NCBI RefSeq assembly: GCF_900086985.1 | Contig: NZ_LT593974.1 | Span: 4,080,443-4,144,442 of the forward strand | Reading direction: 5' to 3' | Source: Halomonas sp. HL-93 | GTDB taxonomy: Bacteria; Pseudomonadota; Gammaproteobacteria; Pseudomonadales; Halomonadaceae | Length of the DNA stretch: 64,000 nucleotides | Shown: piece after piece, positions 1 through 64,000 of the stretch | Layout of the letters: the number at the start of each line of letters is the position of its first letter | Position numbering within the stretch: position 1 is the stretch's first letter | Position numbers and translations under genes: made by a program | Notes under the pieces: generated by a model | The model's database searches: none | What the model was told of the DNA's origin: nothing | What the model saw: the letters and a program-made list of their open reading frames with translations, nothing else

Positions 1-43
1 CAACGCCAGCGGATTTGACCCGATTAGCGTTCGGCAGTAACTT

Positions 44-77
44 GTTCGTATAGAGAATCTATGTTCGTTTAACGAAC
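44..77. promoter_or_regulatory. Candidate IclR-type (PcaR/PcaU-like) operator before pcaI
   Basis: A perfect inverted repeat GTTCGTTTAACGAAC lies at 63-77, and a third half-site GTTCG at 44-48 is a direct repeat 19 bp upstream of the one at 63. IclR-family regulators of the beta-ketoadipate pathway (PcaU, PcaR, PobR) are known to use GTTCG/CGAAC half-sites, often three of them. The site ends 43 bp before pcaI. The same three-half-site geometry recurs at 52804-52837. No IclR-family gene is in the window. Binding is inferred. Confidence 0.7.
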
Positions 78-120
78 AAGAACCAACAAGTTTGTCACGT
101 CCAGCTAAGAGGCATTCATC

Positions 121-954
121 ATGGCCGAGTTTTTAAGCTTGCATGACGCGGTAGCCCGCTACGTTGAAGACGGCGCTACCGTGGCCATGGAAGGCTTTAC
201 CCACCTGATTCCTTTCGCGGCGGGCCACGAAGTGATACGTCAGAAAAAGCGCGATCTGACGCTGATTCGCATGACCCCCGATATCATCTACGATCAGCTG
301 ATTGGTGCGGGCTGCGCGAAAAAAGTGATTTTCTCCTGGGGCGGTAACCCGGGGGTTGGTTCCCTCCACCGCCTACGCGATGCGGTGGAGAAAGGCTGGC
401 CGCGCAAAATCGAGATTCTGGAGCATAGCCACGCGGCCATGGCCTGCGCTTTTGAAGCGGGCGCCGCAGGTCTTCCTTTGGCGGTTTTTCGCGGCTATAT
501 CGGCAGCGAGCTGCCCAGTGTCAATGACCAGATCAAATTCATCGAATGCCCCTTCACCGGTGAGCGCCTGGCCGCGGTGCCGTCGGTGCGTCCGGATGTC
601 TCGATTGTTCACGCCCAGCGGGCAGACCGCCAGGGCAACGTGCTGGTAGAAGGCATTGTCGGGGTTCAAAAAGAAGCCATATTGGCGGCCAAGCACAGCA
701 TCGTCACGGTGGAAGAGATCGTCGACGACCTGAACACCCACCCCAATGCCTGCGTCATTCCAGGCTGGGCAGTCAGTGCCATTGCCGTCGCCGAGAAAGG
801 CGCGCTGCCTTCTTATACCCACGGCTATTACGGCCGCAGCAACCGCTTCTACAAAGAGTGGGATGCCATTGCCCGCGACCGTGACACCTTTACCCAGTGG
901 CTCGATGAGAACGTCTTTAATGTTGTTCACAATCATGCGGGGGAGAAAGCCTAA
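121..954 (+). CDS. pcaI: 3-oxoadipate CoA-transferase subunit A (PcaI)
   Basis: This is the 277-residue alpha subunit of succinyl-CoA:3-oxoadipate CoA-transferase, which activates 3-oxoadipate to 3-oxoadipyl-CoA in the cytoplasm, the penultimate step of the beta-ketoadipate pathway. It has the family's N-terminal glycine-rich region (GATVAMEGF, near residue 20) and the central SWGGNPG stretch near 80. The length is normal for PcaI. The stop codon overlaps the start of pcaJ by one base (TAATG), so the two subunits are translationally coupled. It heads the run pcaI-J-F-DC-H-G behind an IclR-type operator. The order and the partner leave little doubt over the assignment. Confidence 0.93.
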   Translation: MAEFLSLHDAVARYVEDGATVAMEGFTHLIPFAAGHEVIRQKKRDLTLIRMTPDIIYDQLIGAGCAKKVIFSWGGNPGVGSLHRLRDAVEKGWPRKIEILEHSHAAMACAFEAGAAGLPLAVFRGYIGSELPSVNDQIKFIECPFTGERLAAVPSVRPDVSIVHAQRADRQGNVLVEGIVGVQKEAILAAKHSIVTVEEIVDDLNTHPNACVIPGWAVSAIAVAEKGALPSYTHGYYGRSNRFYKEWDAIARDRDTFTQWLDENVFNVVHNHAGEKA

Positions 955-1727
955 TGAGCCCGGAATACACCTCTTCTGAAATGATGTCGGTAACCGCGGC
1001 ACGCGCACTGGAAAACGGCATGACTTGTTTTGTGGGCATTGGCCTGCCGTCAGAAGCCGCCAACCTGGCGCGTCTTACCCATGCTCCTGATGTGGTGCTG
1101 ATTTATGAGTCCGGCACGCTGCAAACCAAGCCCGAGGTGCTGCCACTCTCGATTGGAGACGGCGAGCTGTGTGAATCGGCGCTGACCACCGTGGCGGTGC
1201 CGGAAATGTTCCGCTACTGGTTGCAGGGCGGCAAGGTGGACGTGGGCTTCTTGGGCACCGCGCAAATCGACCGCTTTGCTAACCTGAATACCACGCTGAT
1301 CGGCGATTACAAAGCCCCCAAGGTGCGCCTGCCGGGCGGCGGTGGGGCGCCGGAAATTGCTACCAACGCGGGCGAAGTGTTTATCACCCTCAAGCACTCC
1401 AAGCGCGCCTTTGTGCAGGATGTCGATTTCGTCACCACGCTAGGCTTTGGCCGCGACGGTAAAGGGCGCGATAACGTGCCTAATATCGGCAAAGGTCCTA
1501 CCCGAGTGATCACCGATCTGTGCGTCATGAAGCCTGACCCGGAGACCAAAGAACTGGTGGTGGTGTCGCTGCACCCCGGCGTTAGCCGTGATGACGTGAT
1601 CGAGGCGACGGGCTGGGATATTCGCTTTGCCGAGCAGCTGGAGAGCACGTCCGAGCCCAGCACAGAAGAGCTTGAAATTCTGCGCGAGCTGAAAGCCCGC
1701 ACCGAGCGCGCCCACGCGGGCGAATAA
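954..1727 (+). CDS. pcaJ: 3-oxoadipate CoA-transferase subunit B (PcaJ)
   Basis: This is the 257-residue beta subunit that pairs with PcaI. The glutamate that becomes the CoA thioester in class I CoA-transferases lies in the YESG motif near residue 50 (DVVLIYESGTL), which is present. GLPSEAANLA near residue 30 and the GGGGAPEIA stretch near 128 are also typical. The start overlaps the pcaI stop, and pcaF follows after 10 bp. With PcaF it converts 3-oxoadipate plus succinyl-CoA to acetyl-CoA and succinyl-CoA, and so serves every aromatic route in this window. Confidence 0.93.
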   Translation: MSPEYTSSEMMSVTAARALENGMTCFVGIGLPSEAANLARLTHAPDVVLIYESGTLQTKPEVLPLSIGDGELCESALTTVAVPEMFRYWLQGGKVDVGFLGTAQIDRFANLNTTLIGDYKAPKVRLPGGGGAPEIATNAGEVFITLKHSKRAFVQDVDFVTTLGFGRDGKGRDNVPNIGKGPTRVITDLCVMKPDPETKELVVVSLHPGVSRDDVIEATGWDIRFAEQLESTSEPSTEELEILRELKARTERAHAGE

Positions 1728-1737
1728 GGAGTTTTTG

Positions 1738-2940
1738 ATGAGCAACGTCTACCTTTGCCATCCACGCCGCACCGCCATAGGCCGCTTTGGCGGTACGCTG
1801 GCCAGCGTGCGCCCGGATGATTTCGCCGCGACGATTTTTAAAGCCGTACTGGCAGAAGCGCCGGATCTCGACCCTGCTGCCATTGACGAAGTCTTTATGG
1901 GCTGCGCCAACCAGGCCGGTGAAGATAACCGCAACGTAGCACGGATGTCGTCGCTGCTGGCAGGCATTCCTACCTCAGTGCCCGGCACGACCATGAACCG
2001 TCTGTGCGGCTCGGGTATGGACGCCGTGGGCACCGCGTTCCGCGCCATCAAGGCAGGCGAAATGGCCCTGGCACTCGCCGGCGGCGTGGAGTCCATGTCC
2101 CGCGCGCCGTATGTCATGGGTAAGGCCGACAGCGCCTTCGCCCGCGGCCAAAAGATTGAAGATACCACCATCGGCTGGCGCTTTATCAACCCGCTGATGA
2201 AGAAAGCGTATGGCGTGGATTCGATGCCCGAGACGGCGGAAAACGTCGCCGAGCAGTTCACTATCTCCCGGGAAGACCAGGACGCCTTTGCACTGCGCTC
2301 CCAGCAGAAAGCCGCCGCCGCGCAACAGGCCGGACGCTTTGCCCAAGAGATTACGGCGATTGAGATCTCCCGCCGTAAGCAGGCGCCGCTGATCTTTGAT
2401 CAGGACGAGCACCTGCGGGAAACCACGCTGGAAAAACTGGCTAGCCTGCCCACGCCTTTCCGAGAGGGCGGCAGCGTCACGGCGGGCAACGCCTCGGGCG
2501 TCAATGACGGCGCGGCGGCAATGCTGGTGGCAAGCGAAGCGGCGGTTAAACAGTACGGCCTCACGCCCATGGCGAAAATCATCGGCATGGCAACGGCGGG
2601 CGTTGAGCCGCGCATCATGGGCTATGGCCCGGTGCCTGCGGTCAACCGGCTGCTGGAGCGCACAGGCGTAAGCCTTGATGAGATTGATATTATCGAACTC
2701 AACGAAGCCTTTGCCGCCCAGGCATTGGCCTGCATGCGCGACTTGGGCCTTAAAGACGACGACCCGCGCGTCAATCCCAACGGTGGTGCCATTGCGCTGG
2801 GCCACCCGCTGGGCATGTCCGGCGCGCGACTGCTGCTGACCGCCGCCCATGAGCTGCAAGCCAGTGGCAAACGTTACGCGCTGTGCACCATGTGTGTGGG
2901 CGTGGGCCAGGGCATCGCTACGCTGATAGAAAGGGCTTAA
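1738..2940 (+). CDS. pcaF: 3-oxoadipyl-CoA thiolase (PcaF)
   Basis: This 400-residue thiolase cleaves 3-oxoadipyl-CoA to succinyl-CoA and acetyl-CoA. The nucleophilic cysteine is C90 in [11 protein letters not shown]; the C-terminal catalytic motifs [16 protein letters not shown] and CMCVGVGQG are intact. I take the ATG at 1738 as the start because AAGGAG at 1726-1731 is correctly spaced; an in-frame TTG three bases upstream is less likely. It follows pcaIJ closely and completes the lower pathway. PaaJ (phenylacetate pathway) is a close relative, but the pcaIJ context favours PcaF. Confidence 0.93.
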
Positions 2941-3078
2941 GAGGTAAGAAGTAAGAAGGAATAGGAACAGTAGGGTCTTTTCCCTCTTCCAGGTGCTAAG
3001 CACCGATCATCCGTCTTACCGCTATTTTCCAATTAGGCGCCGCGCCATGATGCGACGCCTTAGGAAGGGAGAGTTCGT

Positions 3079-4260
3079 ATGGCATTTCACACAATCAACG
3101 GCCGCAGCGTGGCGTACCGCCTGCTCGGCTCAGAGGCCAATCCATTGGTGGTGTTGGCCCATCCACTGGGCATGAGCCAAGCGGTGTGGGATGACATGCT
3201 TCCTGCACTGCTGTCCCGCTACCGGGTGCTGACTTGGGATTTGCCCGGCCACGGTGCCAGCCACGCGGTGAGTGGTGAACGGATCACGCCCGCTGACCTG
3301 GCCGCTGAGCCCTTGGCGCTGGCTGAACTGGCGGGCGCTCCGCGCTTTCACTTTGTGGGCACCTCGATTGGTGGTGTGGTGGGCCAGCAACTGATTGCCG
3401 AGCATAGCGAGCGGCTGCTCTCCGCTACGCTGACCAACACCGGCGCGGTGATTGGTAATCCGGATTTATGGAATACCCGTGCAGGCCGGGTTCGCCAGGA
3501 AGGTCTGGCGGCGATGTCTGAAGAGATCGTGCCGCGCTGGTTTGCACCCAAGGCGTTTGCAGCAAGTCCGGCGCTAAAAGCGGGCTGGTGCGTGCAGATG
3601 GGCCGTGGCGACGATGAATCCTATGCCCAGCTATGTGAAATGCTCGGTCGCGATACGTTCACTGGAAAGCTTTCAGGTAAGAGCGTCCCTCATAAGGTCA
3701 GGGTACAGCTGTTTGGCGGCAGCGAGGATATGGCCACGCCACCCGCGACACTGGAAGCCCTGGCGGCGGAACTGGACGGCGCGGCGCTGGAGATTTTTGA
3801 CGGCGTAGGCCACGTGCCTTCGGTGGAAGCCCCGGCGCTATTGTCCGAAAAACTACTTGCCGTATGGGCGGCTGATTTGGGTGACGTGGCTAACCACGGC
3901 GTGGCCTATGCGACCGGCCTGGAAACCCGCAAGCAAGTACTGGGTGAGGAGCACGTGGCGCGCTCCACCGCCAACGCCAACAGCCTGGATGCGCCCTTCC
4001 AGCAGATGATTACCCGTCTTGCCTGGGGTGAGCTGTGGAGTAATAACGATTTAACCCGCCGCGAACGCAGCATGATCACCACCGGCATTCTCGCCGCCCT
4101 AGGGCGCGAGGAGCTAACGCTGCACTTGAAAACCGCCAAGCGTATCGGCCTGACGGAAGCAGAGCTGCGTCAGGTGCTGATGCATGTGGCGATTTACGGT
4201 GGCGTTCCGGCGGCCAACCACGCCTTTGCGCTTGCCAAAGAGCTGGGCTGGGGCGAGTAG
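3079..4260 (+). CDS. pcaDC: Fused 3-oxoadipate enol-lactonase / 4-carboxymuconolactone decarboxylase (PcaD-PcaC)
   Basis: This 393-residue protein joins two consecutive enzymes. Residues 1 to about 260 are an alpha/beta hydrolase with nucleophile S96 in GTSIGG, a GHGAS loop near 58 and a histidine in GVGHVPS near 240; this is enol-lactonase PcaD. Residues from about 265 to the end are a carboxymuconolactone decarboxylase domain (ETRKQVLGEEHV, then GVPAANHAF). Such fusions are known (PcaL of actinobacteria, some proteobacteria). It sits between pcaF and pcaH, with AAGGGAG before the ATG. The upstream 138 bp shows no further gene. pcaB, which would supply the lactone, is not in the window. Confidence 0.92.
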   Translation: MAFHTINGRSVAYRLLGSEANPLVVLAHPLGMSQAVWDDMLPALLSRYRVLTWDLPGHGASHAVSGERITPADLAAEPLALAELAGAPRFHFVGTSIGGVVGQQLIAEHSERLLSATLTNTGAVIGNPDLWNTRAGRVRQEGLAAMSEEIVPRWFAPKAFAASPALKAGWCVQMGRGDDESYAQLCEMLGRDTFTGKLSGKSVPHKVRVQLFGGSEDMATPPATLEALAAELDGAALEIFDGVGHVPSVEAPALLSEKLLAVWAADLGDVANHGVAYATGLETRKQVLGEEHVARSTANANSLDAPFQQMITRLAWGELWSNNDLTRRERSMITTGILAALGREELTLHLKTAKRIGLTEAELRQVLMHVAIYGGVPAANHAFALAKELGWGE

Positions 4261-4291
4261 CGGTTCAAAAAATGGATGAGAGGTAAGGGTG

Positions 4292-5020
4292 ATGACCTAC
4301 GATAACAAACGCTTTGTAGCACGCGACCGCAACTGGCATCCGCCTGCCTACGCGCCCGGCTATAAAACCTCGGTAGCGCGCTCGCCCCAGCAGGCGCTGG
4401 TGAGTATGCAGCAGCCTACCGCATCCGAGCTGACCGGTCCGGATTTTAGCCACTTGCGCATGGGGCCGCATGACAACGACCTGCTGCTGAACTTTCGCCA
4501 AGCGGATAGCCAGGGGCTGCCCCAGGGCGAGCGGATTATCATGTTTGGCCGGGTGGTGGACCAGTTCGGCAAGCCGGTACCGCACACCCTCGTGGAAATG
4601 TGGCAGGCCAACGCGGGTGGCCGTTACCGGCATAAGAACGATAAGTACCTGGCACCGCTGGATCCCAACTTCGGCGGTGTGGGCCGCTGTTTGACCGATG
4701 AGCAGGGGATGTACCGTTTTCGCACCATCAAACCCGGCCCCTACCCGTGGCCCAATGATATGAACAGCTGGCGACCGGCGCATATTCACGTCTCGGTGAC
4801 CGGGCCTGCAATCTCCACGCGGCTGATCACCCAGATGTATTTCGAAGGCGACCCGCTGATTCCGCTTTGCCCCATCGTGCATACGCTCAACGACCCCGAG
4901 GCGGTGGACACCATGATCGGGCGGCTGGATATGGCGCACAGCAAGCCGATGGACTGCCTCGCCTATCGCTTTGATATCGTGGTACGCGGCGAGCTGCAAA
5001 CCTACTTTGAAAATCAATAA
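4292..5020 (+). CDS. pcaH: Protocatechuate 3,4-dioxygenase beta subunit (PcaH)
   Basis: This is the iron-binding subunit of the intradiol dioxygenase that opens protocatechuate to 3-carboxy-cis,cis-muconate. The protein is 242 residues. Ferric-iron ligands are recognisable as the tyrosine in GGRYRHKND, the tyrosine in GPYPWPN and the two histidines in [13 protein letters not shown] at 4289 directly precedes ATG 4292 in frame; I chose the ATG because AGAGG is better spaced for it. pcaG follows after 15 bp. The pairing with pcaG and the pca context make the assignment firm. Confidence 0.94.
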
Positions 5021-5035
5021 GGGCGGGGAGAGATC

Positions 5036-5668
5036 ATGAAACAACCCAACAGCCAGCCGACCAGCGAGTTGATGCTGCGTGAGACCGCCTCGCAAACCGC
5101 GGGACCCTATGTGCATATCGGCTTGGCCCTGGCCGCGGCAGGCAACCCGGTGCGCGATGAAGAGATTTGGAACGAGATGGCCAAGCCCGAGGCAGAGGGC
5201 GAACATATCGAGGTGGTGGGCACCGTCATAGATGGCAACGGTGATCTGGTACGCGATGCGTTTATCGAGGCCTGGCAAGCCGATGCTAACGGCGACTACC
5301 ATGCGGATTACGACCTGAAAAAACCGTTCAACAGCTTTGGCCGTACCGCCACGACCTTTGATCACGGCAGCGAGTGGACGCTGACCACCATCAAGCCCGG
5401 TGCGGTGAAGCACGCAAGCGGCCAATTAATGGCACCGCATATCAACCTTACCCTGTTCGCCCGGGGGGTTAACATTCACCTGCAAACGCGGCTTTACTTT
5501 GATGATGAGGCTGACGCCAATGCGCAGTGCCCGGTGCTTTCGCGCATCGAGTCACCGGCGCGCCGCCAGACCCTCATCGCCAAGCGCGAAGAGGCGGATG
5601 GCAAGGTGCGCTATCGTTTGGAGATTCGTTTGCAGGGCGAAGGCGAGACGGTATTTTTCGATTTTTAG
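5036..5668 (+). CDS. pcaG: Protocatechuate 3,4-dioxygenase alpha subunit (PcaG)
   Basis: This is the 210-residue alpha subunit, structurally related to PcaH but without the iron ligands, which forms the alpha-beta protomer of the dioxygenase. It has the family's N-terminal SQTAGPYVHIGL near residue 20 and the APHINLTLFARG strand near 143, where PcaH has its AHIHVSV histidines. It is the last gene of the pca run and a strong terminator begins 29 bp after its stop. Confidence 0.94.
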   Translation: MKQPNSQPTSELMLRETASQTAGPYVHIGLALAAAGNPVRDEEIWNEMAKPEAEGEHIEVVGTVIDGNGDLVRDAFIEAWQADANGDYHADYDLKKPFNSFGRTATTFDHGSEWTLTTIKPGAVKHASGQLMAPHINLTLFARGVNIHLQTRLYFDDEADANAQCPVLSRIESPARRQTLIAKREEADGKVRYRLEIRLQGEGETVFFDF

Positions 5669-5696
5669 CGTGCTATCGCGTTAAGGATGAGAAACC

Positions 5697-5726
5697 AAAA
5701 CGCTGCTTATAAAAGCAGCGTTTTTT
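5697..5726. terminator. Bidirectional intrinsic terminator after pcaG
   Basis: CGCTGCTT and AAGCAGCG form a perfect 8-bp stem with a four-base loop, preceded by AAAA and followed by TTTTTT. It can stop pcaHG transcripts and also the converging vanAB-dctP transcript from the other strand. Confidence 0.9.
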
Positions 5727-5751
5727 GCTCAGGTATCAACAAACGTCGCTT

Positions 5752-6762
5752 TTATACCTCGCAGTCTTGCTTTAGCTGCATGGCACGCTGATAAATATCA
5801 TTGGCATTTCCCCCTACGTCATCTAGGTAACGGTCAATGGTTTCTTGAAGCACCGGGCCCCACTCATCGTCATTTAAGCTATCGTCGATCGCCACGAACT
5901 CATGCCCGGCGTCCTCTGCTTCCTGGCGCCCTTGGTGGCTCAGCTCATCGTAAATCGCGGATGCCTTGATTGACCATTCAAGGCCGCTGTGATCATCAAT
6001 GACCTCTTTTAGGTGATCCGGCAGGCCGTTATAGGTTTCGGGGTTCATGGTCGCGATCAGGGACAAATCATACAGGGGCACTTCGGTGTGGTACTCGGCA
6101 AGCTCGTTTAGGCGAAACGTTTTCATGCCTTCCCAGTTAAAGCTCAAGCCATCCACCACGCCACGTTGCATCGAGGTGAAAACATCCGGTGCCGGCATAC
6201 CGACCGCCTGCGCATCCAGGCGCTCAAACATATCGCCAACCACCGACGTGGGGCGGCGCAAGCGCAGACCGGCCAGATCATCGGGGCTTTCAATCAGCGC
6301 TTCTTTGGTATGTAAATAGCCAGGCCCTGTGGTGAACATAAACAAGGGGTGGCTATCGTCGTACTCATCACCGAGCTGATCGTCATCGTAAAGCGATTGC
6401 AGAATACAGGAGCCCTGGCGGCTGCTTTCCGAAACGCCCGGCAGTTCAACGATTTGCGTCAGGGGGAAGCGCCCCGAGGTGTACCCCTGAGCGGTCGCTC
6501 CCACATCGGCAATACCGGTAACGGCGCTATGGTAGGTTTGGTCCGATTTAGCCAATGTTTGGCTGGGAAACACCTCGACGGTCAGCTCGCCGTTCGATGC
6601 TTCTTCGACACTATCGGCCCAGGCCTGAAAAATCTCCTTATCAATCATCGACCCGCCAGGCCATACATGGGCGATGCGTATCGTTGTGTTGGCTTCCACG
6701 GCGAAAGAAGTCAATAGGGTGGCCGCCAGGGCGCATTTTAGTGTTGTTGTAGATGATCTCAT
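5752..6762 (-). CDS. dctP: TRAP substrate-binding protein DctP, linked to vanAB
   Basis: This is a 336-residue periplasmic solute-binding protein of the DctP family with a signal peptide (residues 1 to about 24, cleaving after SFAVEA). TIRIAHVWPGG is the first strand and LRLRRPTSV near 180 carries the arginine that in DctP proteins binds the substrate carboxylate. It is third in a minus-strand run after vanA and vanB (51 bp from vanB), so it probably binds vanillate or a related aromatic acid. No DctQ or DctM gene adjoins it. It closely resembles the DctP at 21217, including cysteines in GSCILQ and LKQDCEV, so it may share that membrane complex. Confidence 0.88.
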   Translation of the reverse strand: MRSSTTTLKCALAATLLTSFAVEANTTIRIAHVWPGGSMIDKEIFQAWADSVEEASNGELTVEVFPSQTLAKSDQTYHSAVTGIADVGATAQGYTSGRFPLTQIVELPGVSESSRQGSCILQSLYDDDQLGDEYDDSHPLFMFTTGPGYLHTKEALIESPDDLAGLRLRRPTSVVGDMFERLDAQAVGMPAPDVFTSMQRGVVDGLSFNWEGMKTFRLNELAEYHTEVPLYDLSLIATMNPETYNGLPDHLKEVIDDHSGLEWSIKASAIYDELSHQGRQEAEDAGHEFVAIDDSLNDDEWGPVLQETIDRYLDDVGGNANDIYQRAMQLKQDCEV

Positions 6763-6813
6763 TGGGTCTCTCTTCTCGTCTGTTGTTCTTATAGGTTGAA
6801 GTTTTATGCGGGG

Positions 6814-7779
6814 TTAGAGGTCAAGCACGAGGGTCTTGCTTTTGGCCCTTGAGCAGCATGGGGTAAATTGATCGTTGGCCGCGTGCTCATGATCCTCCAG
6901 GTATAAATCCCGATGGTCGGGCTCGCCTTCAAGCACACGGGTCAGGCAGGTGCCGCAGACCCCTTGCTCGCAGGACACCATGATGTCAATGCCGTTTTCG
7001 GCGAGCACCTGATGGACGGTCTTATCGGCGGGCACGGTGAAGGAGGCGCCGCTGCTGGCGATACGCACCTCGAAGCTACCGTCGTCTGCTGAGGCTGTCT
7101 CAGCGCCTGCAAAGTACTCGGTGTGCAGCTGGTCATCTGGCCAGCCGCACCGTTTACCCGTTGATAGGACGGCGTCGATAAAGCCGGCAGGGCCGCAGAC
7201 GTAAACCTGGGCATCAGCCTCTGGCTCACCGAGCAGTTCCTCCAGGTCGAGGGGCGGGGACGCGTCGTCATCCAGGTAAAAGTGCGTTCTATCGGCAAAG
7301 CTTGATGTCTTGATACGTTCGCGAAAGGCCATGCGCTCGGCGGAGCGCGCACAGTAGTGGAGCTCGAAGTCTGCCTCGGTGCGCGCCAACCGCTCCGCCA
7401 TACACAGCAACGGGGTGATGCCAATCCCGCCCGCCAGCAGATACGTTCGTTTAGCTGGCTTGAGCGGGAAGTGGTTTTTAGGGGCGCTGATCAGCAGGAG
7501 ATCACCCTCCTTAACCTCATCGTGCATGGCGACGGAGCCTCCTCGGGAGGCTTCGTCCCGCAATACGCCGATCAGGTAGCGATCCCGTTCCTCAGAGTGA
7601 TTGCACAGTGAGTACTGTCGTATCACGCCCTCTTTCACTTGCACGTCGATATGGGCGCCCGCGCTGAAGGGCGGAAGCGGCCGACCATGAGGGTCCGCAA
7701 GCTCAAAGGTGGCGATGCCAAGTGCCTCCTCACGGCGCGCTTTGACTTCTACGATAAGCGATAAGGAGGGGTGACTCAT
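6814..7779 (-). CDS. vanB: Vanillate O-demethylase reductase component (VanB)
   Basis: This 321-residue flavin and iron-sulfur reductase passes electrons from NAD(P)H to the VanA oxygenase. It has the phthalate-dioxygenase-reductase layout: flavin domain with RQYSLCNHSE near 55, nucleotide domain with LLAGGIGITPLL near 115, and a C-terminal plant-type 2Fe-2S domain with CEQGVCGTCLTR near 270 and a final cysteine in PCCSRAKS. Its start overlaps the vanA stop by four bases (ATGA), indicating coupling. A paralogue of the same layout, iacF, lies at 39929. Confidence 0.9.
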   Translation of the reverse strand: MSHPSLSLIVEVKARREEALGIATFELADPHGRPLPPFSAGAHIDVQVKEGVIRQYSLCNHSEERDRYLIGVLRDEASRGGSVAMHDEVKEGDLLLISAPKNHFPLKPAKRTYLLAGGIGITPLLCMAERLARTEADFELHYCARSAERMAFRERIKTSSFADRTHFYLDDDASPPLDLEELLGEPEADAQVYVCGPAGFIDAVLSTGKRCGWPDDQLHTEYFAGAETASADDGSFEVRIASSGASFTVPADKTVHQVLAENGIDIMVSCEQGVCGTCLTRVLEGEPDHRDLYLEDHEHAANDQFTPCCSRAKSKTLVLDL

Positions 7780-8855
7780 GCTGTCGTCTCCTGCGCTTGC
7801 GCTGCCTGCTCCTCCGCTCGTTCTTCCGTCAGAATGCGGTCAATGATGCGGCGCGCCTGTACACCACCGCCGTCGATATTGAGTTTCAACAGTTGGCGGT
7901 CAGGGTATTTGAGCAGGTTGCGCTGCTGTGCCTCGAGCATCTCAAGGTCTTCTTCGAAGATCTTGCCCTGGCCCTCACGGATCCTGTCGGTGAGCGCCTG
8001 ATCTTCCGGCTTGAAGTTGCGGGCCATGCCCCAGAAGTACCAGATAGAGGTATCCGTCTCCGGAGTGATAAAGTCGACCACGATACTTGAGGCTTTTACA
8101 TTGGCCGGTGCGTTTGCCCCTCCATTACCGGCGTGGGCCACGCCGACATCGATGAGTACATGGCTTGGAGGCGTAAAGCGGCAGATTTGCCAGCGGTCGA
8201 CAGGCACGTCATCAGCGAGCCCGTTACCCCTTAGAGCGGCCTGCCAGAAGGGCGGCGCGGGTATATTTTCCATCTCGCGGCTGGTGACCACTTCATCGCC
8301 GTTCACCGTTGTTTCCGGCGCCGCCTCCTCTATCTCGGGTTGGCCAATGCTGGAGGCATGCACATAGGTCTCATGGGTAAGGTCCATGAGATTATCGATC
8401 ATCAGGCGGTATTCACACTGAATATGGTAGAGCCCGCCGCCATACGCCCAGTCCGGGTTGTTGGCCCAGTGCAGCTCGGGAATCAGGTCAGCGTCCGCTT
8501 TCTCTGGGTCGCCGGGCCAGATCCAGATAAAGCCGTGGCGCTCTTCAACGGGATAGGCGCGATTGCTTGGAAAGCCGCGAACCCGCTGGCCGGGCATGCT
8601 GTCGCATTTGCCGCTGCAGTTCATTTCAAGGCCGTGGTAACCGCAAACCAACTTGCCATCACGGACGAAGCCCAAGGAGAGCGGCGCGCCACGGTGGGGG
8701 CAGAAATCCTCGACGGCGGCCACACGGTTTTCGTCACCACGGAAGAAAACTAGTTGTTTATTGCAAATAGTTCGCCCAAGTGGCTTCTCTGCCAGTTCTT
8801 CAGGGGTGCAGGCGACGTACCAAGTATTTAAGGGAAAGGGGGCTTGTTGAGTCAC
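7776..8855 (-). CDS. vanA: Vanillate O-demethylase oxygenase component (VanA)
   Basis: This 359-residue Rieske non-heme iron oxygenase demethylates vanillate to protocatechuate and formaldehyde. The Rieske ligands are in CPHRGAP near residue 47 and CGYHGLEM near 71, and the mononuclear iron motif is in NLMDLTHETYVHAS near 156. The length matches VanA. It is the first gene of vanA-vanB-dctP and is divergent from vanR, with a VanR-type operator 38 bp upstream. The genes at 17437 and 18313 supply vanillate from ferulate, and pcaHG consume the product. Confidence 0.92.
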   Translation of the reverse strand: MTQQAPFPLNTWYVACTPEELAEKPLGRTICNKQLVFFRGDENRVAAVEDFCPHRGAPLSLGFVRDGKLVCGYHGLEMNCSGKCDSMPGQRVRGFPSNRAYPVEERHGFIWIWPGDPEKADADLIPELHWANNPDWAYGGGLYHIQCEYRLMIDNLMDLTHETYVHASSIGQPEIEEAAPETTVNGDEVVTSREMENIPAPPFWQAALRGNGLADDVPVDRWQICRFTPPSHVLIDVGVAHAGNGGANAPANVKASSIVVDFITPETDTSIWYFWGMARNFKPEDQALTDRIREGQGKIFEEDLEMLEAQQRNLLKYPDRQLLKLNIDGGGVQARRIIDRILTEERAEEQAAQAQETTA

Positions 8856-8893
8856 GGTAAACTCCTTATTGGTTTAGCGTTGTAATTATCTTT

Positions 8894-8905
8894 ATTGGAT
8901 CCAAA
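8894..8905. promoter_or_regulatory. VanR-type operator (ATTGGATCCAAA) before vanA
   Basis: The 12-mer differs at its last base from ATTGGATCCAAT, the operator bound by the GntR-family VanR repressor of Caulobacter. Its core TTGGATCCAA is a perfect palindrome. It sits in the vanA/vanR divergent region. The same 10-bp core recurs at 9318-9327 inside vanR. Confidence 0.75.
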
Positions 8906-8935
8906 GTAAAGGCGAGGAAGGTTTGGGTAGTCAAT

Positions 8936-8951
8936 CTATACTTTCGTATAG
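8936..8951. promoter_or_regulatory. Inverted repeat CTATAC-TTTC-GTATAG in the vanA/vanR region
   Basis: A perfect 6-4-6 inverted repeat lies 46 bp before vanR. It may be a second regulator site or part of the vanR promoter. No function is proven. Confidence 0.4.
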
Positions 8952-8997
8952 TTCGCTAATGGTGAGCAATACCGTGTTGATATGAGGGAAAAAATAA

Positions 8998-9675
8998 ATG
9001 AGTAACAACGATAAAAGTGTCGTCAGTCGGCTGCGTAAATTGATCAGCGAGGGGGCATATGCGCCTGGGGAACGGCTTGGTGAAGTCGCGGTCGCGGAGC
9101 AGTTAGGGGTCTCGAGAACGCCGGTAAGGCTTGCTTTTAGGACGTTGGAGCAAGAAGGGCTGCTGCAGCAGGCGGGCAAGCGTGGGTTTATGGTACGTGA
9201 GTTTACTCAGGCGGATGTGCACTGCGCGGTGGAGGTTCGTGGGGTGCTGGAAGGGCTGGCCGCTCGGCATCTGGCAGAGCAGGGTGTTTCGGACAATGTC
9301 GATAAGGAGTTGAAATTTTGGATCCAAGAAGGAAAGGTGCTTATCGCCAAAGGATACCTTTTGGAATCAGATATTAACCAGTGGAGTGAGCTGAATGCAC
9401 ATTTCCACGGCACTATCATTCACTCCATTGGCAGCGATGTCGTGGCGGATGCCATTGCAAGGAATAATCATTTGCCCTTTGCTGCTGCTGACTCGATCAT
9501 TATCGACGAATCTGACTTGGCGCGAGAGTTTAAAAAGTTGCAGTTGGCTCAATTCCATCATGAGCTTATATTTCAGTCACTTAAGTCAGGGGAAGGCGCG
9601 CGCGCAGAAATGCTGATGCGCGAGCATGCGCTGATCGGGCTGCGTTACCCTGAGTTGCTGGCTGGTCAAGAGTAA
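8998..9675 (+). CDS. vanR: GntR-family (FCD) transcriptional regulator, VanR-like
   Basis: This 225-residue regulator has an N-terminal GntR winged helix (residues about 5-70, PGERLGEVAVAEQLGVSRTP with VRLAFRTLEQEGLL after it) and a C-terminal all-helical FCD ligand domain (about 80-215, with LNAHFHGTIIHS). Family members of this type repress vanAB and are released by vanillate. It is divergent from vanAB across 142 bp holding the operator at 8894. GAGGG precedes the ATG. The context makes vanillate the likely effector. Confidence 0.85.
   Translation: MSNNDKSVVSRLRKLISEGAYAPGERLGEVAVAEQLGVSRTPVRLAFRTLEQEGLLQQAGKRGFMVREFTQADVHCAVEVRGVLEGLAARHLAEQGVSDNVDKELKFWIQEGKVLIAKGYLLESDINQWSELNAHFHGTIIHSIGSDVVADAIARNNHLPFAAADSIIIDESDLAREFKKLQLAQFHHELIFQSLKSGEGARAEMLMREHALIGLRYPELLAGQE
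9318..9327. promoter_or_regulatory. Second TTGGATCCAA core inside vanR
   Basis: The exact 10-bp core of the vanA operator recurs within the vanR coding sequence, about 420 bp from the first. It could be an auxiliary operator for looping or roadblock repression, or chance. Confidence 0.3.
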
Positions 9676-9777
9676 AAAATTGTCTGGCTATTTAGTTATT
9701 ATATATAATTAAACCAAAGTATTAACGATGTAAAATTATTTATATTCAATGCTTTATGTGTTCTCCAAGGTGTCCTG

Positions 9778-9811
9778 CCTCCATTCTGTTTGACAGATGG
9801 AGGTTTTTTTT
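9778..9811 (+). terminator. Intrinsic terminator after vanR
   Basis: CCTCCAT pairs with ATGGAGG around an inner CTGT/ACAG stem and is followed by eight T residues. It separates vanR from the porin gene. Confidence 0.88.
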
Positions 9812-9893
9812 ACAGCTTGGTACGTAATGCGGATCAAAATTCGCATTAAGAACAATTACAGCTAACCATTACGACCAATAGCAGAGACAAACA

Positions 9894-11087
9894 ATGAAAA
9901 TTAACCACTTTGTTACATGCGCCCTTCTTGCTCCCTGTGCGCTTGCTGCCCAGGCCCATGCGTTTGATGTTGTAGAAGCCGGAGAACCCGTTGTGACTGG
10001 TGAGCCAAGCCGTGTAGGCCCGCCATGGAATCACCGATCAACGATTAATATTCCAGGCACCAAAACTGATATCGCTTTTGGGGGGTACGTTAAGCTCGAT
10101 GCGTTTTACGATTTCGACTATGACCTGGGTACATCGACCGATCCTTACGCCGTGATGGACCCAGGCAATAGAACCGATGGTCGAACCAGCTTTACGGCCT
10201 ATGAGTCCCGCCTGAATTTCCGCACCCATACCGCCACTGACTATGGGCGTTTATCTACTTACTTCGAAGGGCACTTTGTGCCTGATGGCAAGTTCGGGTT
10301 GCGCCATGCGTATGGCGAGCTGAACGGTTTTCTCGCCGGGCAAACGTGGTCAAATTTCATGAGCTTTGTGGGCGGGACGCGCACCCTGGCGCTCGGCGAT
10401 CCTAAGGGCTATGCCTTCGAGCGGCAGGCCCAGTTGCGCTATACGCAGCCTGTTGGAGAAGGGAGTTTCTCGGCTGCATTGGAAAACCCCACGACGGTCA
10501 TCGCCCGCAATGATGCGTCAGTGGCCGATGGGGAGAGCCAGCTGCCAGATTTGACGCTGCGCTATGAATACAAGCGTTTATTTGCGCTATCGGGGATAGC
10601 ACGTCAACTTTCGACCAATAATATCACCAATACTATTGATGATGAAGTCACGGGCTATGGGGTGCAGGCGCAGTTCAATTTGCCCTTTAATACCTCAACC
10701 AGCTTGAAAGGCAGTGCCACCTATGGCGAGGGTATTGGTAACTACATGGGTAACCCTGGCAATGTAGGGCACCGTAATGCGCCTGACGTCTATGTACAGG
10801 GTGACGACCTTGAAGCGATTGAAACCCAGGCGTTTGGCCTCTCATTGAATCACCACTGGACGGATAGCTGGTTCAGTTCTGTGGGTGTTTCGCGGCTTGA
10901 ACAAGACTTGCCCGCAGGCTATGGCGATCATTTTGAAACGCTCGACTACGGGTTTGCCAATGTGATTTGGGATGTGACCGAGCGTATGGCGCTGGGTCTT
11001 GAGTACCAGCACGCTGATATCGAGCAGGTCAATGGTGTCTCCAACGATGCGAGTCGCCTTCAAGCGAGTGCCACCTTCCAGTTCTAA
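9894..11087 (+). CDS. DcaP-like outer-membrane porin
   Basis: This 397-residue protein has a signal peptide (MKINHFVTCALLAPCALAAQ, ending AHA near 23) and then a beta-barrel with alternating strands and a terminal aromatic residue (QASATFQF). FGGYVKLDAFYDFDYDLG near 65 and the acidic strands are typical of the DcaP-like trimeric porins, which pass carboxylates such as dicarboxylates and aromatic acids. It stands alone between terminators, between vanR and fcs. By position it probably admits vanillate or hydroxycinnamates; the substrate is inference. The 218 bp before it hold the vanR terminator and an AT-rich stretch. Confidence 0.8.
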   Translation: MKINHFVTCALLAPCALAAQAHAFDVVEAGEPVVTGEPSRVGPPWNHRSTINIPGTKTDIAFGGYVKLDAFYDFDYDLGTSTDPYAVMDPGNRTDGRTSFTAYESRLNFRTHTATDYGRLSTYFEGHFVPDGKFGLRHAYGELNGFLAGQTWSNFMSFVGGTRTLALGDPKGYAFERQAQLRYTQPVGEGSFSAALENPTTVIARNDASVADGESQLPDLTLRYEYKRLFALSGIARQLSTNNITNTIDDEVTGYGVQAQFNLPFNTSTSLKGSATYGEGIGNYMGNPGNVGHRNAPDVYVQGDDLEAIETQAFGLSLNHHWTDSWFSSVGVSRLEQDLPAGYGDHFETLDYGFANVIWDVTERMALGLEYQHADIEQVNGVSNDASRLQASATFQF

Positions 11088-11149
11088 CGATCTGTGCTTT
11101 GCAGTGAGGTGGCTGTGTAAGTGCTTTAGCGCTGTTTCGATCACGTTTT

Positions 11150-11174
11150 AGGCTGGCGCTTTGCCAGCTTTTTT
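11150..11174. terminator. Intrinsic terminator between the porin and fcs
   Basis: GCTGGC and GCCAGC form a 6-bp stem around a five-base loop with TTTTTT after it. The porin and fcs converge here. Confidence 0.82.
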
Positions 11175-11206
11175 AGGTCACTTATGGCTATCTAAAAGTA
11201 CCAGTG

Positions 11207-13015
11207 CTAAGACGCTGGGCTAGTAGAGGGTAGGATTATGCGTGGATCCTGGGGTGGTTCAGCGTAGAGACACGCCACGAGATCCGTGTAGCGCTCGCGA
11301 ACGAGCCGTTGGTTCACCGATCCCTTGTCGGTCAATTCGCCACGATCAACGGAAAGCGGCTGGTCGAGCAGCAATAGGCGCTCCAACCGCATGGAGCTTG
11401 ACTGGCCACGGCAGTGGGTCGCCAGGCGCTTTGCGAACCACTGTTGCAGGTTGGGGTCTGCGGCCAGAACCTCAAGCGGCGTTTTCCCTGAGCCAAGCTG
11501 CTGTTGGCAGGCAGGAAGGTTCAGCACGACGATGCCGGTCAGGTAGTCACGTCCTTCGCCGACCACCACGATGTCCTGTGCGAGTGGGGCGAAGTGTTCG
11601 ACGAGATGTAGACGCAGGGTGCCCACATTGACCCAGGTGCCGGTCACCAGTTTGAAGTTCTCGCTTAGCCGACCGTCAAAGATTAGCCCACGTTCGGGGT
11701 GGTCGGGGTCAATGAGTCGCATGGCATCCCCTGTGCAGTAGTACCCTTCGTGGTCAAACGCCTCGTTGGTTCGCTGTTTATCGCGCCAGTACCCCGGCGT
11801 GATGTTGAGCCCCTTAAGACGTGCCTCCCACTTATCGTCCTTCGCCACCAGCTTCACCGTCATGCCCGGGACAGGGTGGCCGATCAACCCTGGTGTGTCG
11901 CTGGGCTCTTCGGTGCAAAAGGCCAGGCATGCTTCGGTGGAACCGAGCCCCGTCAACATGGGAACGGGAGCTCCGCGTGTCTGTTTGCCTAATGCTTCCA
12001 GAGCAGCGCGCACATGAGCGGGCAGCACGGCGCCCCCGAAGTGCAGCATTTGCAGGTCGTGGAAAAAGGCCTCGCGCAGGGAGTCATCGTTGCGCAGGTG
12101 CTCGACCAGCGCTTCGAACCCCTTGGGGACATTGCAGTAAAACGTGGGCGACACCTCGCGCAGGTTCTCTATAGTTCGCTGAACCCCTTGAGCAGTGGGG
12201 TTGCCATCATCAATATATAAAGCGCCCCCGTTGTGGATCGCCATCCCCAGAATCGTATTGCCGCCAAAGGTGTGATGCCAGGGCAGCCAGTCGACTAATA
12301 CCGGTGGGTGCCGCTCTAGAAAGCTCTGCCGTTTCGCTAGCATGGTTTGATTGCTACACAGCATACGGTGGGTGTTAATCACCGCCTTGGGCATGCCCGT
12401 CGACCCTGAGGTAAACAGTAGTTTGGCGATAGTGTCAGGTGTTACGCGGGCGTGGGCATTCTCTACATCGTGAGTCGCCGGTGTCGAGACGAGGGAGTCA
12501 AAGGTCAGGGCTCTCTGTGCGGGTATCTTGGCTACACAGGTAACGCCATTATCGCAAACGGCCGCCAGTGCCCGGCTAAAGCGCGCCTCCTCATCGACAA
12601 ATAGCATCCCCGGGGTCACCAGTTCCACCACATGCCGCAGCTTAACGAAATCTTCCGATAGTAGCGCGTAGGAGGGTGACACCGGCACGTAAGGAATGCC
12701 CACATGCATAGCGGCACAGGCAAGTAATGCGTGCTCAATGCTATTTCCCGACAGCACCATCAACGGCCGCTCCGTCGACAGGCCATGATCAATCAGTGCT
12801 TGTGCCAAGCGTTTTACTTGTGGCAATGCTTCACCGAAGGTAAGCGTTCGCCACCTGTGCGGGCCTTCTTGGCGCTCAGCTAAGAAGGGTTGCTGTGATG
12901 TTTTACTTGCCCAATGGGCAAGGCGCTGGGTCATGTTACGGGGGTAGGTAGGGACATCGCCTCCGTGTAGTCGGAACTCTTGTAAGGTGTCAGTCAGCGG
13001 AGGGGGGAGAGACAT
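11207..13015 (-). CDS. fcs: Feruloyl-CoA synthetase (Fcs)
   Basis: This roughly 602-residue AMP-forming acyl-CoA ligase activates ferulate, p-coumarate or caffeate with ATP and CoA. The phosphate-binding loop LLFTSGSTGMPKAVI lies near residue 205 and the aryl-ligase TGL/GSTE region near 350. I place the start at 13015 because GGAG is six bases upstream; an in-frame ATG at 13027 lacks a ribosome site. It is divergent from the MarR gene at 13159. Its product is used by Ech at 17437 and the aldehyde by Vdh at 18313. The set of three genes is the non-beta-oxidative ferulate route. Confidence 0.88.
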   Translation of the reverse strand: MSLPPPLTDTLQEFRLHGGDVPTYPRNMTQRLAHWASKTSQQPFLAERQEGPHRWRTLTFGEALPQVKRLAQALIDHGLSTERPLMVLSGNSIEHALLACAAMHVGIPYVPVSPSYALLSEDFVKLRHVVELVTPGMLFVDEEARFSRALAAVCDNGVTCVAKIPAQRALTFDSLVSTPATHDVENAHARVTPDTIAKLLFTSGSTGMPKAVINTHRMLCSNQTMLAKRQSFLERHPPVLVDWLPWHHTFGGNTILGMAIHNGGALYIDDGNPTAQGVQRTIENLREVSPTFYCNVPKGFEALVEHLRNDDSLREAFFHDLQMLHFGGAVLPAHVRAALEALGKQTRGAPVPMLTGLGSTEACLAFCTEEPSDTPGLIGHPVPGMTVKLVAKDDKWEARLKGLNITPGYWRDKQRTNEAFDHEGYYCTGDAMRLIDPDHPERGLIFDGRLSENFKLVTGTWVNVGTLRLHLVEHFAPLAQDIVVVGEGRDYLTGIVVLNLPACQQQLGSGKTPLEVLAADPNLQQWFAKRLATHCRGQSSSMRLERLLLLDQPLSVDRGELTDKGSVNQRLVRERYTDLVACLYAEPPQDPRIILPSTSPAS

Positions 13016-13085
13016 GAATAGCTCCATAGCGAAAAATCTTGGATTTGTTGTGTGCTGTCATCTTGGCGAATATAGTTATAGTGGT

Positions 13086-13103
13086 TAACTAGATGATTAG
13101 CTA
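13086..13103. promoter_or_regulatory. Candidate MarR operator in the fcs/marR divergent region
   Basis: TAACTA-GATGAT-TAGCTA is an inverted repeat with one mismatch, sited between the divergent fcs and marR genes. It is a plausible site for the MarR regulator at 13159, but the match is imperfect. Confidence 0.4.
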
Positions 13104-13158
13104 GGATGCTGATTTAAGACCTTGGTTGTAATTATTTAAATGAGACAGGAATTAACGC

Positions 13159-13662
13159 ATGGCCAAATCGAAAAAGAGTACGTCCGTTCAACAAGTTGAG
13201 CCCGATGAAAAAGAGCCGACGTCTGTCGCCGGTCTGGTGCTTGAAAATCGCCTTGGTTACGCCTTGAGAAGGGCGCAGTTGACTGTTTTTAAACATTTTA
13301 ATGAGGCCATGCAGGAGCATGAGATACGCCCTGCCCAGTTCTCTTCGCTCGTGGTGATTGAAGGCTATCCCGGCATCACCCAAACCAATTTAGCCAAGGT
13401 GCTGGACATTGATCCACCCAGAATCGTTAGCTTAATTAACAATCTGGAGGAGAGAGGGTTGGCTTTACGGGTGCGCTGTAAGCGGGATAAGCGCTCCCAC
13501 GGGATTTTTCTTAGCAAAAAGGGCGAAGCCTTGACCGAACAGCTGAAGGGGCTGGCTGAACAAAGTGATATCAATGCAACTCAATCACTTAGCGAAATAG
13601 AGCGACGTCAATTGCTGTCGCTGTTAGTGAAAATATACACCTCGGATACAGAGAAAGGATAA
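13159..13662 (+). CDS. MarR-family regulator of hydroxycinnamate genes
   Basis: This 167-residue regulator has a MarR winged helix at about 55-140 (QFSSLVVIEGYPGITQTNL, then DPPRIVSLINNLEERGL and the wing CKRDKRSHGIFL). It is divergent from fcs and lies just upstream of the TRAP-ech-vdh run. MarR proteins of this kind (FerR, FerC, CouR) repress hydroxycinnamate genes and respond to the CoA thioester made by Fcs. The inferred effector is feruloyl- or coumaroyl-CoA. The lysine-rich N-terminal 30 residues are an extension before the domain. Confidence 0.82.
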   Translation: MAKSKKSTSVQQVEPDEKEPTSVAGLVLENRLGYALRRAQLTVFKHFNEAMQEHEIRPAQFSSLVVIEGYPGITQTNLAKVLDIDPPRIVSLINNLEERGLALRVRCKRDKRSHGIFLSKKGEALTEQLKGLAEQSDINATQSLSEIERRQLLSLLVKIYTSDTEKG

Positions 13663-13711
13663 AACTTTAGGCGTATTTTTGTCGGTGACGCTTGCATGCT
13701 CTCTCAAAGAC

Positions 13712-13732
13712 AATTACTTATATTAAGTAATT
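13712..13732. promoter_or_regulatory. Perfect 21-bp palindrome before the TRAP-ech-vdh operon
   Basis: AATTACTTA-TAT-TAAGTAATT has perfect 9-bp arms and a 3-bp spacer. It lies 84 bp before dctQ and is the best candidate operator for the MarR protein encoded just upstream. Confidence 0.6.
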
Positions 13733-13815
13733 AGTTTGGTTGTAACGGCCTCGCGGTGTAAAGCGCAGGGTTGATTTCAGCCATACAGCGAATTCCAAAA
13801 ACAAGAGACGAAACG

Positions 13816-14436
13816 ATGAGCAGCTTAGCGACAGTACCGACCATCGGCACTGCATTGATGCGCCGTAGTCTTGAGATAACCTGTAGGGTTGCCGCGATAA
13901 GCGGCGGATTGTTGATCGTAGCACTCGCTATTATCACCGTCGTTAGCATTCTTGGCCGGTGGGTAGCCAGTGTGCCGGTGTTAAGTGATATGACGATGCT
14001 GGCATGGGTGGGCCCCATCACCGGTGATTACGAGCTGGTGGAGATGGGGACGGCCATCGCCGTTTTTCTGTTTTTGCCTTACTGCCATTTTCGCAGTGGT
14101 CATGTCACGGTAGACCTACTGGTCATGAACGCGCCGCCTGTCGTTCAGCGCCTGCTTGCCGTTGTTGCCGAAATGCTCTTTTTGGTAGTGGCAGGGTTAA
14201 TGACCTGGCGCCTCTATCATGGCTTGCTGGATAAACGTCGCTATATGGAAACCAGCATGCTGCTGGATATACCGCTCTGGTGGGGGTATGTCGGCGGTGT
14301 AGCGGGGTTCGCACTGTTGACGCTGGTCTGCCTATATCGTGCTTTGGATGCGTTAACCGATAAGCAGCAGTATCCCAATTCAACGCATAGCCATTCGTCT
14401 CCCACGCAAGAAAATTCTGTGCAAGGAGACCTGTAA
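13816..14436 (+). CDS. dctQ: TRAP transporter small membrane subunit DctQ
   Basis: This 206-residue subunit has four predicted membrane segments (about 30-55, 70-95, 110-130, 150-175), as expected for DctQ, which bridges the binding protein and DctM. I use ATG 13816 rather than an upstream in-frame TTG at 13771. Its stop overlaps the dctM start (TAATG). With DctM and the DctP at 16314 it forms a sodium-driven importer, by context for hydroxycinnamates or related phenolic acids. Confidence 0.85.
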   Translation: MSSLATVPTIGTALMRRSLEITCRVAAISGGLLIVALAIITVVSILGRWVASVPVLSDMTMLAWVGPITGDYELVEMGTAIAVFLFLPYCHFRSGHVTVDLLVMNAPPVVQRLLAVVAEMLFLVVAGLMTWRLYHGLLDKRRYMETSMLLDIPLWWGYVGGVAGFALLTLVCLYRALDALTDKQQYPNSTHSHSSPTQENSVQGDL

Positions 14437-15755
14437 TGACACCTCTCACCTTGGGCGCTAGCGGTTTTGTGGTTCTGCTATTCATGATGGCCACGCGAAT
14501 TCCAATCGGCTTGGCCATGCTGGTGGTTGGCGGCGTTGGGACGATACTGGTCACTGGGCCAGCGGGCATTTTAAGTGGCTTAAAGACGCTTCCCTACGAA
14601 CACTTTTCCAGCCATACGCTATCCATCATTCCACTTTTCCTGCTTATGGGGCAGTTTGCGGCGAGAGCTGGCCTCTCCCGGGCCATGTTTCAGGCGGCCA
14701 ACGACTGGCTGGGCCACCGCCGCGGCGGACTGGCGATGTCCACCATTGGCGCTTGTGGTGCGTTTGGGGCCATTTGTGGCTCTTCGCTGGCGACCGCCGC
14801 CACCATGACCCAAGTGGCGCTGCCCGAAATGGAGCGTCAAGGGTATCGCGGCAGCCTGGCGACCGGCGCCTTGGCCGCAGGCGGCACCCTGGGTATTTTG
14901 ATTCCCCCCTCTGTGGTGTTGGTTATCTACGCCATCCTGGCCGAACAGAACATTAACGAAATGTTTGCCGCTGCCCTGGTGCCGGGCTTGTTAGCGGTGT
15001 TCAGCTATATGTTGGCCATCTCGCTTTATGTGCGCTTTTTTCCTGACAGTGCGCCGAGTAAGGCGAAAGCCTCCCGCGGCGAGCGTTGGCGCTCACTGTT
15101 GGAGGTATGGCCTGGCGCGGCGATCTTTATCGTGGTGATTGGGGGCATCTATACCGGTATCTTTACGCCTACCGAAGCCGCCGCCGTCGGGGCGGTCTCC
15201 ACCGGTGCCCTGGCGATAACACGAGGCGGACTGCGTTGGAACGGCTTACGGGACTGCGTTCTTGAAACCGCGGTGACCTCGGCGATGATCTTCTTTATCG
15301 TGCTCGGTGCTAGTGTTTTCAATAGCTTCCTTGCCCTGACCCAGCTTCCGCAAATGACTGCCGGTTGGATAGTGGGGCTTGAGATTAGTCCCTGGGTAGT
15401 TCTGGCGGGCATTCTTTTCTGCTATTTGGTGCTTGGCTGCTTTATGGACAGCCTTTCGATGATTCTGCTCACCGTGCCCATCTTTCTGCCCATCGTCATG
15501 GGGATGGACTTCGGCATGCCCGCCGCCGATGTGGCGATATGGTTCGGCATCTTAGCGCTGGTGGTCGTTGAAGTGGGCATGATCACGCCGCCGGTGGGGC
15601 TGAACATTTTCATTATCCACTCGATGGCCCCTCGTATTCCCTTAATCGAGACCTTTAAAGGCATCCTGCCTTTTTTAGTGGCAGACCTTATTCGCATTAT
15701 TTTGCTGGTGCTCTTCCCCGCCATCTCGCTTGGCTTCGTCTACTTAATCAATTGA
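14436..15755 (+). CDS. dctM: TRAP transporter large membrane subunit DctM
   Basis: This 439-residue subunit has about 12-13 hydrophobic segments and the DctM landmarks GSSLATAATMTQVALPEM near 112 and GALAAGGTLGILIPPS near 145, plus a second-half MITPPVGLNIF motif near 383. It is the transport channel of a TRAP importer. It follows dctQ directly and precedes the DUF3237 gene by 15 bp, so all are probably one operon running to vdh. Confidence 0.9.
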   Translation: MTPLTLGASGFVVLLFMMATRIPIGLAMLVVGGVGTILVTGPAGILSGLKTLPYEHFSSHTLSIIPLFLLMGQFAARAGLSRAMFQAANDWLGHRRGGLAMSTIGACGAFGAICGSSLATAATMTQVALPEMERQGYRGSLATGALAAGGTLGILIPPSVVLVIYAILAEQNINEMFAAALVPGLLAVFSYMLAISLYVRFFPDSAPSKAKASRGERWRSLLEVWPGAAIFIVVIGGIYTGIFTPTEAAAVGAVSTGALAITRGGLRWNGLRDCVLETAVTSAMIFFIVLGASVFNSFLALTQLPQMTAGWIVGLEISPWVVLAGILFCYLVLGCFMDSLSMILLTVPIFLPIVMGMDFGMPAADVAIWFGILALVVVEVGMITPPVGLNIFIIHSMAPRIPLIETFKGILPFLVADLIRIILLVLFPAISLGFVYLIN

Positions 15756-15770
15756 CCAAGGGAGTTGGAC

Positions 15771-16247
15771 ATGTCCCAAGACGCGACTCAACGAATGCCG
15801 ACGCCTACTTTTATCGCGCGCTTAACGGTTGACGTCGATGCCCCGCTTGAGCTGGGTGAAAACCCTCAAGGCAAGCGTCGCTTCATTGCCATCACCGGCG
15901 GCCAAGTGTGTGGTGAGCGGTTGAACGGCGTGGTATTGCCTGGCGGAGGAGACTGGCAGACCCTGCGTAATGATGGCGTGGCCGAACTGCATGCCCGCTA
16001 TTTTTTAGAAACCGATAGTGGCGAACGCATCGAAGTTGAAAACAGCGGGTTTCGGCACGGTTCGACTGCTGTCATGCAGCGCCTTCAGCGCGGAGAAATC
16101 GTTGCTCCAGAGGAGTATTACTTTCATACCACGCCGCGCTTTTACACTTCCAGCCCCCGTTACGCCTGGCTAACGCGCACGATTTTTATAGGCGCTGCCG
16201 AGCGTACCCGGGAGAACGTTTTGATTGATTTATTCGCGGTGAATTAA
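15771..16247 (+). CDS. DUF3237 family protein
   Basis: This 158-residue protein belongs to the DUF3237 (UPF0311) family, recognised from the N-terminal FIARLTVDVDAPLELGE, the GGQVCGERLNGVVLPGGGDW stretch and the C-terminal FHTTPRFYTSS and RTIFIGAAER. The biochemical role of the family is not known to me. ATG 15771 is the start, six bases after AAGGGAG. It is embedded between dctM and dctP of a hydroxycinnamate operon, so a role in handling phenolic substrates or their toxicity is possible. No signal peptide is visible. Confidence 0.75.
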   Translation: MSQDATQRMPTPTFIARLTVDVDAPLELGENPQGKRRFIAITGGQVCGERLNGVVLPGGGDWQTLRNDGVAELHARYFLETDSGERIEVENSGFRHGSTAVMQRLQRGEIVAPEEYYFHTTPRFYTSSPRYAWLTRTIFIGAAERTRENVLIDLFAVN

Positions 16248-16313
16248 GTCGGCGTGCTCAGTCGCTTAGCCATTGACCACAGTAAACATAACAAGCACAA
16301 CGAGGTACTTCTT

Positions 16314-17381
16314 ATGACCCAGCAGATTACTTCAAAACTACACCGGCGTTTGCTCGCATTAGCCATCGCCTTACCTCTTGCCTGGGGCGCTGGGCAGGCC
16401 AGCGCCCAGGAGGCTGAGTACACACTTCGGCTGCATCATTTCTTCCCGTCTTCGGCGCCCGTTCACCAGGAGTACTTTATTCCCTGGAAAGAGGCCATAG
16501 AGGAAGAGTCCAACGGCCGTCTGGAGGTTGAACTCTACCCTTCGATGCAACTGGGTGGTAAGCCACCTTCGCTCTATGACCAGGCGAAAGATGGCCAGGT
16601 GGATATTATCTGGACGGTGCTGGGCTATAACTCTGGACGATTCCCCCAGGCTGAAGTCTTCGATTTACCTTTTATACCGACCACAGGTGCTGCGACAAGC
16701 CAAGCCGCTCATGAATATGCGATGACGCACATGGAGGATGAGTTAGAGGGCGTATACCCCATCGCTGTCCATACCCATAGCCCTGGCGCGCTGCACACCA
16801 AAGAGACGCGCATTGAATCACTCGACGATATAAAGGGGCTCAAGATGCGTGGCCCCAGCCGGTTGGTGAACCGCTATCTTGCCAAACTGGGCGCGGAACC
16901 TATTGGTATGCCGGTCGCCCAGGCGCTGGAAGCCCTGTCCAAAGGCGTCCTGGATGGCACGGTGATTCCCTTTGAAGCGATTACCGCTATGGGGTTGGCC
17001 GATATTACGACCGAACATACGGTCTTCAGTGGAGACAATGCGCTCTATACCACGATGATGATCGTCGCGATGAACCAGCGCAAATACGATGAGCTGCCCG
17101 CCGACCTGCAGTCGGTTATCGACGCTCACTCCGGCATCCAAGAGGCCCGCAAAATAGGTCAGATCATGGATGATGCCGACCAGGTGCAAATCCAGGCCAT
17201 TCAAAATGGCGAACAGCCCGGCACGATTACCCAACTGGATAGAGATGAAACTGCCCGTTGGCAAGCCGTGGGGCAGGAAATCGCTGACGAGTGGATCGCC
17301 GATGCCGAAGAGAAAGGACTTGATGGCGAAGCGCTATATAACGATGCCCGAGAGTTAATCGAAAAGTTCACCACTGAGTAG
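16314..17381 (+). CDS. dctP: TRAP substrate-binding protein DctP (hydroxycinnamate operon)
   Basis: This 355-residue protein has a signal peptide ending near ASAQ (residues 1-32) and a DctP fold, with YTLRLHHFFPSSAP as its first strand and LKMRGPSRLVNR near 180 holding the carboxylate-binding arginine. I start at ATG 16314, behind GAGG; the longer reading frame upstream is unlikely. It resembles the DctP at 19819 more than the others in the window. It probably delivers hydroxycinnamates to the DctQM encoded at 13816-15755, with which it shares an operon. Confidence 0.87.
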   Translation: MTQQITSKLHRRLLALAIALPLAWGAGQASAQEAEYTLRLHHFFPSSAPVHQEYFIPWKEAIEEESNGRLEVELYPSMQLGGKPPSLYDQAKDGQVDIIWTVLGYNSGRFPQAEVFDLPFIPTTGAATSQAAHEYAMTHMEDELEGVYPIAVHTHSPGALHTKETRIESLDDIKGLKMRGPSRLVNRYLAKLGAEPIGMPVAQALEALSKGVLDGTVIPFEAITAMGLADITTEHTVFSGDNALYTTMMIVAMNQRKYDELPADLQSVIDAHSGIQEARKIGQIMDDADQVQIQAIQNGEQPGTITQLDRDETARWQAVGQEIADEWIADAEEKGLDGEALYNDARELIEKFTTE

Positions 17382-17436
17382 GCGCTTGACCGTTAACGTT
17401 TGAATAAGCCGTTTGATAAACCCCAAGGAGCAAGAG

Positions 17437-18267
17437 ATGAGTAACTACCAGGATCGCTGGCAAACCGTGAAGGTGAACGTCGAAGAGGGCATTGCCTGGG
17501 TGACGTTGAACCGCCCTGAAAAGCGCAACGCCATGAGCCCGACCCTCAATCGTGAAATGATCGATGTGCTCGAAACCATCGAACTGGATCAAGAGGCCCA
17601 CGTGCTGGTATTGACCGGCGAGGGCGAATCCTTTTCCGCCGGTATGGACCTTAAAGAGTACTTCCGCGAGATCGACGCCAGCCCCGAGATCGTCCAGGTC
17701 AAAGTGCGTCGCGACGCCTCTACCTGGCAATGGAAGCTACTGCGTCACTACGCCAAGCCCACCATCGCCATGGTCAATGGCTGGTGCTTTGGCGGGGCTT
17801 TCTCGCCGCTGGTGGCCTGCGATTTGGCGATTGCCGCCGATGAGTCGGTATTTGGCCTCTCCGAGATCAACTGGGGTATTCCCCCCGGCAACCTGGTGAG
17901 CAAAGCCATGGCCGATACCGTGGGCCACCGGGAAGCGCTCTACTACATCATGACCGGGGAAACATTTACCGGCCCCCAGGCAGCCAAAATGGGGCTGGTG
18001 AATAAAAGTGTACCGCTGACCGAGCTACGCGAAGCCACCCGCGAGTTAGCCGCAACGCTGCGTGACAAGAACCCCGTTGTGCTGCGTGCCGCCAAGATCG
18101 GCTTCAAAATGTGCCGCGAACTGACCTGGGAGCAGAACGAAGAGTACCTCTACGCCAAGCTCGATCAGGCGCAGCAACTCGATCCCGAGCAGGGGCGTGA
18201 GCAAGGGCTGAAGCAGTTCCTCGATGAAAAGAGCATCAAGCCTGGGCTGGAGAGCTATCACCGGTAA
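17437..18267 (+). CDS. ech: Feruloyl-CoA hydratase/lyase (Ech)
   Basis: This 276-residue crotonase-fold enzyme hydrates feruloyl-CoA and splits it to vanillin and acetyl-CoA; coumaroyl-CoA gives 4-hydroxybenzaldehyde. GVNGWCFGG-like text (VNGWCFGGAFSPLVACDLA near 117) and the glutamate in LSEINWGIPPGN near 143, a hallmark of hydroxycinnamoyl-CoA hydratase-lyases, are present. The start is ATG 17437 behind AAGGAG. vdh follows after 45 bp. Together with fcs it is the classic coenzyme-A dependent, non-oxidative route. Confidence 0.92.
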   Translation: MSNYQDRWQTVKVNVEEGIAWVTLNRPEKRNAMSPTLNREMIDVLETIELDQEAHVLVLTGEGESFSAGMDLKEYFREIDASPEIVQVKVRRDASTWQWKLLRHYAKPTIAMVNGWCFGGAFSPLVACDLAIAADESVFGLSEINWGIPPGNLVSKAMADTVGHREALYYIMTGETFTGPQAAKMGLVNKSVPLTELREATRELAATLRDKNPVVLRAAKIGFKMCRELTWEQNEEYLYAKLDQAQQLDPEQGREQGLKQFLDEKSIKPGLESYHR

Positions 18268-18312
18268 ACACCGGACAACAACAATCGACAATGATGTAAA
18301 CGAGAGGTTGCC

Positions 18313-19761
18313 ATGGATCTTGAACTGTTAATCGGCGGTGAGCGGTGTGCCGCTGAGCAAGACGCCAACTTTACGCGGGCCAATCCGCTGACTGGCGACG
18401 TTGTCACCCAGGCGGCGGCGGCCTCTGTCGCCGATGCAGCTCGGGCCGCAGACGCCGCCGCGAGCGCCTTCCCGGCCTGGTCAAGAACGGGCCCCGGCGA
18501 AAAGCGCGCCAAGCTGCTCAAAGCGGCAGAGGTTATGGAGGCGCGGCAAGCTGACTTTATCGAACGCATGGTAGATGAAACCGGCGCGACGCCAGGCTGG
18601 GCGGGCTTTAACGTCATGGTCGCCGCCAGCATTCTGCGTGAGGCGGCGTCGCTGACTACGCAAGTGAATGGCGAGGTCATCCCTTCCAACGTGCCCGATA
18701 ACCTGGCGATGGGCGTGCGCGTGCCCTGCGGCGTGGTGGTGGGCATTGCGCCCTGGAACGCGCCGATTATTCTAGGCACCCGTGCCATTGCCACACCGCT
18801 GGCGTGTGGTAACACGGTGATTCTCAAGGCCTCGGAACAGTGCCCCGCGACGCATCATCTGATCGGGGAGGTGCTGATCGAGGCTGGCCTGGGCGATGGC
18901 ATCGTTAACGTGGTGACCAATGCGCCCCCGCAGGCCGCCGAGGTCGTCGAGGCGCTGATCGAGCATCAAGCCGTACGGCGTATCAACTTCACCGGCTCTA
19001 CCCAGGTGGGGCGCATCATTGCCGAAAAAGCCGCGCGTCATCTTAAGCCGGTCTTGCTGGAACTGGGCGGCAAGGCGCCGTTCGTGGTGCTTGACGATGC
19101 CGACCTGGACGCCGCCGTAGAGGCTGCCGCCTTTGGCGCCTTCTTCAACCAGGGCCAGATCTGCATGTCCACCGAGCGACTGATCGTGGTGGACGCGGTC
19201 GCCGACGCCTTCGTCGCAAAACTGGCCCGCAAGGCGCAAACGCTACGCGCGGGCGACCCCCGCGGCGAAGGCAATGCGCTGGGCACGCTGATCAATCGCG
19301 AAGCGGGCGAGAAACTCAACGCCCTGATCGACGACGCCCAGCAGCATGGGGCTCGCCTGGCCTGCGGCGGCAAGGCCGAAGGCGTCATTATGCAGCCTAC
19401 CGTGGTGGATGGGGTTACCAAGGCGATGCGTCTGTATGGCGAAGAGTCGTTTGGCCCGGTAGTCGCGCTGATGCGCGTCAAGGATGAAGAGGAAGCCCTA
19501 CGCGTGGCAAACGATAGCGAATATGGCCTTTCGGCTGCTGTATTCAGCCGCGACACCGCCCGGGCGATGCAGTTTGCCCAGCGCATTGAGTCGGGTATTT
19601 GCCACATCAACGCCCCCACTGTGCACGACGAACCCCAGATGCCCTTTGGCGGCGTGAAATCGAGCGGCTATGGACGCTTTGGCGGAAAAGCCGGGATTGA
19701 GGAATTCACCGACCTGCGCTGGATGACCATGCAGCTTGGGCCGCGCCATTACCCCATTTAG
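18313..19761 (+). CDS. vdh: Vanillin dehydrogenase (Vdh)
   Basis: This 482-residue NAD(P)-dependent aldehyde dehydrogenase oxidises vanillin to vanillate and probably 4-hydroxybenzaldehyde to 4-hydroxybenzoate. It has the cofactor motif GIAPWNAP near 143, FTGSTQVG near 223, the general-base glutamate in LELGGKAP near 248 and the nucleophilic cysteine in NQGQICMSTER near 282. It lies directly after ech. Salicylaldehyde dehydrogenases are close relatives, but the fcs-ech context favours vanillin. Confidence 0.88.
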   Translation: MDLELLIGGERCAAEQDANFTRANPLTGDVVTQAAAASVADAARAADAAASAFPAWSRTGPGEKRAKLLKAAEVMEARQADFIERMVDETGATPGWAGFNVMVAASILREAASLTTQVNGEVIPSNVPDNLAMGVRVPCGVVVGIAPWNAPIILGTRAIATPLACGNTVILKASEQCPATHHLIGEVLIEAGLGDGIVNVVTNAPPQAAEVVEALIEHQAVRRINFTGSTQVGRIIAEKAARHLKPVLLELGGKAPFVVLDDADLDAAVEAAAFGAFFNQGQICMSTERLIVVDAVADAFVAKLARKAQTLRAGDPRGEGNALGTLINREAGEKLNALIDDAQQHGARLACGGKAEGVIMQPTVVDGVTKAMRLYGEESFGPVVALMRVKDEEEALRVANDSEYGLSAAVFSRDTARAMQFAQRIESGICHINAPTVHDEPQMPFGGVKSSGYGRFGGKAGIEEFTDLRWMTMQLGPRHYPI

Positions 19762-19818
19762 ATAAGCGCAAGCACTATATCTTGCAAGAAAGCGAAGTAA
19801 ATAAAGGAGTTCATTACA

Positions 19819-20865
19819 ATGACAATAAAACCCACACTCGCCAGCCTCACGTTGTTAACTGGCATGCTCCTCAGCGCCAGTGGCTACGCCCAGGACACGG
19901 TGACCCTGCGCTTGCACCATTTTGCTGCCCCGGCCACGCCCGTGCAGACCGAGTATCTGGAACCCTGGGCCAAGCGGATCGAAGAGCAGTCCGAAGGGGC
20001 TATCAAGGTGGAAATTTTCCCAGCCATGCAGTTGGGGGGCTCAGCGCCATCGCTCTACGATCAAGCCAAAGACGGGGTGGTGGATATCAGCTGGACACTG
20101 CTCAGCTATACACCGAATCGCTTCCCGGAGTCCGAGGCATTCGATCAACCCTTCCTGCCCACAACGGGGGAAGCCACCAGCATGGCCGCCCATGAGTTTG
20201 CGACAACGCATATGCAAGACGCCTTCGAGGGTGTCTATCCCATCGCCGTTTTTGCGCATACGCCAGGCAAAGTCCATACCCGGGATGTGTCAGTAGAGAG
20301 CGCCGATGACCTTGATGGGCTAGCGATTCGCGCCCCCTCTAAAACCATGAACCGCTACCTGGGTCTTCTCGGTGCCAAGGCGGTAGGTATGCCGATGCCA
20401 CAAATTCCAGAGGCGATTTCCCGTGGAGTGATCGATGGCCTGACGCTGCCCTTTGAGAGCGCAGCGGCACTGGGTGTGCTGGATGTCGCCCAGAACCACA
20501 CCTTTTTCGAAGGTGAGCATGGGTTGTATACAGCGATGATGGTACTGGGCTTAAACCAGGCTAGCTATGATGCACTCTCGCCAGAACAGCAACAGGTGAT
20601 TGACGACAATGCCGGGCTCGAGGAAGCGCAGCGTATCGGTCAGGTCATGGATCAAGCGGAAGAGGACGCGATCGAAGCGATTGAAGCAAGCGGTGAAGGG
20701 GAGATGTTCTATATCGATCAAGACTCACTGGCCCCCTGGCAAGCGGCAGCCGAGAAGGCCACGGCTCAGTGGATTGACGACATGAATAGCCGCGGCATTG
20801 AAGGCCAACAGCTCTATGATGAGGCGACCCGATTGGTTGATAAGTATACCGAGCAGACAAAGTAG
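19819..20865 (+). CDS. dctP: Second TRAP binding protein DctP of the hydroxycinnamate operon
   Basis: This 348-residue protein has a signal peptide (residues 1-23, ending GYAQ) and the DctP fold, with VTLRLHHFAAPATPVQTEYL at the start and LAIRAPSKTMNR near 174. It lacks its own DctQM and sits behind vdh, ahead of a strong terminator. It is clearly similar to the DctP at 16314 (both LRLHHF, both PLYDQAKDG-like SLYDQAKDG). It probably widens the substrate range of the same membrane complex, for example to a second hydroxycinnamate or vanillate. AAAGGAG precedes the ATG. Confidence 0.87.
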   Translation: MTIKPTLASLTLLTGMLLSASGYAQDTVTLRLHHFAAPATPVQTEYLEPWAKRIEEQSEGAIKVEIFPAMQLGGSAPSLYDQAKDGVVDISWTLLSYTPNRFPESEAFDQPFLPTTGEATSMAAHEFATTHMQDAFEGVYPIAVFAHTPGKVHTRDVSVESADDLDGLAIRAPSKTMNRYLGLLGAKAVGMPMPQIPEAISRGVIDGLTLPFESAAALGVLDVAQNHTFFEGEHGLYTAMMVLGLNQASYDALSPEQQQVIDDNAGLEEAQRIGQVMDQAEEDAIEAIEASGEGEMFYIDQDSLAPWQAAAEKATAQWIDDMNSRGIEGQQLYDEATRLVDKYTEQTK

Positions 20866-20886
20866 CCCTTGACTTGATTTGTTGGT

Positions 20887-20922
20887 AAGCCGCTTTCGTA
20901 TTATTTGCGAAAGCGGCTTTTT
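20887..20922 (+). terminator. Intrinsic terminator of the ferulate operon
   Basis: AAGCCGCTTTCG and CGAAAGCGGCTT form a perfect 12-bp stem with a nine-base loop and end in a T run (TTTTT). Confidence 0.92.
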
Positions 20923-21157
20923 GTTGATGCACCGTTTATGTTTAATCGCTGTGTTATTCGATGGCTCGACCATAGCCGTGATTTTATATTCGAAAAGTCC
21001 AATTTTATATTGGCAATGTGACTTATCTATTGGCCCTTATCTACCTAACACTGAAAGTGTTGTGCTGCATCTGTTAAATACAGGCGGCATAAACCGCCAT
21101 CATAGACGAATGTCGATTAGCTCTACTGCGCATTGTGGACTAACGTAGTGATTATAG
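20923..21157. other. Gene-free leader region of the second TRAP operon
   Basis: No convincing gene is seen. The stretch holds a 10-bp direct repeat ATTTTATATT at 20981 and 21002 (spaced 21 bp, two helical turns), an inverted repeat CCAAT-N5-ATTGG at 20999-21013, AACACT-GAA-AGTGTT at 21047-21061 and GGCGG-N6-CCGCC at 21083-21098. This looks like a regulatory region with several protein sites. Confidence 0.5.
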
Positions 21158-21182
21158 GCGAACTAATATTCGCTATGCGAAC
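21158..21182. promoter_or_regulatory. Candidate IclR-type operator before the second TRAP operon
   Basis: ATTCGCTATGCGAAC at 21168-21182 fits GTTCG-N5-CGAAC with one mismatch, and a further CGAAC lies 19 bp upstream at 21159. The same box occurs before pcaI (63-77) and BKACE (52823-52837). It ends 34 bp before dctP. Confidence 0.55.
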
Positions 21183-21216
21183 TTATAAGAATCCAACAAA
21201 AGTCCAGGAGCTCCTG

Positions 21217-22245
21217 ATGAAAATCCTCTTTACCCGCTCTATCCTCGCTGCTGCCGTGGCGGGTTTCACTATCGCTTCGGCGCAGGCCGAAACGACCCTG
21301 CGCATGGCGCATTTCTGGCCGGGTTCTTCGGGCGTCAACGAAGATATTTTTGAGGTGTGGGCCGACACTATCGAAGAAGAGTCCGATGGCGAGTTGACCG
21401 TTGAAATGTTCCCCTCCGGTACGCTAGCCAAGCCAGATGCGATCTACGAGGCGGCGGCTAACGGCATCGCAGATATTGGTGCCACGGCCCAAGGCTATAC
21501 CGCCGGTCGTTTCCCGCTATCGCAAATTGTTGAGTTGCCGGGTGTTGCGACAACGGCAACCCAGGGTGCCTGTGTCCTGCAAACGCTCTACGACGATGGT
21601 CATCTGGATAGCGAGTATGAGGATACCCGCCCGCTGTTTATGTTCACTACCGGGCCGGGTGGTATCCACACCATCGACACTGACGTGCAAACGCCTGGTG
21701 ACCTTGATGGCCTGCGCATTCGCCGCCCCACTGCCGTGGCGGGTGAAATTCTCGAAAACATGGGTGCCGAGCCCGTGGGCATGCCGGCACCGGATATCTA
21801 CACCTCTATGCAGCGTGGCGTTATCGATGGGCTGAGCTTTCCCTGGGAAGGGCTAAAAGGCTTCCGCGTTAACGAACTGGTCGAGTACCACACCGAAGTG
21901 CCGTTTTACACGCTGATTTTTGTGGCCACCATGAGTGAGCGCACCTACGACAGCCTGAGTCCCGAGCAACAGGAAGTGCTGGATAACAATTCGGGCATGA
22001 AGTGGGCCAAAAACGCCGGTGAAGTGTTCGACCGCCTGGACGTGGAAGGCAAGCAGGAAGCCGAAGACGCGGGCCATACCATCCGTGAAATCAAGAATCC
22101 GTTGGAAGATGCCGACTGGCAGAAACCGTTGCAGGACGGCATTGACAACTATCTTGCTGAATTGGAAGAGCGTGACTTACCGGGCGAAGAAGTTTACGAA
22201 GCTGCCCTAGAGGCCCGCGATTCCTGCGCTGCACAACAGGAGTAA
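21217..22245 (+). CDS. dctP: TRAP substrate-binding protein DctP
   Basis: This 342-residue protein has a signal peptide ending ASAQA (residues about 1-24) and a DctP fold beginning TTLRMAHFWPGSSG. LRIRRPTAVAG near 172 carries the carboxylate-binding arginine; cysteines in GACVLQ and DSCAAQ could form a disulfide. It is strongly similar to the vanAB-linked DctP at 5752. The start is ATG 21217 behind CAGGAG; upstream in-frame starts lack a signal-peptide context. It leads dctP-dctQ-dctM and has an IclR-type box, suggesting import of a protocatechuate-pathway acid. Confidence 0.88.
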   Translation: MKILFTRSILAAAVAGFTIASAQAETTLRMAHFWPGSSGVNEDIFEVWADTIEEESDGELTVEMFPSGTLAKPDAIYEAAANGIADIGATAQGYTAGRFPLSQIVELPGVATTATQGACVLQTLYDDGHLDSEYEDTRPLFMFTTGPGGIHTIDTDVQTPGDLDGLRIRRPTAVAGEILENMGAEPVGMPAPDIYTSMQRGVIDGLSFPWEGLKGFRVNELVEYHTEVPFYTLIFVATMSERTYDSLSPEQQEVLDNNSGMKWAKNAGEVFDRLDVEGKQEAEDAGHTIREIKNPLEDADWQKPLQDGIDNYLAELEERDLPGEEVYEAALEARDSCAAQQE

Positions 22246-22251
22246 TCCATA

Positions 22252-22779
22252 ATGCAGTCAACCTTACTGAGGGCCAGCTATTGGCTGGCCCTGTTCTGTC
22301 GCATCGTGGCGGGCGTTGCGCTTGTTGGGCTCTTGGGCGTCACGATTGCCGATGTGTCTACCCGTTATTTGGCGCGCCTGACCGAAGGGGTCGTTTCACT
22401 AAGGATTAGCGGCAGTGTGGAGTTGGTCAGCTATTTGATGCTTTTCTCGCTGCTCGCGGCGATGGCCGCCAACGTTGAGAAAAGCCAGGTCATCGTCGAG
22501 GCCTTTTCCCACGGGCTCCCCGACAAGCTGAAAACCCGGCTGCACGGTGTCTACCTGCTTGGCTTTGCCGCGCTGGGGCTGGTGATTTTTATTGGCCTGG
22601 TCGATTCTGCCACAGCAGCAGCTCGTCATGGCGAGGTGACTCAGGATCTTCGGCTACCCATGGGGCCAATTTATTACATAGCTGCCGTGTTGAGTCTCCT
22701 TTTGGGTATCCGTAGCTTTTTGCATGCGCTGCTCTGCGCGTTGTTTGGTGTCGAGGCGGAGGTGTCCCATGGGGAGTGA
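22252..22779 (+). CDS. dctQ: TRAP transporter small membrane subunit DctQ
   Basis: This 175-residue subunit has four predicted membrane segments (about 12-35, 53-75, 92-115, 138-160). It starts 6 bp after the dctP stop and overlaps the dctM start by 11 bp, so expression is coupled. It links the DctP at 21217, and perhaps the orphan DctP at 5752, to the DctM channel. Confidence 0.85.
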   Translation: MQSTLLRASYWLALFCRIVAGVALVGLLGVTIADVSTRYLARLTEGVVSLRISGSVELVSYLMLFSLLAAMAANVEKSQVIVEAFSHGLPDKLKTRLHGVYLLGFAALGLVIFIGLVDSATAAARHGEVTQDLRLPMGPIYYIAAVLSLLLGIRSFLHALLCALFGVEAEVSHGE

Positions 22780-24058
22780 AATGATCGGTGCCGTTGGGCT
22801 TGGCATGCTGCTCGTCCTCATGGTGCTGCGGGTACCTGTGGCCCTCACCATGTTGATTATCGGCGTGGTGGGGTTTGCCCAAGTGATTAGCTGGGGGGCG
22901 GCAATTTCGCAGCTTAAAACCGTCCCGGTGGAAGTGCTATCAAGTTACAGTTTCAGCGCGGTTCCCATGTTTATTTTAATGGGCGTGCTGGCGGCGCATT
23001 CAGGCATGGCAGGCAAGCTGTTTGATTCCACGCGCACCATTTGCGGCGGCTGGAAGGGTGGCCTGGCCATCGCGGCGGTCGGTTCTTGCGGCATTTTCTC
23101 CGCTATTTCAGGTTCTTCACTGGCCACGGCCAGTACGATGACACGCGTTGCGCTGCCGGAAATGGAGCGCTATGGCTATAATCGCGGCCTGGCCACCGGC
23201 GCACTGGCGGCAGGCGGTACGCTGGGTATCATGATCCCGCCGAGCATTGCGCTGCTGATCTATGCCATTCTCACTGAGCAGTCGGTGGGTGACATGTTCA
23301 TGGCAGGGTTGATCCCCGGTTTGATGGGGCTGGTGATGTATGCCCTCACGGTGAGCGTGATGATGCGCTTGCGACCATCGTTTGCCGTCGCGGGTGAACC
23401 CACCTCTTGGAAGGAGAAGTTTGCCTCGCTAACAGGCTTGCTGCCGTTTTTCGGCGTTTTCCTGATCATGATTTTGGGGATCTACTTTGGCGCGTTTACG
23501 CCCACCGAAGGGGCGAGCGTGGGTGCCTTTGCTACCCTGATATACGCCTTCGTGAAAGGCATGCGTTTTAGTGGGCTATGGCATAGCCTGCAAGAAACGC
23601 TGGCGCTCTCCGCGGTGGTGTTCTTCATGCTGGTGGGGGCGGAAACGCTCGGCTACTTTATCTCGGTATCGCGTATTTCGTTCTCGATTGCCGATCTCTT
23701 GGCCGGCATGGACTTAACCCCGATTGTGGTGGTGCTGTGCATCCTGGCGCTCTACTTTGTGCTGGGTATGTTCATGGATTCCATCGCCATGCTGGTGATC
23801 ACCGTGCCGGTGGTCTACCCCATCATCCAAACCATGGGCATTGATCCGGTGTGGTTCGGCATCATCACCGTTTTGACCGTGGAGTTGGGGCTGATGACGC
23901 CACCGGTGGGGATGAATGTGTTCGTGATTAAAGCGATGGCGCCGCATGTCGGGCTAGGGGAGATATTTAAAGGGGTGGCGCCTTTTGTGGTCTCTGACTT
24001 AATACGACTAGCGCTATTAATCGCCTTTCCTATTTTGAGCACTCTGTTTCTGCTCTAG
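22769..24058 (+). CDS. dctM: TRAP transporter large membrane subunit DctM
   Basis: This 429-residue channel subunit has the DctM landmarks GSSLATASTMTRVALPEM near 112 and GALAAGGTLGIMIPPS near 145 and the late LMTPPVGMNVF motif near 380. I start at ATG 22769 because GGAGGT is five bases upstream; it overlaps dctQ. It is paralogous to the DctM at 14436. A short gap with a strong hairpin separates it from the LuxR-type gene. Confidence 0.9.
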   Translation: MGSEMIGAVGLGMLLVLMVLRVPVALTMLIIGVVGFAQVISWGAAISQLKTVPVEVLSSYSFSAVPMFILMGVLAAHSGMAGKLFDSTRTICGGWKGGLAIAAVGSCGIFSAISGSSLATASTMTRVALPEMERYGYNRGLATGALAAGGTLGIMIPPSIALLIYAILTEQSVGDMFMAGLIPGLMGLVMYALTVSVMMRLRPSFAVAGEPTSWKEKFASLTGLLPFFGVFLIMILGIYFGAFTPTEGASVGAFATLIYAFVKGMRFSGLWHSLQETLALSAVVFFMLVGAETLGYFISVSRISFSIADLLAGMDLTPIVVVLCILALYFVLGMFMDSIAMLVITVPVVYPIIQTMGIDPVWFGIITVLTVELGLMTPPVGMNVFVIKAMAPHVGLGEIFKGVAPFVVSDLIRLALLIAFPILSTLFLL

Positions 24059-24155
24059 TCAGCTTGCGTCATCCGCTTTGTCTAAGCATCGTTTGGGCGG
24101 TGGCGATAAAAGGAGTTTATGCGATCACAAGTGAGTAGAGAGGCTGACGCTGGTG

Positions 24156-24182
24156 CTTGATGAGCCGTCGCGGCTCATCAAG
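24156..24182 (+). terminator. Strong hairpin after dctM
   Basis: CTTGATGAGCCG and CGGCTCATCAAG are perfect 12-bp arms around a 3-base loop. No T run follows, so it may be a terminator needing help, or an RNA-stabilising or regulator site ahead of the LuxR-type gene. Confidence 0.5.
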
Positions 24183-24223
24183 CCATTACCGACAAAGGCT
24201 TGTGGCTGTCAGTAGGTGAAACG

Positions 24224-25252
24224 ATGGAGATCAATAATAATAAGGCATCCACACGCCATGGCGATGCCGATCTATTGCAGCGTTTCAGCCGTGGGTTAAT
24301 GGAGCTGACGGAGCTGCCCAGATGCTCGATGCCTGAAAGGTGGCTATGTGAAGCCGTACAAGGCTTCGCTAATATTGTGGGCTTTGATGCCGCCTGGTGG
24401 GGGCAACTTTATCTACCCTCGGATACCTCATCATCTATCTTTGCACCCAGTGTCATGATGGATGGCAGCTTGGGGCTGAGTTCATCTTTTGCCCAAGAGT
24501 GGCATGGTATTTCCGGGGTGGATCGGTTCGCCAAGGCTTCAATCTCCTACCTGGGCAAGGCCGTGCGGGGAGGCCATGACGATTTATCTGACGCTGATTG
24601 CGCCGAGGTTGAAGCTTTTTGTCAGCGGCATGACATCTTACATAGTATGGCCGTAACGCTAGAGTTTCCCTGCAGCGGTATGCTGTTTTTTGTGTCGATA
24701 TATCGCCGCAAGACAAGCAGTGAATTCGATAGGCTTGATGCAGTGCTGATGGAGGAGTTTCTTAACCATCTGGCGTATTACTGGAAGCAGTACCTAGCCA
24801 AAATTCGTTTTGATGCTCTGCCCAATGGTTGGGATAGCTATGCCCTTTCCAACAGAAAGGGCGAGCTCCTCTATATAGGTAAAGAGGTTCGCGTAGCGCT
24901 CGAACGAAAATATGCTGGCTGGCAAGGCTCTAGCCTGCCACGCCTTATTGCTGATCAGTTAAGCACGGCACCGAACACGCTAATGTCTAATGAACACAAA
25001 GGCATAAATGTGCACCACTGCGGCGACCTCGTGGCCCTGACGCTATGTTCTCAGCAGCGTTCAAGTGCACTTTCCCCGCGTGAACTCAGTGCCGCTAGGC
25101 TCTATGCTCAAGGCCACTCGCATAAACAGGTCGCTCGAATGCTGGGGATCACCCCGGCAACAGCAAGAACGTATCTGCGTAGCGCTTATGTCCAGCTAGG
25201 TGTGAGCAACAAAGTAGCACTGCTTTCAGCGCTGCGTCAGCCTGGCGAGTGA
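24224..25252 (+). CDS. LuxR-family transcriptional regulator
   Basis: This 342-residue protein ends in a LuxR-type helix-turn-helix (about 285-340: LSPRELSAARLYAQGHSHKQ, then VARMLGITPATARTYLRSAY). The first 200 residues are a possible sensor domain with no phosphoacceptor pattern I recognise, including a GAF-like part (residues about 20-180). It stands alone after the TRAP operon on the same strand and may control that transporter. The start at 24224 is the first good ATG; the ribosome site is weak. The effector is unknown. Confidence 0.75.
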   Translation: MEINNNKASTRHGDADLLQRFSRGLMELTELPRCSMPERWLCEAVQGFANIVGFDAAWWGQLYLPSDTSSSIFAPSVMMDGSLGLSSSFAQEWHGISGVDRFAKASISYLGKAVRGGHDDLSDADCAEVEAFCQRHDILHSMAVTLEFPCSGMLFFVSIYRRKTSSEFDRLDAVLMEEFLNHLAYYWKQYLAKIRFDALPNGWDSYALSNRKGELLYIGKEVRVALERKYAGWQGSSLPRLIADQLSTAPNTLMSNEHKGINVHHCGDLVALTLCSQQRSSALSPRELSAARLYAQGHSHKQVARMLGITPATARTYLRSAYVQLGVSNKVALLSALRQPGE

Positions 25253-25313
25253 AAAGTGGCCGCGGCCTTGGCTGGGTATGCCAAGGCCCGGTAAGCGTCG
25301 TTTTAACTGATTT

Positions 25314-26594
25314 TTACTCAGAAACAAGCTCAGAAAGCTTGTCGAAGAAGGCGAAGTTGTCATCGTCCCAGCCGTTGGCATCTGGCGTGTGGCTCAGCTT
25401 AACCACCACGGTTTGGTTGTCCGGGTCGATATAGATGTATTGGTTGTAGATACCCATGGCGGTATACGCATCGCTATCCGGGAAGGTCCACCACTGATAT
25501 TGGTAGCCGAGGTCGGCGCCTTCCGCAATATGCTCATAGCCAGGGTCGGACACCGTGGCCTCTGTTACCCAGTGGGCAGGAACGACTTGGGTGCCGTTGG
25601 CTTCGCCCCTATTGAGCATCATCAGGCCAAAGCGGCCAAGGTCGCGCAGGGTGGCGTTAAAACCAGCGCCATAGAACTCATCGCCACCATCCATGATCCA
25701 GAAGCCATCTGCTTCCATACCCGCGGGCTGCCAGATCTTTTCAGACATGTACTCAGCGACCGTGGTATCTAAAACGCTCGCCAGCACACAGCCCAGCACG
25801 CTGGTATCCAGGGTGGCGTAATTGAAACGTTCGCCGGGTTCATACTCCGGTTCGGAAGAGGCAATGGCGTAATCGCACCAGCGGTAGTTGCCAGCCACAA
25901 GCGCGTTGTCGTGCACTTCCGTTAGTTGGGTGTCTCCGCCGAACTCATAGACTTCTTCCCAGGCAACCCCAGAACGCATCCGCAGCACGTCGATGACGCG
26001 AACATCGTTGTAACCAGTGCCTTCCAACTCAGGTAGGTATTTGGTGACCTTGTCATCAAGGCTTTCGATTTTGCCTTCTTCCACAGCGACGCCTACCAAG
26101 GTCGCGAGAATTGACTTTGAGGCAGAGAATACCGCGTGCTGGCTGTCATCACTGAAGCCATTGCGGTACTGCTCATAAACGATTTTGCCATCCTTGATAA
26201 CCAACAGCGCGTTGGTTCTGGTGTTCTCCAGATACTCCTCCAAAGGCACGTCGTTGCCTTCGAACGAGAAGTTGTCATTAATCTCAATGAAGTCTGTCTC
26301 AAGGGGCCATGGGGTTGATGACGCGGCCACTTGGCGGGTGGCAAACATCTTGTCTAAGTGTTGAAACGTAAGAAAATTGAGGTCAGGGTTAAACATATTG
26401 GCCCGGGCATTAATCATTGTCTCGGTGCCCCACTGCTCCCCGACTGCTTGCTCCCCGTTTTCTGGTAGAGAAGCGGCCAAACAGGCCGTTGAGGTGAGGG
26501 AAACGATCGCCGCAAGACAGATAGCATAGTTCTTGGGATAGTTCTTGGGATAGCTCTTGGAATAGCGCTTGGCATTGTTCTTGGGAATGGTCAT
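25314..26594 (-). CDS. Secreted serine hydrolase, beta-lactamase / NylB-like family
   Basis: This roughly 426-residue protein is of the class C beta-lactamase or 6-aminohexanoate-dimer hydrolase type. The catalytic S-x-x-K is FSASKSILATLVG near residue 150, and the YxN-like element is in RFNYATLDTS near 258. A signal peptide follows a basic, repeat-built N terminus and ends near STACLAAS. I start at 26594, five bases after AGGAG on the minus strand. Its substrate is unknown; periplasmic ester or amide hydrolysis of an aromatic conjugate would fit the island, but this is a guess. Confidence 0.75.
   Translation of the reverse strand: MTIPKNNAKRYSKSYPKNYPKNYAICLAAIVSLTSTACLAASLPENGEQAVGEQWGTETMINARANMFNPDLNFLTFQHLDKMFATRQVAASSTPWPLETDFIEINDNFSFEGNDVPLEEYLENTRTNALLVIKDGKIVYEQYRNGFSDDSQHAVFSASKSILATLVGVAVEEGKIESLDDKVTKYLPELEGTGYNDVRVIDVLRMRSGVAWEEVYEFGGDTQLTEVHDNALVAGNYRWCDYAIASSEPEYEPGERFNYATLDTSVLGCVLASVLDTTVAEYMSEKIWQPAGMEADGFWIMDGGDEFYGAGFNATLRDLGRFGLMMLNRGEANGTQVVPAHWVTEATVSDPGYEHIAEGADLGYQYQWWTFPDSDAYTAMGIYNQYIYIDPDNQTVVVKLSHTPDANGWDDDNFAFFDKLSELVSE
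26526..26587 (-). repeat. 12-bp tandem repeat inside the serine hydrolase N terminus
   Basis: About five imperfect copies of a 12-bp unit (ATAGTTCTTGGG on the plus strand) lie head to tail. They encode the repeated Lys-Asn-Tyr-Pro and Lys-Ser-Tyr-Pro text before the hydrophobic signal core. Copy number may vary by slippage in whole codons. Confidence 0.75.
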
Positions 26595-27006
26595 GGGGTC
26601 TCCTAGCGAGGGTAGGTCTGGCCTAAGTGGCCATGGGTTGCCCGCGGTTGAGGCGTTCTCGCACCCCATACTAGAAAGAGTCGTCCGGGAAGTAACCCCT
26701 GCAAATGCAGAGGGGGGCAGTGTTAGTGGTAAAACAGATGTGGGTTAATAGAGGGTTGGGGTAGGGCCTGTTGAGCTCAACAGGCCCTGATGGTCAGTCA
26801 GGTTGGCGCACAATCGGCTTGATCGGCTTTTGAGCTCTAATAAAGGCGCATGAAAATTCAATAACAATATTTCTACTAGGTTTTGCTAACGCCTCATCTT
26901 CTGGTTGAGAAGGTTAGTCATCCACACGGATCTCACAGGCTTTAGGCTCTTGGCTTCAACGTTGGTGACCTCTCATTGCCTGTCAGACAGTAAAACGGCT
27001 TTGCGC
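26595..27006. other. Gene-free region between two minus-strand genes
   Basis: No gene is supported in this 412-bp stretch. It holds a perfect 24-bp palindrome at 26764-26787 with arms GGGCCTGTTG and CAACAGGCCC. The palindrome could be a hairpin terminating or stabilising the AraC transcript, but no clear T run follows on either strand. The rest looks like plain spacer and the serine hydrolase promoter. Confidence 0.5.
26764..26787. other. Perfect 24-bp palindrome
   Basis: The sequence is self-complementary over all 24 bases with centre AGCT. It may act as an RNA hairpin or a protein site; there is no T tract to call it a terminator. Confidence 0.6.
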
Positions 27007-27909
27007 CTATGACTGGGCGTGCTGGCGCAGCCGAAACTCCCGCGGTGAAAACGTGGTATTACGCTTAAAAAAGCGCGTGAAGTAGGCCGGTTCAGAGAAG
27101 CCTAAGCTGTCGGAGACTTGGCCAATGGTCATATTGGTATAGGTGAGCTGGCGCTTGGCTTCCAGTAGCAGGCGTTCGTGTAGCAACTGCAGGGCGCTGC
27201 GCCCGGCGAGTTGGCGGCAGAGCAGGTTCAGGTGCGCGCTACTCACCCCGATCTGCTCGGCTAACTGTTCAATACTTGGCTGCTCGCGATAGTGGGCTTC
27301 GATCAGCGCTTGATAGTGCTCTAAATGCTGCCGTCCTTTGTCACTTTGGCGGGGGCCATAGCGTTTTGCCGTGCGGCCTGCATAGGCACAAAGGCGCGAT
27401 AGCTCGACCACCAAGGCTTGGGTAAGCGCTTCAAGCAGGCTGTTGCGTCCAGGGGCCGGTTGGCGGTACTCCTGGTCGATCTGGGTCACCAGCGTGGCAA
27501 TTTTATCGGTCTGGTTTGGCTGGAGCAGCGGATAGAAGTCGGCTTTTTTTAGCGTACTGCTCTCACCCATTAGTGCATGTAAGTGGTCGGCCAGCGGTTT
27601 GGCCAGGGTGATAATATGCCCTTCCACATCCGGTGAAAAGAGAAAGCCATGAATCGCCATGGCGGGAACAACGATAGCGCTGGCACTTTGCAGCTGATGG
27701 CTTGTTCCCTCCAGCTCTAATTCAACACTCCCTTGAGCAATAAACAGAATATGTACGAGGTCGGCATGCCGGTGTGGTCGAATCCGCCAGTTATGTAAAC
27801 GGCTGCGTTCGGCAATGGATTCACAGTGCAGCAGGTCAGGCGTGGGCCAATGCTGCGTCTCGCCATACAGCTTAAATACGGGAACGGACGTTGCCGACGA
27901 GGCTGGCAT
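27007..27909 (-). CDS. AraC-family regulator of pobA (PobR/PobC type)
   Basis: This 300-residue regulator has an N-terminal cupin-like sensor (RPHRHADLVHILFIAQGSVE near 45) and a C-terminal AraC double helix-turn-helix (SIEQLAEQIGVSSAHLNLLC near 210; TIGQVSDSLGFSEPAYFTRF near 260). It is divergent from pobA, and AraC-type proteins are known activators of pobA in pseudomonads. 4-hydroxybenzoate is the likely effector. GTG 27912 and ATG 27909 are both possible starts behind AGGAG; I chose ATG. Confidence 0.85.
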   Translation of the reverse strand: MPASSATSVPVFKLYGETQHWPTPDLLHCESIAERSRLHNWRIRPHRHADLVHILFIAQGSVELELEGTSHQLQSASAIVVPAMAIHGFLFSPDVEGHIITLAKPLADHLHALMGESSTLKKADFYPLLQPNQTDKIATLVTQIDQEYRQPAPGRNSLLEALTQALVVELSRLCAYAGRTAKRYGPRQSDKGRQHLEHYQALIEAHYREQPSIEQLAEQIGVSSAHLNLLCRQLAGRSALQLLHERLLLEAKRQLTYTNMTIGQVSDSLGFSEPAYFTRFFKRNTTFSPREFRLRQHAQS

Positions 27910-27974
27910 CACCGGTATCTCCTATACGACTAAGGTGGGGTAATAAAGCGCTAAATGTCCAATAATTGATCTAG

Positions 27975-29240
<1,266 letters not shown>

Positions 29241-29269
29241 CCCCTCACCTTTCTCCATTGATCCTCCTT

Positions 29270-29297
29270 GCCCAGGCTGATGCTTGGGCTTTTTTTA
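29270..29297 (+). terminator. Intrinsic terminator after pobA
   Basis: GCCCAGGC and GCTTGGGC pair (one G-U) around TGAT and are followed by seven T residues. Confidence 0.88.
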
Positions 29298-29381
29298 TCG
29301 TTTGCCATGCCTGAACAGGCTCTCGTGAAGTGCTGTTAGGGAGTAAGTGGGTAGATACATACGCATATTGGGTGTTTTTAT

Positions 29382-29400
29382 TTGAAATTTCATGTGATAT
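29382..29400 (+). promoter_or_regulatory. Shared regulatory motif, copy 1, before the chemoreceptor gene
   Basis: TTGAAATTTCATGTGATAT with palindromic core TGAAATTTCA. Near-identical copies at 31670 and 34647 lie in front of the TRAP system and the iac-like operon. It is 119 bp before the chemoreceptor start. Confidence 0.72.
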
Positions 29401-29519
29401 TGATAGTAGTAGATCGCTTGTGTCATACCGGTTGAGCGGAAACCGCCGCTTTATCTCGGTGTTTTACCGCCACCATGCTGTTGGACAAATAAAAATTAAC
29501 CCCTGCTCAGGTTGATGAT

Positions 29520-31619
29520 ATGAAATTCAAATCCCTCCGTACATTTGTCACCTTGCTGGCTGGCATCTCAACAATTCTGGCGGTGTTAGCTTTGTCTGCC
29601 TACTTCGTCATGGCCAATACAAGGTCGCAGGAAGCCACTCAGGTGGGAGCGCAGAACATACTGCTGGACGAGACTGAAGGCCGTTTACATGCCATAGCGT
29701 CCTCTCAAGCCGAAAGCATACAGGTTCAATTTACTCAGGCACGTGAGATGGCCAAGGGATTGGCCGCTGTCAATTCCGTGCAGGGTGACGTGGCTTATAA
29801 CGGTGGGCCCGCGCTTGATTTCAATCGTCAGGAGATAATCGGTGCCATTCGAAAGTACCTAGAAGTCAATCAGGATGTTTCTGTCGCTTATGCTGCCTGG
29901 GAGCCTAATGCCTTCGATCAGGATGACGTTTACTCGGACGGTAGCGTGCCGGGGCATAGCCCAAAGGGGCGCTTCATGCCCCTGTGGTATCGGGGAGAGA
30001 ACGGAGATCTCGACATCATGGCTCAGGAAGCCGCCATCATGGAGAGCGAGGCTATTCAGCCCAATGGGGTGCGCGAGGGCGAGTATTACCTCTGCCCACG
30101 AGAAACGTTGAGGCCATGTATTACAGACCCTGACGTTTATCAGGTGGGGGAGGAGGAAGTGATGCTGACTTCCTTCGTCGCCCCGATCATTGTCGACAGC
30201 GAGTTTCGCGGTATTGCCGGCGTTGATCTGACGGTGGATTTTATCCAGTCCATGCTCTTGGAGGAAAATAGCGAACTCTATGAGGGATCGGGAGACATGG
30301 CCTTGGTGGCACCGAGAGGGGGGCTGGTAGCGCATACCCAGGAGGGAGCCACGCTGGGGGAACCTTTTAGTGAGGCGTTTGATGCTACCTTGCAGCAGCG
30401 CATACAGCAGGCCCAGGGAGGCCAGCCTACGTATATCCATGATGCCGAGCAGGGCGTCATCGAATTGTACTGGCCGTTCACTATTGGAGAGGGCGACAAC
30501 ACCTGGGTGCTGATGATCCGGCAGCCTGAAGATGCGGTGCTTGCGGGGATGCATGGACTGCAGCGGCAAACGGAGGAACAGCTTGATAGAGACATTCTGG
30601 GCATGACGCTGATCGGGCTTTTCATTGCAGGCCTGGGATTATTGGCAGCATGGTTGGTGGGGGAGAGCATTGCTCGCCCGTTGCGTCGCTTGGCTGAGCG
30701 CATGCATGACATCGCTGCTGGCAATGGCGACTTGACCCGCCGCCTGCCCGCCAATGGCCGCGATGAAAGTGCCAGGTTGGCGATCCAGTTCAATGCTTTT
30801 GTCGATAAAATAAACGATGTACTGCTCGATGTGCGTGATAGCAGCGACTCAGTGCGTGCAGCGGCGAGTGAGATTGCCGTGGGAAGCCAGGATCTGTCGG
30901 CCCGAACTGAGGTGGCGGCCTCCCACCTGCAGGAGACGTCGGCTTCCATGGAGCAGCTGACCCATTCCGTTGAACATACCGCTGTAGCGTCTCGGCAGGC
31001 AAAGGAGCTCTCCCACTCTGCTTCGCAAGTCGCCTCCCAGGGCGGTAACGTGGTGTCGCAAGCCGTGCGAACCATGAACGACATTGATAGCGCGTCGCAG
31101 CGGATTGCAGAGATCGTCTCAGTGATGGATAGCATTGCCTTTCAAACCAACCTACTGGCGCTCAACGCCTCGGTTGAGGCGGCTAGCGCTGGAGAGCATG
31201 GCCGAGGTTTCGCGGTAGTCGCAGACGAAGTGCGTCAATTGGCTGGTCGCAGCGCCGCCGCTGCTCGGCAGATCAAGGAACTGATTGAGGACGCCACCGC
31301 CAAGACCCAGGCCGGTTCAGAGCTCGTGCGCGCAGCCGGTGCCTCCATGAACGACATCGTTGCCAGTGTGTCGAGGGTCTCCGATGTGCTTGGCGAAATC
31401 AGTGCGGCAACCAGCGAGCAGAGCCAGGGTATCGGTCAGGTCAATCAGGCGGTGGCTGGGCTCGACCAAATGACCCAGCAGAACGCGGCACTGGTCGAAG
31501 AGTCCGCAACGGCGGCGGATAGGCTCGATAATCAGTCACTGCGTCTGGCTGAGACGGTAGGTTCGTTCGTCCTGCTCGAACGGCAGCAGCGATTGGCGAC
31601 GCTGGATTCAGTGCAGTAA
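29520..31619 (+). CDS. Methyl-accepting chemotaxis protein
   Basis: This 699-residue chemoreceptor has a first membrane segment at about 10-32, a large periplasmic dCache-like sensor (about 40-350), a second membrane segment near 360-385, a HAMP domain ([20 protein letters not shown]) and a long cytoplasmic signalling domain. The hairpin tip contains [20 protein letters not shown] then [18 protein letters not shown], the near-invariant kinase-contact region. No C-terminal pentapeptide for CheR/CheB docking is seen. It shares an upstream motif with the adjoining TRAP and iac-like genes, so it probably senses their substrate. Confidence 0.92.
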
Positions 31620-31669
31620 GCCATCTATTACATGAGTTCTCATTGTGACATATGAGGGTGTTGCATTAC

Positions 31670-31698
31670 TTGAATTTTCATGTGATATTGAATGTATA
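31670..31698 (+). promoter_or_regulatory. Shared motif, copy 2, with promoter-like spacing, before dctP
   Basis: TTGAATTTTCATGTGATAT at 31670-31688 repeats the motif at 29382. TTGAAT and TGTATA (31693-31698) are separated by 17 bp, so the motif may contain a -35 box and be covered by a regulator. It is 48 bp before the dctP start. Confidence 0.7.
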
Positions 31699-31745
31699 AA
31701 GGCGTGGGAAGCGCCAAACAACAACGATAAAGAGAGATAAGACCC

Positions 31746-32783
31746 ATGACGACAAAGAAAATAGTCTCAAACATTCGGCGCTTGGCGGGTGCCATTGGGC
31801 TCGCAGGCATGCTGAATAGTCCGCTCGTTTCTGCCAGCGATATCATCCTTAGCTATGCGTTCATTTCGCCTGCCAGCACCTTCCCCGGTGTGCAAATGGA
31901 GCGCTGGGCGGAAGAGCTCCATCGCCGCACGGATGGACGCGTGACCGTCAACACCTTCCCCGGTGGTACGCTGCTGACGGCAAACAACATGTATGACGGC
32001 GTGTTGAGCGGCGTTGCGGATATCGGGCTGTCGATCACTTCCTATGAGCCGGGCCGTTTTCCGCTGCTCAATCTGGCCGGTAGCCTGACGGGGCTGGACG
32101 TCAATTCCACCGTCGCCAGCCAGTCACTCTATGAATTGATTCAAGAGTTTCCCCCCGAGCAGTTGGGTCTTGAGGATTTTAAGGTCATCACTGCGTTTAC
32201 TTCCGAACCCGGTTATTTACAGACCAAGCAGCCAGTGACTTCACTGGAAGAACTGGAAGGCCAGGAGATCCGTGTGCCTGGCGACAGTACCGATGTGCTG
32301 GCAGCGCTGGGCGGGGTGCCTATAGCGCTCTCCCAGGCTGATACGGGCGAGGCACTACAGGCGGGAGTCGTTGATGGCTACGTGAGTTCCCGGGAAGTGC
32401 TGATGGATCTGGGCTATGCCCGCACCGTTAAGTCCATCACCGACTACCCATTGACCAATGCCGTGCTGGTGGCGGTTATGAACCGTCAGCGCTGGGAGTC
32501 GCTGCCCGAAGACGTTCAGCAGATCATCGATGAGTTGGGTGCTGAAATGGCCTTCTTCGCCGGCGACTATCTCGATTCTCACGTCGAAGAGTCGCTGAAG
32601 TGGGCGCGCGAGGAGGAAGGTGTCGAGGTGCTTTCGCTGAGCGAGGAGGAGGCGGCCCGCTGGACCGAACGCCTGGAGCCGATCAACGAGGAGCGCCTGG
32701 CCCGCGTTGCCGAGCTGGGTCTTCCCGCCTACGAGTTTAATGAGCGAATGCACGAGCTTTTCGAGCATTACCAACAACCGTAA
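31746..32783 (+). CDS. dctP: TRAP substrate-binding protein DctP of the iac-linked transporter
   Basis: This 345-residue protein has a signal peptide (residues 1-31, ending VSAS) and a DctP fold starting DIILSYAFISPASTFPG, which differs from the two other DctP types in the window. The usual binding-arginine region is QEIRVPGDSTDV near 175. Because it is next to the iac-like operon and shares its upstream motif, an indole acid is a likely ligand, but no ligand is proven. The stop codon lies within a strong hairpin (32767-32797). Confidence 0.87.
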   Translation: MTTKKIVSNIRRLAGAIGLAGMLNSPLVSASDIILSYAFISPASTFPGVQMERWAEELHRRTDGRVTVNTFPGGTLLTANNMYDGVLSGVADIGLSITSYEPGRFPLLNLAGSLTGLDVNSTVASQSLYELIQEFPPEQLGLEDFKVITAFTSEPGYLQTKQPVTSLEELEGQEIRVPGDSTDVLAALGGVPIALSQADTGEALQAGVVDGYVSSREVLMDLGYARTVKSITDYPLTNAVLVAVMNRQRWESLPEDVQQIIDELGAEMAFFAGDYLDSHVEESLKWAREEEGVEVLSLSEEEAARWTERLEPINEERLARVAELGLPAYEFNERMHELFEHYQQP

Positions 32784-32797
32784 TGGTTGTTGGTAAT
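32767..32797 (+). other. 13-bp-stem hairpin across the dctP stop codon
   Basis: ATTACCAACAACC and GGTTGTTGGTAAT are perfect arms around GTAAT, and the dctP stop lies in the loop and second arm. There is no T run. Such hairpins between a binding protein and its membrane subunits often stabilise the upstream mRNA and set unequal expression. Confidence 0.75.
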
Positions 32798-32844
32798 CAG
32801 GGTATTGGGTCGGGCAGGTATTCGGCATTAACGAGGAAGCATCC

Positions 32845-33321
32845 ATGACTAGATTCACACGCCTAATCAGTCGGTTGTTGCTTGTACTCGCGGGTATGAG
32901 TTTGCTGGCGATGATGCTCTTGGTGGTGACCAACATCATTATGCGTCAGGTGGCGTCTTCGCTCGGTGGAACTACCGAGGTGGTAGGTTGGCTGACGGCG
33001 GTGGTGGTGTCATCTTCCTTGGCCTATGCCCAGTTGACCAAGGCGCACATTGAGTTGGACATACTGGTGGCGCGACTGCCTCAGCGGCCCCAGCGCCTCA
33101 TCCAACTGCTGGTCGCGGTGGTGAGCCTGCTTTTCTTTACCATGGTGGCGTACAAACTCTGGGAGTATGGCACTTTTGCCATGCAGCGAGGCACGCTATC
33201 GCAATCCCTTCGCCTGGCCATTTATCCGATTATCTATCTGGTCGCCTTTGGCTTCAGCGCATTCTGCCTCGTGTTGTTGACGGATGTGCGGGCTTGCCTG
33301 ACGCAGGGGAGAGAGGTATGA
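32845..33321 (+). CDS. dctQ: TRAP transporter small membrane subunit DctQ
   Basis: This 158-residue subunit has four predicted membrane segments (about 10-32, 47-65, 88-108, 128-148). It overlaps dctM by four bases (ATGA). It follows dctP after 61 bp that contain half of the hairpin noted at 32767. It serves the transporter ahead of the iac-like operon. Confidence 0.85.
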   Translation: MTRFTRLISRLLLVLAGMSLLAMMLLVVTNIIMRQVASSLGGTTEVVGWLTAVVVSSSLAYAQLTKAHIELDILVARLPQRPQRLIQLLVAVVSLLFFTMVAYKLWEYGTFAMQRGTLSQSLRLAIYPIIYLVAFGFSAFCLVLLTDVRACLTQGREV

Positions 33322-34607
33322 GCTTCACACTGGTCGCCATGATTGGCGTATTGGCCCTCTTTCTGCTGATTATCCTGCAGGTGCCGATCAGCTTTGCCAT
33401 GTTCATCGTCGGCTTCTTTGGGATGCTGCATATCACCAGCCCCATGGCGGCCTATAACATCATCAGCTCTGGTATCTGGGAACAGCTTTCCTCCTACTCT
33501 TTGAGCGTCATACCGCTGTTCGTTTTTATGGGCGAGCTGCTGTTTCGCTCGGGGATTACCGAGAAGCTGTTTGCGGCTGCCTATGCCTGGACGGGACACC
33601 GTCGGGGTTCCATGGCCACGACAACGATATTAAGCAGTGCTGGTTTTGCCGCCGTTTGCGGCTCCAATACGGCGACAGCCGCCACGGTAGGCACTATTGC
33701 CCTACCGGAAATGAAGAAGTTCGGTTATCACAAAGCGCTGAGTGCCGGCAGCGTGGCGGCGGGGGGCACTCTAGGGGTCATCATTCCCCCCAGCGCGGTA
33801 CTGATCGTGATCGCTTTGCAGGCGGAGCTTGCCATCCGTGATCTGTTTATCGCCAGCATCCTGCCCGGCTTAATCCTGATGACGCTGTTCGTGCTGACCA
33901 TTGCTTGCCTTTGCTGGCGCAACCCAGCCATGGCGCCCGCTGGTGAACGCTCCTTCTGGGGAGTGCGCCTGGCCTCTCTTAAAGGGGTGGTGGAGATATT
34001 CGTCCTCTTTACGCTGGTGCTGGGCGGGCTGTTTGCAGGCTGGTTCACCTCTACCGAAGCGGCCGCGGTTGGCTGTGTCGGGGCCATTACCCTTATCGGT
34101 CTGCGCGGAAGGCTATCCTGGGAGATGCTGTGGGAATCATTGAGTAACACCCTTAGAACGTCCGCGATGATTCTGATGCTGGTGGCGGGCGCGGTGGTAT
34201 TTGGCCGTTTCCTGACGGTGACACGGCTGCCTTTCATGGTCGGCGAATGGGCCGCTGCGCTGCCCTTGCCTGCCATTATGGTCATGGCCTGTGTACTGCT
34301 GATCTATGTCATTGGTGGGGCGCTGATGGATGCCATGGGCGTCCTGATCATCTCGATCCCCATTTTCTTTCCGGTAGCGCTAGTGCTGGGCTACGACCCA
34401 ATATGGTTCGGCATCATGGTCTGCATCGTCACCAGCATGGGAGCGATCACGCCGCCGGTAGGGGTTAACGCTTTCATTGTCAAAAGCCTCGACCCGGAAC
34501 TCAGTTTTGGCGATATCTTTCTGGGCGTCGGTTACTTCATGACGCCTTATCTATTGTGTATCACGTTATTACTTCTAGTCCCCGATATCGTGCTATTTGT
34601 CCTTTAG
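33318..34607 (+). CDS. dctM: TRAP transporter large membrane subunit DctM
   Basis: This 429-residue channel has GSNTATAATVGTIALPEM near 112 and GSVAAGGTLGVIIPPS near 145, plus GAITPPVGVNAF near 380. The start is ATG 33318 in the ATGA overlap with dctQ, behind GAGAGAGG; a longer frame upstream is not needed. Where the other two DctM proteins read GSSLATA, this reads GSNTATA, matching its separate DctP type. Copy 3 of the shared motif lies 39 bp after its stop. Confidence 0.9.
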   Translation: MSFTLVAMIGVLALFLLIILQVPISFAMFIVGFFGMLHITSPMAAYNIISSGIWEQLSSYSLSVIPLFVFMGELLFRSGITEKLFAAAYAWTGHRRGSMATTTILSSAGFAAVCGSNTATAATVGTIALPEMKKFGYHKALSAGSVAAGGTLGVIIPPSAVLIVIALQAELAIRDLFIASILPGLILMTLFVLTIACLCWRNPAMAPAGERSFWGVRLASLKGVVEIFVLFTLVLGGLFAGWFTSTEAAAVGCVGAITLIGLRGRLSWEMLWESLSNTLRTSAMILMLVAGAVVFGRFLTVTRLPFMVGEWAAALPLPAIMVMACVLLIYVIGGALMDAMGVLIISIPIFFPVALVLGYDPIWFGIMVCIVTSMGAITPPVGVNAFIVKSLDPELSFGDIFLGVGYFMTPYLLCITLLLLVPDIVLFVL

Positions 34608-34646
34608 TTTGAAGAAAATATGAGTAATAAAAGCGTTTTCAAATAC

Positions 34647-34665
34647 TTGAAATTTCATGTGATAA
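34647..34665 (+). promoter_or_regulatory. Shared motif, copy 3, before the iac-like operon
   Basis: TTGAAATTTCATGTGATAA matches the copy at 29382 in 18 of 19 bases. It ends 15 bp before the amidase start, so a regulator there would directly gate the operon, or the true promoter is close and the leader very short. Confidence 0.7.
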
Positions 34666-34680
34666 GTGGATAAAAATGCC

Positions 34681-35838
34681 ATGCCATCTCTTATTCAGCA
34701 TCTCGACTTAGGCACGGGCGCCAAGCGAGTCGTGGTTAAGGACAGTATCGATATCGCCGGCTACCCAACCCAGGCAGGTTCAGCGGCGCTGGCCGACGCG
34801 CCAGCGGCAGAGAGGCATGCCGAGATCGTCGAACGCACGCTTGTGGCCGGTTATCGCATCGTCGGCAAGGCCAATCTGCACGAGCTGGCGTTCGGCATGA
34901 CCGGGCTCAATGCTTGGACGGGCACCCCCGAGAATCCGCGCTTTCCGGCGCTGATCCCGGGTGGGTCGTCCAGCGGTTCGGCGGCGGCGGTCGCCGCGGG
35001 GCTGGCCGAGATAGGCATTGGCACCGATACCGGCGGCTCGATCCGGGTACCGGCGGCCTGCTGCGGGGTATACGGCTTGAAGCCGACGTTTGGTCGGCTC
35101 AGTCGGCGCGGCGTTATGCCCGCGTACAGCAGCCTGGACTGCGTGGGGCCGCTCAGCGCCACTATCGAGGAGTTGATCGACTTCATGTCATCCATTGATG
35201 CGGGATTCTCGGTCGAAAGCAGCGAAGCGGTGCCACGCATATGCACGCTAGACGTGGCGGCCGATGTCGCAATTCTCGGCACGCTGGAAGCGTATCTCGA
35301 AGCTGCCGGGCTGGCCGCTGAAAAGCGCGCTTTACCACTGATGGGCGAGGCTTTCGATGCCGCCATGGCGCTGATCAACCGTGAAACCTATATGGCCTGT
35401 GGTGTCTGGCTCGACAGTGGCCGCTTAGGGAAGGACGTGGAGCGCCGCTTGCGCGGGGCTGCCAAGACCTCCGAAGCCGAGCTGTGCGAGGCGGAAGCGG
35501 TGCGCCAGACCTTCGCTGTCGAGGTGGATCGGCTGTTTGAGACTTGCGAAGTACTGGCGCTGCCGACGTTGCCGCACTTTCCACTGAGCCGCGCACCAGC
35601 CGAGGAGGGGCAGCAGGATCTGACCATCTCCTCTCTTGTACGGCCCTTTAACCTTTCAGGACACCCTGCCTTGAGTCTGCCCATGCCGCCGAATCGGGGC
35701 CGACCGGTGAGCCTGCAGCTCGTCGGCAGGCGAGGCGACGACGCTGGTTTATGCCGGGCCGCGTGCTATCTGGTCAAGGCTCAGCGTGACACGACCATAC
35801 CCATAATAGGAGATATTTATGCACAGCCAGGTCGATAA
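34681..35838 (+). CDS. iacH: Amidase-signature hydrolase, IacH-like
   Basis: This roughly 385-residue enzyme is of the amidase-signature family. The Ser-Ser-Lys triad is present: K20 in VVVKDSID, the cis-serine in GGSSSGSAAA near 98 and the nucleophile in GTDTGGSIRVPA near 122. In iac clusters of pseudomonads, iacH encodes such an amidase; its exact reaction in the indole-acetate route is not settled as far as I know. The start is uncertain: ATG 34681 lacks a good ribosome site, and GTG 34666 is an alternative. It overlaps iacA by 20 bases. Confidence 0.8.
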   Translation: MPSLIQHLDLGTGAKRVVVKDSIDIAGYPTQAGSAALADAPAAERHAEIVERTLVAGYRIVGKANLHELAFGMTGLNAWTGTPENPRFPALIPGGSSSGSAAAVAAGLAEIGIGTDTGGSIRVPAACCGVYGLKPTFGRLSRRGVMPAYSSLDCVGPLSATIEELIDFMSSIDAGFSVESSEAVPRICTLDVAADVAILGTLEAYLEAAGLAAEKRALPLMGEAFDAAMALINRETYMACGVWLDSGRLGKDVERRLRGAAKTSEAELCEAEAVRQTFAVEVDRLFETCEVLALPTLPHFPLSRAPAEEGQQDLTISSLVRPFNLSGHPALSLPMPPNRGRPVSLQLVGRRGDDAGLCRAACYLVKAQRDTTIPIIGDIYAQPGR

Positions 35839-36964
35839 AACCCAATGGGGCGGCGAGGGGCGCTTCGATGCGTTGCTCGACAGCATCCGCCAACGGCGTG
35901 CTGAGTTCGAAGCGCAGCGCTGCCTCTCGGCGGACATCATCGACGAGTTCAAGGCCATCGGAGTCTACCGTGCCATGGTGCCGGCCCGTTACGGTGGCGA
36001 TGAGAAAACACCCGCCGAGTTCCTGAAAATGGTCGAGGCGATCTCGGCAGCCGATGGCTCTGCCGGCTGGGTGGCCAGCTTCGGTATGAATCCCGCCTAC
36101 CTGGCGGCGCTGCCCGAGGCGACCATCACCCAGATCTGGAAGGACTCTCCAGATGTGGTGTTCGCGGGGGGGATTTTTCCGCCCCATCCCGCCGAGCGAG
36201 TCGATCGAGGCTTTCGTATCAAGGGGCGCTGGAAATTCGCCAGCGGCTGCATGGGCGCCTCACTGTGCGGTGTCGGAATCCAGCCCGACGAGCCCGACGC
36301 CTTGCCGCGCATGGCGGTACTGCCCCGCGAGCAGGTTCACATCGATCCCACCTGGAACATGGTCGGTATGGTCGCCACCGGCAGCCACGACCTGGTGGTG
36401 GATGACGCTTACGTCGCCGAGGAGTGGACCTTCGTGCGCGGCGCCAGGGCCACCATCGACGCGCCCTTCTTCCGCTACCCGGCCCTCTCCTTTGCTACCC
36501 AGGTGCTGGCAGTCACCACCCTGGGGCTGGCCCGGGAGGCGCTGGACGTGGTGCGTGCCATGGCTGGGGGGCGCAAGTCGGTCACCGGGGCGCCCAAACT
36601 GGGCGAGCGCGAGTACGCCCAAATCGCCCTGGCCAAGGCCGAGGCCCAGGTGCGTGCCGCCCGTGCCTTCTTCTACGACAGCACCGAGTCGGCCTGGAGT
36701 GCCGTCGAGGCCGGCACCGAGCCGAGTCGCGACCAGATCAATCTGCTGCGTCTCTCCGCCACCCATCTGACCCATGAGTGTGCCGCGGCCATTCGCAGCA
36801 TCTATCAGATCAGCGGCATGATCGGCGCCGAAAACAGTCATCCCTTATCACGCATTCTGCGCGACTCTCTGTTGTGCACTCAACATGCCTTCATGGGCGA
36901 GATCACCTGGAAGAACGCCGGCGCCATCTTCTTTAATCACGACCCCCTGCCGGGCTATTTGTGA
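35819..36964 (+). CDS. iacA: IacA-like flavin monooxygenase (acyl-CoA dehydrogenase fold)
   Basis: This 381-residue protein has the acyl-CoA dehydrogenase/HpaB-type fold of group D flavin monooxygenases: helical N domain (YRAMVPARYGGD near 50), middle beta domain (FRIKGRWKFASGCMGA near 133) and four-helix C domain (ARAFFYDSTESAW near 280). IacA starts indole-3-acetate attack by oxidising the indole ring with reduced flavin supplied by IacG. The start is ATG 35819 behind AGGAG. The gene set and order around it (H-A-B-C-D-E-F-G-I) match iac, which is the main reason for this name. A HpaB-like phenol hydroxylase is the alternative. Confidence 0.83.
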   Translation: MHSQVDKTQWGGEGRFDALLDSIRQRRAEFEAQRCLSADIIDEFKAIGVYRAMVPARYGGDEKTPAEFLKMVEAISAADGSAGWVASFGMNPAYLAALPEATITQIWKDSPDVVFAGGIFPPHPAERVDRGFRIKGRWKFASGCMGASLCGVGIQPDEPDALPRMAVLPREQVHIDPTWNMVGMVATGSHDLVVDDAYVAEEWTFVRGARATIDAPFFRYPALSFATQVLAVTTLGLAREALDVVRAMAGGRKSVTGAPKLGEREYAQIALAKAEAQVRAARAFFYDSTESAWSAVEAGTEPSRDQINLLRLSATHLTHECAAAIRSIYQISGMIGAENSHPLSRILRDSLLCTQHAFMGEITWKNAGAIFFNHDPLPGYL

Positions 36965-37000
36965 ACGAGCGACATCAACTGACAAGCGGAGATCATCATT

Positions 37001-37345
37001 ATGCATCGCGTACTTTTTTGCTGCGGTATCAACCAGAACTTCATGAACGCCACCGCGGAGGAGGCCAAGCAGGTGTGGGAGGCCACCCGCGAGATGCTGC
37101 AGGGCATCGACGGCCTGCCCGGCCTCACGATCCTGGGCATCATGGATGACGACTGTATTCAGGTAGGCCCCTCCATCGCCGCTCCCTGGACTTTCTACAT
37201 TATGGCGGATGTACAGAACTACGACTCCGTCGCTGAAGCTTGCAACTTCTTTCGCACCACACCGGTAGGGGATGGCACCTACAAGCTCTGGAAATACTGC
37301 CGTGTCGAGGCGCGAATCGGGCGTGAGCTCGTCGTGCCCGAGTGA
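37001..37345 (+). CDS. iacB: IacB-like small protein
   Basis: This 114-residue protein has no motif that I can assign to an enzyme. Its text (HRVLFCCGINQNFMNATAEE, later TFYIMADVQNYDSVAEACNF) suggests a small alpha/beta sandwich like the dimeric ferredoxin-like (EthD/DUF3303-type) folds. Its place between iacA and iacC is the place of iacB in known iac clusters. It may bind or stabilise an intermediate. CGGAG precedes the ATG. Confidence 0.72.
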   Translation: MHRVLFCCGINQNFMNATAEEAKQVWEATREMLQGIDGLPGLTILGIMDDDCIQVGPSIAAPWTFYIMADVQNYDSVAEACNFFRTTPVGDGTYKLWKYCRVEARIGRELVVPE

Positions 37346-37362
37346 CGGTTGCGTCATCGGTA

Positions 37363-37376
37363 AATAGTTGCGCAAC
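37363..37376. promoter_or_regulatory. Palindrome and MarR-like half-site before iacC
   Basis: AATAGTTG at 37363-37370 is the exact half-site of the inverted repeat before the MarR gene at 51915, and overlaps the perfect palindrome GTTGCGCAAC (37367-37376). It may be an internal control site for the iacCDEFG part. Confidence 0.45.
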
Positions 37377-37405
37377 AAGGAAAAAATAGATACTTCGAGG
37401 TCATC

Positions 37406-38674
37406 ATGAGTACCGCAAACAAAATCGACATCACCCCTCACGAGCTCGTCTTCAGGGATCATATTAAGACCCCCATGTATGCAGACCCCCAGCTGTTCGA
37501 GGAGGAGATGCAGAAAATCTTCAAGAAAACCTGGGTCTGGGTCGCCCACGAAAGTGAGTTCCCTGACAAGGGGTCGTTCAAGCTTTCCCAGGTGGGTCTC
37601 GAGCCGGTCATCGTGGTGCGCGACAGGAAGGGCGTGATCCATGTCATGGTGAACCGCTGTCGCCATCGTGCTGCCACGGTTTGTGAAGTGAAAAAGGGCA
37701 AGACTTCCTCGTTCCAGTGCCCTTACCACGGGTGGGGCTACGGGCTTGATGGCTCGCTGCGGGCGCTACCGTACCCCGAGCAGTACGGCGACGATTTCGA
37801 CAAGGCGCAGCACGGCCTGCTCAAGCTACGCACCGAGTCCTATGCAGGCATGGTCTTTGCCACTTTCAACGAGGAGGTCGAACCGCTGATCGACTTCCTC
37901 GGCCCGGTCACCAAGTGGATCGACCTGTTCATGAAGCAGGGGGCGGGCTATCCGGTCAAGGTGCTGGGCGAACATCAGTTCAGCGTGCCAATGAACTGGA
38001 AGGTCCAGCTCGAGAACACCACCGACGCCTATCACTTCCCCGTCGTCCACAAATCCTTCCTGCAGTCGCTGGATGGCGAGACTGAAGAGGTCTTCTCCTT
38101 CCTGGAACAGGGCAAAGGGTACGTCGAGGATCTGGGTAACGGGCATTCGGTCATGGTCATGATTCCCGAGCTGGTGGATCTTGACGAAAACCTGGAAGCA
38201 CCGATCCCTGAGCGCTTCGCGGACCTGGCCCAAGAGCTGCGCGGCGAAGGCTACCCCGAGGATCAGGTGAGGCGCATCGTGCGCGCCGTGGGCGGTGCGG
38301 GCTTCAACCTCAATCTGTTCCCCAACGTCTCTTTCTCGCTGGCGTTCTTCCGTGTCTTGACGCCGGTGAACGTCGAGCGCACCGACATTCGCCACATCGC
38401 CATCGGCATGGAGGGAGGCCCCGAGGCGGCCAACCAGGCACGTCTGCGTCTGCACGAGCATTTCCAGGGCCCGATGGGCTTCGGCTCGCCCGATGATGCC
38501 GAGGTCTGGGAGCGGATTCAGCGCGGCGTCAAAGGGGGCGCGGAACTGCCCATTCTGCTCAATCGCGGTCTCGACGATGAACAGCCGGGCGAGGTGGGGC
38601 CGCGCGGCCATATCAGTGCCGAAACCGGGATGCGGGCGGCGTACGACATGTGGAAGAGGATGATGCAGGCATGA
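37406..38674 (+). CDS. iacC: Rieske dioxygenase large subunit, IacC-like
   Basis: This 422-residue oxygenase alpha subunit has Rieske ligands in CRHRAATVCE near 83 and CPYHGWGYG near 103, and a catalytic iron motif in NTTDAYHFPVVHKS near 205. With IacD (beta) and IacF (reductase) it forms the ring-opening dioxygenase that in the iac pathway converts dioxindole-3-acetate to catechol. It resembles benzoate and anthranilate dioxygenase alpha subunits, including BenA at 59432, but the neighbours are iac-type. GAGG precedes the ATG. Confidence 0.85.
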   Translation: MSTANKIDITPHELVFRDHIKTPMYADPQLFEEEMQKIFKKTWVWVAHESEFPDKGSFKLSQVGLEPVIVVRDRKGVIHVMVNRCRHRAATVCEVKKGKTSSFQCPYHGWGYGLDGSLRALPYPEQYGDDFDKAQHGLLKLRTESYAGMVFATFNEEVEPLIDFLGPVTKWIDLFMKQGAGYPVKVLGEHQFSVPMNWKVQLENTTDAYHFPVVHKSFLQSLDGETEEVFSFLEQGKGYVEDLGNGHSVMVMIPELVDLDENLEAPIPERFADLAQELRGEGYPEDQVRRIVRAVGGAGFNLNLFPNVSFSLAFFRVLTPVNVERTDIRHIAIGMEGGPEAANQARLRLHEHFQGPMGFGSPDDAEVWERIQRGVKGGAELPILLNRGLDDEQPGEVGPRGHISAETGMRAAYDMWKRMMQA

Positions 38675-39165
38675 ACGAGATGATCAAAAAGGAAAAAGGG
38701 CTGCTCCTACGCGACGCGGAAGCCTTCATCTGGGCCGAGGCGGATCTTTTGGATCGCAAGGACTATGACGCCTGGCTCGCCCTATGGAGTGATGAAGGCT
38801 TCTATACATTACCCATTGGCGATGGCGAGGACTTCGACAACATGCTCAACCTCTGCCATGACGATGCGAAGATGCGTCGTGATCGCATTACGCGCTTCCA
38901 GCAAGGGTTTTCGATTTCATCGGCCCCCCCTGCCCAGACGGTGAGAACGATATCGCGCTTTGTGATTGATAAGGTCGAAGCCGACGACGTCACGGTTCGC
39001 TGCGCCGAGCACCTGATTGAAGACAAGTTCGGGCGCCAGCGGATCTGGGCCGCGGATCTGACCTATACCCTCATCGTGACGCCGGGCGGCTTCAAGATCC
39101 GCCATAAGGTAGCGCGTCTGCTCAACTCCGACGGGATGCTGAACTCGTTCAGCTATTTGTTCTGA
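38671..39165 (+). CDS. iacD: Rieske dioxygenase small subunit, IacD-like
   Basis: This 164-residue beta subunit has the cone-shaped NTF2-like fold of ring-hydroxylating dioxygenase small subunits (FIWAEADLLDRKDYDAWLAL near residue 18, RWIAADL-like RIWAADLTYTLI near 122). It is structural, not catalytic. It starts in an ATGA overlap with iacC and ends in a TGATG overlap with iacE, so the three are tightly coupled. Confidence 0.84.
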   Translation: MNEMIKKEKGLLLRDAEAFIWAEADLLDRKDYDAWLALWSDEGFYTLPIGDGEDFDNMLNLCHDDAKMRRDRITRFQQGFSISSAPPAQTVRTISRFVIDKVEADDVTVRCAEHLIEDKFGRQRIWAADLTYTLIVTPGGFKIRHKVARLLNSDGMLNSFSYLF

Positions 39166-39923
39166 TGACTATGCCTGCACCCGACAAAATCCAGACGGCC
39201 GTGGTGACCGGTGGGGCGCGTGGCTTCGGCGCTGAAGCCGTGCGTGCTCTGCATAGAGCCGGTTTCCGAGTAGTGATCTCGGACATTGAGCCCGAACCGG
39301 CCGAGGCGCTGGCCTCAGAGCTCGATCTTGCGGGCGACACCGCCGTATCCGCCACCCTGGACGTCACCAGCCCTGAAGATTTCCAGAGTGTGCTCGACAA
39401 GTGCATAGAACGCTGGGGATCCGTAGAAGTGCTGGTCAACAACGCAGCGCGTACGGCCGTCCAGGGGGTGCTGGAGATTGACCCCGCAGACTTCAATGCC
39501 GTGCTGGCCACCAACGCCGGCGGCACCTTTGCGGGCAGCCAAATATTTGGCCGCCACTTCAAGGCGCGTGGCTATGGGCGGATCGTTAATCTCGCCTCCC
39601 TGGCGGGCCAGAACGGTGGTACGGCAACGGGGGCTCACTACGCCGCCTCCAAGGGCGCCATTCTGACGTTGACGAAAATTTTCGCGCGGGATCTGGCTCC
39701 CTTCGGGGTGACCTGCAACGCCATTGCGCCTGGGCCCATGGATACACCCATGGTGCGTTCCGTGCTTGGCAAAGACGCCGAGAAAGCCATTGCCAATATC
39801 CCGGTAGGCCACCTGGGTGACCCGTACTTCGTTGCCGACCTGGTAGCGCTGCTGGCGAGCCCTCGGGCGGCGTTCGTCAATGGCGCTTGCTGGGACGTCA
39901 ACGGTGGAATCTACATGAGGTGA
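39165..39923 (+). CDS. iacE: Short-chain dehydrogenase, IacE-like
   Basis: This 252-residue SDR has the cofactor motif TGGARGFG near 15, NNAA near 91 and the catalytic Ser and YxxxK in AHYAASKGA near 158. IacE is reported to help convert 2-hydroxy- or oxo-indole-acetate to dioxindole-3-acetate. NAD(H) is the likely cofactor, given an aspartate after the second strand (VVISDIEPE). The start overlaps the iacD stop. Confidence 0.82.
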   Translation: MTMPAPDKIQTAVVTGGARGFGAEAVRALHRAGFRVVISDIEPEPAEALASELDLAGDTAVSATLDVTSPEDFQSVLDKCIERWGSVEVLVNNAARTAVQGVLEIDPADFNAVLATNAGGTFAGSQIFGRHFKARGYGRIVNLASLAGQNGGTATGAHYAASKGAILTLTKIFARDLAPFGVTCNAIAPGPMDTPMVRSVLGKDAEKAIANIPVGHLGDPYFVADLVALLASPRAAFVNGACWDVNGGIYMR

Positions 39924-39928
39924 TGCCA

Positions 39929-40900
39929 ATGGAAACCACTAACAAAAGCCTGATGCTATTGATCGACAAGCGTATTGATGAGCCGGGGGGGATTGTCAGA
40001 TTGCGGCTGCGCGCTCCGGACGGCGCACCCCTGCCCCCTTTCACTGCTGGAGCGCACCTCGACGTGCATGTCCGCGATGGCGACATCGACCTGTGGCGCC
40101 AGTACTCGCTCTGCTCAGACCCGGCGTGCAATGAGTTCTACGAGATCGGCGTACTGCGCGACCCCAATAGTCGTGGGGGCTCAGAAACATTGCACAGGAT
40201 CGCGAGAGAGGGGGAAACGCTCGAGATCGAAGGGCCGCGAAACCACTTTCCGCTCCATGAAGAAGCGCCGCAGAGCCTGCTGTTCGGCGGCGGCATTGGC
40301 GTCACGCCGATGATGGCGATGGCTCGCCGCCTGCGCGCGCAGGGCAAGGACTTCACCCTGCACTACTGCACGCGCTCGCGCAGCGCGACGGCCTTCCGCG
40401 GCGAGGTGGAGGCAGCTGGCCTGTCCGACTTCGTCGTCTATCACCATGACGACGAGATCGAGACCAAGCTCGATCTGGACGCCGAACTCGCCGCTGCCAG
40501 GGAGGGGGTCCACGTCTACGTGTGCGGTCCCCAGGGGTTCATGGATTGGGTGATCTCCCGGGCCCAGGCGTTCGGCATCGGCGATGAACGCATTCATCGC
40601 GAATTCTTCTCCGCCGACGTCGATATCTCGGGTGACGCTTTCGAGGTGGTCGCCGAAAGATCCGGCGTCAGCGTGTTCGTCGGCACCGAGGAGACGATTG
40701 CCAAAGTCCTCGCCAAGGCCGGCGTGAAAGTGGAAGTGAAATGCGAGGAGGGCGTGTGTGGTACCTGCGTGGCCGACGTCCTCGAAGGCGAGATCGATCA
40801 TCGCGATCACTTTCTGACCGAAGACGAAAAACAGGAAGGCGACATGATGTGCGTATGTTGCTCCCGGGCCAAGGGTAAGCGGCTCGTTCTCGATCTCTGA
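39929..40900 (+). CDS. iacF: Dioxygenase reductase, IacF-like
   Basis: This roughly 323-residue protein has the VanB-type layout: flavin domain with RQYSLCSDPA near 53, nucleotide domain with LLFGGGIGVTPMM near 115 and C-terminal 2Fe-2S domain with CEEGVCGTCVAD near 272 and CVCCSRAKG at the end. It passes electrons from NAD(P)H to IacCD. I chose ATG 39929 because GAGG (39917-39920) is 8 bases upstream; ATG 39923 is too near. It resembles VanB in this window and is probably an ancient paralogue. Confidence 0.84.
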   Translation: METTNKSLMLLIDKRIDEPGGIVRLRLRAPDGAPLPPFTAGAHLDVHVRDGDIDLWRQYSLCSDPACNEFYEIGVLRDPNSRGGSETLHRIAREGETLEIEGPRNHFPLHEEAPQSLLFGGGIGVTPMMAMARRLRAQGKDFTLHYCTRSRSATAFRGEVEAAGLSDFVVYHHDDEIETKLDLDAELAAAREGVHVYVCGPQGFMDWVISRAQAFGIGDERIHREFFSADVDISGDAFEVVAERSGVSVFVGTEETIAKVLAKAGVKVEVKCEEGVCGTCVADVLEGEIDHRDHFLTEDEKQEGDMMCVCCSRAKGKRLVLDL

Positions 40901-40921
40901 CGACAAGCAAAGGACACAACA

Positions 40922-41113
40922 ATGCCAACCGTTCACGTCTACATGATGGAGGGCCGCAGACAGGCCCAAAAAGAGTCACTGATCCGCAAGGTCACCGATG
41001 CCGTCGTGTCGTCGGTCGATGCGCCCGAAGCGAATGTCCGGGTCATCATCAGTGAGATACCCAAGAGCGACTACGGTATCGCCGGTACGACCGGCGAGAA
41101 ATTAGGGCGCTGA
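40922..41113 (+). CDS. 4-oxalocrotonate tautomerase-like protein
   Basis: This 63-residue protein has the 4-oxalocrotonate tautomerase fold with the catalytic N-terminal proline (MPTVHVYMMEGR) and a conserved central part ending in VRVIISEIPKSDYGIAG. It sits between iacF and iacG and is not a standard iac gene. It could speed conversion of 3-hydroxy-cis,cis-muconate (product of the hydroxyquinol dioxygenase) to maleylacetate, or a keto-enol step of an oxindole. AAGGA precedes the ATG. Confidence 0.8.
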   Translation: MPTVHVYMMEGRRQAQKESLIRKVTDAVVSSVDAPEANVRVIISEIPKSDYGIAGTTGEKLGR

Positions 41114-41146
41114 AAACGATCCCGTTTTGAGGATGGAGATTCGCTT

Positions 41147-42070
41147 ATGAGCTTCGATACGAGAGATTTCCGTAGCGCGCTGGGCAAGTTCGCCACCGGC
41201 GTAACGGTGGTCACCACGCGCAGCGGTGAAGAGAACCACGGTGTCACCGCCAGCAGCTTCAATTCGGTGTCGATGGATCCGCCGCTGATCCTGTGGAGCA
41301 TCGACAAGGGGGCCTACAGTCTGGGTGCTTACCGCCATGCTGAGCACTTCGTGGTCAACGTGCTCAGCAATGAGCAGGTCGATATCTCCAATTGCTTTGC
41401 ACGGCGGGGGGAGGACAAGTTCGCTGGCATTGCCATTGAGGAGGGCCTTGGCGGCGTTGCCAAGGTGAAGGGGGCCGCGGCGCATTTCGAATGCCGCACG
41501 TGGAATGTCTACGAGGGCGGTGATCACCTGATCATCGTTGGCGAAGTGGTGCGCTACGCCTATCGCAACGAGGGCAGTGCTCTGGTGTTCCACAACGGGC
41601 GCTATGCCGTACCCGAGCCTCATCCCATGGTGTTGAACGTTGACGAGCAAACGGCACTGGATGGTCGTTTGGGCAAGCACTTGCTTTACCTGATGCGTCA
41701 GGCGCTAGCCGCCTATAGAGGCGATTTCTATCCGCGGCTCGGCAGCCTCGGGGTCAACGACAACGAGTGGCGAATTCTTACCCTGCTGGCGGATCGTGGC
41801 CCATTGTCCTCGGAGGCCCTGGCCCAGCGTGTGGCCCAACCCCAGGCAGACCTTGAGGACACCCTTGCTGGGCTGCGCGAACGTACGCTGGTGGTAGACG
41901 GCAATGGTCGCGTTCAGCTTAGCGAGCAAGGGCAGGCATTGGCACGACGCCTGCTGTCCATGGCTGATGACTACGAACAGCGTCTGTTTGAGAACCTGGA
42001 GCCGTCCGAAGTCGGGGCGATCAAGTCAGGCTTGGGGCGCGTGATCGAGCGTCTTGGTGCGTCGTTATAA
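41147..42070 (+). CDS. iacG: Flavin reductase with C-terminal MarR-like domain, IacG-like
   Basis: This 307-residue protein has a flavin reductase domain (about 1-165, FATGVTVVTTRSGEENHGVT then ASSFNSVSMDPPLILW) and a MarR-type winged helix at about 185-305 (NDNEWRILTLLADRGPLSSE then ALAQRVAQPQADLEDTL). IacG supplies reduced flavin to IacA. The same two-part plan is known in the reductase component C1 of 4-hydroxyphenylacetate hydroxylase of Acinetobacter, where the substrate binds the MarR-like part and activates NADH oxidation. I infer similar substrate gating here. It is unlikely to bind DNA. Confidence 0.84.
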   Translation: MSFDTRDFRSALGKFATGVTVVTTRSGEENHGVTASSFNSVSMDPPLILWSIDKGAYSLGAYRHAEHFVVNVLSNEQVDISNCFARRGEDKFAGIAIEEGLGGVAKVKGAAAHFECRTWNVYEGGDHLIIVGEVVRYAYRNEGSALVFHNGRYAVPEPHPMVLNVDEQTALDGRLGKHLLYLMRQALAAYRGDFYPRLGSLGVNDNEWRILTLLADRGPLSSEALAQRVAQPQADLEDTLAGLRERTLVVDGNGRVQLSEQGQALARRLLSMADDYEQRLFENLEPSEVGAIKSGLGRVIERLGASL

Positions 42071-42180
42071 GCAGCTAAGTAAGTGCAAAGACGGCCTTAA
42101 CTGCCCTACGCGTACTTTGAGCAAAAGGGCAAACCTAACGTCGGGGTTGACCCTCCGGCAAACAAGCAAAGGAGCGAGAC

Positions 42181-42747
42181 ATGTCAGACGTCACAAATAG
42201 CGAACTGAAGGCGTTGGTAACACGCATCGAAACCCTGGAGGCCGAGGCCGAGATCCGTCGCCTTCAGGCCCGCTACATGTTTCTGTGCGATACGCCAATT
42301 CCCGAGTATGGCGTGACCAGCGATGAAGAGCGTATCGATTTGATCATGGCGCTATACACGGAAGACGCCGTCTGGGAGGGCGTTGGCGAATATTACGACA
42401 ACCAGTTCGGCCGTGCCGAAGGGGCGGCGGCCATCCGGCGCCATTTCCAAGGGTTCTGGAAGAAAGATCAGGATCCCAAGCTGCTGCTCAACGTCCACTA
42501 CCTGACCTCGGAGCAGATCTACGTCAATGGTGACGTTGCAGAGGGCCAGTGGGTGCACTGCCAGCCCTGGATCTTCTCTAATGGCAAGGCACTGCTGCGT
42601 TCGTCGCGGCTCAACAACGCCTTCCGCAAGGAGCCTGACGGGAAGTGGAAAATCACCCGAACGCGTACGGAGAATGTCTTCGTCGCGCCTCTACAGGAGG
42701 GGTGGGCAACGGATTACCCCTCGCAATCGGTATTGCTCAAACCCTAA
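42181..42747 (+). CDS. iacI: NTF2/SnoaL-like protein, IacI-like
   Basis: This 188-residue protein has the NTF2-like (SnoaL) fold: an N-terminal helix with IRRLQARYMFLCD, then EDAVWEGVG and the strands WVHCQPWIFSNGK. IacI of known iac clusters is of this family; its reaction is not firmly established. It precedes the maleylacetate reductase gene by 12 bp. AAAGGAG precedes the ATG after a 110-bp gap, which may hold a promoter. Confidence 0.75.
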   Translation: MSDVTNSELKALVTRIETLEAEAEIRRLQARYMFLCDTPIPEYGVTSDEERIDLIMALYTEDAVWEGVGEYYDNQFGRAEGAAAIRRHFQGFWKKDQDPKLLLNVHYLTSEQIYVNGDVAEGQWVHCQPWIFSNGKALLRSSRLNNAFRKEPDGKWKITRTRTENVFVAPLQEGWATDYPSQSVLLKP

Positions 42748-42759
42748 GGGAGAAAAAGT

Positions 42760-43818
42760 ATGCCACACGCTTTTCTCTATACGGCCAACCCGGCGCGGGT
42801 TGTGTTTGGCCTGGGTAGCCAGGCCAGGATTGCTGACGAGGTGCGCCAGTTGGGGCGCACCAGGGCCCTGGTATTGTCGACGCCCTCCCGCCGCGAGGAT
42901 GCTGAACGTCTCAACGTGCAGCTTGGTGAGCTGGGTGCCGGCGTCTTCAGCGAGGCGGCCATGCACACGCCTGTGAAGGTCACCGAACAGGCCATGACGG
43001 CTTTTGATAAAGCAGGCGCCGACTGTATCGTCGCACTGGGCGGCGGCTCGACGATAGGCCTGGGCAAGGCGATCGCCTATCGCAACGATGCGCCGCAGGT
43101 GGTGGTAGCGACAACGTATGCCGGTTCCGAGGTCACGCCGATTCTGGGGCAAACTGAAAATGGCCGGAAGACCACTGTCAAGGATCCCTCCATTCTTCCC
43201 GAAGTGGTGATTTACGACCCGGAACTCACGGTTGGACTGCCGGTGGCAGTGAGTGTGACCAGCGGTCTTAACGCCTTGGCGCATGCAGTGGAAGGGCTCT
43301 ATGCCAAGGATCGTAACCCCATCAGTAGCCTCATGGCCATGGAGGGCATTCGCAGCCTCAAGCAGGCGCTGCCTGCCATCGTTGAACAGCCGCAGAGTCT
43401 GCAGGCCCGCAGTGACGCGCTCTATGGCGCTTGGCTTTGCGGCACCGTGTTGGGCAGTGTCGGCATGGCTTTACACCACAAGCTCTGCCATACCCTGGGA
43501 GGCAGCTTCGACCTGCCGCATGCCGATACCCACGCCATCCTGCTGCCGCATACCGCGGCTTACAACGCTCGCTCGGCAGAGGAGGCGCTGGCCCCAGCAG
43601 CGGCGCTTTTTGGCGGTGAGCTTGGTGGGGGCCTCTACGACTTTGCGGCGTCACTCGGTGCCCCTCTTGCCCTCAAAGCCCTAGGGCTGAGCGAGTCGGA
43701 TCTGGACAGCGTTGCCGATCAGGCGGTGCAGAACCCGTACTGGAACCCCCGGCCGGTGGAGCGCGAAGCCATTCGTGAGCTGCTCCAGCGCGCCTGGAAC
43801 GGAACCCGTCCCGAATAA
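42760..43818 (+). CDS. Maleylacetate reductase
   Basis: This 352-residue iron-type alcohol dehydrogenase family member reduces maleylacetate to 3-oxoadipate with NAD(P)H. It has the family's GGGSTIGLGKA near 88 and the metal-site histidines in ALAHAVEGLYA near 165 and MALHHKLCHTLGGSF near 228; TTYAGSEVTPILG near 110 is typical of maleylacetate reductases. Together with the next gene it forms the hydroxyquinol route. The product enters PcaIJF. Confidence 0.9.
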   Translation: MPHAFLYTANPARVVFGLGSQARIADEVRQLGRTRALVLSTPSRREDAERLNVQLGELGAGVFSEAAMHTPVKVTEQAMTAFDKAGADCIVALGGGSTIGLGKAIAYRNDAPQVVVATTYAGSEVTPILGQTENGRKTTVKDPSILPEVVIYDPELTVGLPVAVSVTSGLNALAHAVEGLYAKDRNPISSLMAMEGIRSLKQALPAIVEQPQSLQARSDALYGAWLCGTVLGSVGMALHHKLCHTLGGSFDLPHADTHAILLPHTAAYNARSAEEALAPAAALFGGELGGGLYDFAASLGAPLALKALGLSESDLDSVADQAVQNPYWNPRPVEREAIRELLQRAWNGTRPE

Positions 43819-43862
43819 TTCATCTCGGCCCTGGCGACAGGGCGCTCACCCAGGAGTTAACC

Positions 43863-44708
43863 ATGTCTCAAATTGATTACTTCACTGAAGAGCACTCCGT
43901 TGAGTCGGTCAATAGGCGTATGGGGGAAGATATCGACCCAAGGCTGCGTCAGGTCATCGGCTCGCTGGTCAAACACTTGCATGGTTTCGTCAAGGAGGTC
44001 GAACTCACCCAGGCGGAGTGGGAACTGGCAATCGATTTCCTGACCAGTACGGGACAAATGTGCGATGACAAGCGGCAGGAGTTCATCTTGCTCTCCGATA
44101 CGCTCGGGGTCTCCATGCTGGTGGATGCCATTCAGCATCGACGCCCGGCGGGCGCGACCGAAAATACGGTGTTCGGCCCCTTTCATGTGGACGGGGCGCC
44201 GGAGCTGCCCATGGGAGCTTCCATCTCGTTGGATGGCAAGGGCGAGCCGTGCCGCTATCAGGGTCGGGTGCTTGATCTGGAGGGCCACCCCATCGAGGGG
44301 GTACGCATCGATGTTTGGTCAGACAACAGTGACGGATTTTACGACATTCAGCAGCCCGATCAGCAGCCAGAGTGGAACAACCGCGGCGTTTTCGTTACTG
44401 CTGCCGACGGTTACTACGAATTTATTGGCATCAAGCCGGTTTCTTATCCGATCCCTGATGACGGTCCGGTAGGCAAGCTGCTTGAAAGTCTCGGGCGTCA
44501 TCCGTGGCGGCCGGCACACATGCACTTCTTGCTCACGCATCCTGACTATCAACGGATTGTTACCCACACCTTCGTTGCCGGTGATGCTTACCTGACATCG
44601 GACGCGGTCTTCGGCGTTAAAGACTCACTTATTGTGGATTATTTTCCAGTTAATAGTGGAAAGGTGAAGTGGCAGACAAGTTTCGACTTTGTTATGGCGC
44701 CGAAATAA
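43863..44708 (+). CDS. Hydroxyquinol 1,2-dioxygenase
   Basis: This 281-residue intradiol dioxygenase cleaves hydroxyquinol (benzene-1,2,4-triol) to 3-hydroxy-cis,cis-muconate, the enol of maleylacetate. Iron ligands are visible in DGFYDIQQPD, PVSYPIPDDG, and the histidines of WRPAHMHFLL. The N-terminal helical dimer domain (LTQAEWELAIDFLTSTGQMC) is of the catechol/hydroxyquinol type. It differs clearly from CatA at 58423. Pairing with maleylacetate reductase is what points to hydroxyquinol and not catechol. Confidence 0.9.
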   Translation: MSQIDYFTEEHSVESVNRRMGEDIDPRLRQVIGSLVKHLHGFVKEVELTQAEWELAIDFLTSTGQMCDDKRQEFILLSDTLGVSMLVDAIQHRRPAGATENTVFGPFHVDGAPELPMGASISLDGKGEPCRYQGRVLDLEGHPIEGVRIDVWSDNSDGFYDIQQPDQQPEWNNRGVFVTAADGYYEFIGIKPVSYPIPDDGPVGKLLESLGRHPWRPAHMHFLLTHPDYQRIVTHTFVAGDAYLTSDAVFGVKDSLIVDYFPVNSGKVKWQTSFDFVMAPK

Positions 44709-44721
44709 GGAGGCTCTTATT

Positions 44722-44742
44722 AGTCACTGCGGTGACTTTGTT
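44722..44742 (+). terminator. Probable terminator of the iac-like operon
   Basis: AGTCAC-TGCG-GTGACT is a 6-bp stem followed by TTTGTTATT. The T run is interrupted, so strength is uncertain. Confidence 0.55.
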
Positions 44743-44822
44743 ATTGCTTGATTCCGCCAGGGGCATATTTGCCTTTCCAACCATGATCGATGCTGATGAG
44801 TCAGTTTGCCCATAGCTACAAT

Positions 44823-44855
44823 TAATTTTATAACATATTGTTTTTTATAAAATTA
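44823..44855. promoter_or_regulatory. 11-bp-arm inverted repeat before the APC permease
   Basis: TAATTTTATAA and TTATAAAATTA are perfect arms separated by 11 bp in an AT-rich region, 98 bp before the permease start. The arrangement suits a dimeric regulator. The AraC, MarR or other regulator bound is unknown. Confidence 0.6.
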
Positions 44856-44952
44856 TTGATGCCGATATGGGATAACGCTGCTGATTTAATGAGCATAGTA
44901 TGTAGGTTGTGACCCTGATAACTCCTATAAGCATAATATAAAGGCTAAGACA

Positions 44953-46404
44953 ATGAGCGTTACTTCCTCCTCCGCTGTCAGTTCGACAGAACTAAGGCGC
45001 GGCGCTTTGGGCGTCGGTTTCATTATCTTCTTTGTAGTGTCTGCTGCGAGTCCTTTCAGTGTGCTTGCTGGTGGTTTCCCTATCGGCATTATGCTGGGAA
45101 ATGGTGCAGGCACACCGGTATTAATCGGCTTAGCACTAGTGATTATTCTGATGTTTTCGGTGGGGTACACCACCATTGCTCGCTACGTGACGAATGCCGG
45201 GGGCTTCTATGCCTTTTCGGCAAGAGGGCTGGGGGGAGTAGCGGGCGGTGCCGCCGGCGGGCTTGCCCTATTTGCGTATAACATCCTGCAAATCGGGTTG
45301 TATGGGATGTTTGGTGGCGTTGCGGCAGGCACCATGAGTGAAGTGTTTGGCCTGCACCACCCATGGTGGCTCTACTCGCTGCTGGCGATGGGAAGTATCG
45401 CATTGCTGGGGTATCGAAAAATTGATCTTTCTGCCCGCGTGCTTTGCTTCGTTGTTACGGCAGAGTATCTGGTTATTCTCATATTGGACGTTGCCATTCT
45501 GACGAGTGGCGGGGACAGCGGCGTTAACCTCGACGCGTTCAATGCCGAACATGTCTTCAGTGGTGCCCCGTCCATAGGCCTGCTGTTCTGCTTTGCCGCT
45601 TTCATCGGTTTTGAGGCGACGACCATCTATGGGGAAGAGGCCAAAAACCCCAGGCGAGATATTCCGCTGGCGACTTACGCCTCCATACTTCTGATTGGCT
45701 GCTTTTATGCCCTCTCCACATGGTCGATGGTGGTGGGTACAGGAGCTGATAAAATTGTTACCGTCCTCCAAGGCCTCGACGATCCAACCACATTGATTTA
45801 TGGGCTGTCCGATCATTATGTAGGCCCCGAGTTGACCCGCGTTATTCGCGTGATGTTTCTGGTCAGCATCTATGCGGGTTTGCTCGCCTTTCATAACTCC
45901 GCCGCTCGCTATTTCTTCGCCATAGGCCGTGATGGTTTGCTGCCAAGCATATTGGGAACGACCCATCCGGTTCATCAGAGTCCTCATATTGGCTCGCTTC
46001 TACAAACGTTGATCGCTACCAGCGCGATATTGATTTTTGCCGCCTCGGGTGGTGATCCCATTCTGCAGCTCTTCGCCTGGTTCTCCAGTTTGGCGGCCCT
46101 TTCCTTGATCCTATTGATGGCCATTACTTCTTTGGCGGTGCTGGTCTTTTTTATCCGTCACCCCGAGCTGCAAGAGGCCATGTGGCGAACGCGCCTGTTG
46201 CCGGCACTATCCTGTGCGGCTCTGTTATTCATGCTAGTGATTGCGGTGATGCACTTTGACGTCCTGACGGGCTCAAGCAAGGTGCTCTCGTATAGCCTCT
46301 GCATGCTCATTCCCCTGTTTCTGATGGTAGGCGTCATTCTGGCAGTACGCCTTCGTCGATCTTCGCCCGAAAGCTATCAATCGCTTGGTTTTCATAAACT
46401 TTAA
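44953..46404 (+). CDS. APC-superfamily amine/amino acid permease
   Basis: This 483-residue membrane protein has about 12 hydrophobic segments and the APC motif FVVSAASPFSVLAGGFPIG near 30 followed by the FAAFIGFEATTIYGEEAKNP signature near 220. It imports a cationic or zwitterionic amine compound by ion coupling. It leads a group with an aldehyde dehydrogenase, class III aminotransferase and porin. That grouping suggests an amine substrate that is deaminated, then oxidised to an acid fed to the iac-like operon. Substrate identity is inferred. Confidence 0.82.
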   Translation: MSVTSSSAVSSTELRRGALGVGFIIFFVVSAASPFSVLAGGFPIGIMLGNGAGTPVLIGLALVIILMFSVGYTTIARYVTNAGGFYAFSARGLGGVAGGAAGGLALFAYNILQIGLYGMFGGVAAGTMSEVFGLHHPWWLYSLLAMGSIALLGYRKIDLSARVLCFVVTAEYLVILILDVAILTSGGDSGVNLDAFNAEHVFSGAPSIGLLFCFAAFIGFEATTIYGEEAKNPRRDIPLATYASILLIGCFYALSTWSMVVGTGADKIVTVLQGLDDPTTLIYGLSDHYVGPELTRVIRVMFLVSIYAGLLAFHNSAARYFFAIGRDGLLPSILGTTHPVHQSPHIGSLLQTLIATSAILIFAASGGDPILQLFAWFSSLAALSLILLMAITSLAVLVFFIRHPELQEAMWRTRLLPALSCAALLFMLVIAVMHFDVLTGSSKVLSYSLCMLIPLFLMVGVILAVRLRRSSPESYQSLGFHKL

Positions 46405-46464
46405 GTTCACTAAAAAGCTCGTCAAAACAGCTAATTGTCTGGGTGAGAAACAAAAGGAAGCGTT

Positions 46465-47889
46465 ATGGAAAATTACCACCTGGTGATCAACGGCGAAGAT
46501 GTGGCCGGTGAAAAAGGCAGCTTCAAGGTCATTAACCCAGCCAGTGATACCGCTTTTGCGCAGTGCTCGGCTGCTTCAACCGAACAGTTGGATCAAGCCG
46601 TCAATGCTGCTCGGGAGGCCTTCACCCAGTGGGGGCTCAGCTCCCATGAGCAACGTTGTGAGCTTTTGCATCTGATTGCCAATGATATGGAGCGCGAGGT
46701 AGATGAGCTGGCGAGGCTGATTGTCCAGGAGCAAGGAAAACCGTTGGCGCTGGCCTACGCTGAAGTGGGAGGTGGCGTGGCCTGGACACGTTATGCCGCC
46801 AGTCAAGAACTCCCGATCAAACTGATCGAAGAGACGCCTACGCAGCGCATCGAAATGCATCACAAACCCTTGGGAGTGGTGGCCTCTATCACCCCCTGGA
46901 ACTGGCCCTTCATGATTGCTGTGTGGCACATCATGCCAGCATTGCGCGCAGGCAACTGTGTCATTAGCAAGCCATCCAGCCTTACGCCCCTGAGTACGAT
47001 TCGCTTGATCAAGATTATTGCCCGCCATGTACCGAAGGGGGTCGCCAACGTCGTCATTGGTGAGCATGGCTTTGGGCATGCGATTACCTCTCATCCGGGT
47101 ATCAACAAGATTGTCTTCACAGGATCCACAGAGACAGGGCAGCGCGTTATGCAAGCGGCGGCCGGAAACCTCAAGCGACTGACCCTGGAGTTGGGAGGCA
47201 ATGATGCGGCTATCGTATTGCCCGGTACACCGGTCGAGGCGGTGGCCGAGGACATTTTCCAGGCGGCGTTCCTCAACATGGGGCAGACCTGCGCCGCGCT
47301 CAAGCGACTCTACGTACACGAATCACAGTGTCAGGCACTCGCCGAGGCCTTGACGCTTATTGCTCAGAAACAAGTCATCGGTAACGGCCTTGAGGAAGGT
47401 GTGACCTTTGGGCCGATACAGAACCTGGAGCAACTGACGTTGGTGAGTGAGCTTGTTGATGATGCTCGTGCCCATGGTGCACGGGTGCTGTGCGGTGGGG
47501 AGCGCCTAAGCCGACCAGGTTTCTTTTATCCCCCCACTATTGTCACCGGGGCCACCGATGGTCATCGCTTGGTGGATGAGGAGCAGTTCGGCCCAGTGCT
47601 GCCAGTGATCGCCTATCGCGACGTGGAAGACGCACTGCAACGTGCCAACGCCAGCAGCATGGGGCTGGGAGGCTCGGTGTGGGGCCCTGATACGGCCGAG
47701 GCCCAGGCTATCGCAGCGCGTCTGGAAAGCGGTGTGGCCTGGGTCAACTGCCACGCCCAGATTCAACCGAATACCCCCTTTGGAGGCTGCAAGATGTCAG
47801 GTTTTGGCGTCGAGTTTGGCCTGGAGGGGCTGCTGGAATTCACAGCCCAGCAACTCTTATTCGTACGTAAGTCCGACGCTCAACAGTGA
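46465..47889 (+). CDS. NAD(P)-dependent aldehyde dehydrogenase
   Basis: This 474-residue enzyme has all landmark residues: [10 protein letters not shown] near 137, [10 protein letters not shown] near 218, catalytic glutamate in LELGGNDA near 242 and catalytic cysteine in [11 protein letters not shown] near 275. It resembles succinate-semialdehyde/phenylacetaldehyde-type dehydrogenases. Its stop overlaps the region of the aminotransferase start, and it probably oxidises the aldehyde which that enzyme forms, for example (5-hydroxy)indole-3-acetaldehyde to the acid. AAAAGGAAGCG precedes the ATG. Confidence 0.85.
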
Positions 47890-47900
47890 GGATGACCACC

Positions 47901-49310
47901 ATGTCCACGAATCTCGTGCTCAAGCAGGGCGCTAACCAAGAAGTGACAAAGGGCGCAGCCATGTACGCAAAATACAAGACAGCGGAAAAGAAGTTCTGGC
48001 ACCCGATGAGCGTCTCGGCGCCAGCCAATCGGGCCAAAACCCTGATCATCGCCCGCGGCGATGGCAACTACGTCACCGACATTGATGGCAACCGCCTGCT
48101 CGATGGTGTCGGTGGCCTGTGGAACGTCAACGTTGGTCATAATCGCCCCGAAGTTAAGGCCGCCATTGCCGCGCAGCTTGACGAGCTGGCCTACTATCAG
48201 ACCTTCGATGGTATTGCCCACCCGCGCGTGTTCGACTTGGCCGAGCGACTGACCGGCATGTTCGCTCAGGAGCGTATGGCCCGTGTGCTGTTCAACTCCG
48301 GCGGCTCCGATGCGGTAGAGACCGCACTGAAAATGGCGCGTCAATACTGGATCGCTGCCGGTCAGCCGGGCCGCACCCGTTTCCTCTCGCTACGCAATGG
48401 CTACCATGGTGTGCACGTTGGCGGCACCTCGATTGGTGGCAACGGCGTCTATCACTATAACCATGGTCAACTGCTTGCCGGTTGCTATTTGCTCGACACC
48501 CCCTGGCTGTATCGCAATCCCTGGGATTGCCGCGAGCCGGAAGAACTGGTCGAGCATTGCATTCGCCAACTCGAGGAGCAGATCGCTTTCCTCGGTGCCG
48601 GCACCATCGCTGCCTTTATCGCTGAGCCGGTGCAGGGGGCGGGTGGCGTGATAGTGCCGCCTTCCAGCTATTGGCCGCGTCTGCGTGAAGTCTGCGACCG
48701 TCACGACATCCTGCTGATCGCCGATGAGGTGGTGACCGGCTTCGGTCGCAGTGGCTGCATGCTCGGCAGCCGTGGCTGGGGAGTGGCACCGGATATCCTC
48801 TGCTTGGCCAAGGGGATTTCCGCCGGCTATATCCCTCTCGGCGCCACGGTGTTCAATCAGCGCATCGCCGATGCCGTCGAGAACGCTCCAGGCTTTGCCA
48901 ACGTGATCATGCATGGCTACACCTACAGCGGTCATCCGGTGGCCTGTGCTGCCGCTCTGGCCGTGCTGGATATCGTTGAGAAAGAAGACCTGACGGGCAA
49001 TGCCGCGAAGGTCGGCGCGCATCTGATCGAGGGATTGAAGCCCTTGAGCGACCGCTTCGATGTGGTCGGCGAAGTGCGCGGCAAGGGGCTGATGATCGCC
49101 CTTGATCTGGTCGCTGACAAGCGCACCCGGCAGCCACTCGATCCTGGCGAGGGGCACGCAGCACGTATCGCTGAGGAGGCACGCAGGCAAGGCGTACTGG
49201 TGCGCCCCGTTGGCAGCAAGATCATCCTCTCTCCGCCTTTGACCCTGACGAACGGTGAGGCTGACATGATCGTTCAGGCGCTTGAGGTGGCTCTTTCGCG
49301 CCAGGGCTAG
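47901..49310 (+). CDS. Class III (omega) aminotransferase
   Basis: This 469-residue PLP enzyme has the class III signature: [20 protein letters not shown] near 105, [10 protein letters not shown] near 145, the PLP-binding aspartate in [15 protein letters not shown] near 245 and the Schiff-base lysine in [16 protein letters not shown] near 274. Family members move amino groups from primary amines or omega-amino acids to pyruvate. I start at ATG 47901, since GAGG is 9 bases upstream; GTG 47886 and ATG 47892 are alternatives. The neighbours (permease, aldehyde dehydrogenase, iac-like genes) suggest an arylethylamine such as serotonin or tryptamine as donor. Confidence 0.87.
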
Positions 49311-49421
49311 GGCGTTAACCGAGCGCGTTCAATCCCCGTGGGGATGGCGCATGCTCGAATCAAACAGCTCGTGTTTTCACATCAAGCGAGCCGATAAAAA
49401 CAAAGTCATCAAGGTGCAAAT

Positions 49422-50750
49422 ATGAATGTTTTCAAGACGACTTGGACTGCCAATGGCGCTTTGGCGCTGACAATCGCCATTGGTCAGGTAGGTCAGGCCC
49501 AGGCCTACGAACTGTCTTCGAGTGCTGAGGGGGCAATCAATGCCGATCTGCTGGCTGTCCATGGCTGGATGGACAGTCGCAAGAACTACGATGGCAGAGA
49601 AGGTGGCTCGAACTGGCGCGAGGGTTTCATCAAGTACGGCGTCAGCGGTTATCAGGGGGTGGGAGAATCTGGCACCTTTTATGGTGGCCTCAACTGGGTC
49701 AGCTCCGCCACCTGGGGAGATGGTGATGCCGGTGGTAACAGCGACGGCTCGGAGCGCAGTACGACGCTTGAGGATGCCTATCTGGGGTGGCGCTCCGGGG
49801 ATCTTTTCCCCGCGCTTGGGAAGGACGGGCTGGATTTCTCGCTTGGTCGGCAAGTCGTCCAGCTCGGCAAGGGGTTCATCATTAACGACGATGGGTTGAA
49901 CCTGGGCAGGGGGCCGGCGGACGGTGCCCTCAACCGGGGCGGTGCCTATTATCTGGCGGCCAGACACGCCTTTGATCGCACCGCCGTGGTGCGTATCGGC
50001 GGCCAAGAGGGCCTGCACGGGACGGCGGCCTGGCTCAAGTCCGACAATCGTGCTCAGGCAGAAACTGAGCTGGCTGCGACCACCATCGACTACGCCAGTG
50101 ATGCCGGTAATGTCGGCCTGACCTGGGTACATGGTCTTGATGTCAACCGCGAGTGGGCCGATGGTTTTCTCCAGCAGCGTGATGGAATGAACGTCTACAG
50201 CGTGCGGGGGGAAAGTGATGCCGGTATCGAAAACGCCAACTTCGCGCTCGAACATGCCTGGCAGAGCAAAGATTCTGGCACAGAAAATGCTTGGTATGTC
50301 GAGGCTGGCTACACCTTCATGGAAGCCCCCTGGACTCCGAGTCTGACGTACCGCTATACGCGCTATTCGGAAGAGTGGGACTCGCTGTTTTCTGGGCTGA
50401 ACAGCGCCGACCTGGGCACTTGGTTGCAAGGTGAAGTCGCGGCCAACTATGCGGGGCCCTATGCGCGCAATAACGATGTCCATCATATCGCCTTGACCGC
50501 CAGCCCTATGGAACAGCTTACCCTTGGTGCGCTCTTCTTCGACTTCAGCACTCTAAAGAGTAGCGATACGCTGAATCGGGATGGCAGGGAGCTGGATCTC
50601 TACGCGCAGTGGGCCGTGAACGACAACATTGTCATCACTCCCTTGCTGGGCTTTTACAAGCCAGAGAGAAGTGAGAACGATGGAGGGACCCAAGTGGATG
50701 GCAATGGCACCAATATGTACGCACAGCTCGTCTTGGCGGCGTTCTTTTGA
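49422..50750 (+). CDS. Outer-membrane porin, alginate-export-like beta barrel
   Basis: This 442-residue protein has a signal peptide (MNVFKTTWTANGALALTIAI, ending AQA near 27) and a long beta-barrel with a C-terminal aromatic (LVLAAFF). Text such as LEDAYLGWRSGDLFP near 110 and SLGRQVVQLGKGFI near 140 fits the alginate-export (AlgE-like) porin family found in aromatic clusters. It probably lets the amine or indole substrate across the outer membrane. The 111 bp before it hold a small hairpin ATCCCC-GT-GGGGAT at 49332. Confidence 0.72.
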   Translation: MNVFKTTWTANGALALTIAIGQVGQAQAYELSSSAEGAINADLLAVHGWMDSRKNYDGREGGSNWREGFIKYGVSGYQGVGESGTFYGGLNWVSSATWGDGDAGGNSDGSERSTTLEDAYLGWRSGDLFPALGKDGLDFSLGRQVVQLGKGFIINDDGLNLGRGPADGALNRGGAYYLAARHAFDRTAVVRIGGQEGLHGTAAWLKSDNRAQAETELAATTIDYASDAGNVGLTWVHGLDVNREWADGFLQQRDGMNVYSVRGESDAGIENANFALEHAWQSKDSGTENAWYVEAGYTFMEAPWTPSLTYRYTRYSEEWDSLFSGLNSADLGTWLQGEVAANYAGPYARNNDVHHIALTASPMEQLTLGALFFDFSTLKSSDTLNRDGRELDLYAQWAVNDNIVITPLLGFYKPERSENDGGTQVDGNGTNMYAQLVLAAFF

Positions 50751-50836
50751 CTATTTTACCCATGGGGGTGGTCGGCGCTGTTAAGTGAACCATGCTGCTG
50801 AGCTATGGGCGATGCAGTGTTTCCAGAGGGCCGATT

Positions 50837-51769
50837 ATGCGATACGAAGTTCGTTCCTTTCATGACTCTCAACAGCATGCTGCTGCTATCCAAGGGTGGC
50901 AGCAGGTTTATGACCAACTGGGCTCAGGACGCCTTTCGAGTAAGCTTTTTCAGGTCTCAGGAGAACGTTTTCAAGTTTTTCATGAGGTGTTGGACAAGCG
51001 AGTCGTCCAGCATGGAACCGCGCCTAAGCAGCGGTTCTGTATGGCCTTTGCCACAGGACGGCCACCCATTATCCAGGGCTGCAAGGTCGGCTCCAATAGT
51101 GTCCTTCTGCTCCGCGATGGCGAAGAGTTCCTGCTACATGCGCCGGAAAAGATGGCGTTCCTGTCGTTGAGTGTCGATCTTGAAAGATTGACCCGGCTGG
51201 CGGACATCGAACTGGGTTCTGCTCAGTTTTCCCAGTTGATCTCGCTGCCGGGTATGAATGTCCCGATGGGGCTGCTGAAAGAGATAAAAGTTCAGGTGTG
51301 CCGGAATTTCGATGGCTCTATCAGGCCGGGGGAGCACGGCGCTCCCGCGCTTGAGAAGGATGTCGAAGATAGCTTGATGGCCGTGCTACTCGATATTTTC
51401 TTGCAGTCACAGGTCGAGGAGAAGCGCAGCGAGCTTGCTGTGAGTGCCTATATCGTCAAGAAAAGCCAGGAGTTAGCCCTGGCCGATCCGGGCAACCCGC
51501 TTAGCGTGCTTGAACTGTGCGAGCGCTTACGCGTCAGCCGGAGGACATTACAAAATAGTTTTCAGCGTGTTGCAGGGATGCGCCCGATCGAGTTTTTAAG
51601 ATGTATCAGGTTGAATGCCGTACGACGAAAGTTAGCGAACTCTACTTTAATGGAAAGTACGGTTGGTGATGTGGCGTACGAAATGGGATTTCGTCATTTG
51701 AGCCATTTTTCGGCAAGTTACTACAAATTGTTTGGCGAGTACCCTTCTGAGACACAGAGGCTTGAGTGA
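50837..51769 (+). CDS. AraC-family transcriptional activator
   Basis: This 310-residue regulator has an N-terminal sensing part (about 1-190, with GDEEFLLHAPEKMAF-like DGEEFLLHAPEKM near 105) and a C-terminal AraC DNA domain (PLSVLELCERLRVSRRTLQN near 228; STVGDVAYEMGFRHLSHFSA near 275). The style resembles EutR-like AraC proteins. The start is ATG 50837 behind AGAGGG. It follows the porin and may activate the permease-aldehyde dehydrogenase-aminotransferase-porin genes. The effector is unknown. Confidence 0.82.
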   Translation: MRYEVRSFHDSQQHAAAIQGWQQVYDQLGSGRLSSKLFQVSGERFQVFHEVLDKRVVQHGTAPKQRFCMAFATGRPPIIQGCKVGSNSVLLLRDGEEFLLHAPEKMAFLSLSVDLERLTRLADIELGSAQFSQLISLPGMNVPMGLLKEIKVQVCRNFDGSIRPGEHGAPALEKDVEDSLMAVLLDIFLQSQVEEKRSELAVSAYIVKKSQELALADPGNPLSVLELCERLRVSRRTLQNSFQRVAGMRPIEFLRCIRLNAVRRKLANSTLMESTVGDVAYEMGFRHLSHFSASYYKLFGEYPSETQRLE

Positions 51770-51859
51770 GCTTGCCATAATTGATGACCCCATACGGCAT
51801 TCTCCATAAGCCGTCACAATCGGCGCGGGCGGCGCACCGCCGCTGGGCGCTTTCGTTAT

Positions 51860-51889
51860 AATAGTTGTATGCTAGAATATTCAACTATT
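51860..51889. promoter_or_regulatory. MarR-type operator AATAGTTG-N14-CAACTATT before marR
   Basis: Perfect 8-bp arms with 14 bp between them lie 25 bp before the MarR gene, the classical place for autorepression. The AATAGTTG half recurs at 37363 before iacC. Confidence 0.68.
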
Positions 51890-51914
51890 TTAGCGGCCTG
51901 GGAGCGCCTATCTT

Positions 51915-52391
51915 ATGGTTGACAAGGATGAACTTGCCTCCTCGTTCTTTCCTCTTTCTGATGATTATCGGGCACAGGACTTTCCTCTCTACTGGGTAGC
52001 TCGTTTGAATGCTAAATACAGCGCTGATGTGGATACACTGCTCAAACCGCATGGGTTAAGTTCTTCCAAATGGCGGGTGCTCATGATCCTGCGCGAGCAG
52101 GGCCGCCTAAGCATGTCGGATATTGCCACCCATGCGGCGGCGAAGCTCTCCACCATTACCAAAATTGTCTACAAAATGCAGGAGATGGAATTGCTGAAAA
52201 CCTCTCCCTCCCCACAGGATGGCCGTGTCACAGAGGTGGAATTGACTGAAAGCGGTGAGGACAAGCTAACCGTGGTCAGGGAGCTTATGGGCCGCGTGGT
52301 GGAAAAGGCGTTTGCCGGTTTGCATAAGGATGAGGTCGTTTATATTAATCGGTGCCTTAGCAAGATGTTCCACAACTTAAACACGTTGTAA
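51915..52391 (+). CDS. MarR-family regulator, possible IacR
   Basis: This 158-residue MarR protein has helices and wing at about 45-120 (WRVLMILREQGRLSMSDIAT then AKLSTITKIVYKMQEMELL and SPQDGRVTEVEL). IacR, the repressor of known iac clusters, is a MarR protein of similar size, and this gene closes the iac-like block. The adjacent operator suggests autoregulation. It is 98 bp from the end of the operator to the porin-side genes only through the AraC gene. The effector is likely the indole acid. Confidence 0.78.
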   Translation: MVDKDELASSFFPLSDDYRAQDFPLYWVARLNAKYSADVDTLLKPHGLSSSKWRVLMILREQGRLSMSDIATHAAAKLSTITKIVYKMQEMELLKTSPSPQDGRVTEVELTESGEDKLTVVRELMGRVVEKAFAGLHKDEVVYINRCLSKMFHNLNTL

Positions 52392-52580
52392 TCAGTCCAA
52401 CTGACAGGCAGTAAAGCTCCCTGCACTTTCTCGCTCGATAATAAAGGCGTTTCAGGAGCTTCGTACCCTTGCGGGGTGATTTTCAACCCCGTTGCTGTGG
52501 GCCTGGGTATTGACCCTTTCCTGGTAATCATGGCCGCGCTCTACGTCATTGCCTCCCTGGTATTCGAGGCCTCTTTCTAG
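52392..52580 (+). pseudogene. Possible remnant of a membrane transporter
   Basis: An open frame without a good start ends at TAG 52580 and its last 33 codons read as a membrane segment pair (FNPVAVGLGIDPFLVIMAAL, then YVIASLVFEASF). It looks like the C-terminal piece of a permease. The family cannot be assigned. It lies directly after the MarR stop and before the dispersed repeat. Confidence 0.3.
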
Positions 52581-52586
52581 GCTTCG

Positions 52587-52728
52587 TACGAAAACTTGCC
52601 TGCGCCCGGCTGTGCTGCGTTAAGAAATGGCTCGCGCGCGAGTCCGAGCAAAATGCTCATTTACACCCCGTCAACTCCTCTTTTTCGCCATTTTTTCCTT
52701 ACTGACCTTCGCTCGCCGACTTTTCGTA
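52587..52728. repeat. MITE-like dispersed repeat with terminal inverted repeats
   Basis: TACGAAAA at 52587 and TTTTCGTA at 52721 bound a 142-bp element, and the inner ends remain partly matched (TTGCCTGCG versus GTCGGCGAGCG in reverse complement). Inside are CTCGCGCGCGAG (52631-52642), GAGCA-AAA-TGCTC (52646-52658) and the GCTCATTTACACCCCGTC text that I recall as common in Halomonas-like intergenic repeats. It holds no transposase, so it would be non-autonomous. I saw no second copy in this window. Confidence 0.6.
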
Positions 52729-52803
52729 TAAACCCTAAAACGTGGCTGTTAACGGAATGGGTAGAGATTCGGATTTGACGCTGGTAAATATTCGCTCTAT
52801 TTT

Positions 52804-52837
52804 GTTCGTTATGCAAATTAGTGTTCGCAATAAGAAC
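52804..52837. promoter_or_regulatory. Candidate IclR-type operator before the BKACE gene
   Basis: GTTCGCAATAAGAAC at 52823-52837 fits GTTCG-N5-CGAAC with one mismatch. A third GTTCG lies at 52804, exactly 19 bp before the second. This spacing is identical to the pcaI operator (44, 63 and 73). It ends 12 bp before the BKACE start. Confidence 0.65.
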
Positions 52838-52849
52838 AAAGAGGCTTCC

Positions 52850-53671
52850 ATGTCCCAGCCCTGTATTATCTGTGTCGCCATTACCGGCAGTCTGCCACGC
52901 AAAGAGAACAATCCTGCCGTACCGATTACGGTTGAAGATCAGATTGAGAGCACCCAGGCGGCGTTCGAAGCAGGGGCTACCATCGCCCACTGTCATGTGC
53001 GCAACCATGACCAATCCCCTTCATCTGACCCAGAAAAGTTTGGCCGCCTGATGGAGGGGCTTAAGAAGCACTGCCCCGGCATGATTATTCAGCTCTCCAC
53101 CGGCGGGCGTTCTGGGGCAGGAGAAGTCCGGGGTGGGATGCTGCCGCTGAAGCCTGATATGGCCAGCCTCTCGGTGGGCTCCAATAATTTCCCCAATCGC
53201 GTTTACGAGAATCCGCCGCAGCTGGTGGAGTGGCTGGCCGATGAGATGCAGAGGTACGGCGTTAAGCCCGAGATCGAAGCGTTTGATCTGTCGCATATCC
53301 ACCAGGCAGTGAGTCTTTCCAAGCAAGGCAAGCTAAAGACGTCGCTCTACGTGCAGTTTGTCATGGGCGTCAAGAATTCGATGCCAGCGGACAAGCCAAC
53401 GTTTGATTTCTATATCGAGACACTCAAGCGGCTGGCGCCGGATGCGCAGTGGTGCGGTGCGGGCATTGGTGCCAATCAATACCTGCTTAACGAGTGGTCG
53501 ATTGCGGCAGGCGGTCATACGCGTACCGGGCTTGAAGATAACGTTCGTCTGGATAGCGAAACCCTGGCGCCCTCCAACGCGGCGTTGGTCGAGCGCACCG
53601 TCGACCTATGCGAAAGGTATGAACGCCCGGTAGCTACCTGGCAGCAGGCCCGTGAGATGCTTGGGTTATAA
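52850..53671 (+). CDS. Beta-keto acid cleavage enzyme (BKACE, Kce family)
   Basis: This 273-residue TIM-barrel enzyme belongs to the family of 3-keto-5-aminohexanoate cleavage enzymes, which join a beta-keto acid and acetyl-CoA to give acetoacetate and a new acyl-CoA. Zinc-site histidines appear in AHCHVRNHD near 48 and the family's IIQLSTGGRSG near 80 and FVMGVKNSMPA near 178 are present. The start is ATG 52850 behind AGAGG. The IclR-type box shared with pcaI suggests that 3-oxoadipate is the substrate, giving succinyl-CoA and acetoacetate. Specificity is inferred. Confidence 0.86.
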   Translation: MSQPCIICVAITGSLPRKENNPAVPITVEDQIESTQAAFEAGATIAHCHVRNHDQSPSSDPEKFGRLMEGLKKHCPGMIIQLSTGGRSGAGEVRGGMLPLKPDMASLSVGSNNFPNRVYENPPQLVEWLADEMQRYGVKPEIEAFDLSHIHQAVSLSKQGKLKTSLYVQFVMGVKNSMPADKPTFDFYIETLKRLAPDAQWCGAGIGANQYLLNEWSIAAGGHTRTGLEDNVRLDSETLAPSNAALVERTVDLCERYERPVATWQQAREMLGL

Positions 53672-53709
53672 CAGGACAAAACCGACAATTAATAAGCAGG
53701 AGTAAAGAG

Positions 53710-54117
53710 ATGACGAATATCACTGTCGTGGGTGATGCGCCTGAAATAGACGAGATAAAACGGGTTGTACAGCTTTATGTGGATGGCTTTCAGGGCGGTA
53801 TGGAAAAGCTTCAGGAAGCCTTTCATAAAGAGGCGTGGATTTTTGCTCTGGACGCTGAGGGCGCCTTGGCAACTGACCTGATCAGCGATCGCTTCGAGCG
53901 CTGGGCGAATAGCCAGCGAGCGGTCAAGAGCCGTTTTATTGCCATCACTCAGGCCGGAGAGGTCGCTAGCGTGCTGCTAGGTTTTGATAATAGCGAGAAC
54001 CTTGAGGACTCTTGGGTCGATGTGATTGCACTGCTCAAGGTTCAAGGTACCTGGAGAATCACCAATAAGACTGCTGCCCACAGCAGCCGTGCGGCATGGG
54101 CCAGGCCCAACGCCTAG
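53710..54117 (+). CDS. NTF2-like (lumazine-binding type) small protein
   Basis: This 135-residue protein has a SnoaL/NTF2-like fold: an N-terminal helix (IDEIKRVVQLYVDGFQGG) and beta strands ending in TWRITNKTAAHS. Proteins with this text are annotated as putative lumazine-binding family; a function is not known. It begins 38 bp after BKACE and is probably cotranscribed. It is not closely similar to IacI at 42181. It may act on or bind the BKACE substrate. Confidence 0.7.
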   Translation: MTNITVVGDAPEIDEIKRVVQLYVDGFQGGMEKLQEAFHKEAWIFALDAEGALATDLISDRFERWANSQRAVKSRFIAITQAGEVASVLLGFDNSENLEDSWVDVIALLKVQGTWRITNKTAAHSSRAAWARPNA

Positions 54118-54143
54118 GGCTGCTGACGTTGGCTCTATTAGGT

Positions 54144-55049
54144 TTATTCAGAGAACATTGAAAACATCAGCCCCCGCAACCAACGGTTGCCAGGGTCTTG
54201 ATGAAAGCGGCGATGCCAAAAGAGATTGATGGGAATCTCTGGAAACGCAAAAGGGTGCTCACGAACGGTGAGCCCAAATCGGTCACACGTCGCCTCGGCC
54301 AGCTTAGCCGTCACCGTCACCACTAGATCGCTGCTGCTCACAATGTAGGGGACGGCTGCGAAATGCGGCAGGGTTAATCTAACCGGGCGCTTAATACCAG
54401 CGTTTGCTAGCTGCTCTTCTACCAACCCGTGGCCGGTTCCCTGAGCAACGACAACGGCGTGATAGGCTGAGCGAAACTCCTCTAAGCCGAATTCACCCGT
54501 GGCGAGTGGGTGGTCATGGCGCATGAGGCAGATATAGCGCTGCACAAATAGACGCTGCTGATAAAAGCCAGCGCCAAGCTGTGGAATTAGCCCGACGGCT
54601 AAATCGATTTGCCCCTCTTCCATCTCATATTTCAGCTCATCGTTGTGGCTGCGAGCAGTGTGGAGTGAGATTCCTGGTGCTGTTTGAGAGAAGTGCTGCA
54701 ACAAGCGTGGCAGAAAAACGATCTCACCAATGTCCGTCATGTTGAGATGAAAGGTGCGCTCACTCAGGGCGGGGTTGAAATCATCACGCAGGTTCAGGGT
54801 GTCATTCACTCTGGCTAATGCGTCCGCAATGCCGGGGTGAAGCTGGCTGGCGCGAGGTGTTGGCTGGAGTCCTTGCGAAGTGCGTTCGAAGAGCTCATCA
54901 CCCAGTAAGAGGCGCAAACGCTTTAACGCATGGCTGACCGCAGGCTGCGTAATACCAAGACGTAGCGCGACCCGCTGCGTGTTCTGCTCCTGATAGAGCA
55001 GGTCAAACACAACCAGCAAGTTCAGATCGATATCGGCAAGCTTGACCAT
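54144..55049 (-). CDS. LysR-family regulator (NahR-like)
   Basis: This 301-residue regulator has an N-terminal LysR helix-turn-helix (LNLLVVFDLLYQEQNTQRVA then LRLGITQPAVSHALKRLR, residues 8-45) and two substrate-binding lobes. It is divergent from the salicylate-hydroxylase-like gene across about 200 bp, the layout of NahR/NagR-type activators. Salicylate is the probable effector. It is also the nearest LysR to catBCA, where CatR or CatM would be expected, so dual use is possible. Confidence 0.82.
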   Translation of the reverse strand: MVKLADIDLNLLVVFDLLYQEQNTQRVALRLGITQPAVSHALKRLRLLLGDELFERTSQGLQPTPRASQLHPGIADALARVNDTLNLRDDFNPALSERTFHLNMTDIGEIVFLPRLLQHFSQTAPGISLHTARSHNDELKYEMEEGQIDLAVGLIPQLGAGFYQQRLFVQRYICLMRHDHPLATGEFGLEEFRSAYHAVVVAQGTGHGLVEEQLANAGIKRPVRLTLPHFAAVPYIVSSSDLVVTVTAKLAEATCDRFGLTVREHPFAFPEIPINLFWHRRFHQDPGNRWLRGLMFSMFSE

Positions 55050-55252
55050 CAGGATGCGCTCTGTTGGGAGTTCGACAATAGTCTATTTTCGTCGCTGGAA
55101 GTGACTTCATCTCTTTGATTCATATTGTTATTAGCACCGTTTATAGTTCAAATGAAAGGGGCTGTGTGGTGGCCGTTGTTTCATCCTAATAGCGTTAGGG
55201 GCAGAGCGTGAAGCTCACCATGATAACGATAAACCCCCGAGCGGAGTGGAAC

Positions 55253-56569
55253 ATGCCAGCAAAACCTACACAGCAAAAACGTCTCTCAATTGGCATTGTG
55301 GGTGGCGGTATCGGTGGCGTGGCCTTCGCCGTCGCGCTATCCCGCGAGAGCCATCTTGATGTTCAGCTTTTCGAAGCCGCGCCAAAATTCTCTGAAATTG
55401 GTGCTGGGGTTTCGTTTGGCCCGAATGCCGTAAAAGCCATTCAGCGGCTGGGCTTGGAAGCCTCATATCAGCGTATTGCCGATTCTTCACCCGCGCCCTT
55501 CGAAGATGTCTGGTTTGAATGGCGGCGCGGCAGCGATGATACCTATTTAACCGCGAGTCTGGCGCCAGGTGTTGGCCAATCGTCGGTACACCGTGCCGAT
55601 TTTCTCGATGCCATTGTCGCCAACCTGCCTGAAGGCATCGCTCACTTCGGCAAGCGTTGTGTCGAGGTTAAACAAGATGGTGATAGCGCAACAGCTTATT
55701 TTGATGACGGCACACACTTTACTGGCGACGTGATCATCGGTTTTGACGGCATCAAGTCCGCGGTGCGCCGTCATGTGTTGCCGCCAGAACAATACGGCGA
55801 GATTACCCCGTTTTGGAGTGGTACTTATGCCTACCGCGGCATGATCCCCACCGAGGAGCTTGAGGCCGCCCTGGTGGCTAAAGGCGGCGAAAAGCGGTTG
55901 GCACTGGTACCCCAAATGTATCTGGGTAAAGATCGCCATATTCTGACATTCCCCGTTAAACAGTCGCAGTTGATCAATGTGGTCGCGTTTATCACTGACC
56001 GGTCCACGTCGAGTCCAACCCTTCCCGATGGTGAAGGGTGGGTGCAAGCCGTTAGCCAGGAGGAATTGCTAGATGTTTTCGAGGGCTGGAGCCCGTCCTG
56101 CCAGGCAATCCTGGAATGCATTACGGAGCCAACCCGCTGGGCGCTGCATGAGCTACCTGAGCTGGCCCACTACCTCCGCGGTCGCGTATTGATCGTCGGC
56201 GATGCCGCCCATGCGCTGGTGCCGCACCAAGGTGCCGGGGCCGGTCAGGCGCTTGAAGATGCCTACGTACTGGCAAGCCTTCTGAGCGATGAGCATTGTG
56301 ATCGCCACACCGTGAGCGATGTCCTAGCCGTGTTTGAGCAAGTCCGCCACGCCCGCACCTGCAAGGTACAGCGAACGTCCCATGAGGCGGGGGATGTCTA
56401 TGAATATGCCGGGATTGGCATCGGTGACGATGAAACCAAGTTAATCGAAAACCTGGAAACCCGCTTTGATTGGCTTTGGGTCCATGACCCACACGACGAT
56501 GTCACAGCCGCTCGACAGATATTGGCCCGGGTCACGTCGCCGTCGTTAGCCGACCTGGCCGTGAAATGA
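55253..56569 (+). CDS. FAD monooxygenase, salicylate 1-hydroxylase-like
   Basis: This 438-residue flavoprotein monooxygenase has GGGIGGVAFAVAL near 16, the DG-type motif GFDGIKSAVRRH near 180 and the GDAAHALVPHQGAGAGQALED stretch near 315. It resembles NahG/SalA enzymes, which oxidatively decarboxylate salicylate to catechol. Catechol would enter the catBCA genes immediately downstream. The start is ATG 55253, behind CGGAG; the upstream in-frame codons look non-coding. The closest alternative is 3- or 6-hydroxynicotinate- or 3-hydroxybenzoate-type hydroxylase. Confidence 0.82.
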   Translation: MPAKPTQQKRLSIGIVGGGIGGVAFAVALSRESHLDVQLFEAAPKFSEIGAGVSFGPNAVKAIQRLGLEASYQRIADSSPAPFEDVWFEWRRGSDDTYLTASLAPGVGQSSVHRADFLDAIVANLPEGIAHFGKRCVEVKQDGDSATAYFDDGTHFTGDVIIGFDGIKSAVRRHVLPPEQYGEITPFWSGTYAYRGMIPTEELEAALVAKGGEKRLALVPQMYLGKDRHILTFPVKQSQLINVVAFITDRSTSSPTLPDGEGWVQAVSQEELLDVFEGWSPSCQAILECITEPTRWALHELPELAHYLRGRVLIVGDAAHALVPHQGAGAGQALEDAYVLASLLSDEHCDRHTVSDVLAVFEQVRHARTCKVQRTSHEAGDVYEYAGIGIGDDETKLIENLETRFDWLWVHDPHDDVTAARQILARVTSPSLADLAVK

Positions 56570-56672
56570 AGGCGGTATGTCTCTTGTATCTTATTCTTTT
56601 GTCGCAAACACGCTTGCGGACAGGCGGTAAGAGCACGAGCTCGCTGCCTATATAACGCTTTTTAAATTAACT

Positions 56673-56706
56673 GCATGATAAGTATGGATATTTAAATATT
56701 TCATGC
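56673..56706. promoter_or_regulatory. Candidate catB operator region
   Basis: GCATGA at 56673 and TCATGC at 56701 are perfect inverted 6-mers flanking an AT-rich core with the palindrome ATATTTAAATAT (56688-56699). This could be a LysR-family (CatR/CatM type) site or the promoter. It does not match the ATAC-N7-GTAT consensus exactly. Confidence 0.45.
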
Positions 56707-56749
56707 GCAGGTTAAACACCCTTAAGCGCCCTCTAAGAGGAAAAAACGA

Positions 56750-56814
56750 TAGCCCTGGGTGGCGAATGTGCCAAAACACAGGGCTAATCACCGCTGGTGA
56801 TACCTCCACGGTAT
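56750..56814 (+). ncRNA. Candidate structured leader RNA upstream of catB
   Basis: TAGCCCTG (56750) pairs with CAGGGCTA (56779) and encloses an inner TGGC-GAATGT-GCCA stem. Then ATCACC-GCT-GGTGAT (56787-56801) forms a second hairpin, and ATACC-TCCAC-GGTAT (56800-56814) a third that overlaps the second by two bases. The overlap would allow a choice of structure. The group lies about 90 bases before the catB start. I do not recognise a known riboswitch. Confidence 0.4.
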
Positions 56815-56901
56815 GGCAAGGCACTTAAACAATATTGGTCCCGTCTTGCCCGCGCAATCAAACTGAATTCCAGTCAATGATTGCCAGACGCCGGAGCTGC
56901 C

Positions 56902-58020
56902 ATGTCAACCGTCATCCAACATATTGAGACACTGCTGGTCGATTTGCCGACCATCCGTCCTCACAAACTTTCCATGACCACCATGGCCTGCCAGACGATG
57001 GTTATTGTGCGTATGCGCCACTCCGACGGGATCGAAGGGCTGGGCGAGGGCACCACCATTGGTGGCCTCGCCTACGGTCCGGAAAGTCCGGAGAGCATTA
57101 AGCGCAATATCGATACCTATCTGGCACCGCTGCTGATTGGGCAGCCTTCTCACAATATTCATCAACTGCGTACCCGGCTGAATCGGCATGCCCGCGGCAA
57201 CATGATCGCCAAGTCGGCACTGGAAACCGCGCTATTGGATGCCCAGGGCAAGCGTCTAGGCCTAAGCGTTGCCGAATTGCTCGGTGGTGCCCACCACGAG
57301 CATTTACCGGTGCTTTGGACGTTGGCCAGCGGCGATACCCACAAGGATATCGACGAAGCGCTGTTGCGCCTAGAGCAGCGTCGGCACTGTGACTTCAAGC
57401 TGAAAATTGGTGCTAACCCGGTCGAACAGGATGTACGCCATGTGGCGGCGATAAAAGACGCACTGGGTGAGCGTGCCAGCGTTCGCGTCGACGTTAACCA
57501 AGCGTGGGACGAATCCACGGCGGTGCGCGGTATCCAGGCGCTACAGGATGCAGGTATCGAGCTCATTGAGCAGCCGATTCCTGCCCGTGAACACGCCGGC
57601 CTGGTGCGTTTAGCCAATCGTTTCAATGTCCCGATGCTGGCCGATGAGGCCGTGCAAAATTCCCGTGATGGGCTGGATCTCGTCTGCGGCGGTTTTAGCG
57701 GGGCGTTCGCCCTGAAAATTGCCAAATCCGGCGGTATTTACAGCGCACTGGAACTGGCCCATGTGGCGCAAGCGGGTGGCATTGGTTTGTACGGCGGCAC
57801 GCTGCTGGAAGGCACGATTGGTACCGCCGCCTCGCTACACGCCTGGGCGACGCTGCCGGCAATGGCCTGGGGCACCGAGATGTTTGGTCCGCTGCTGTTA
57901 AAGGATGACATCGTCGTGAAGCCACTTAACTACACCGAATTTGGCGTGGAGCTGCCTCAAGGCGCTGGGCTGGGCATCACGCTCGACGAAGATAAGTTGG
58001 CGCACTACTCGCGTCATTAA
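56902..58020 (+). CDS. catB: Muconate cycloisomerase (CatB)
   Basis: This 372-residue enolase-superfamily enzyme turns cis,cis-muconate into muconolactone. The catalytic lysines are in DFKLKIG near 168, and the metal-binding acids in VRVDVNQAW near 198, IELIEQPIPARE near 224 and MLADEAVQ near 249. The C-terminal KIAKSGGIYSALE near 273 is typical. The start is ATG 56902 behind GGAG. It leads catB-catC-catA-benABCD, which makes this the catechol and benzoate operon. Confidence 0.92.
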   Translation: MSTVIQHIETLLVDLPTIRPHKLSMTTMACQTMVIVRMRHSDGIEGLGEGTTIGGLAYGPESPESIKRNIDTYLAPLLIGQPSHNIHQLRTRLNRHARGNMIAKSALETALLDAQGKRLGLSVAELLGGAHHEHLPVLWTLASGDTHKDIDEALLRLEQRRHCDFKLKIGANPVEQDVRHVAAIKDALGERASVRVDVNQAWDESTAVRGIQALQDAGIELIEQPIPAREHAGLVRLANRFNVPMLADEAVQNSRDGLDLVCGGFSGAFALKIAKSGGIYSALELAHVAQAGGIGLYGGTLLEGTIGTAASLHAWATLPAMAWGTEMFGPLLLKDDIVVKPLNYTEFGVELPQGAGLGITLDEDKLAHYSRH

Positions 58021-58070
58021 CCGCGTGCCTGCCCCGTTGGCGTTCGCCGCGATTTAAAGAGGAGAAACTC

Positions 58071-58361
58071 ATGCTGTTTCAAGTAGAGATGACCGTTAAG
58101 TTGCCGACCGATATGCCGGCAGAGCAAGCGGCCAAGATTAAAGCCACTGAAAAGGCTTATTCCCAAGATCTTCAACGCCAGGGTAAATGGCGTCACCTAT
58201 GGCGGGTAGCGGGCAGCTACTCAAACGTCAGTATTTTTGATGTGGAAGACAACGCTGAGCTGCAAGAGCTGGTGAGCAACTTGCCGCTGTTCCCCTACAT
58301 GGACATCACCGTTAAGCCGCTGTGTCGTCACCCTTCGTCAGTGCGCGAAGACGACAGCTAA
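58071..58361 (+). CDS. catC: Muconolactone delta-isomerase (CatC)
   Basis: This 96-residue enzyme isomerises muconolactone to 3-oxoadipate enol-lactone. It has the conserved MLFQVEMTVKLP start, the KAYSQDLQRQGKWRHLWRVA-like centre (YSQDLQRQGKWRHLWRVAG near 34) and the ending LPLFPYMDITVKPLCRHPSS. The lactone formed is hydrolysed by PcaDC. AAAGAGGAG precedes the ATG. Confidence 0.94.
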   Translation: MLFQVEMTVKLPTDMPAEQAAKIKATEKAYSQDLQRQGKWRHLWRVAGSYSNVSIFDVEDNAELQELVSNLPLFPYMDITVKPLCRHPSSVREDDS

Positions 58362-58422
58362 TTACCCCCTAAACGCCAGTTCACTTTAATAAATTACCCT
58401 ATAACAAACCGAGGGTTATCCC

Positions 58423-59397
58423 ATGACCGTGAAGATATTCGACACCCCCGAGGTGCAAGACTTTCTCAAGACCATCGCCGGGTTTGACCAAGCCGGTGGC
58501 AATGAGCGCGCCAAGCAGATCGTGCATCGTCTGGTGAGCGACCTGTTCAAGCTCATGGACGACTTTGACGTCAGCGAAGAAGAGTACTGGGCGGCCGTCA
58601 ACCTGCTCAATGCGCTGGGCCATGAGACCCAGTTCGGCCTGCTCTCGCCGGGGCTGGGCTTTGACCACTTCCTCGACCTGCGTCAAGACGCTATTGATGC
58701 CGAAGCCAAGCGTGTGGGCGGCACGCCACGCACCATCGAAGGCCCACTGTACGTGGCCGGTGCCCCTGAAGCCGAAGGCTTTGCCCGCCTGGATGACGGC
58801 CAAGACCCAGACAGCGAGACCATGTGGCTGACCGGCCAGGTCCGCGACGTTGACGGCACCCCGATTGCCGGGGCCAAGGTCGAGATTTGGCACGCCAACT
58901 CGAAAGGTGGCTACTCCTTCTTCGACCCCAGCCAATCCGACTACAACCTGCGGCGCACGATTTACACCGATAGCGACGGCCGCTACACCGCGCAAAGCAT
59001 TATCCCCTCCGGCTACGGCGTGCCCGAAGGTGCCCCCACCGATGTGGTCCTCAAATCGCTCGGCCGTCACGGTGAGCGTCCGGCGCATATCCACTACTTC
59101 GTCTCCGCACCGGGCCACCAGCACCTGACTACCCAGATCAATCTGGCGGGCGACCCCTACACCTTTGATGATTTCGCCTTTGCCACCCGCGAAGAGTTGG
59201 TGGTCCCCGCCGAGCGGATTGAAGACTCCGCCGAGATCGCCAAACGCGAGCTGGATGGCCCGTTCTCCCACGTCGTGTTCGATGTTGAGCTGGCCAAAAC
59301 CGACGCTCCGGAACTGCAGGTACGTCACGCCCGCCCGCGGGCCAAAGAAGATGATCAGGACCTGGCAAGCCAACTGGCCGGTACCGCCAAGGTTTAA
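58423..59397 (+). CDS. catA: Catechol 1,2-dioxygenase (CatA)
   Basis: This 324-residue intradiol dioxygenase opens catechol to cis,cis-muconate. Iron ligands are in GGYSFFDPSQ near 165, PSGYGVPEG near 200 and the histidines in RPAHIHYFVS near 225. An N-terminal dimer domain (about 1-110) is present. It lies between catC and benA, receiving catechol from benzoate, salicylate and possibly indole acetate. Its length is a little above most CatA proteins owing to the C-terminal tail. Confidence 0.93.
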   Translation: MTVKIFDTPEVQDFLKTIAGFDQAGGNERAKQIVHRLVSDLFKLMDDFDVSEEEYWAAVNLLNALGHETQFGLLSPGLGFDHFLDLRQDAIDAEAKRVGGTPRTIEGPLYVAGAPEAEGFARLDDGQDPDSETMWLTGQVRDVDGTPIAGAKVEIWHANSKGGYSFFDPSQSDYNLRRTIYTDSDGRYTAQSIIPSGYGVPEGAPTDVVLKSLGRHGERPAHIHYFVSAPGHQHLTTQINLAGDPYTFDDFAFATREELVVPAERIEDSAEIAKRELDGPFSHVVFDVELAKTDAPELQVRHARPRAKEDDQDLASQLAGTAKV

Positions 59398-59431
59398 GCC
59401 CCTTAGCGATTACAAATAGAGGAGAGAGATC

Positions 59432-60799
59432 ATGACCCATCAACTTGATCAGCTCGAAGAGCGCGTTCGCGGTGCCGTCCAAGACGACCCCGAACAGGGC
59501 ATCTTCCGTTGCCACCGCAGCATGTTTACCGACCCTGCCTTCTTTGAGCTTGAGCTCAAGCACATCTTCGAAGGCAACTGGGTGTTCCTGGCCCACGAGA
59601 GTCAGATCGCCGAGCCGGGTGACTATTTCACCACCACCGTTGGTCGCCAGCCGATTGTCATTACCCGTGATAAGCAGGGTGAGCTACACGGCCTGATTAA
59701 CGCTTGCGCCCACCGCGGCGCCACCCTGTGCCGCCGTAAGCGCGGCAACAAAGGCACTTTTACCTGCCCGTTCCACGGCTGGACGTTCAAAAACGACGGT
59801 ACGCTACTCAAAGCCAAAAACGAAAAGGCTGGGGCCTATCCGGATAACTTCAAAGAAGATGGCTCCCACAATCTCAAACGCTTACCGCGCTTCGAGAACT
59901 ATAAAGGCTTCCTGTTCGGCAGTCTGAGCGACGACGTTCAACCGCTCGAATACCACCTTGGTGAAACCACCAAGATCATAGACAACATCGTCGACCAGGC
60001 GCCCGAAGGCCTCGAGATCCTGCGTGGTACCTCGTCGTACACTTACACCGGTAACTGGAAGCTGCAGGCGGAAAACGGCGCCGATGGTTACCACGTCAGC
60101 TCCGTGCACTGGAACTACGCCTCCACCATGGAACGCCGCAACTACGACGCCGGTGGCACCAAAGCCGTCGACGCCGACGGCTGGTCGAAGAGCAAAGGCG
60201 GCTTCTACTCCTACGACAACGGCCACATGATGCTCTGGACCCGCTTGCTCAACCCCGAAGTGCGCCCGGTCTACCAGCACAAAGACTGGATCGAAGAACA
60301 ACTCGGTGAAGCCCGCGCCGACTCCATTGTCAACCAGACGCGCAACCTGTGCCTCTACCCCAACGTCTACCTGATGGACCAGTTCTCCACGCAAATCCGC
60401 GTGCTGCGCCCCATCGACGTTAACAAAACCGAAGTCACCATTTACTGCTTCGCCCCCAAAGGCGAATCCGCCGAAAACCGCGAAGTACGCATCCGCCAAT
60501 ACGAAGACTTCTTCAACGTCTCCGGCATGGGCACGCCCGACGACCTCGAAGAGTTCCGTGCCTGCCAGGAAGGCTACAACGGCGCGCTAGCCGAATGGAA
60601 CGACCTCTCCCGCGGGGCCAAGCAATGGATCGAAGGGGCTGACGAAAACGCCCACGCCATCGATATGAAACCCTTGCTCAGCGGCGCCTCCCCGGAAGAC
60701 GAAGGCCTCTACGTGATGCATCACAAGCACTGGGTCGACGAAATGCTGCGCGCTATCGACAAAGAACGCAGCCAGTTCATTGCCACCGCGTCCGCATAA
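59432..60799 (+). CDS. benA: Benzoate 1,2-dioxygenase large subunit (BenA)
   Basis: This 455-residue Rieske oxygenase alpha subunit converts benzoate to its cis-1,2-dihydrodiol with BenB and BenC. Rieske ligands are C92 and H94 in [10 protein letters not shown] and C112 and H115 in CPFHGW; the catalytic iron motif is [18 protein letters not shown] near 213. The length matches BenA. It follows catA by 34 bp behind GGAGAG. XylX (toluate) is related, but the context is benzoate. Confidence 0.93.
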
Positions 60800-60810
60800 G
60801 GGGAGAGACC

Positions 60811-61299
60811 ATGACGATTAGCTATCACGACATCCAAGCGTTTTTATACCGCGAAGCCCGCCTGCTGGACGACCGCCAGTGGGACGAATGGCTGGCATGC
60901 TATCGCAAAGACGCCGAGTTCTGGATGCCCGCCTGGGACGACGACGACCAGCTCACCCGGGACCCGCACAGCGAGATCTCGCTGATCTATTACCCCAACC
61001 GCGAAGGGCTTGAGGACCGAGTGTACCGGATCAAGACCGAGCGCAGTGGGGCGAGCACGCCAGAGCCGCGCACCACGCACCAGATAAGCAACCTTGAGAT
61101 CCTGTCGCAAGAGGGCGGCACGATGGAGCTGCGCTTTAACTGGCACACGCTCAACCACCGCTACAAGAAGACCGACAGCTTCTTCGGCACGTGCTTTTAC
61201 ACCCTGGACGTCTCGGGTGAGACCCCGCTGATCACAAGAAAAGTCGTGCAGCTGAATAACGACTACATCCATCAGGTTATCGACGTGTACCACGTGTGA
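60811..61299 (+). CDS. benB: Benzoate 1,2-dioxygenase small subunit (BenB)
   Basis: This 162-residue beta subunit has the NTF2-like cone fold of dioxygenase small subunits, with FLYREARLLDDRQWDEWLAC near residue 9 and ITRKVVQLNNDYIHQVIDVY near the C-terminus. It is structural and assembles with BenA. The gap to benA is 11 bp and AGGGGAGAG-type sequence precedes the ATG. Confidence 0.93.
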   Translation: MTISYHDIQAFLYREARLLDDRQWDEWLACYRKDAEFWMPAWDDDDQLTRDPHSEISLIYYPNREGLEDRVYRIKTERSGASTPEPRTTHQISNLEILSQEGGTMELRFNWHTLNHRYKKTDSFFGTCFYTLDVSGETPLITRKVVQLNNDYIHQVIDVYHV

Positions 61300-61327
61300 C
61301 CTGATGTGTGTGAGAGGAGAGTGAACC

Positions 61328-62353
61328 ATGAGCTATACCATTGCCCTCAACTTCGAGGATGGCGTGACCCGTTTCATCGGCTGTAAAGGCGGGGAAACCG
61401 TTCTCGATGCTGCTTACCGGCAAAAAGTAAACCTGCCGATGGACTGCTCTGATGGCGTTTGTGGTACCTGTAAAGGGCACTGCGAACAGGGCGAGTTCGA
61501 CATGGGTGACGAGTACCTTGAAGAGGCACTTTCCGATGAGGAAGCTGCTGAAGGTCAGGTGCTTACCTGCCAAATGGTGCCGTCTTCGGATTGCGTTATC
61601 CAAGTGCCGGTAGCTTCTAGCCTATGTAAAACCCAGGTGGGTAAGGTTGAGGGCACCCTGGCCGCAGTCGATCAGCTGTCTGAAGACAGTATCGAGCTTA
61701 CTGTGAATTTAGACGAGCAAGAGACGCTCGACTTTCTGCCGGGCCAATATATCCATATCGATGTTCCCGGAACAGAGGCGCACCGCTCCTACTCGTTCAG
61801 CTCAATGCCGGGCGATAAGCGCGCTACCTTCTTGATCCGCAATATTCCTAACGGGGTAATGAGTGGTTACTTGACGGAGCGCGCAGCAGTGGGTGACAGG
61901 CTCACGTTGACCGGCCCGCTGGGCAGCTTCTACCTGCGCGAAGTGATGCGCCCTGTGCTCATGCTGGCAGGCGGAACGGGGCTTGCGCCGTTTCTTTCCA
62001 TGCTGGAGCAGCTAGTAGAAAAGGGCTGTGATACGCCCATCCACATGATTTACGGCGTCAACAAGGACGACCACCTGGTCAAAAACGATGCCCTCGACGC
62101 CTTTGCCGAGCGGTTGCCGGGGTTCACCTACGCCACCGTGGTGGTTGATGAAGCAAGTGATCACCCGCGCAAAGGCTATGTGACTCATCACATGGACGCC
62201 GAGGTTATGCACGATGGCGATATTGACGTTTATCTGTGCGGCCCGCCGCCGATGGTCGACGCCGTGCTGAAGCACTTCGACGCTGAAGGGATTACCCCGC
62301 AGAGCTTCCACTACGAGAAGTTCACCCCCAATGAAGCCGGGAGCGCATCATGA
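61328..62353 (+). CDS. benC: Benzoate dioxygenase reductase (BenC)
   Basis: This 341-residue reductase has an N-terminal plant-type 2Fe-2S domain (CSDGVCGTCKGHCE near 38, last ligand in LTCQMVP near 77), then an FAD domain (HRSYSFSSMP near 150) and an NAD domain (MLAGGTGLAPFLSML near 213). It passes electrons to BenAB. This is the opposite domain order to VanB and IacF, where the iron-sulfur domain is last. The stop overlaps benD by four bases (ATGA). Confidence 0.93.
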   Translation: MSYTIALNFEDGVTRFIGCKGGETVLDAAYRQKVNLPMDCSDGVCGTCKGHCEQGEFDMGDEYLEEALSDEEAAEGQVLTCQMVPSSDCVIQVPVASSLCKTQVGKVEGTLAAVDQLSEDSIELTVNLDEQETLDFLPGQYIHIDVPGTEAHRSYSFSSMPGDKRATFLIRNIPNGVMSGYLTERAAVGDRLTLTGPLGSFYLREVMRPVLMLAGGTGLAPFLSMLEQLVEKGCDTPIHMIYGVNKDDHLVKNDALDAFAERLPGFTYATVVVDEASDHPRKGYVTHHMDAEVMHDGDIDVYLCGPPPMVDAVLKHFDAEGITPQSFHYEKFTPNEAGSAS

Positions 62354-63134
62354 CGCAACGCTTTCAAGGCAAAGTGATGGTGATTACCGGAGCGGCCCAA
62401 GGGATTGGGCAACGTGTGGCCGAGCTTGCTGCTGCAGAAGGGGCCAGGTTAATGCTGGTAGACCGTGCTGACGATATCCACGAGGTGGTGAGTGGGCTGC
62501 GTGACAACGGTAGCGACGTGATCGCGGTTCAAGCGGACCTGGAGACGTATGCAGGCGCCGAGCACACCATTAAGGCTGCACGCGAGCAATTTGGCCGTAT
62601 CGATATTCTGATTAATAACGTGGGCGGGGCGATCAATTTCAAGCCGTTTACCGAGTTTACCGAGGCGCAAATAGCCGCTGAGATCAATCGCTCATTGATG
62701 CCTACGCTTTGGTGCTGCAGGGCGGCGCTACCGCTCATGGTCGAGCAGGGCAGCGGCGTTATCGTCAATGTCTCTTCAGCGGCGACTCGCGGTATTCACC
62801 GTATTCCTTATTCGGCAGCCAAAGGCGGCGTGAATGCGTTGACCGCCTCGCTAGCGTTTGAATTTGCCGAGCACGGCATCCGCGTAGTCGCCACGGCACC
62901 CGGTGGCACCGAAGCACCGCCGCGGGCGTATTTCACGCGGCACGCCAAAGCCCACTAACGAAACCGAACAGGCCTGGTTTCAGGCACATATCGACCAAAC
63001 CAAGCAAAGTTGCCTGATGAGCCGCTATGGCACGCTGGATGAAATGGCCGCACCTATTTTGTTCCTGGCATCTGACGACGCCAGTTATATCACCGGCAGC
63101 GTGTTGCCCAGTCGCAGGTGGCGACCTCGGCTAG
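62350..63134 (+). pseudogene. benD: Benzoate dihydrodiol dehydrogenase (BenD), two frameshifts
   Basis: An SDR that would oxidise and decarboxylate benzoate dihydrodiol to catechol. The first 192 codons are normal (TGAAQGIGQRVAE near 13, NNVGGAINFKP near 88, SAAKGGVN near 155). After APPR a surplus G in 62924-62926 shifts the frame; the proper continuation RGTPKPTNETEQAWF is found one frame over. A second surplus base at 63110 breaks VLP-VAGGDLG; without it the frame ends at TAG 63134, giving a normal length. As given the gene is broken. Sequence error is possible. Confidence 0.85.
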
Positions 63135-63232
63135 CGGCTTGCCGTAAAACGCTGGAAGTAAAAAGACATAATTCTAATTAAAGCTAACGCGTTGACTGAT
63201 AACTCTAAGCACAACAACGATTGGAGAAAACC

Positions 63233-64000
63233 GTGAAACACATTGAAAAAGGCGTCAGCCTAAAGCATGCGCCCCGCGACTTTATCCGTGACCTCAATGT
63301 CGATAACGCGAGCACGGGCTTGGTTGCCCGGCATTTTAGGGCTCAGCGTTGGTGTCGTGCACATTAGCGCTGGCACATCGGCGGGCCTCGATTCTTCCTT
63401 CATTATGATTTGGGTCATCAGCTACCTGATGATCAACGGTCTGTTTGGCCTGTTTATGCCAGCTTACTACCGGCTTCCCGCTGCCGATGGCCAATTCCAT
63501 TCCCGGCGCGCTGATGTTTGCCGCGGTCATTCCTGTAGTGGGGCTTGAAGCCGCTCTTGGTGCCAGTTTGATCGCTGGGGCGATAACCTTGGTGGCTGGT
63601 TTGACGGGGGTGATGGGCGTTGTGATGCGCCTTATTCCTATGCCCATTGTGATGGGTATGGTTGCCGGTATGCTACTCAGCTTTGGCCTAAAAATGGTCA
63701 GCCCACTGGAAGATGCGCTAGTGCCCGCCTCCATCATGATCCTGGCGTTCTTTTTTTCCGCGCGCCTGTTTCGCAAAATTCCGCCGCTGATCGTCTCGAT
63801 GTTGGCAGGCCTTGCCTACCTTACCGTGACCGGGGTTGATCTTTCGGTATCGAGGCCACTATCCGCTTTCCGGAATTCATCCTACCTGAGTTTACCTTTG
63901 GGGCTTTCCTGACCTACGGCCTACCGCTCGCCCTTATTCTGGTGGATGGAAACACCGGCAGGCGTGGGGTTGGTAAAAGGCATGGGCTACAAAGAGGTAC
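63233..64000 (+). pseudogene. benE: Benzoate/H+ symporter-like BenE, frameshifted and cut by the window end
   Basis: A benzoate symporter gene starting at GTG 63233 is readable only by changing frame: after TGLVAG (surplus C in 63327-63329), in RLPLPMANSIPG (surplus C in 63477-63479), near GVDL-FGIEATIRFP (about 63842, one base missing) and at LILV-METPAGVG (surplus G about 63945). Joined, the text is a typical BenE with many membrane helices and a METPAG motif. It continues past 64000. All shifts are single-base, mostly in short homopolymers. Confidence 0.82.

Follow-up and report, generated by a model that had tools for sequence, protein, structure and literature searches.

Introduction

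The iac gene clusters, which turn indole-3-acetate into catechol, are described from Pseudomonas putida 1290, Acinetobacter baumannii, Paraburkholderia phytofirmans and Caballeronia glathei in the available parts of PMC6624763 and PMC11630574. The assignment of enzymes to reactions in the ordinary pathway reaches 3-hydroxy-oxindole-acetate but not the later steps to catechol, and IacA does not oxidise tryptamine itself, as would be expected if the amine must first become the acid; the same paper, which makes no mention of 5-hydroxy compounds, serotonin or hydroxyquinol, apparently includes no trial of IacA on 5-hydroxy substrates (PMC7225977). Substituted indole-3-acetates are thought to yield substituted catechols via iac, a hypothesis for which the accessible part of PMC12502551 gives growth inhibition as support.

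Here we describe a locus in a stretch of 64,000 nucleotides from Halomonas sp. HL-93 (NZ_LT593974.1, positions 4,080,443-4,144,442, forward strand), termed the window, to which all coordinates refer. From its genes it appears to be an auxin-degradation (iac) pathway with a different ending, one for a hydroxylated ring, and probably serves to degrade serotonin and 5-hydroxyindole-3-acetate (5-HIAA), both common natural compounds, via iac to hydroxyquinol. Hydroxyquinol pathways, with their hydroxyquinol 1,2-dioxygenase (HQD) and maleylacetate reductase (MAR), are known from the Gra, Tft and Pnp systems.

Results

The genes iacH-A-B-C-D-E-F, a tautomerase gene, iacG, iacI, mar and hqd form a single compact run (34681-44708), those for a permease, an aldehyde dehydrogenase (ALDH) and an omega-transaminase lie directly 3' of hqd, and all genes of the locus are on the + strand. 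Gaps from iacH to iacI range from -25 to +110 bp; iacI-mar is 12 bp, mar-hqd 44 bp, hqd-permease 244 bp, permease-ALDH 60 bp and ALDH-transaminase 2 bp. Homologues of iacA, B, C, D, E, F, G, H and I are complete in the run, in an order resembling that of the loci compared below, and every gene that the original prediction had named for the iac set at 34681-42747 is in or near its expected place and on the + strand. At E<=1e-60 IacA has a single match in the HL-93 genome, so there is no second, ordinary iac set.

The run opens with iacH, an amidase gene (34681-35838; PF01425, 1e-73; an ATG start is possible at 34681, the program-called ORF beginning at 34666), and iacA (35819-36964), which encodes a flavin monooxygenase of acyl-CoA-dehydrogenase fold with 67% identity to P0071, labelled indole-3-acetate monooxygenase in its source. 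The 114-aa protein of iacB (37001-37345) gave no match in Pfam or NCBIfam; its gene was matched between iacA and iacC in 21/21 loci (L021-L041). There follow the alpha and beta subunits of a Rieske dioxygenase, iacC (37406-38674; PF00355 and PF00848, and a tree) and iacD (38650-39165; PF00866), a short-chain dehydrogenase, iacE (39165-39923; PF13561 and a tree), and the FAD/2Fe-2S reductase of the dioxygenase, iacF (39923-40900; PF00111, PF00175, PF00970; start codon picked by inspection, program-called ORF from 39887). Beyond the gene for a 63-aa 4-oxalocrotonate-type tautomerase (40922-41113; PF01361) are iacG (41147-42070; PF01613), a flavin reductase whose C-terminal extension resembles p-hydroxyphenylacetate hydroxylase reductase (NF045919, 276 bits over residues 2-300, below the cut-off of 340), and iacI (42181-42747; PF13577 and a tree), a SnoaL-like protein.

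On the 5' side, genes for a TRAP transporter, namely its DctP-type binding protein and both permeases, the small and the large one (31746-34607; NF037995, 106 bits against 50; PF03480), end 73 bp before iacH; the large permease was matched 5' of iacH in 18 of 21 Halomonadaceae loci (L021-L041), and the transporter is a candidate importer of the acid. On the 3' side the expected permease, dehydrogenase and aminotransferase were identified as an APC-family amine/amino-acid permease (44953-46404; PF13520), also 3' of HQD in loci L021-L023 and L025; an ALDH (46465-47889; PF00171), kept downstream of HQD in L108-L111 and a candidate for 5-hydroxyindole-acetaldehyde; and a class III omega-transaminase (47892-49310; PF00202). 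A terminator-like hairpin at 44722-44737 is compatible with the original prediction that these three form a separate operon, such sites being no commoner than chance. A porin-like outer-membrane protein (49422-50750; by inspection, with a weak PF13372 match below cut-off) and an AraC-family regulator (50792-51769; PF12833), both conserved in L108, L109 and L111, are followed by a MarR-family regulator (51915-52391; PF01047), a candidate IacR with homologues adjoining many iac loci. A 3-oxoadipate:acetyl-CoA acetyltransferase (BKACE; 52742-53671; NF053568, 487 bits against a cut-off of 350) is no specific marker, since it is also close to the HQD-less iac loci L104 and L106. The pcaIJF sink that had been proposed exists: two CoA-transferase subunits and a 3-oxoadipyl-CoA thiolase are encoded on the + strand at 121-2940 (PF01144 twice; NF006551, 691 bits against 605).

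The dioxygenase (43863-44708) is by its sequence clearly of hydroxyquinol type and apart from catechol dioxygenases: among solved structures it scores 426 bits with 8r2x (6-chlorohydroxyquinol dioxygenase), 272 with PnpC (3n9t) and 258 with hydroxyquinol dioxygenase 1tmx, versus 109-130 with full-length catechol dioxygenases and 104-133 with chlorocatechol dioxygenases. It carries the motifs GFYDIQ (residue 158), SYPIPDD (194) and RPAHMHF (216), whose Tyr/Tyr/His/His we take to be the iron ligands. The reductase (42760-43818) has maleylacetate reductases as its best structural matches (3w5s, 520 bits; 3hl0, 515 bits) and clearly looks to belong to a hydroxyquinol-type pathway. Both genes are inside the iac run although the genome also encodes catA, located, as foreseen, about 14 kb downstream (58423-59397; TIGR02439, 467 bits against a cut-off of 392); muconate cycloisomerase, catA and ben-type genes occupy the region 12-18 kb downstream of the run. 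HQD, MAR and tautomerase had been noted in the same run, and family matches place all three there; the first two do mark the hydroxyquinol type, but the tautomerase, judging by its distribution, is not a marker, occurring also in HQD-less Halomonadaceae iac loci and giving no match in 7 alphaproteobacterial HQD loci, where a protein of this length may well escape a search. We saw no candidate hydroxyquinol-forming enzyme in the run other than iac.

The genome check that the original prediction proposed, for iacA co-occurring with MAR and HQD, was borne out. Among 98 iac loci, 15 have a hydroxyquinol-type dioxygenase and 83 do not; MAR accompanies 14/15 of the former and 0/83 of the latter, ALDH 12/15 and 6/83, and an amine module 8/15 and 2/83, whereas a class II aldolase is found in 0/15 and 31/83 and a catA-like gene in 2/15 (within the searched stretch) and 13/83, related and hence non-independent loci being included in these counts and in the p values that follow. 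In equal +-10 kb windows, for which 43 of 105 loci had enough flank (12 with HQD, 31 others), ALDH is present in 8/12 versus 0/31 (p=3e-6), MAR in 9/12 versus 1/31 and the amine module in 3/12 versus 1/31 (p=0.06), a weak association in the last case. A serotonin pathway predicts ALDH and amine module with HQD loci; the 12/15 and 8/15 thus support it, and the gene comparison as a whole favours the proposed serotonin/5-HIAA interpretation. The combination of iac with HQD and MAR extends beyond Halomonadaceae to Alphaproteobacteria: HQD, MAR, ALDH and amine module are all present in Gemmobacter, Sagittula, Shinella and Azospirillum, and the Martelella stretch has HQD and ALDH, with neither amine module nor MAR found in it. 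The HL-93 and Gemmobacter ALDHs are only 34% identical, the same chemistry seemingly having been assembled from different parts. The two HQD-less loci with amine genes, Pseudomonas G429 and Psychrobacter L082, both have a nearby catA-like gene, as expected for unsubstituted tryptamine.

In HL-93 the amine-to-acid module (transaminase, ALDH, permease) adjoins the ring-degrading genes. The transaminase is of omega (amine) type as judged from its closeness to a solved chain that the PDB labels omega transaminase, 5lh9 (450 residues aligned without a gap, 881 bits); it is 60% identical over 435 residues to a Sagittula transaminase beside MAR, these two loci being the only ones of 98 in which it was found. 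In Gemmobacter, Shinella, Azospirillum, G1048 and G1091 the place near iac-HQD is taken instead by a TynB-Rid-FAD oxidase group. TynB was found in 4/4 tested HQD-positive Halomonadaceae genomes lacking a detected transaminase (a transaminase search run with no positive genome alongside), was not found in the HL-93 genome, which has the transaminase, and was found in 0/8 HQD-negative genomes. It lies on the same contig as iacA at about 80 kb (G035), 40 kb (G116) and 32 kb (G007), and on a different contig in G104; at such distances TynB need not belong to the pathway, and amine genes near iac could serve other amines, TynB being named after tyramine.

Within Halomonadaceae, HQD and MAR (E<=1e-60) were found in the same 20/151 genomes, and window-type HQD (at least 75% identity) is inside an iac run in 7 of the 8 genomes carrying it, an association that is more than chance. 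In the eighth, G132, the contig with mar-hqd is 8.25 kb long and contains no iac genes; there the pair adjoins an ORF that by eye resembles an FAD phenol/resorcinol hydroxylase.

Over 13.3 kb the DNA of H. campaniensis and that of V. hamiltonii are 93.5% identical, IacE being the same in both; from iacG onward the two diverge, the former into an HQD/MAR/TynB tail and the latter into an aldolase tail. Near-identical IacC and identical IacE thus occur with both tails, and trees of IacC, IacE and IacI do not separate hydroxyquinol-type from other loci; the upper enzymes therefore give no pointer to a hydroxylated substrate.

Discussion

In the pathway that we propose from the presence, order, families and repeated co-occurrence of these genes, serotonin would be imported by the APC permease, lose its amine to the transaminase and, as the aldehyde, be converted by ALDH to 5-HIAA, which might alternatively enter through the TRAP transporter. 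IacA/IacG and IacE would oxidise indole carbons 2 and 3, and the Rieske dioxygenase with its reductase (IacCDF), together with IacB, IacI and the IacH amidase, would remove side chain and nitrogen, giving hydroxyquinol instead of catechol because the ring is already hydroxylated. HQD would then form maleylacetate and MAR 3-oxoadipate, which PcaIJF or, as a second way, BKACE would pass to central metabolism.

Alternatively, iac might simply turn indole-3-acetate into catechol for the nearby catA, with mar-hqd placed there by chance and serving another (resorcinol-like or phenolic) substrate. The catechol-type genes 12-18 kb away, the catA-like genes in the searched stretch of 2/15 HQD loci and the iac-free mar-hqd contig of G132 speak for this; yet the association recurs in 15 loci of two classes, mar is 12 bp from iacI in HL-93, no hydroxyquinol-forming hydroxylase was seen within the run, and HQD-less loci have an aldolase (31/83) or catA-like gene (13/83) and never MAR (0/83), so that we consider it unlikely. 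Somewhat less likely still is that the substrate is a different indole acid or amine with a ring hydroxyl, such as 6-hydroxyindole-3-acetate. The carbon bookkeeping of the original prediction, from a 5-hydroxyl to 1,2,4-benzenetriol, is correct provided that C3a and C7a become the catechol carbons, but a 6-hydroxyl leads to the identical triol; the 5-position is assigned because serotonin and 5-HIAA are far commoner in nature, the sole discriminator.

That iac makes halocatechols from halogenated indole-acetates, with HQD and MAR in a chlorocatechol-like route, is very improbable: MARs do also function in chlorocatechol routes, 8r2x is a chlorohydroxyquinol enzyme, and G1091 has, by eye, an enolase-superfamily cycloisomerase-like gene between MAR and a divergent HQD, but the HL-93 run is without cycloisomerase or dienelactone hydrolase, its muconate cycloisomerase is 12 kb off, and HQD scores at most 133 bits with chlorocatechol dioxygenases versus 426 with 8r2x. 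We give scarcely any credence to an extra ring hydroxylation of plain indole-3-acetate within the pathway, with hydroxyquinol a mere alternative exit: this would account for near-identical upper enzymes with either tail, but such enzymes should not hydroxylate in one strain only, no additional hydroxylase was seen within the run, and ALDH and amine genes would be left unexplained.

Returning to serotonin as substrate, we lean towards a widespread modular pathway for serotonin and hydroxylated indoles, with a common iac core, exchangeable tails and lineage-specific amine oxidation, by which Halomonadaceae and Gemmobacter, Sagittula, Shinella and Azospirillum would degrade serotonin completely. 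The tails would decide what is formed, tryptamine and auxin leading to catechol and serotonin to hydroxyquinol. If so, these are genes for complete aerobic breakdown of serotonin and 5-HIAA and searchable markers for gut, marine and soil data, and they show a hormone-degrading pathway changing its substrate through a swap of its last module; H. campaniensis and V. hamiltonii, with near-identical iac enzymes and different tails, are a ready natural experiment. No description of such a cluster was found in the open-access literature searched.

Among known systems, iac clusters, as far as the available parts of PMC6624763 and PMC11630574 describe them, are like that of HL-93 in having iacA-I in one run, the same enzyme families and a nearby MarR-type regulator. 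P. putida 1290 has catR-catBCA near iac (PMC6624763), whereas HL-93 has HQD and MAR in the run and catA 14 kb off; HL-93 has in addition the tautomerase and TRAP genes and, downstream, ALDH, permease and transaminase. Variovorax iad also removes indole-3-acetate, but by different genes and, in the available part of PMC11630574, with anthranilate as end product. The TynB-Rid-FAD oxidase (tyramine-oxidase type, NF004848) is near iac-HQD in H. campaniensis and in the five alphaproteobacterial cases above, where HL-93 has the transaminase. With the hydroxyquinol pathway HL-93 shares HQD and MAR of the same families, but upstream of them it has the iac enzymes in place of a phenol or resorcinol hydroxylase.

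Organization of the gene run and its expected chemistry

The window lies at the very end of one 4.14-Mb contig, spans 64 kb and has a G+C content of 56.8%. Family matches and ORF inspection place at the start of the forward-strand run 31746-53671 a TRAP transporter, iacH, A, B, C, D, E and F, a 63-aa tautomerase, iacG, iacI, maleylacetate reductase (MAR) and hydroxyquinol 1,2-dioxygenase (HQD); after the HQD gene, on the same strand and up to 53671, stand an APC permease, aldehyde dehydrogenase (ALDH), class III transaminase, a porin-like gene, AraC and MarR regulators and 3-oxoadipate:acetyl-CoA acetyltransferase. Intergenic spacing across iac-mar-hqd is -25 to +110 bp. A consensus scan does not fix the operon limits, because its site counts are close to the shuffled rate (terminator-like, 17 versus 15.5 in shuffled sequence; promoter-like, 9 versus 6.9). 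The 244-bp hqd-permease gap holds one terminator-like match (44722-44737) and one promoter-like match (44909-44937), a layout compatible with a second operon starting at the permease. Immediately 5' of the TRAP genes, an ORF at 29520-31619 resembles by eye a methyl-accepting chemotaxis protein and is a candidate that could sense the pathway substrate. Salicylate hydroxylase (above the TIGR03219 cut-off), muconate cycloisomerase, catA and ben-type genes at 55208-62958 would form a catechol funnel separate from the iac run.

Catechol is the iac end product (PMC6624763, PMC11630574); IacA oxidizes carbon 2 and IacE leads to 3-hydroxy-2-oxindole-3-acetate, according to PMC7225977. Provided that the catechol carbons derive from C3a and C7a, an indole hydroxylated at position 5 or 6 would yield 1,2,4-benzenetriol, and PMC12502551 argues that iac enzymes convert substituted indole-acetates to substituted catechols. 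The window carries enzymes suited to such a product: among solved relatives of its HQD, 6-chlorohydroxyquinol dioxygenase ranks first, then PnpC and 1tmx, with catechol and chlorocatechol dioxygenases scoring far below the hydroxyquinol-type enzymes, and its MAR matches maleylacetate reductases.

Association of HQD and MAR with iac genes

HQD and MAR (E<=1e-60) occur in an identical set of 20 of the 151 Halomonadaceae genomes, and IacA, at the same threshold, in 15. The original prediction had proposed a search for co-occurrence of iacA with MAR and HQD genes, and the association holds: seven family genomes have both IacA and HQD, the HQD being of the window type (at least 75% identity) and lying inside the iac run in all seven. 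HQD was not found at E<=1e-60 in the remaining 8 of the 15 IacA-bearing genomes, and a more distant HQD (51-53%) is present without IacA in 12 of the 151. An eighth window-type mar-hqd pair, in genome G132, lies on an 8.25-kb contig (L155) on which iac genes were not matched; it adjoins an ORF resembling by eye an FAD phenol/resorcinol hydroxylase, with a second intradiol dioxygenase nearby, an arrangement that fits the hydroxyquinol genes being a portable module. At the level of the order the pairing is rare: of 390 genomes sampled (IacA, E<=1e-80; HQD, E<=1e-60), 20 have IacA and 5 HQD, and only that of the window has both.

We then counted genes across 98 iac loci, each covered by 15 kb or more, 15 with a hydroxyquinol-type dioxygenase and 83 without, having dropped L043, L045, L049, L053, L054, L069 and L080 from 105 units (iacC unmatched, or <15 kb). 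One set of 80 loci comprises the best of 270 confirmed, so that distant iac sets are under-represented. MAR is found at 14/15 HQD loci versus 0/83 others, ALDH at 12/15 versus 6/83, an amine module (TynB, "tyramine oxidase subunit B", plus FAD oxidase, or a transaminase) at 8/15 versus 2/83, and permease at 9/15 versus 3/83, with downstream genes out of sight at two loci (L021 stops after the permease, the G137 stretch within HQD). Class II aldolase shows the reverse, 0/15 versus 31/83, and catA does not differ (2/15 versus 13/83). HQD loci were scanned over longer flanks than many others, and an equal ±10 kb comparison is fairer, if smaller (43/105 loci): MAR 9/12 versus 1/31, the one (L027) having its own HQD past the stretch end, and ALDH 8/12 versus 0/31. 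With Fisher p-values computed without regard to kinship among loci, the amine module gives 3/12 versus 1/31 (p=0.06), and aldolase and catA each 0/12 versus 7/31 (p=0.16). At ±20 kb (11 loci) the amine module stands at 3/3 versus 0/8.

Ketopantoate-reductase-like and class II aldolase genes are seen in many HQD-less iac loci (L106:9336-11216, L162:21864-23646, L102-L105, G1021/G944/G878/G1000) and perhaps handle the side-chain fragment. The cluster of G137 (L112), otherwise of HQD type, has two in-frame TGA stops in iacA, reflecting either assembly error or decay. An insert between iacF and tautomerase/iacG, judged by spacing, is present in 13/16 Halomonadaceae loci (L026-L041); in the two that were read directly, L026 and L027, the insert encodes a second TRAP transporter.

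Recurrence in Alphaproteobacteria

Plasmid records were matched by IacA in 42 cases and by HQD in 310, of which 30 were listed; Gemmobacter fulvus was picked for standing in both lists (for HQD, among the matches listed). Its plasmid carries Dabb, MAR, HQD, ALDH, iacI, iacH-G, APC permease, AraC regulator, TynB (NF004848, 722 bits against a cut-off of 362), Rid protein and FAD oxidase. Additional plasmid loci were selected on their IacC identity, bringing those examined to 7 of 30 IacC-bearing records, and four of the six additional ones have a like plan: Shinella PSBB067 and Azospirillum B510 (both TynB, Rid, FAD oxidase, MAR, HQD, ALDH and permease; iacH not matched in the latter), Sagittula stellata E-37 (transaminase, MAR, HQD, ALDH) and Martelella AD-3 (HQD and ALDH; MAR and amine genes absent from the stretch examined). 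HQD-type dioxygenase, MAR, ALDH and amine genes were not found in the records of Thioclava GXIMD2076 (IacC 71%) and Rhizobium rhizoryzae (66%).

Within a single alphaproteobacterial order, 9 of 371 genomes encode a close IacC (E<=1e-150), one being the Gemmobacter record again. Two (G1048, G1091) have HQD, MAR, ALDH and TynB; another five carry the ketopantoate-reductase-like gene together with the aldolase gene; and G818 has a catA-like gene with neither HQD nor aldolase tail. We classed the G1091 dioxygenase, which is divergent (39%), as HQD on the grounds that the solved relatives scoring best are hydroxyquinol enzymes (214 bits, whereas the top chlorocatechol and catechol enzymes reach 136 and 129). 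Near its iac set (L170:2959-10534) it lies with MAR and an enolase-superfamily-cycloisomerase-like gene, possibly a pathway for another ring-substituted indole.

Candidate alternative genes for amine oxidation

In four further HQD genomes (G035, G104, G116, G007) TynB lies with Rid away from the iac-HQD cluster, about 80 kb from iacA in G035, 40 kb in G116, 32 kb in G007 and on another contig in G104; FAD oxidase accompanies them in the three stretches uncut by a contig end. The window-type transaminase was not found in these four, in a search without a positive control genome, nor was TynB found in the window's genome or in the 8/8 HQD-negative genomes tested (4 with IacA, 4 without). The transaminase was accordingly discarded as a conserved part of the system, occurring at 2/98 loci. 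At two HQD-less iac loci, L082 (Psychrobacter aestuarii) and L188/L189 (Pseudomonas G429), TynB-Rid-FAD oxidase genes adjoin the iac set and catA-like genes are nearby, the picture expected for tryptamine; these are candidate tryptamine-to-catechol clusters.

Apparent exchange of the tail

The locus of H. campaniensis (L027) and that of V. hamiltonii (L028) align over 13.3 kb at 93.5% DNA identity, the alignment ending within iacG. Protein identity is 99% for IacC and 100% for IacE, dropping to 62% for IacG and 73% for IacI; L027 IacG (80%) and IacI (86%) are nearer to those of the window. The genes beyond, the tail, are MAR, HQD, FAD oxidase, Rid and TynB in L027; in L028, as in L102 from the same genome, they encode a ketopantoate-reductase-like protein and a class II aldolase. 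From this drop at the alignment end, iacG and iacI seem to travel with the tail as one unit. The comparison also suggests that the upper iac enzymes would take both ring types, the substrate being told by the tail; near-identical as they are beside differing tails, the upper enzymes do not by themselves speak for a hydroxylated substrate.

Several potential markers failed. IacE is identical in L027 and L028 despite their different tails. In a quick IacC tree (97 rows, G1091 unmarked as HQD and G137 giving no row), where the window's closest neighbour among its Halomonadaceae relatives is Halomonas ventosae, 13/13 HQD rows sit within a single group of 33, with no HQD row in the remaining 64; this group also contains HQD-less loci, and IacC/D/E sequence type was dropped as a predictor of the tail. 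The tautomerase occurs in HQD-less Halomonadaceae iac loci too and was unmatched in the 7 alphaproteobacterial HQD loci; the 3-oxoadipate:acetyl-CoA acetyltransferase gene (BKACE) likewise lies near HQD-less iac loci.

Substrate and relation to known pathways

Gene content, gene order, recurrence in two classes and the fact that differing enzymes serve the same amine-to-acid steps point to a hydroxylated indole-ethylamine or -acetate, positions 5 and 6 taken together, as the likeliest substrate class, and a quite probable one. Within it, serotonin/5-hydroxyindole-3-acetate, named in the original prediction, is the likeliest and a reasonably probable member. Serotonin catabolism in bacteria has perhaps been described before; among titles and abstract openings in the open PMC literature, we recognised no description of serotonin or 5-hydroxyindole-3-acetate breakdown by bacteria via iac, hydroxyquinol or maleylacetate. 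The system belongs with the iac pathway as a variant and does not constitute a new kind of system.
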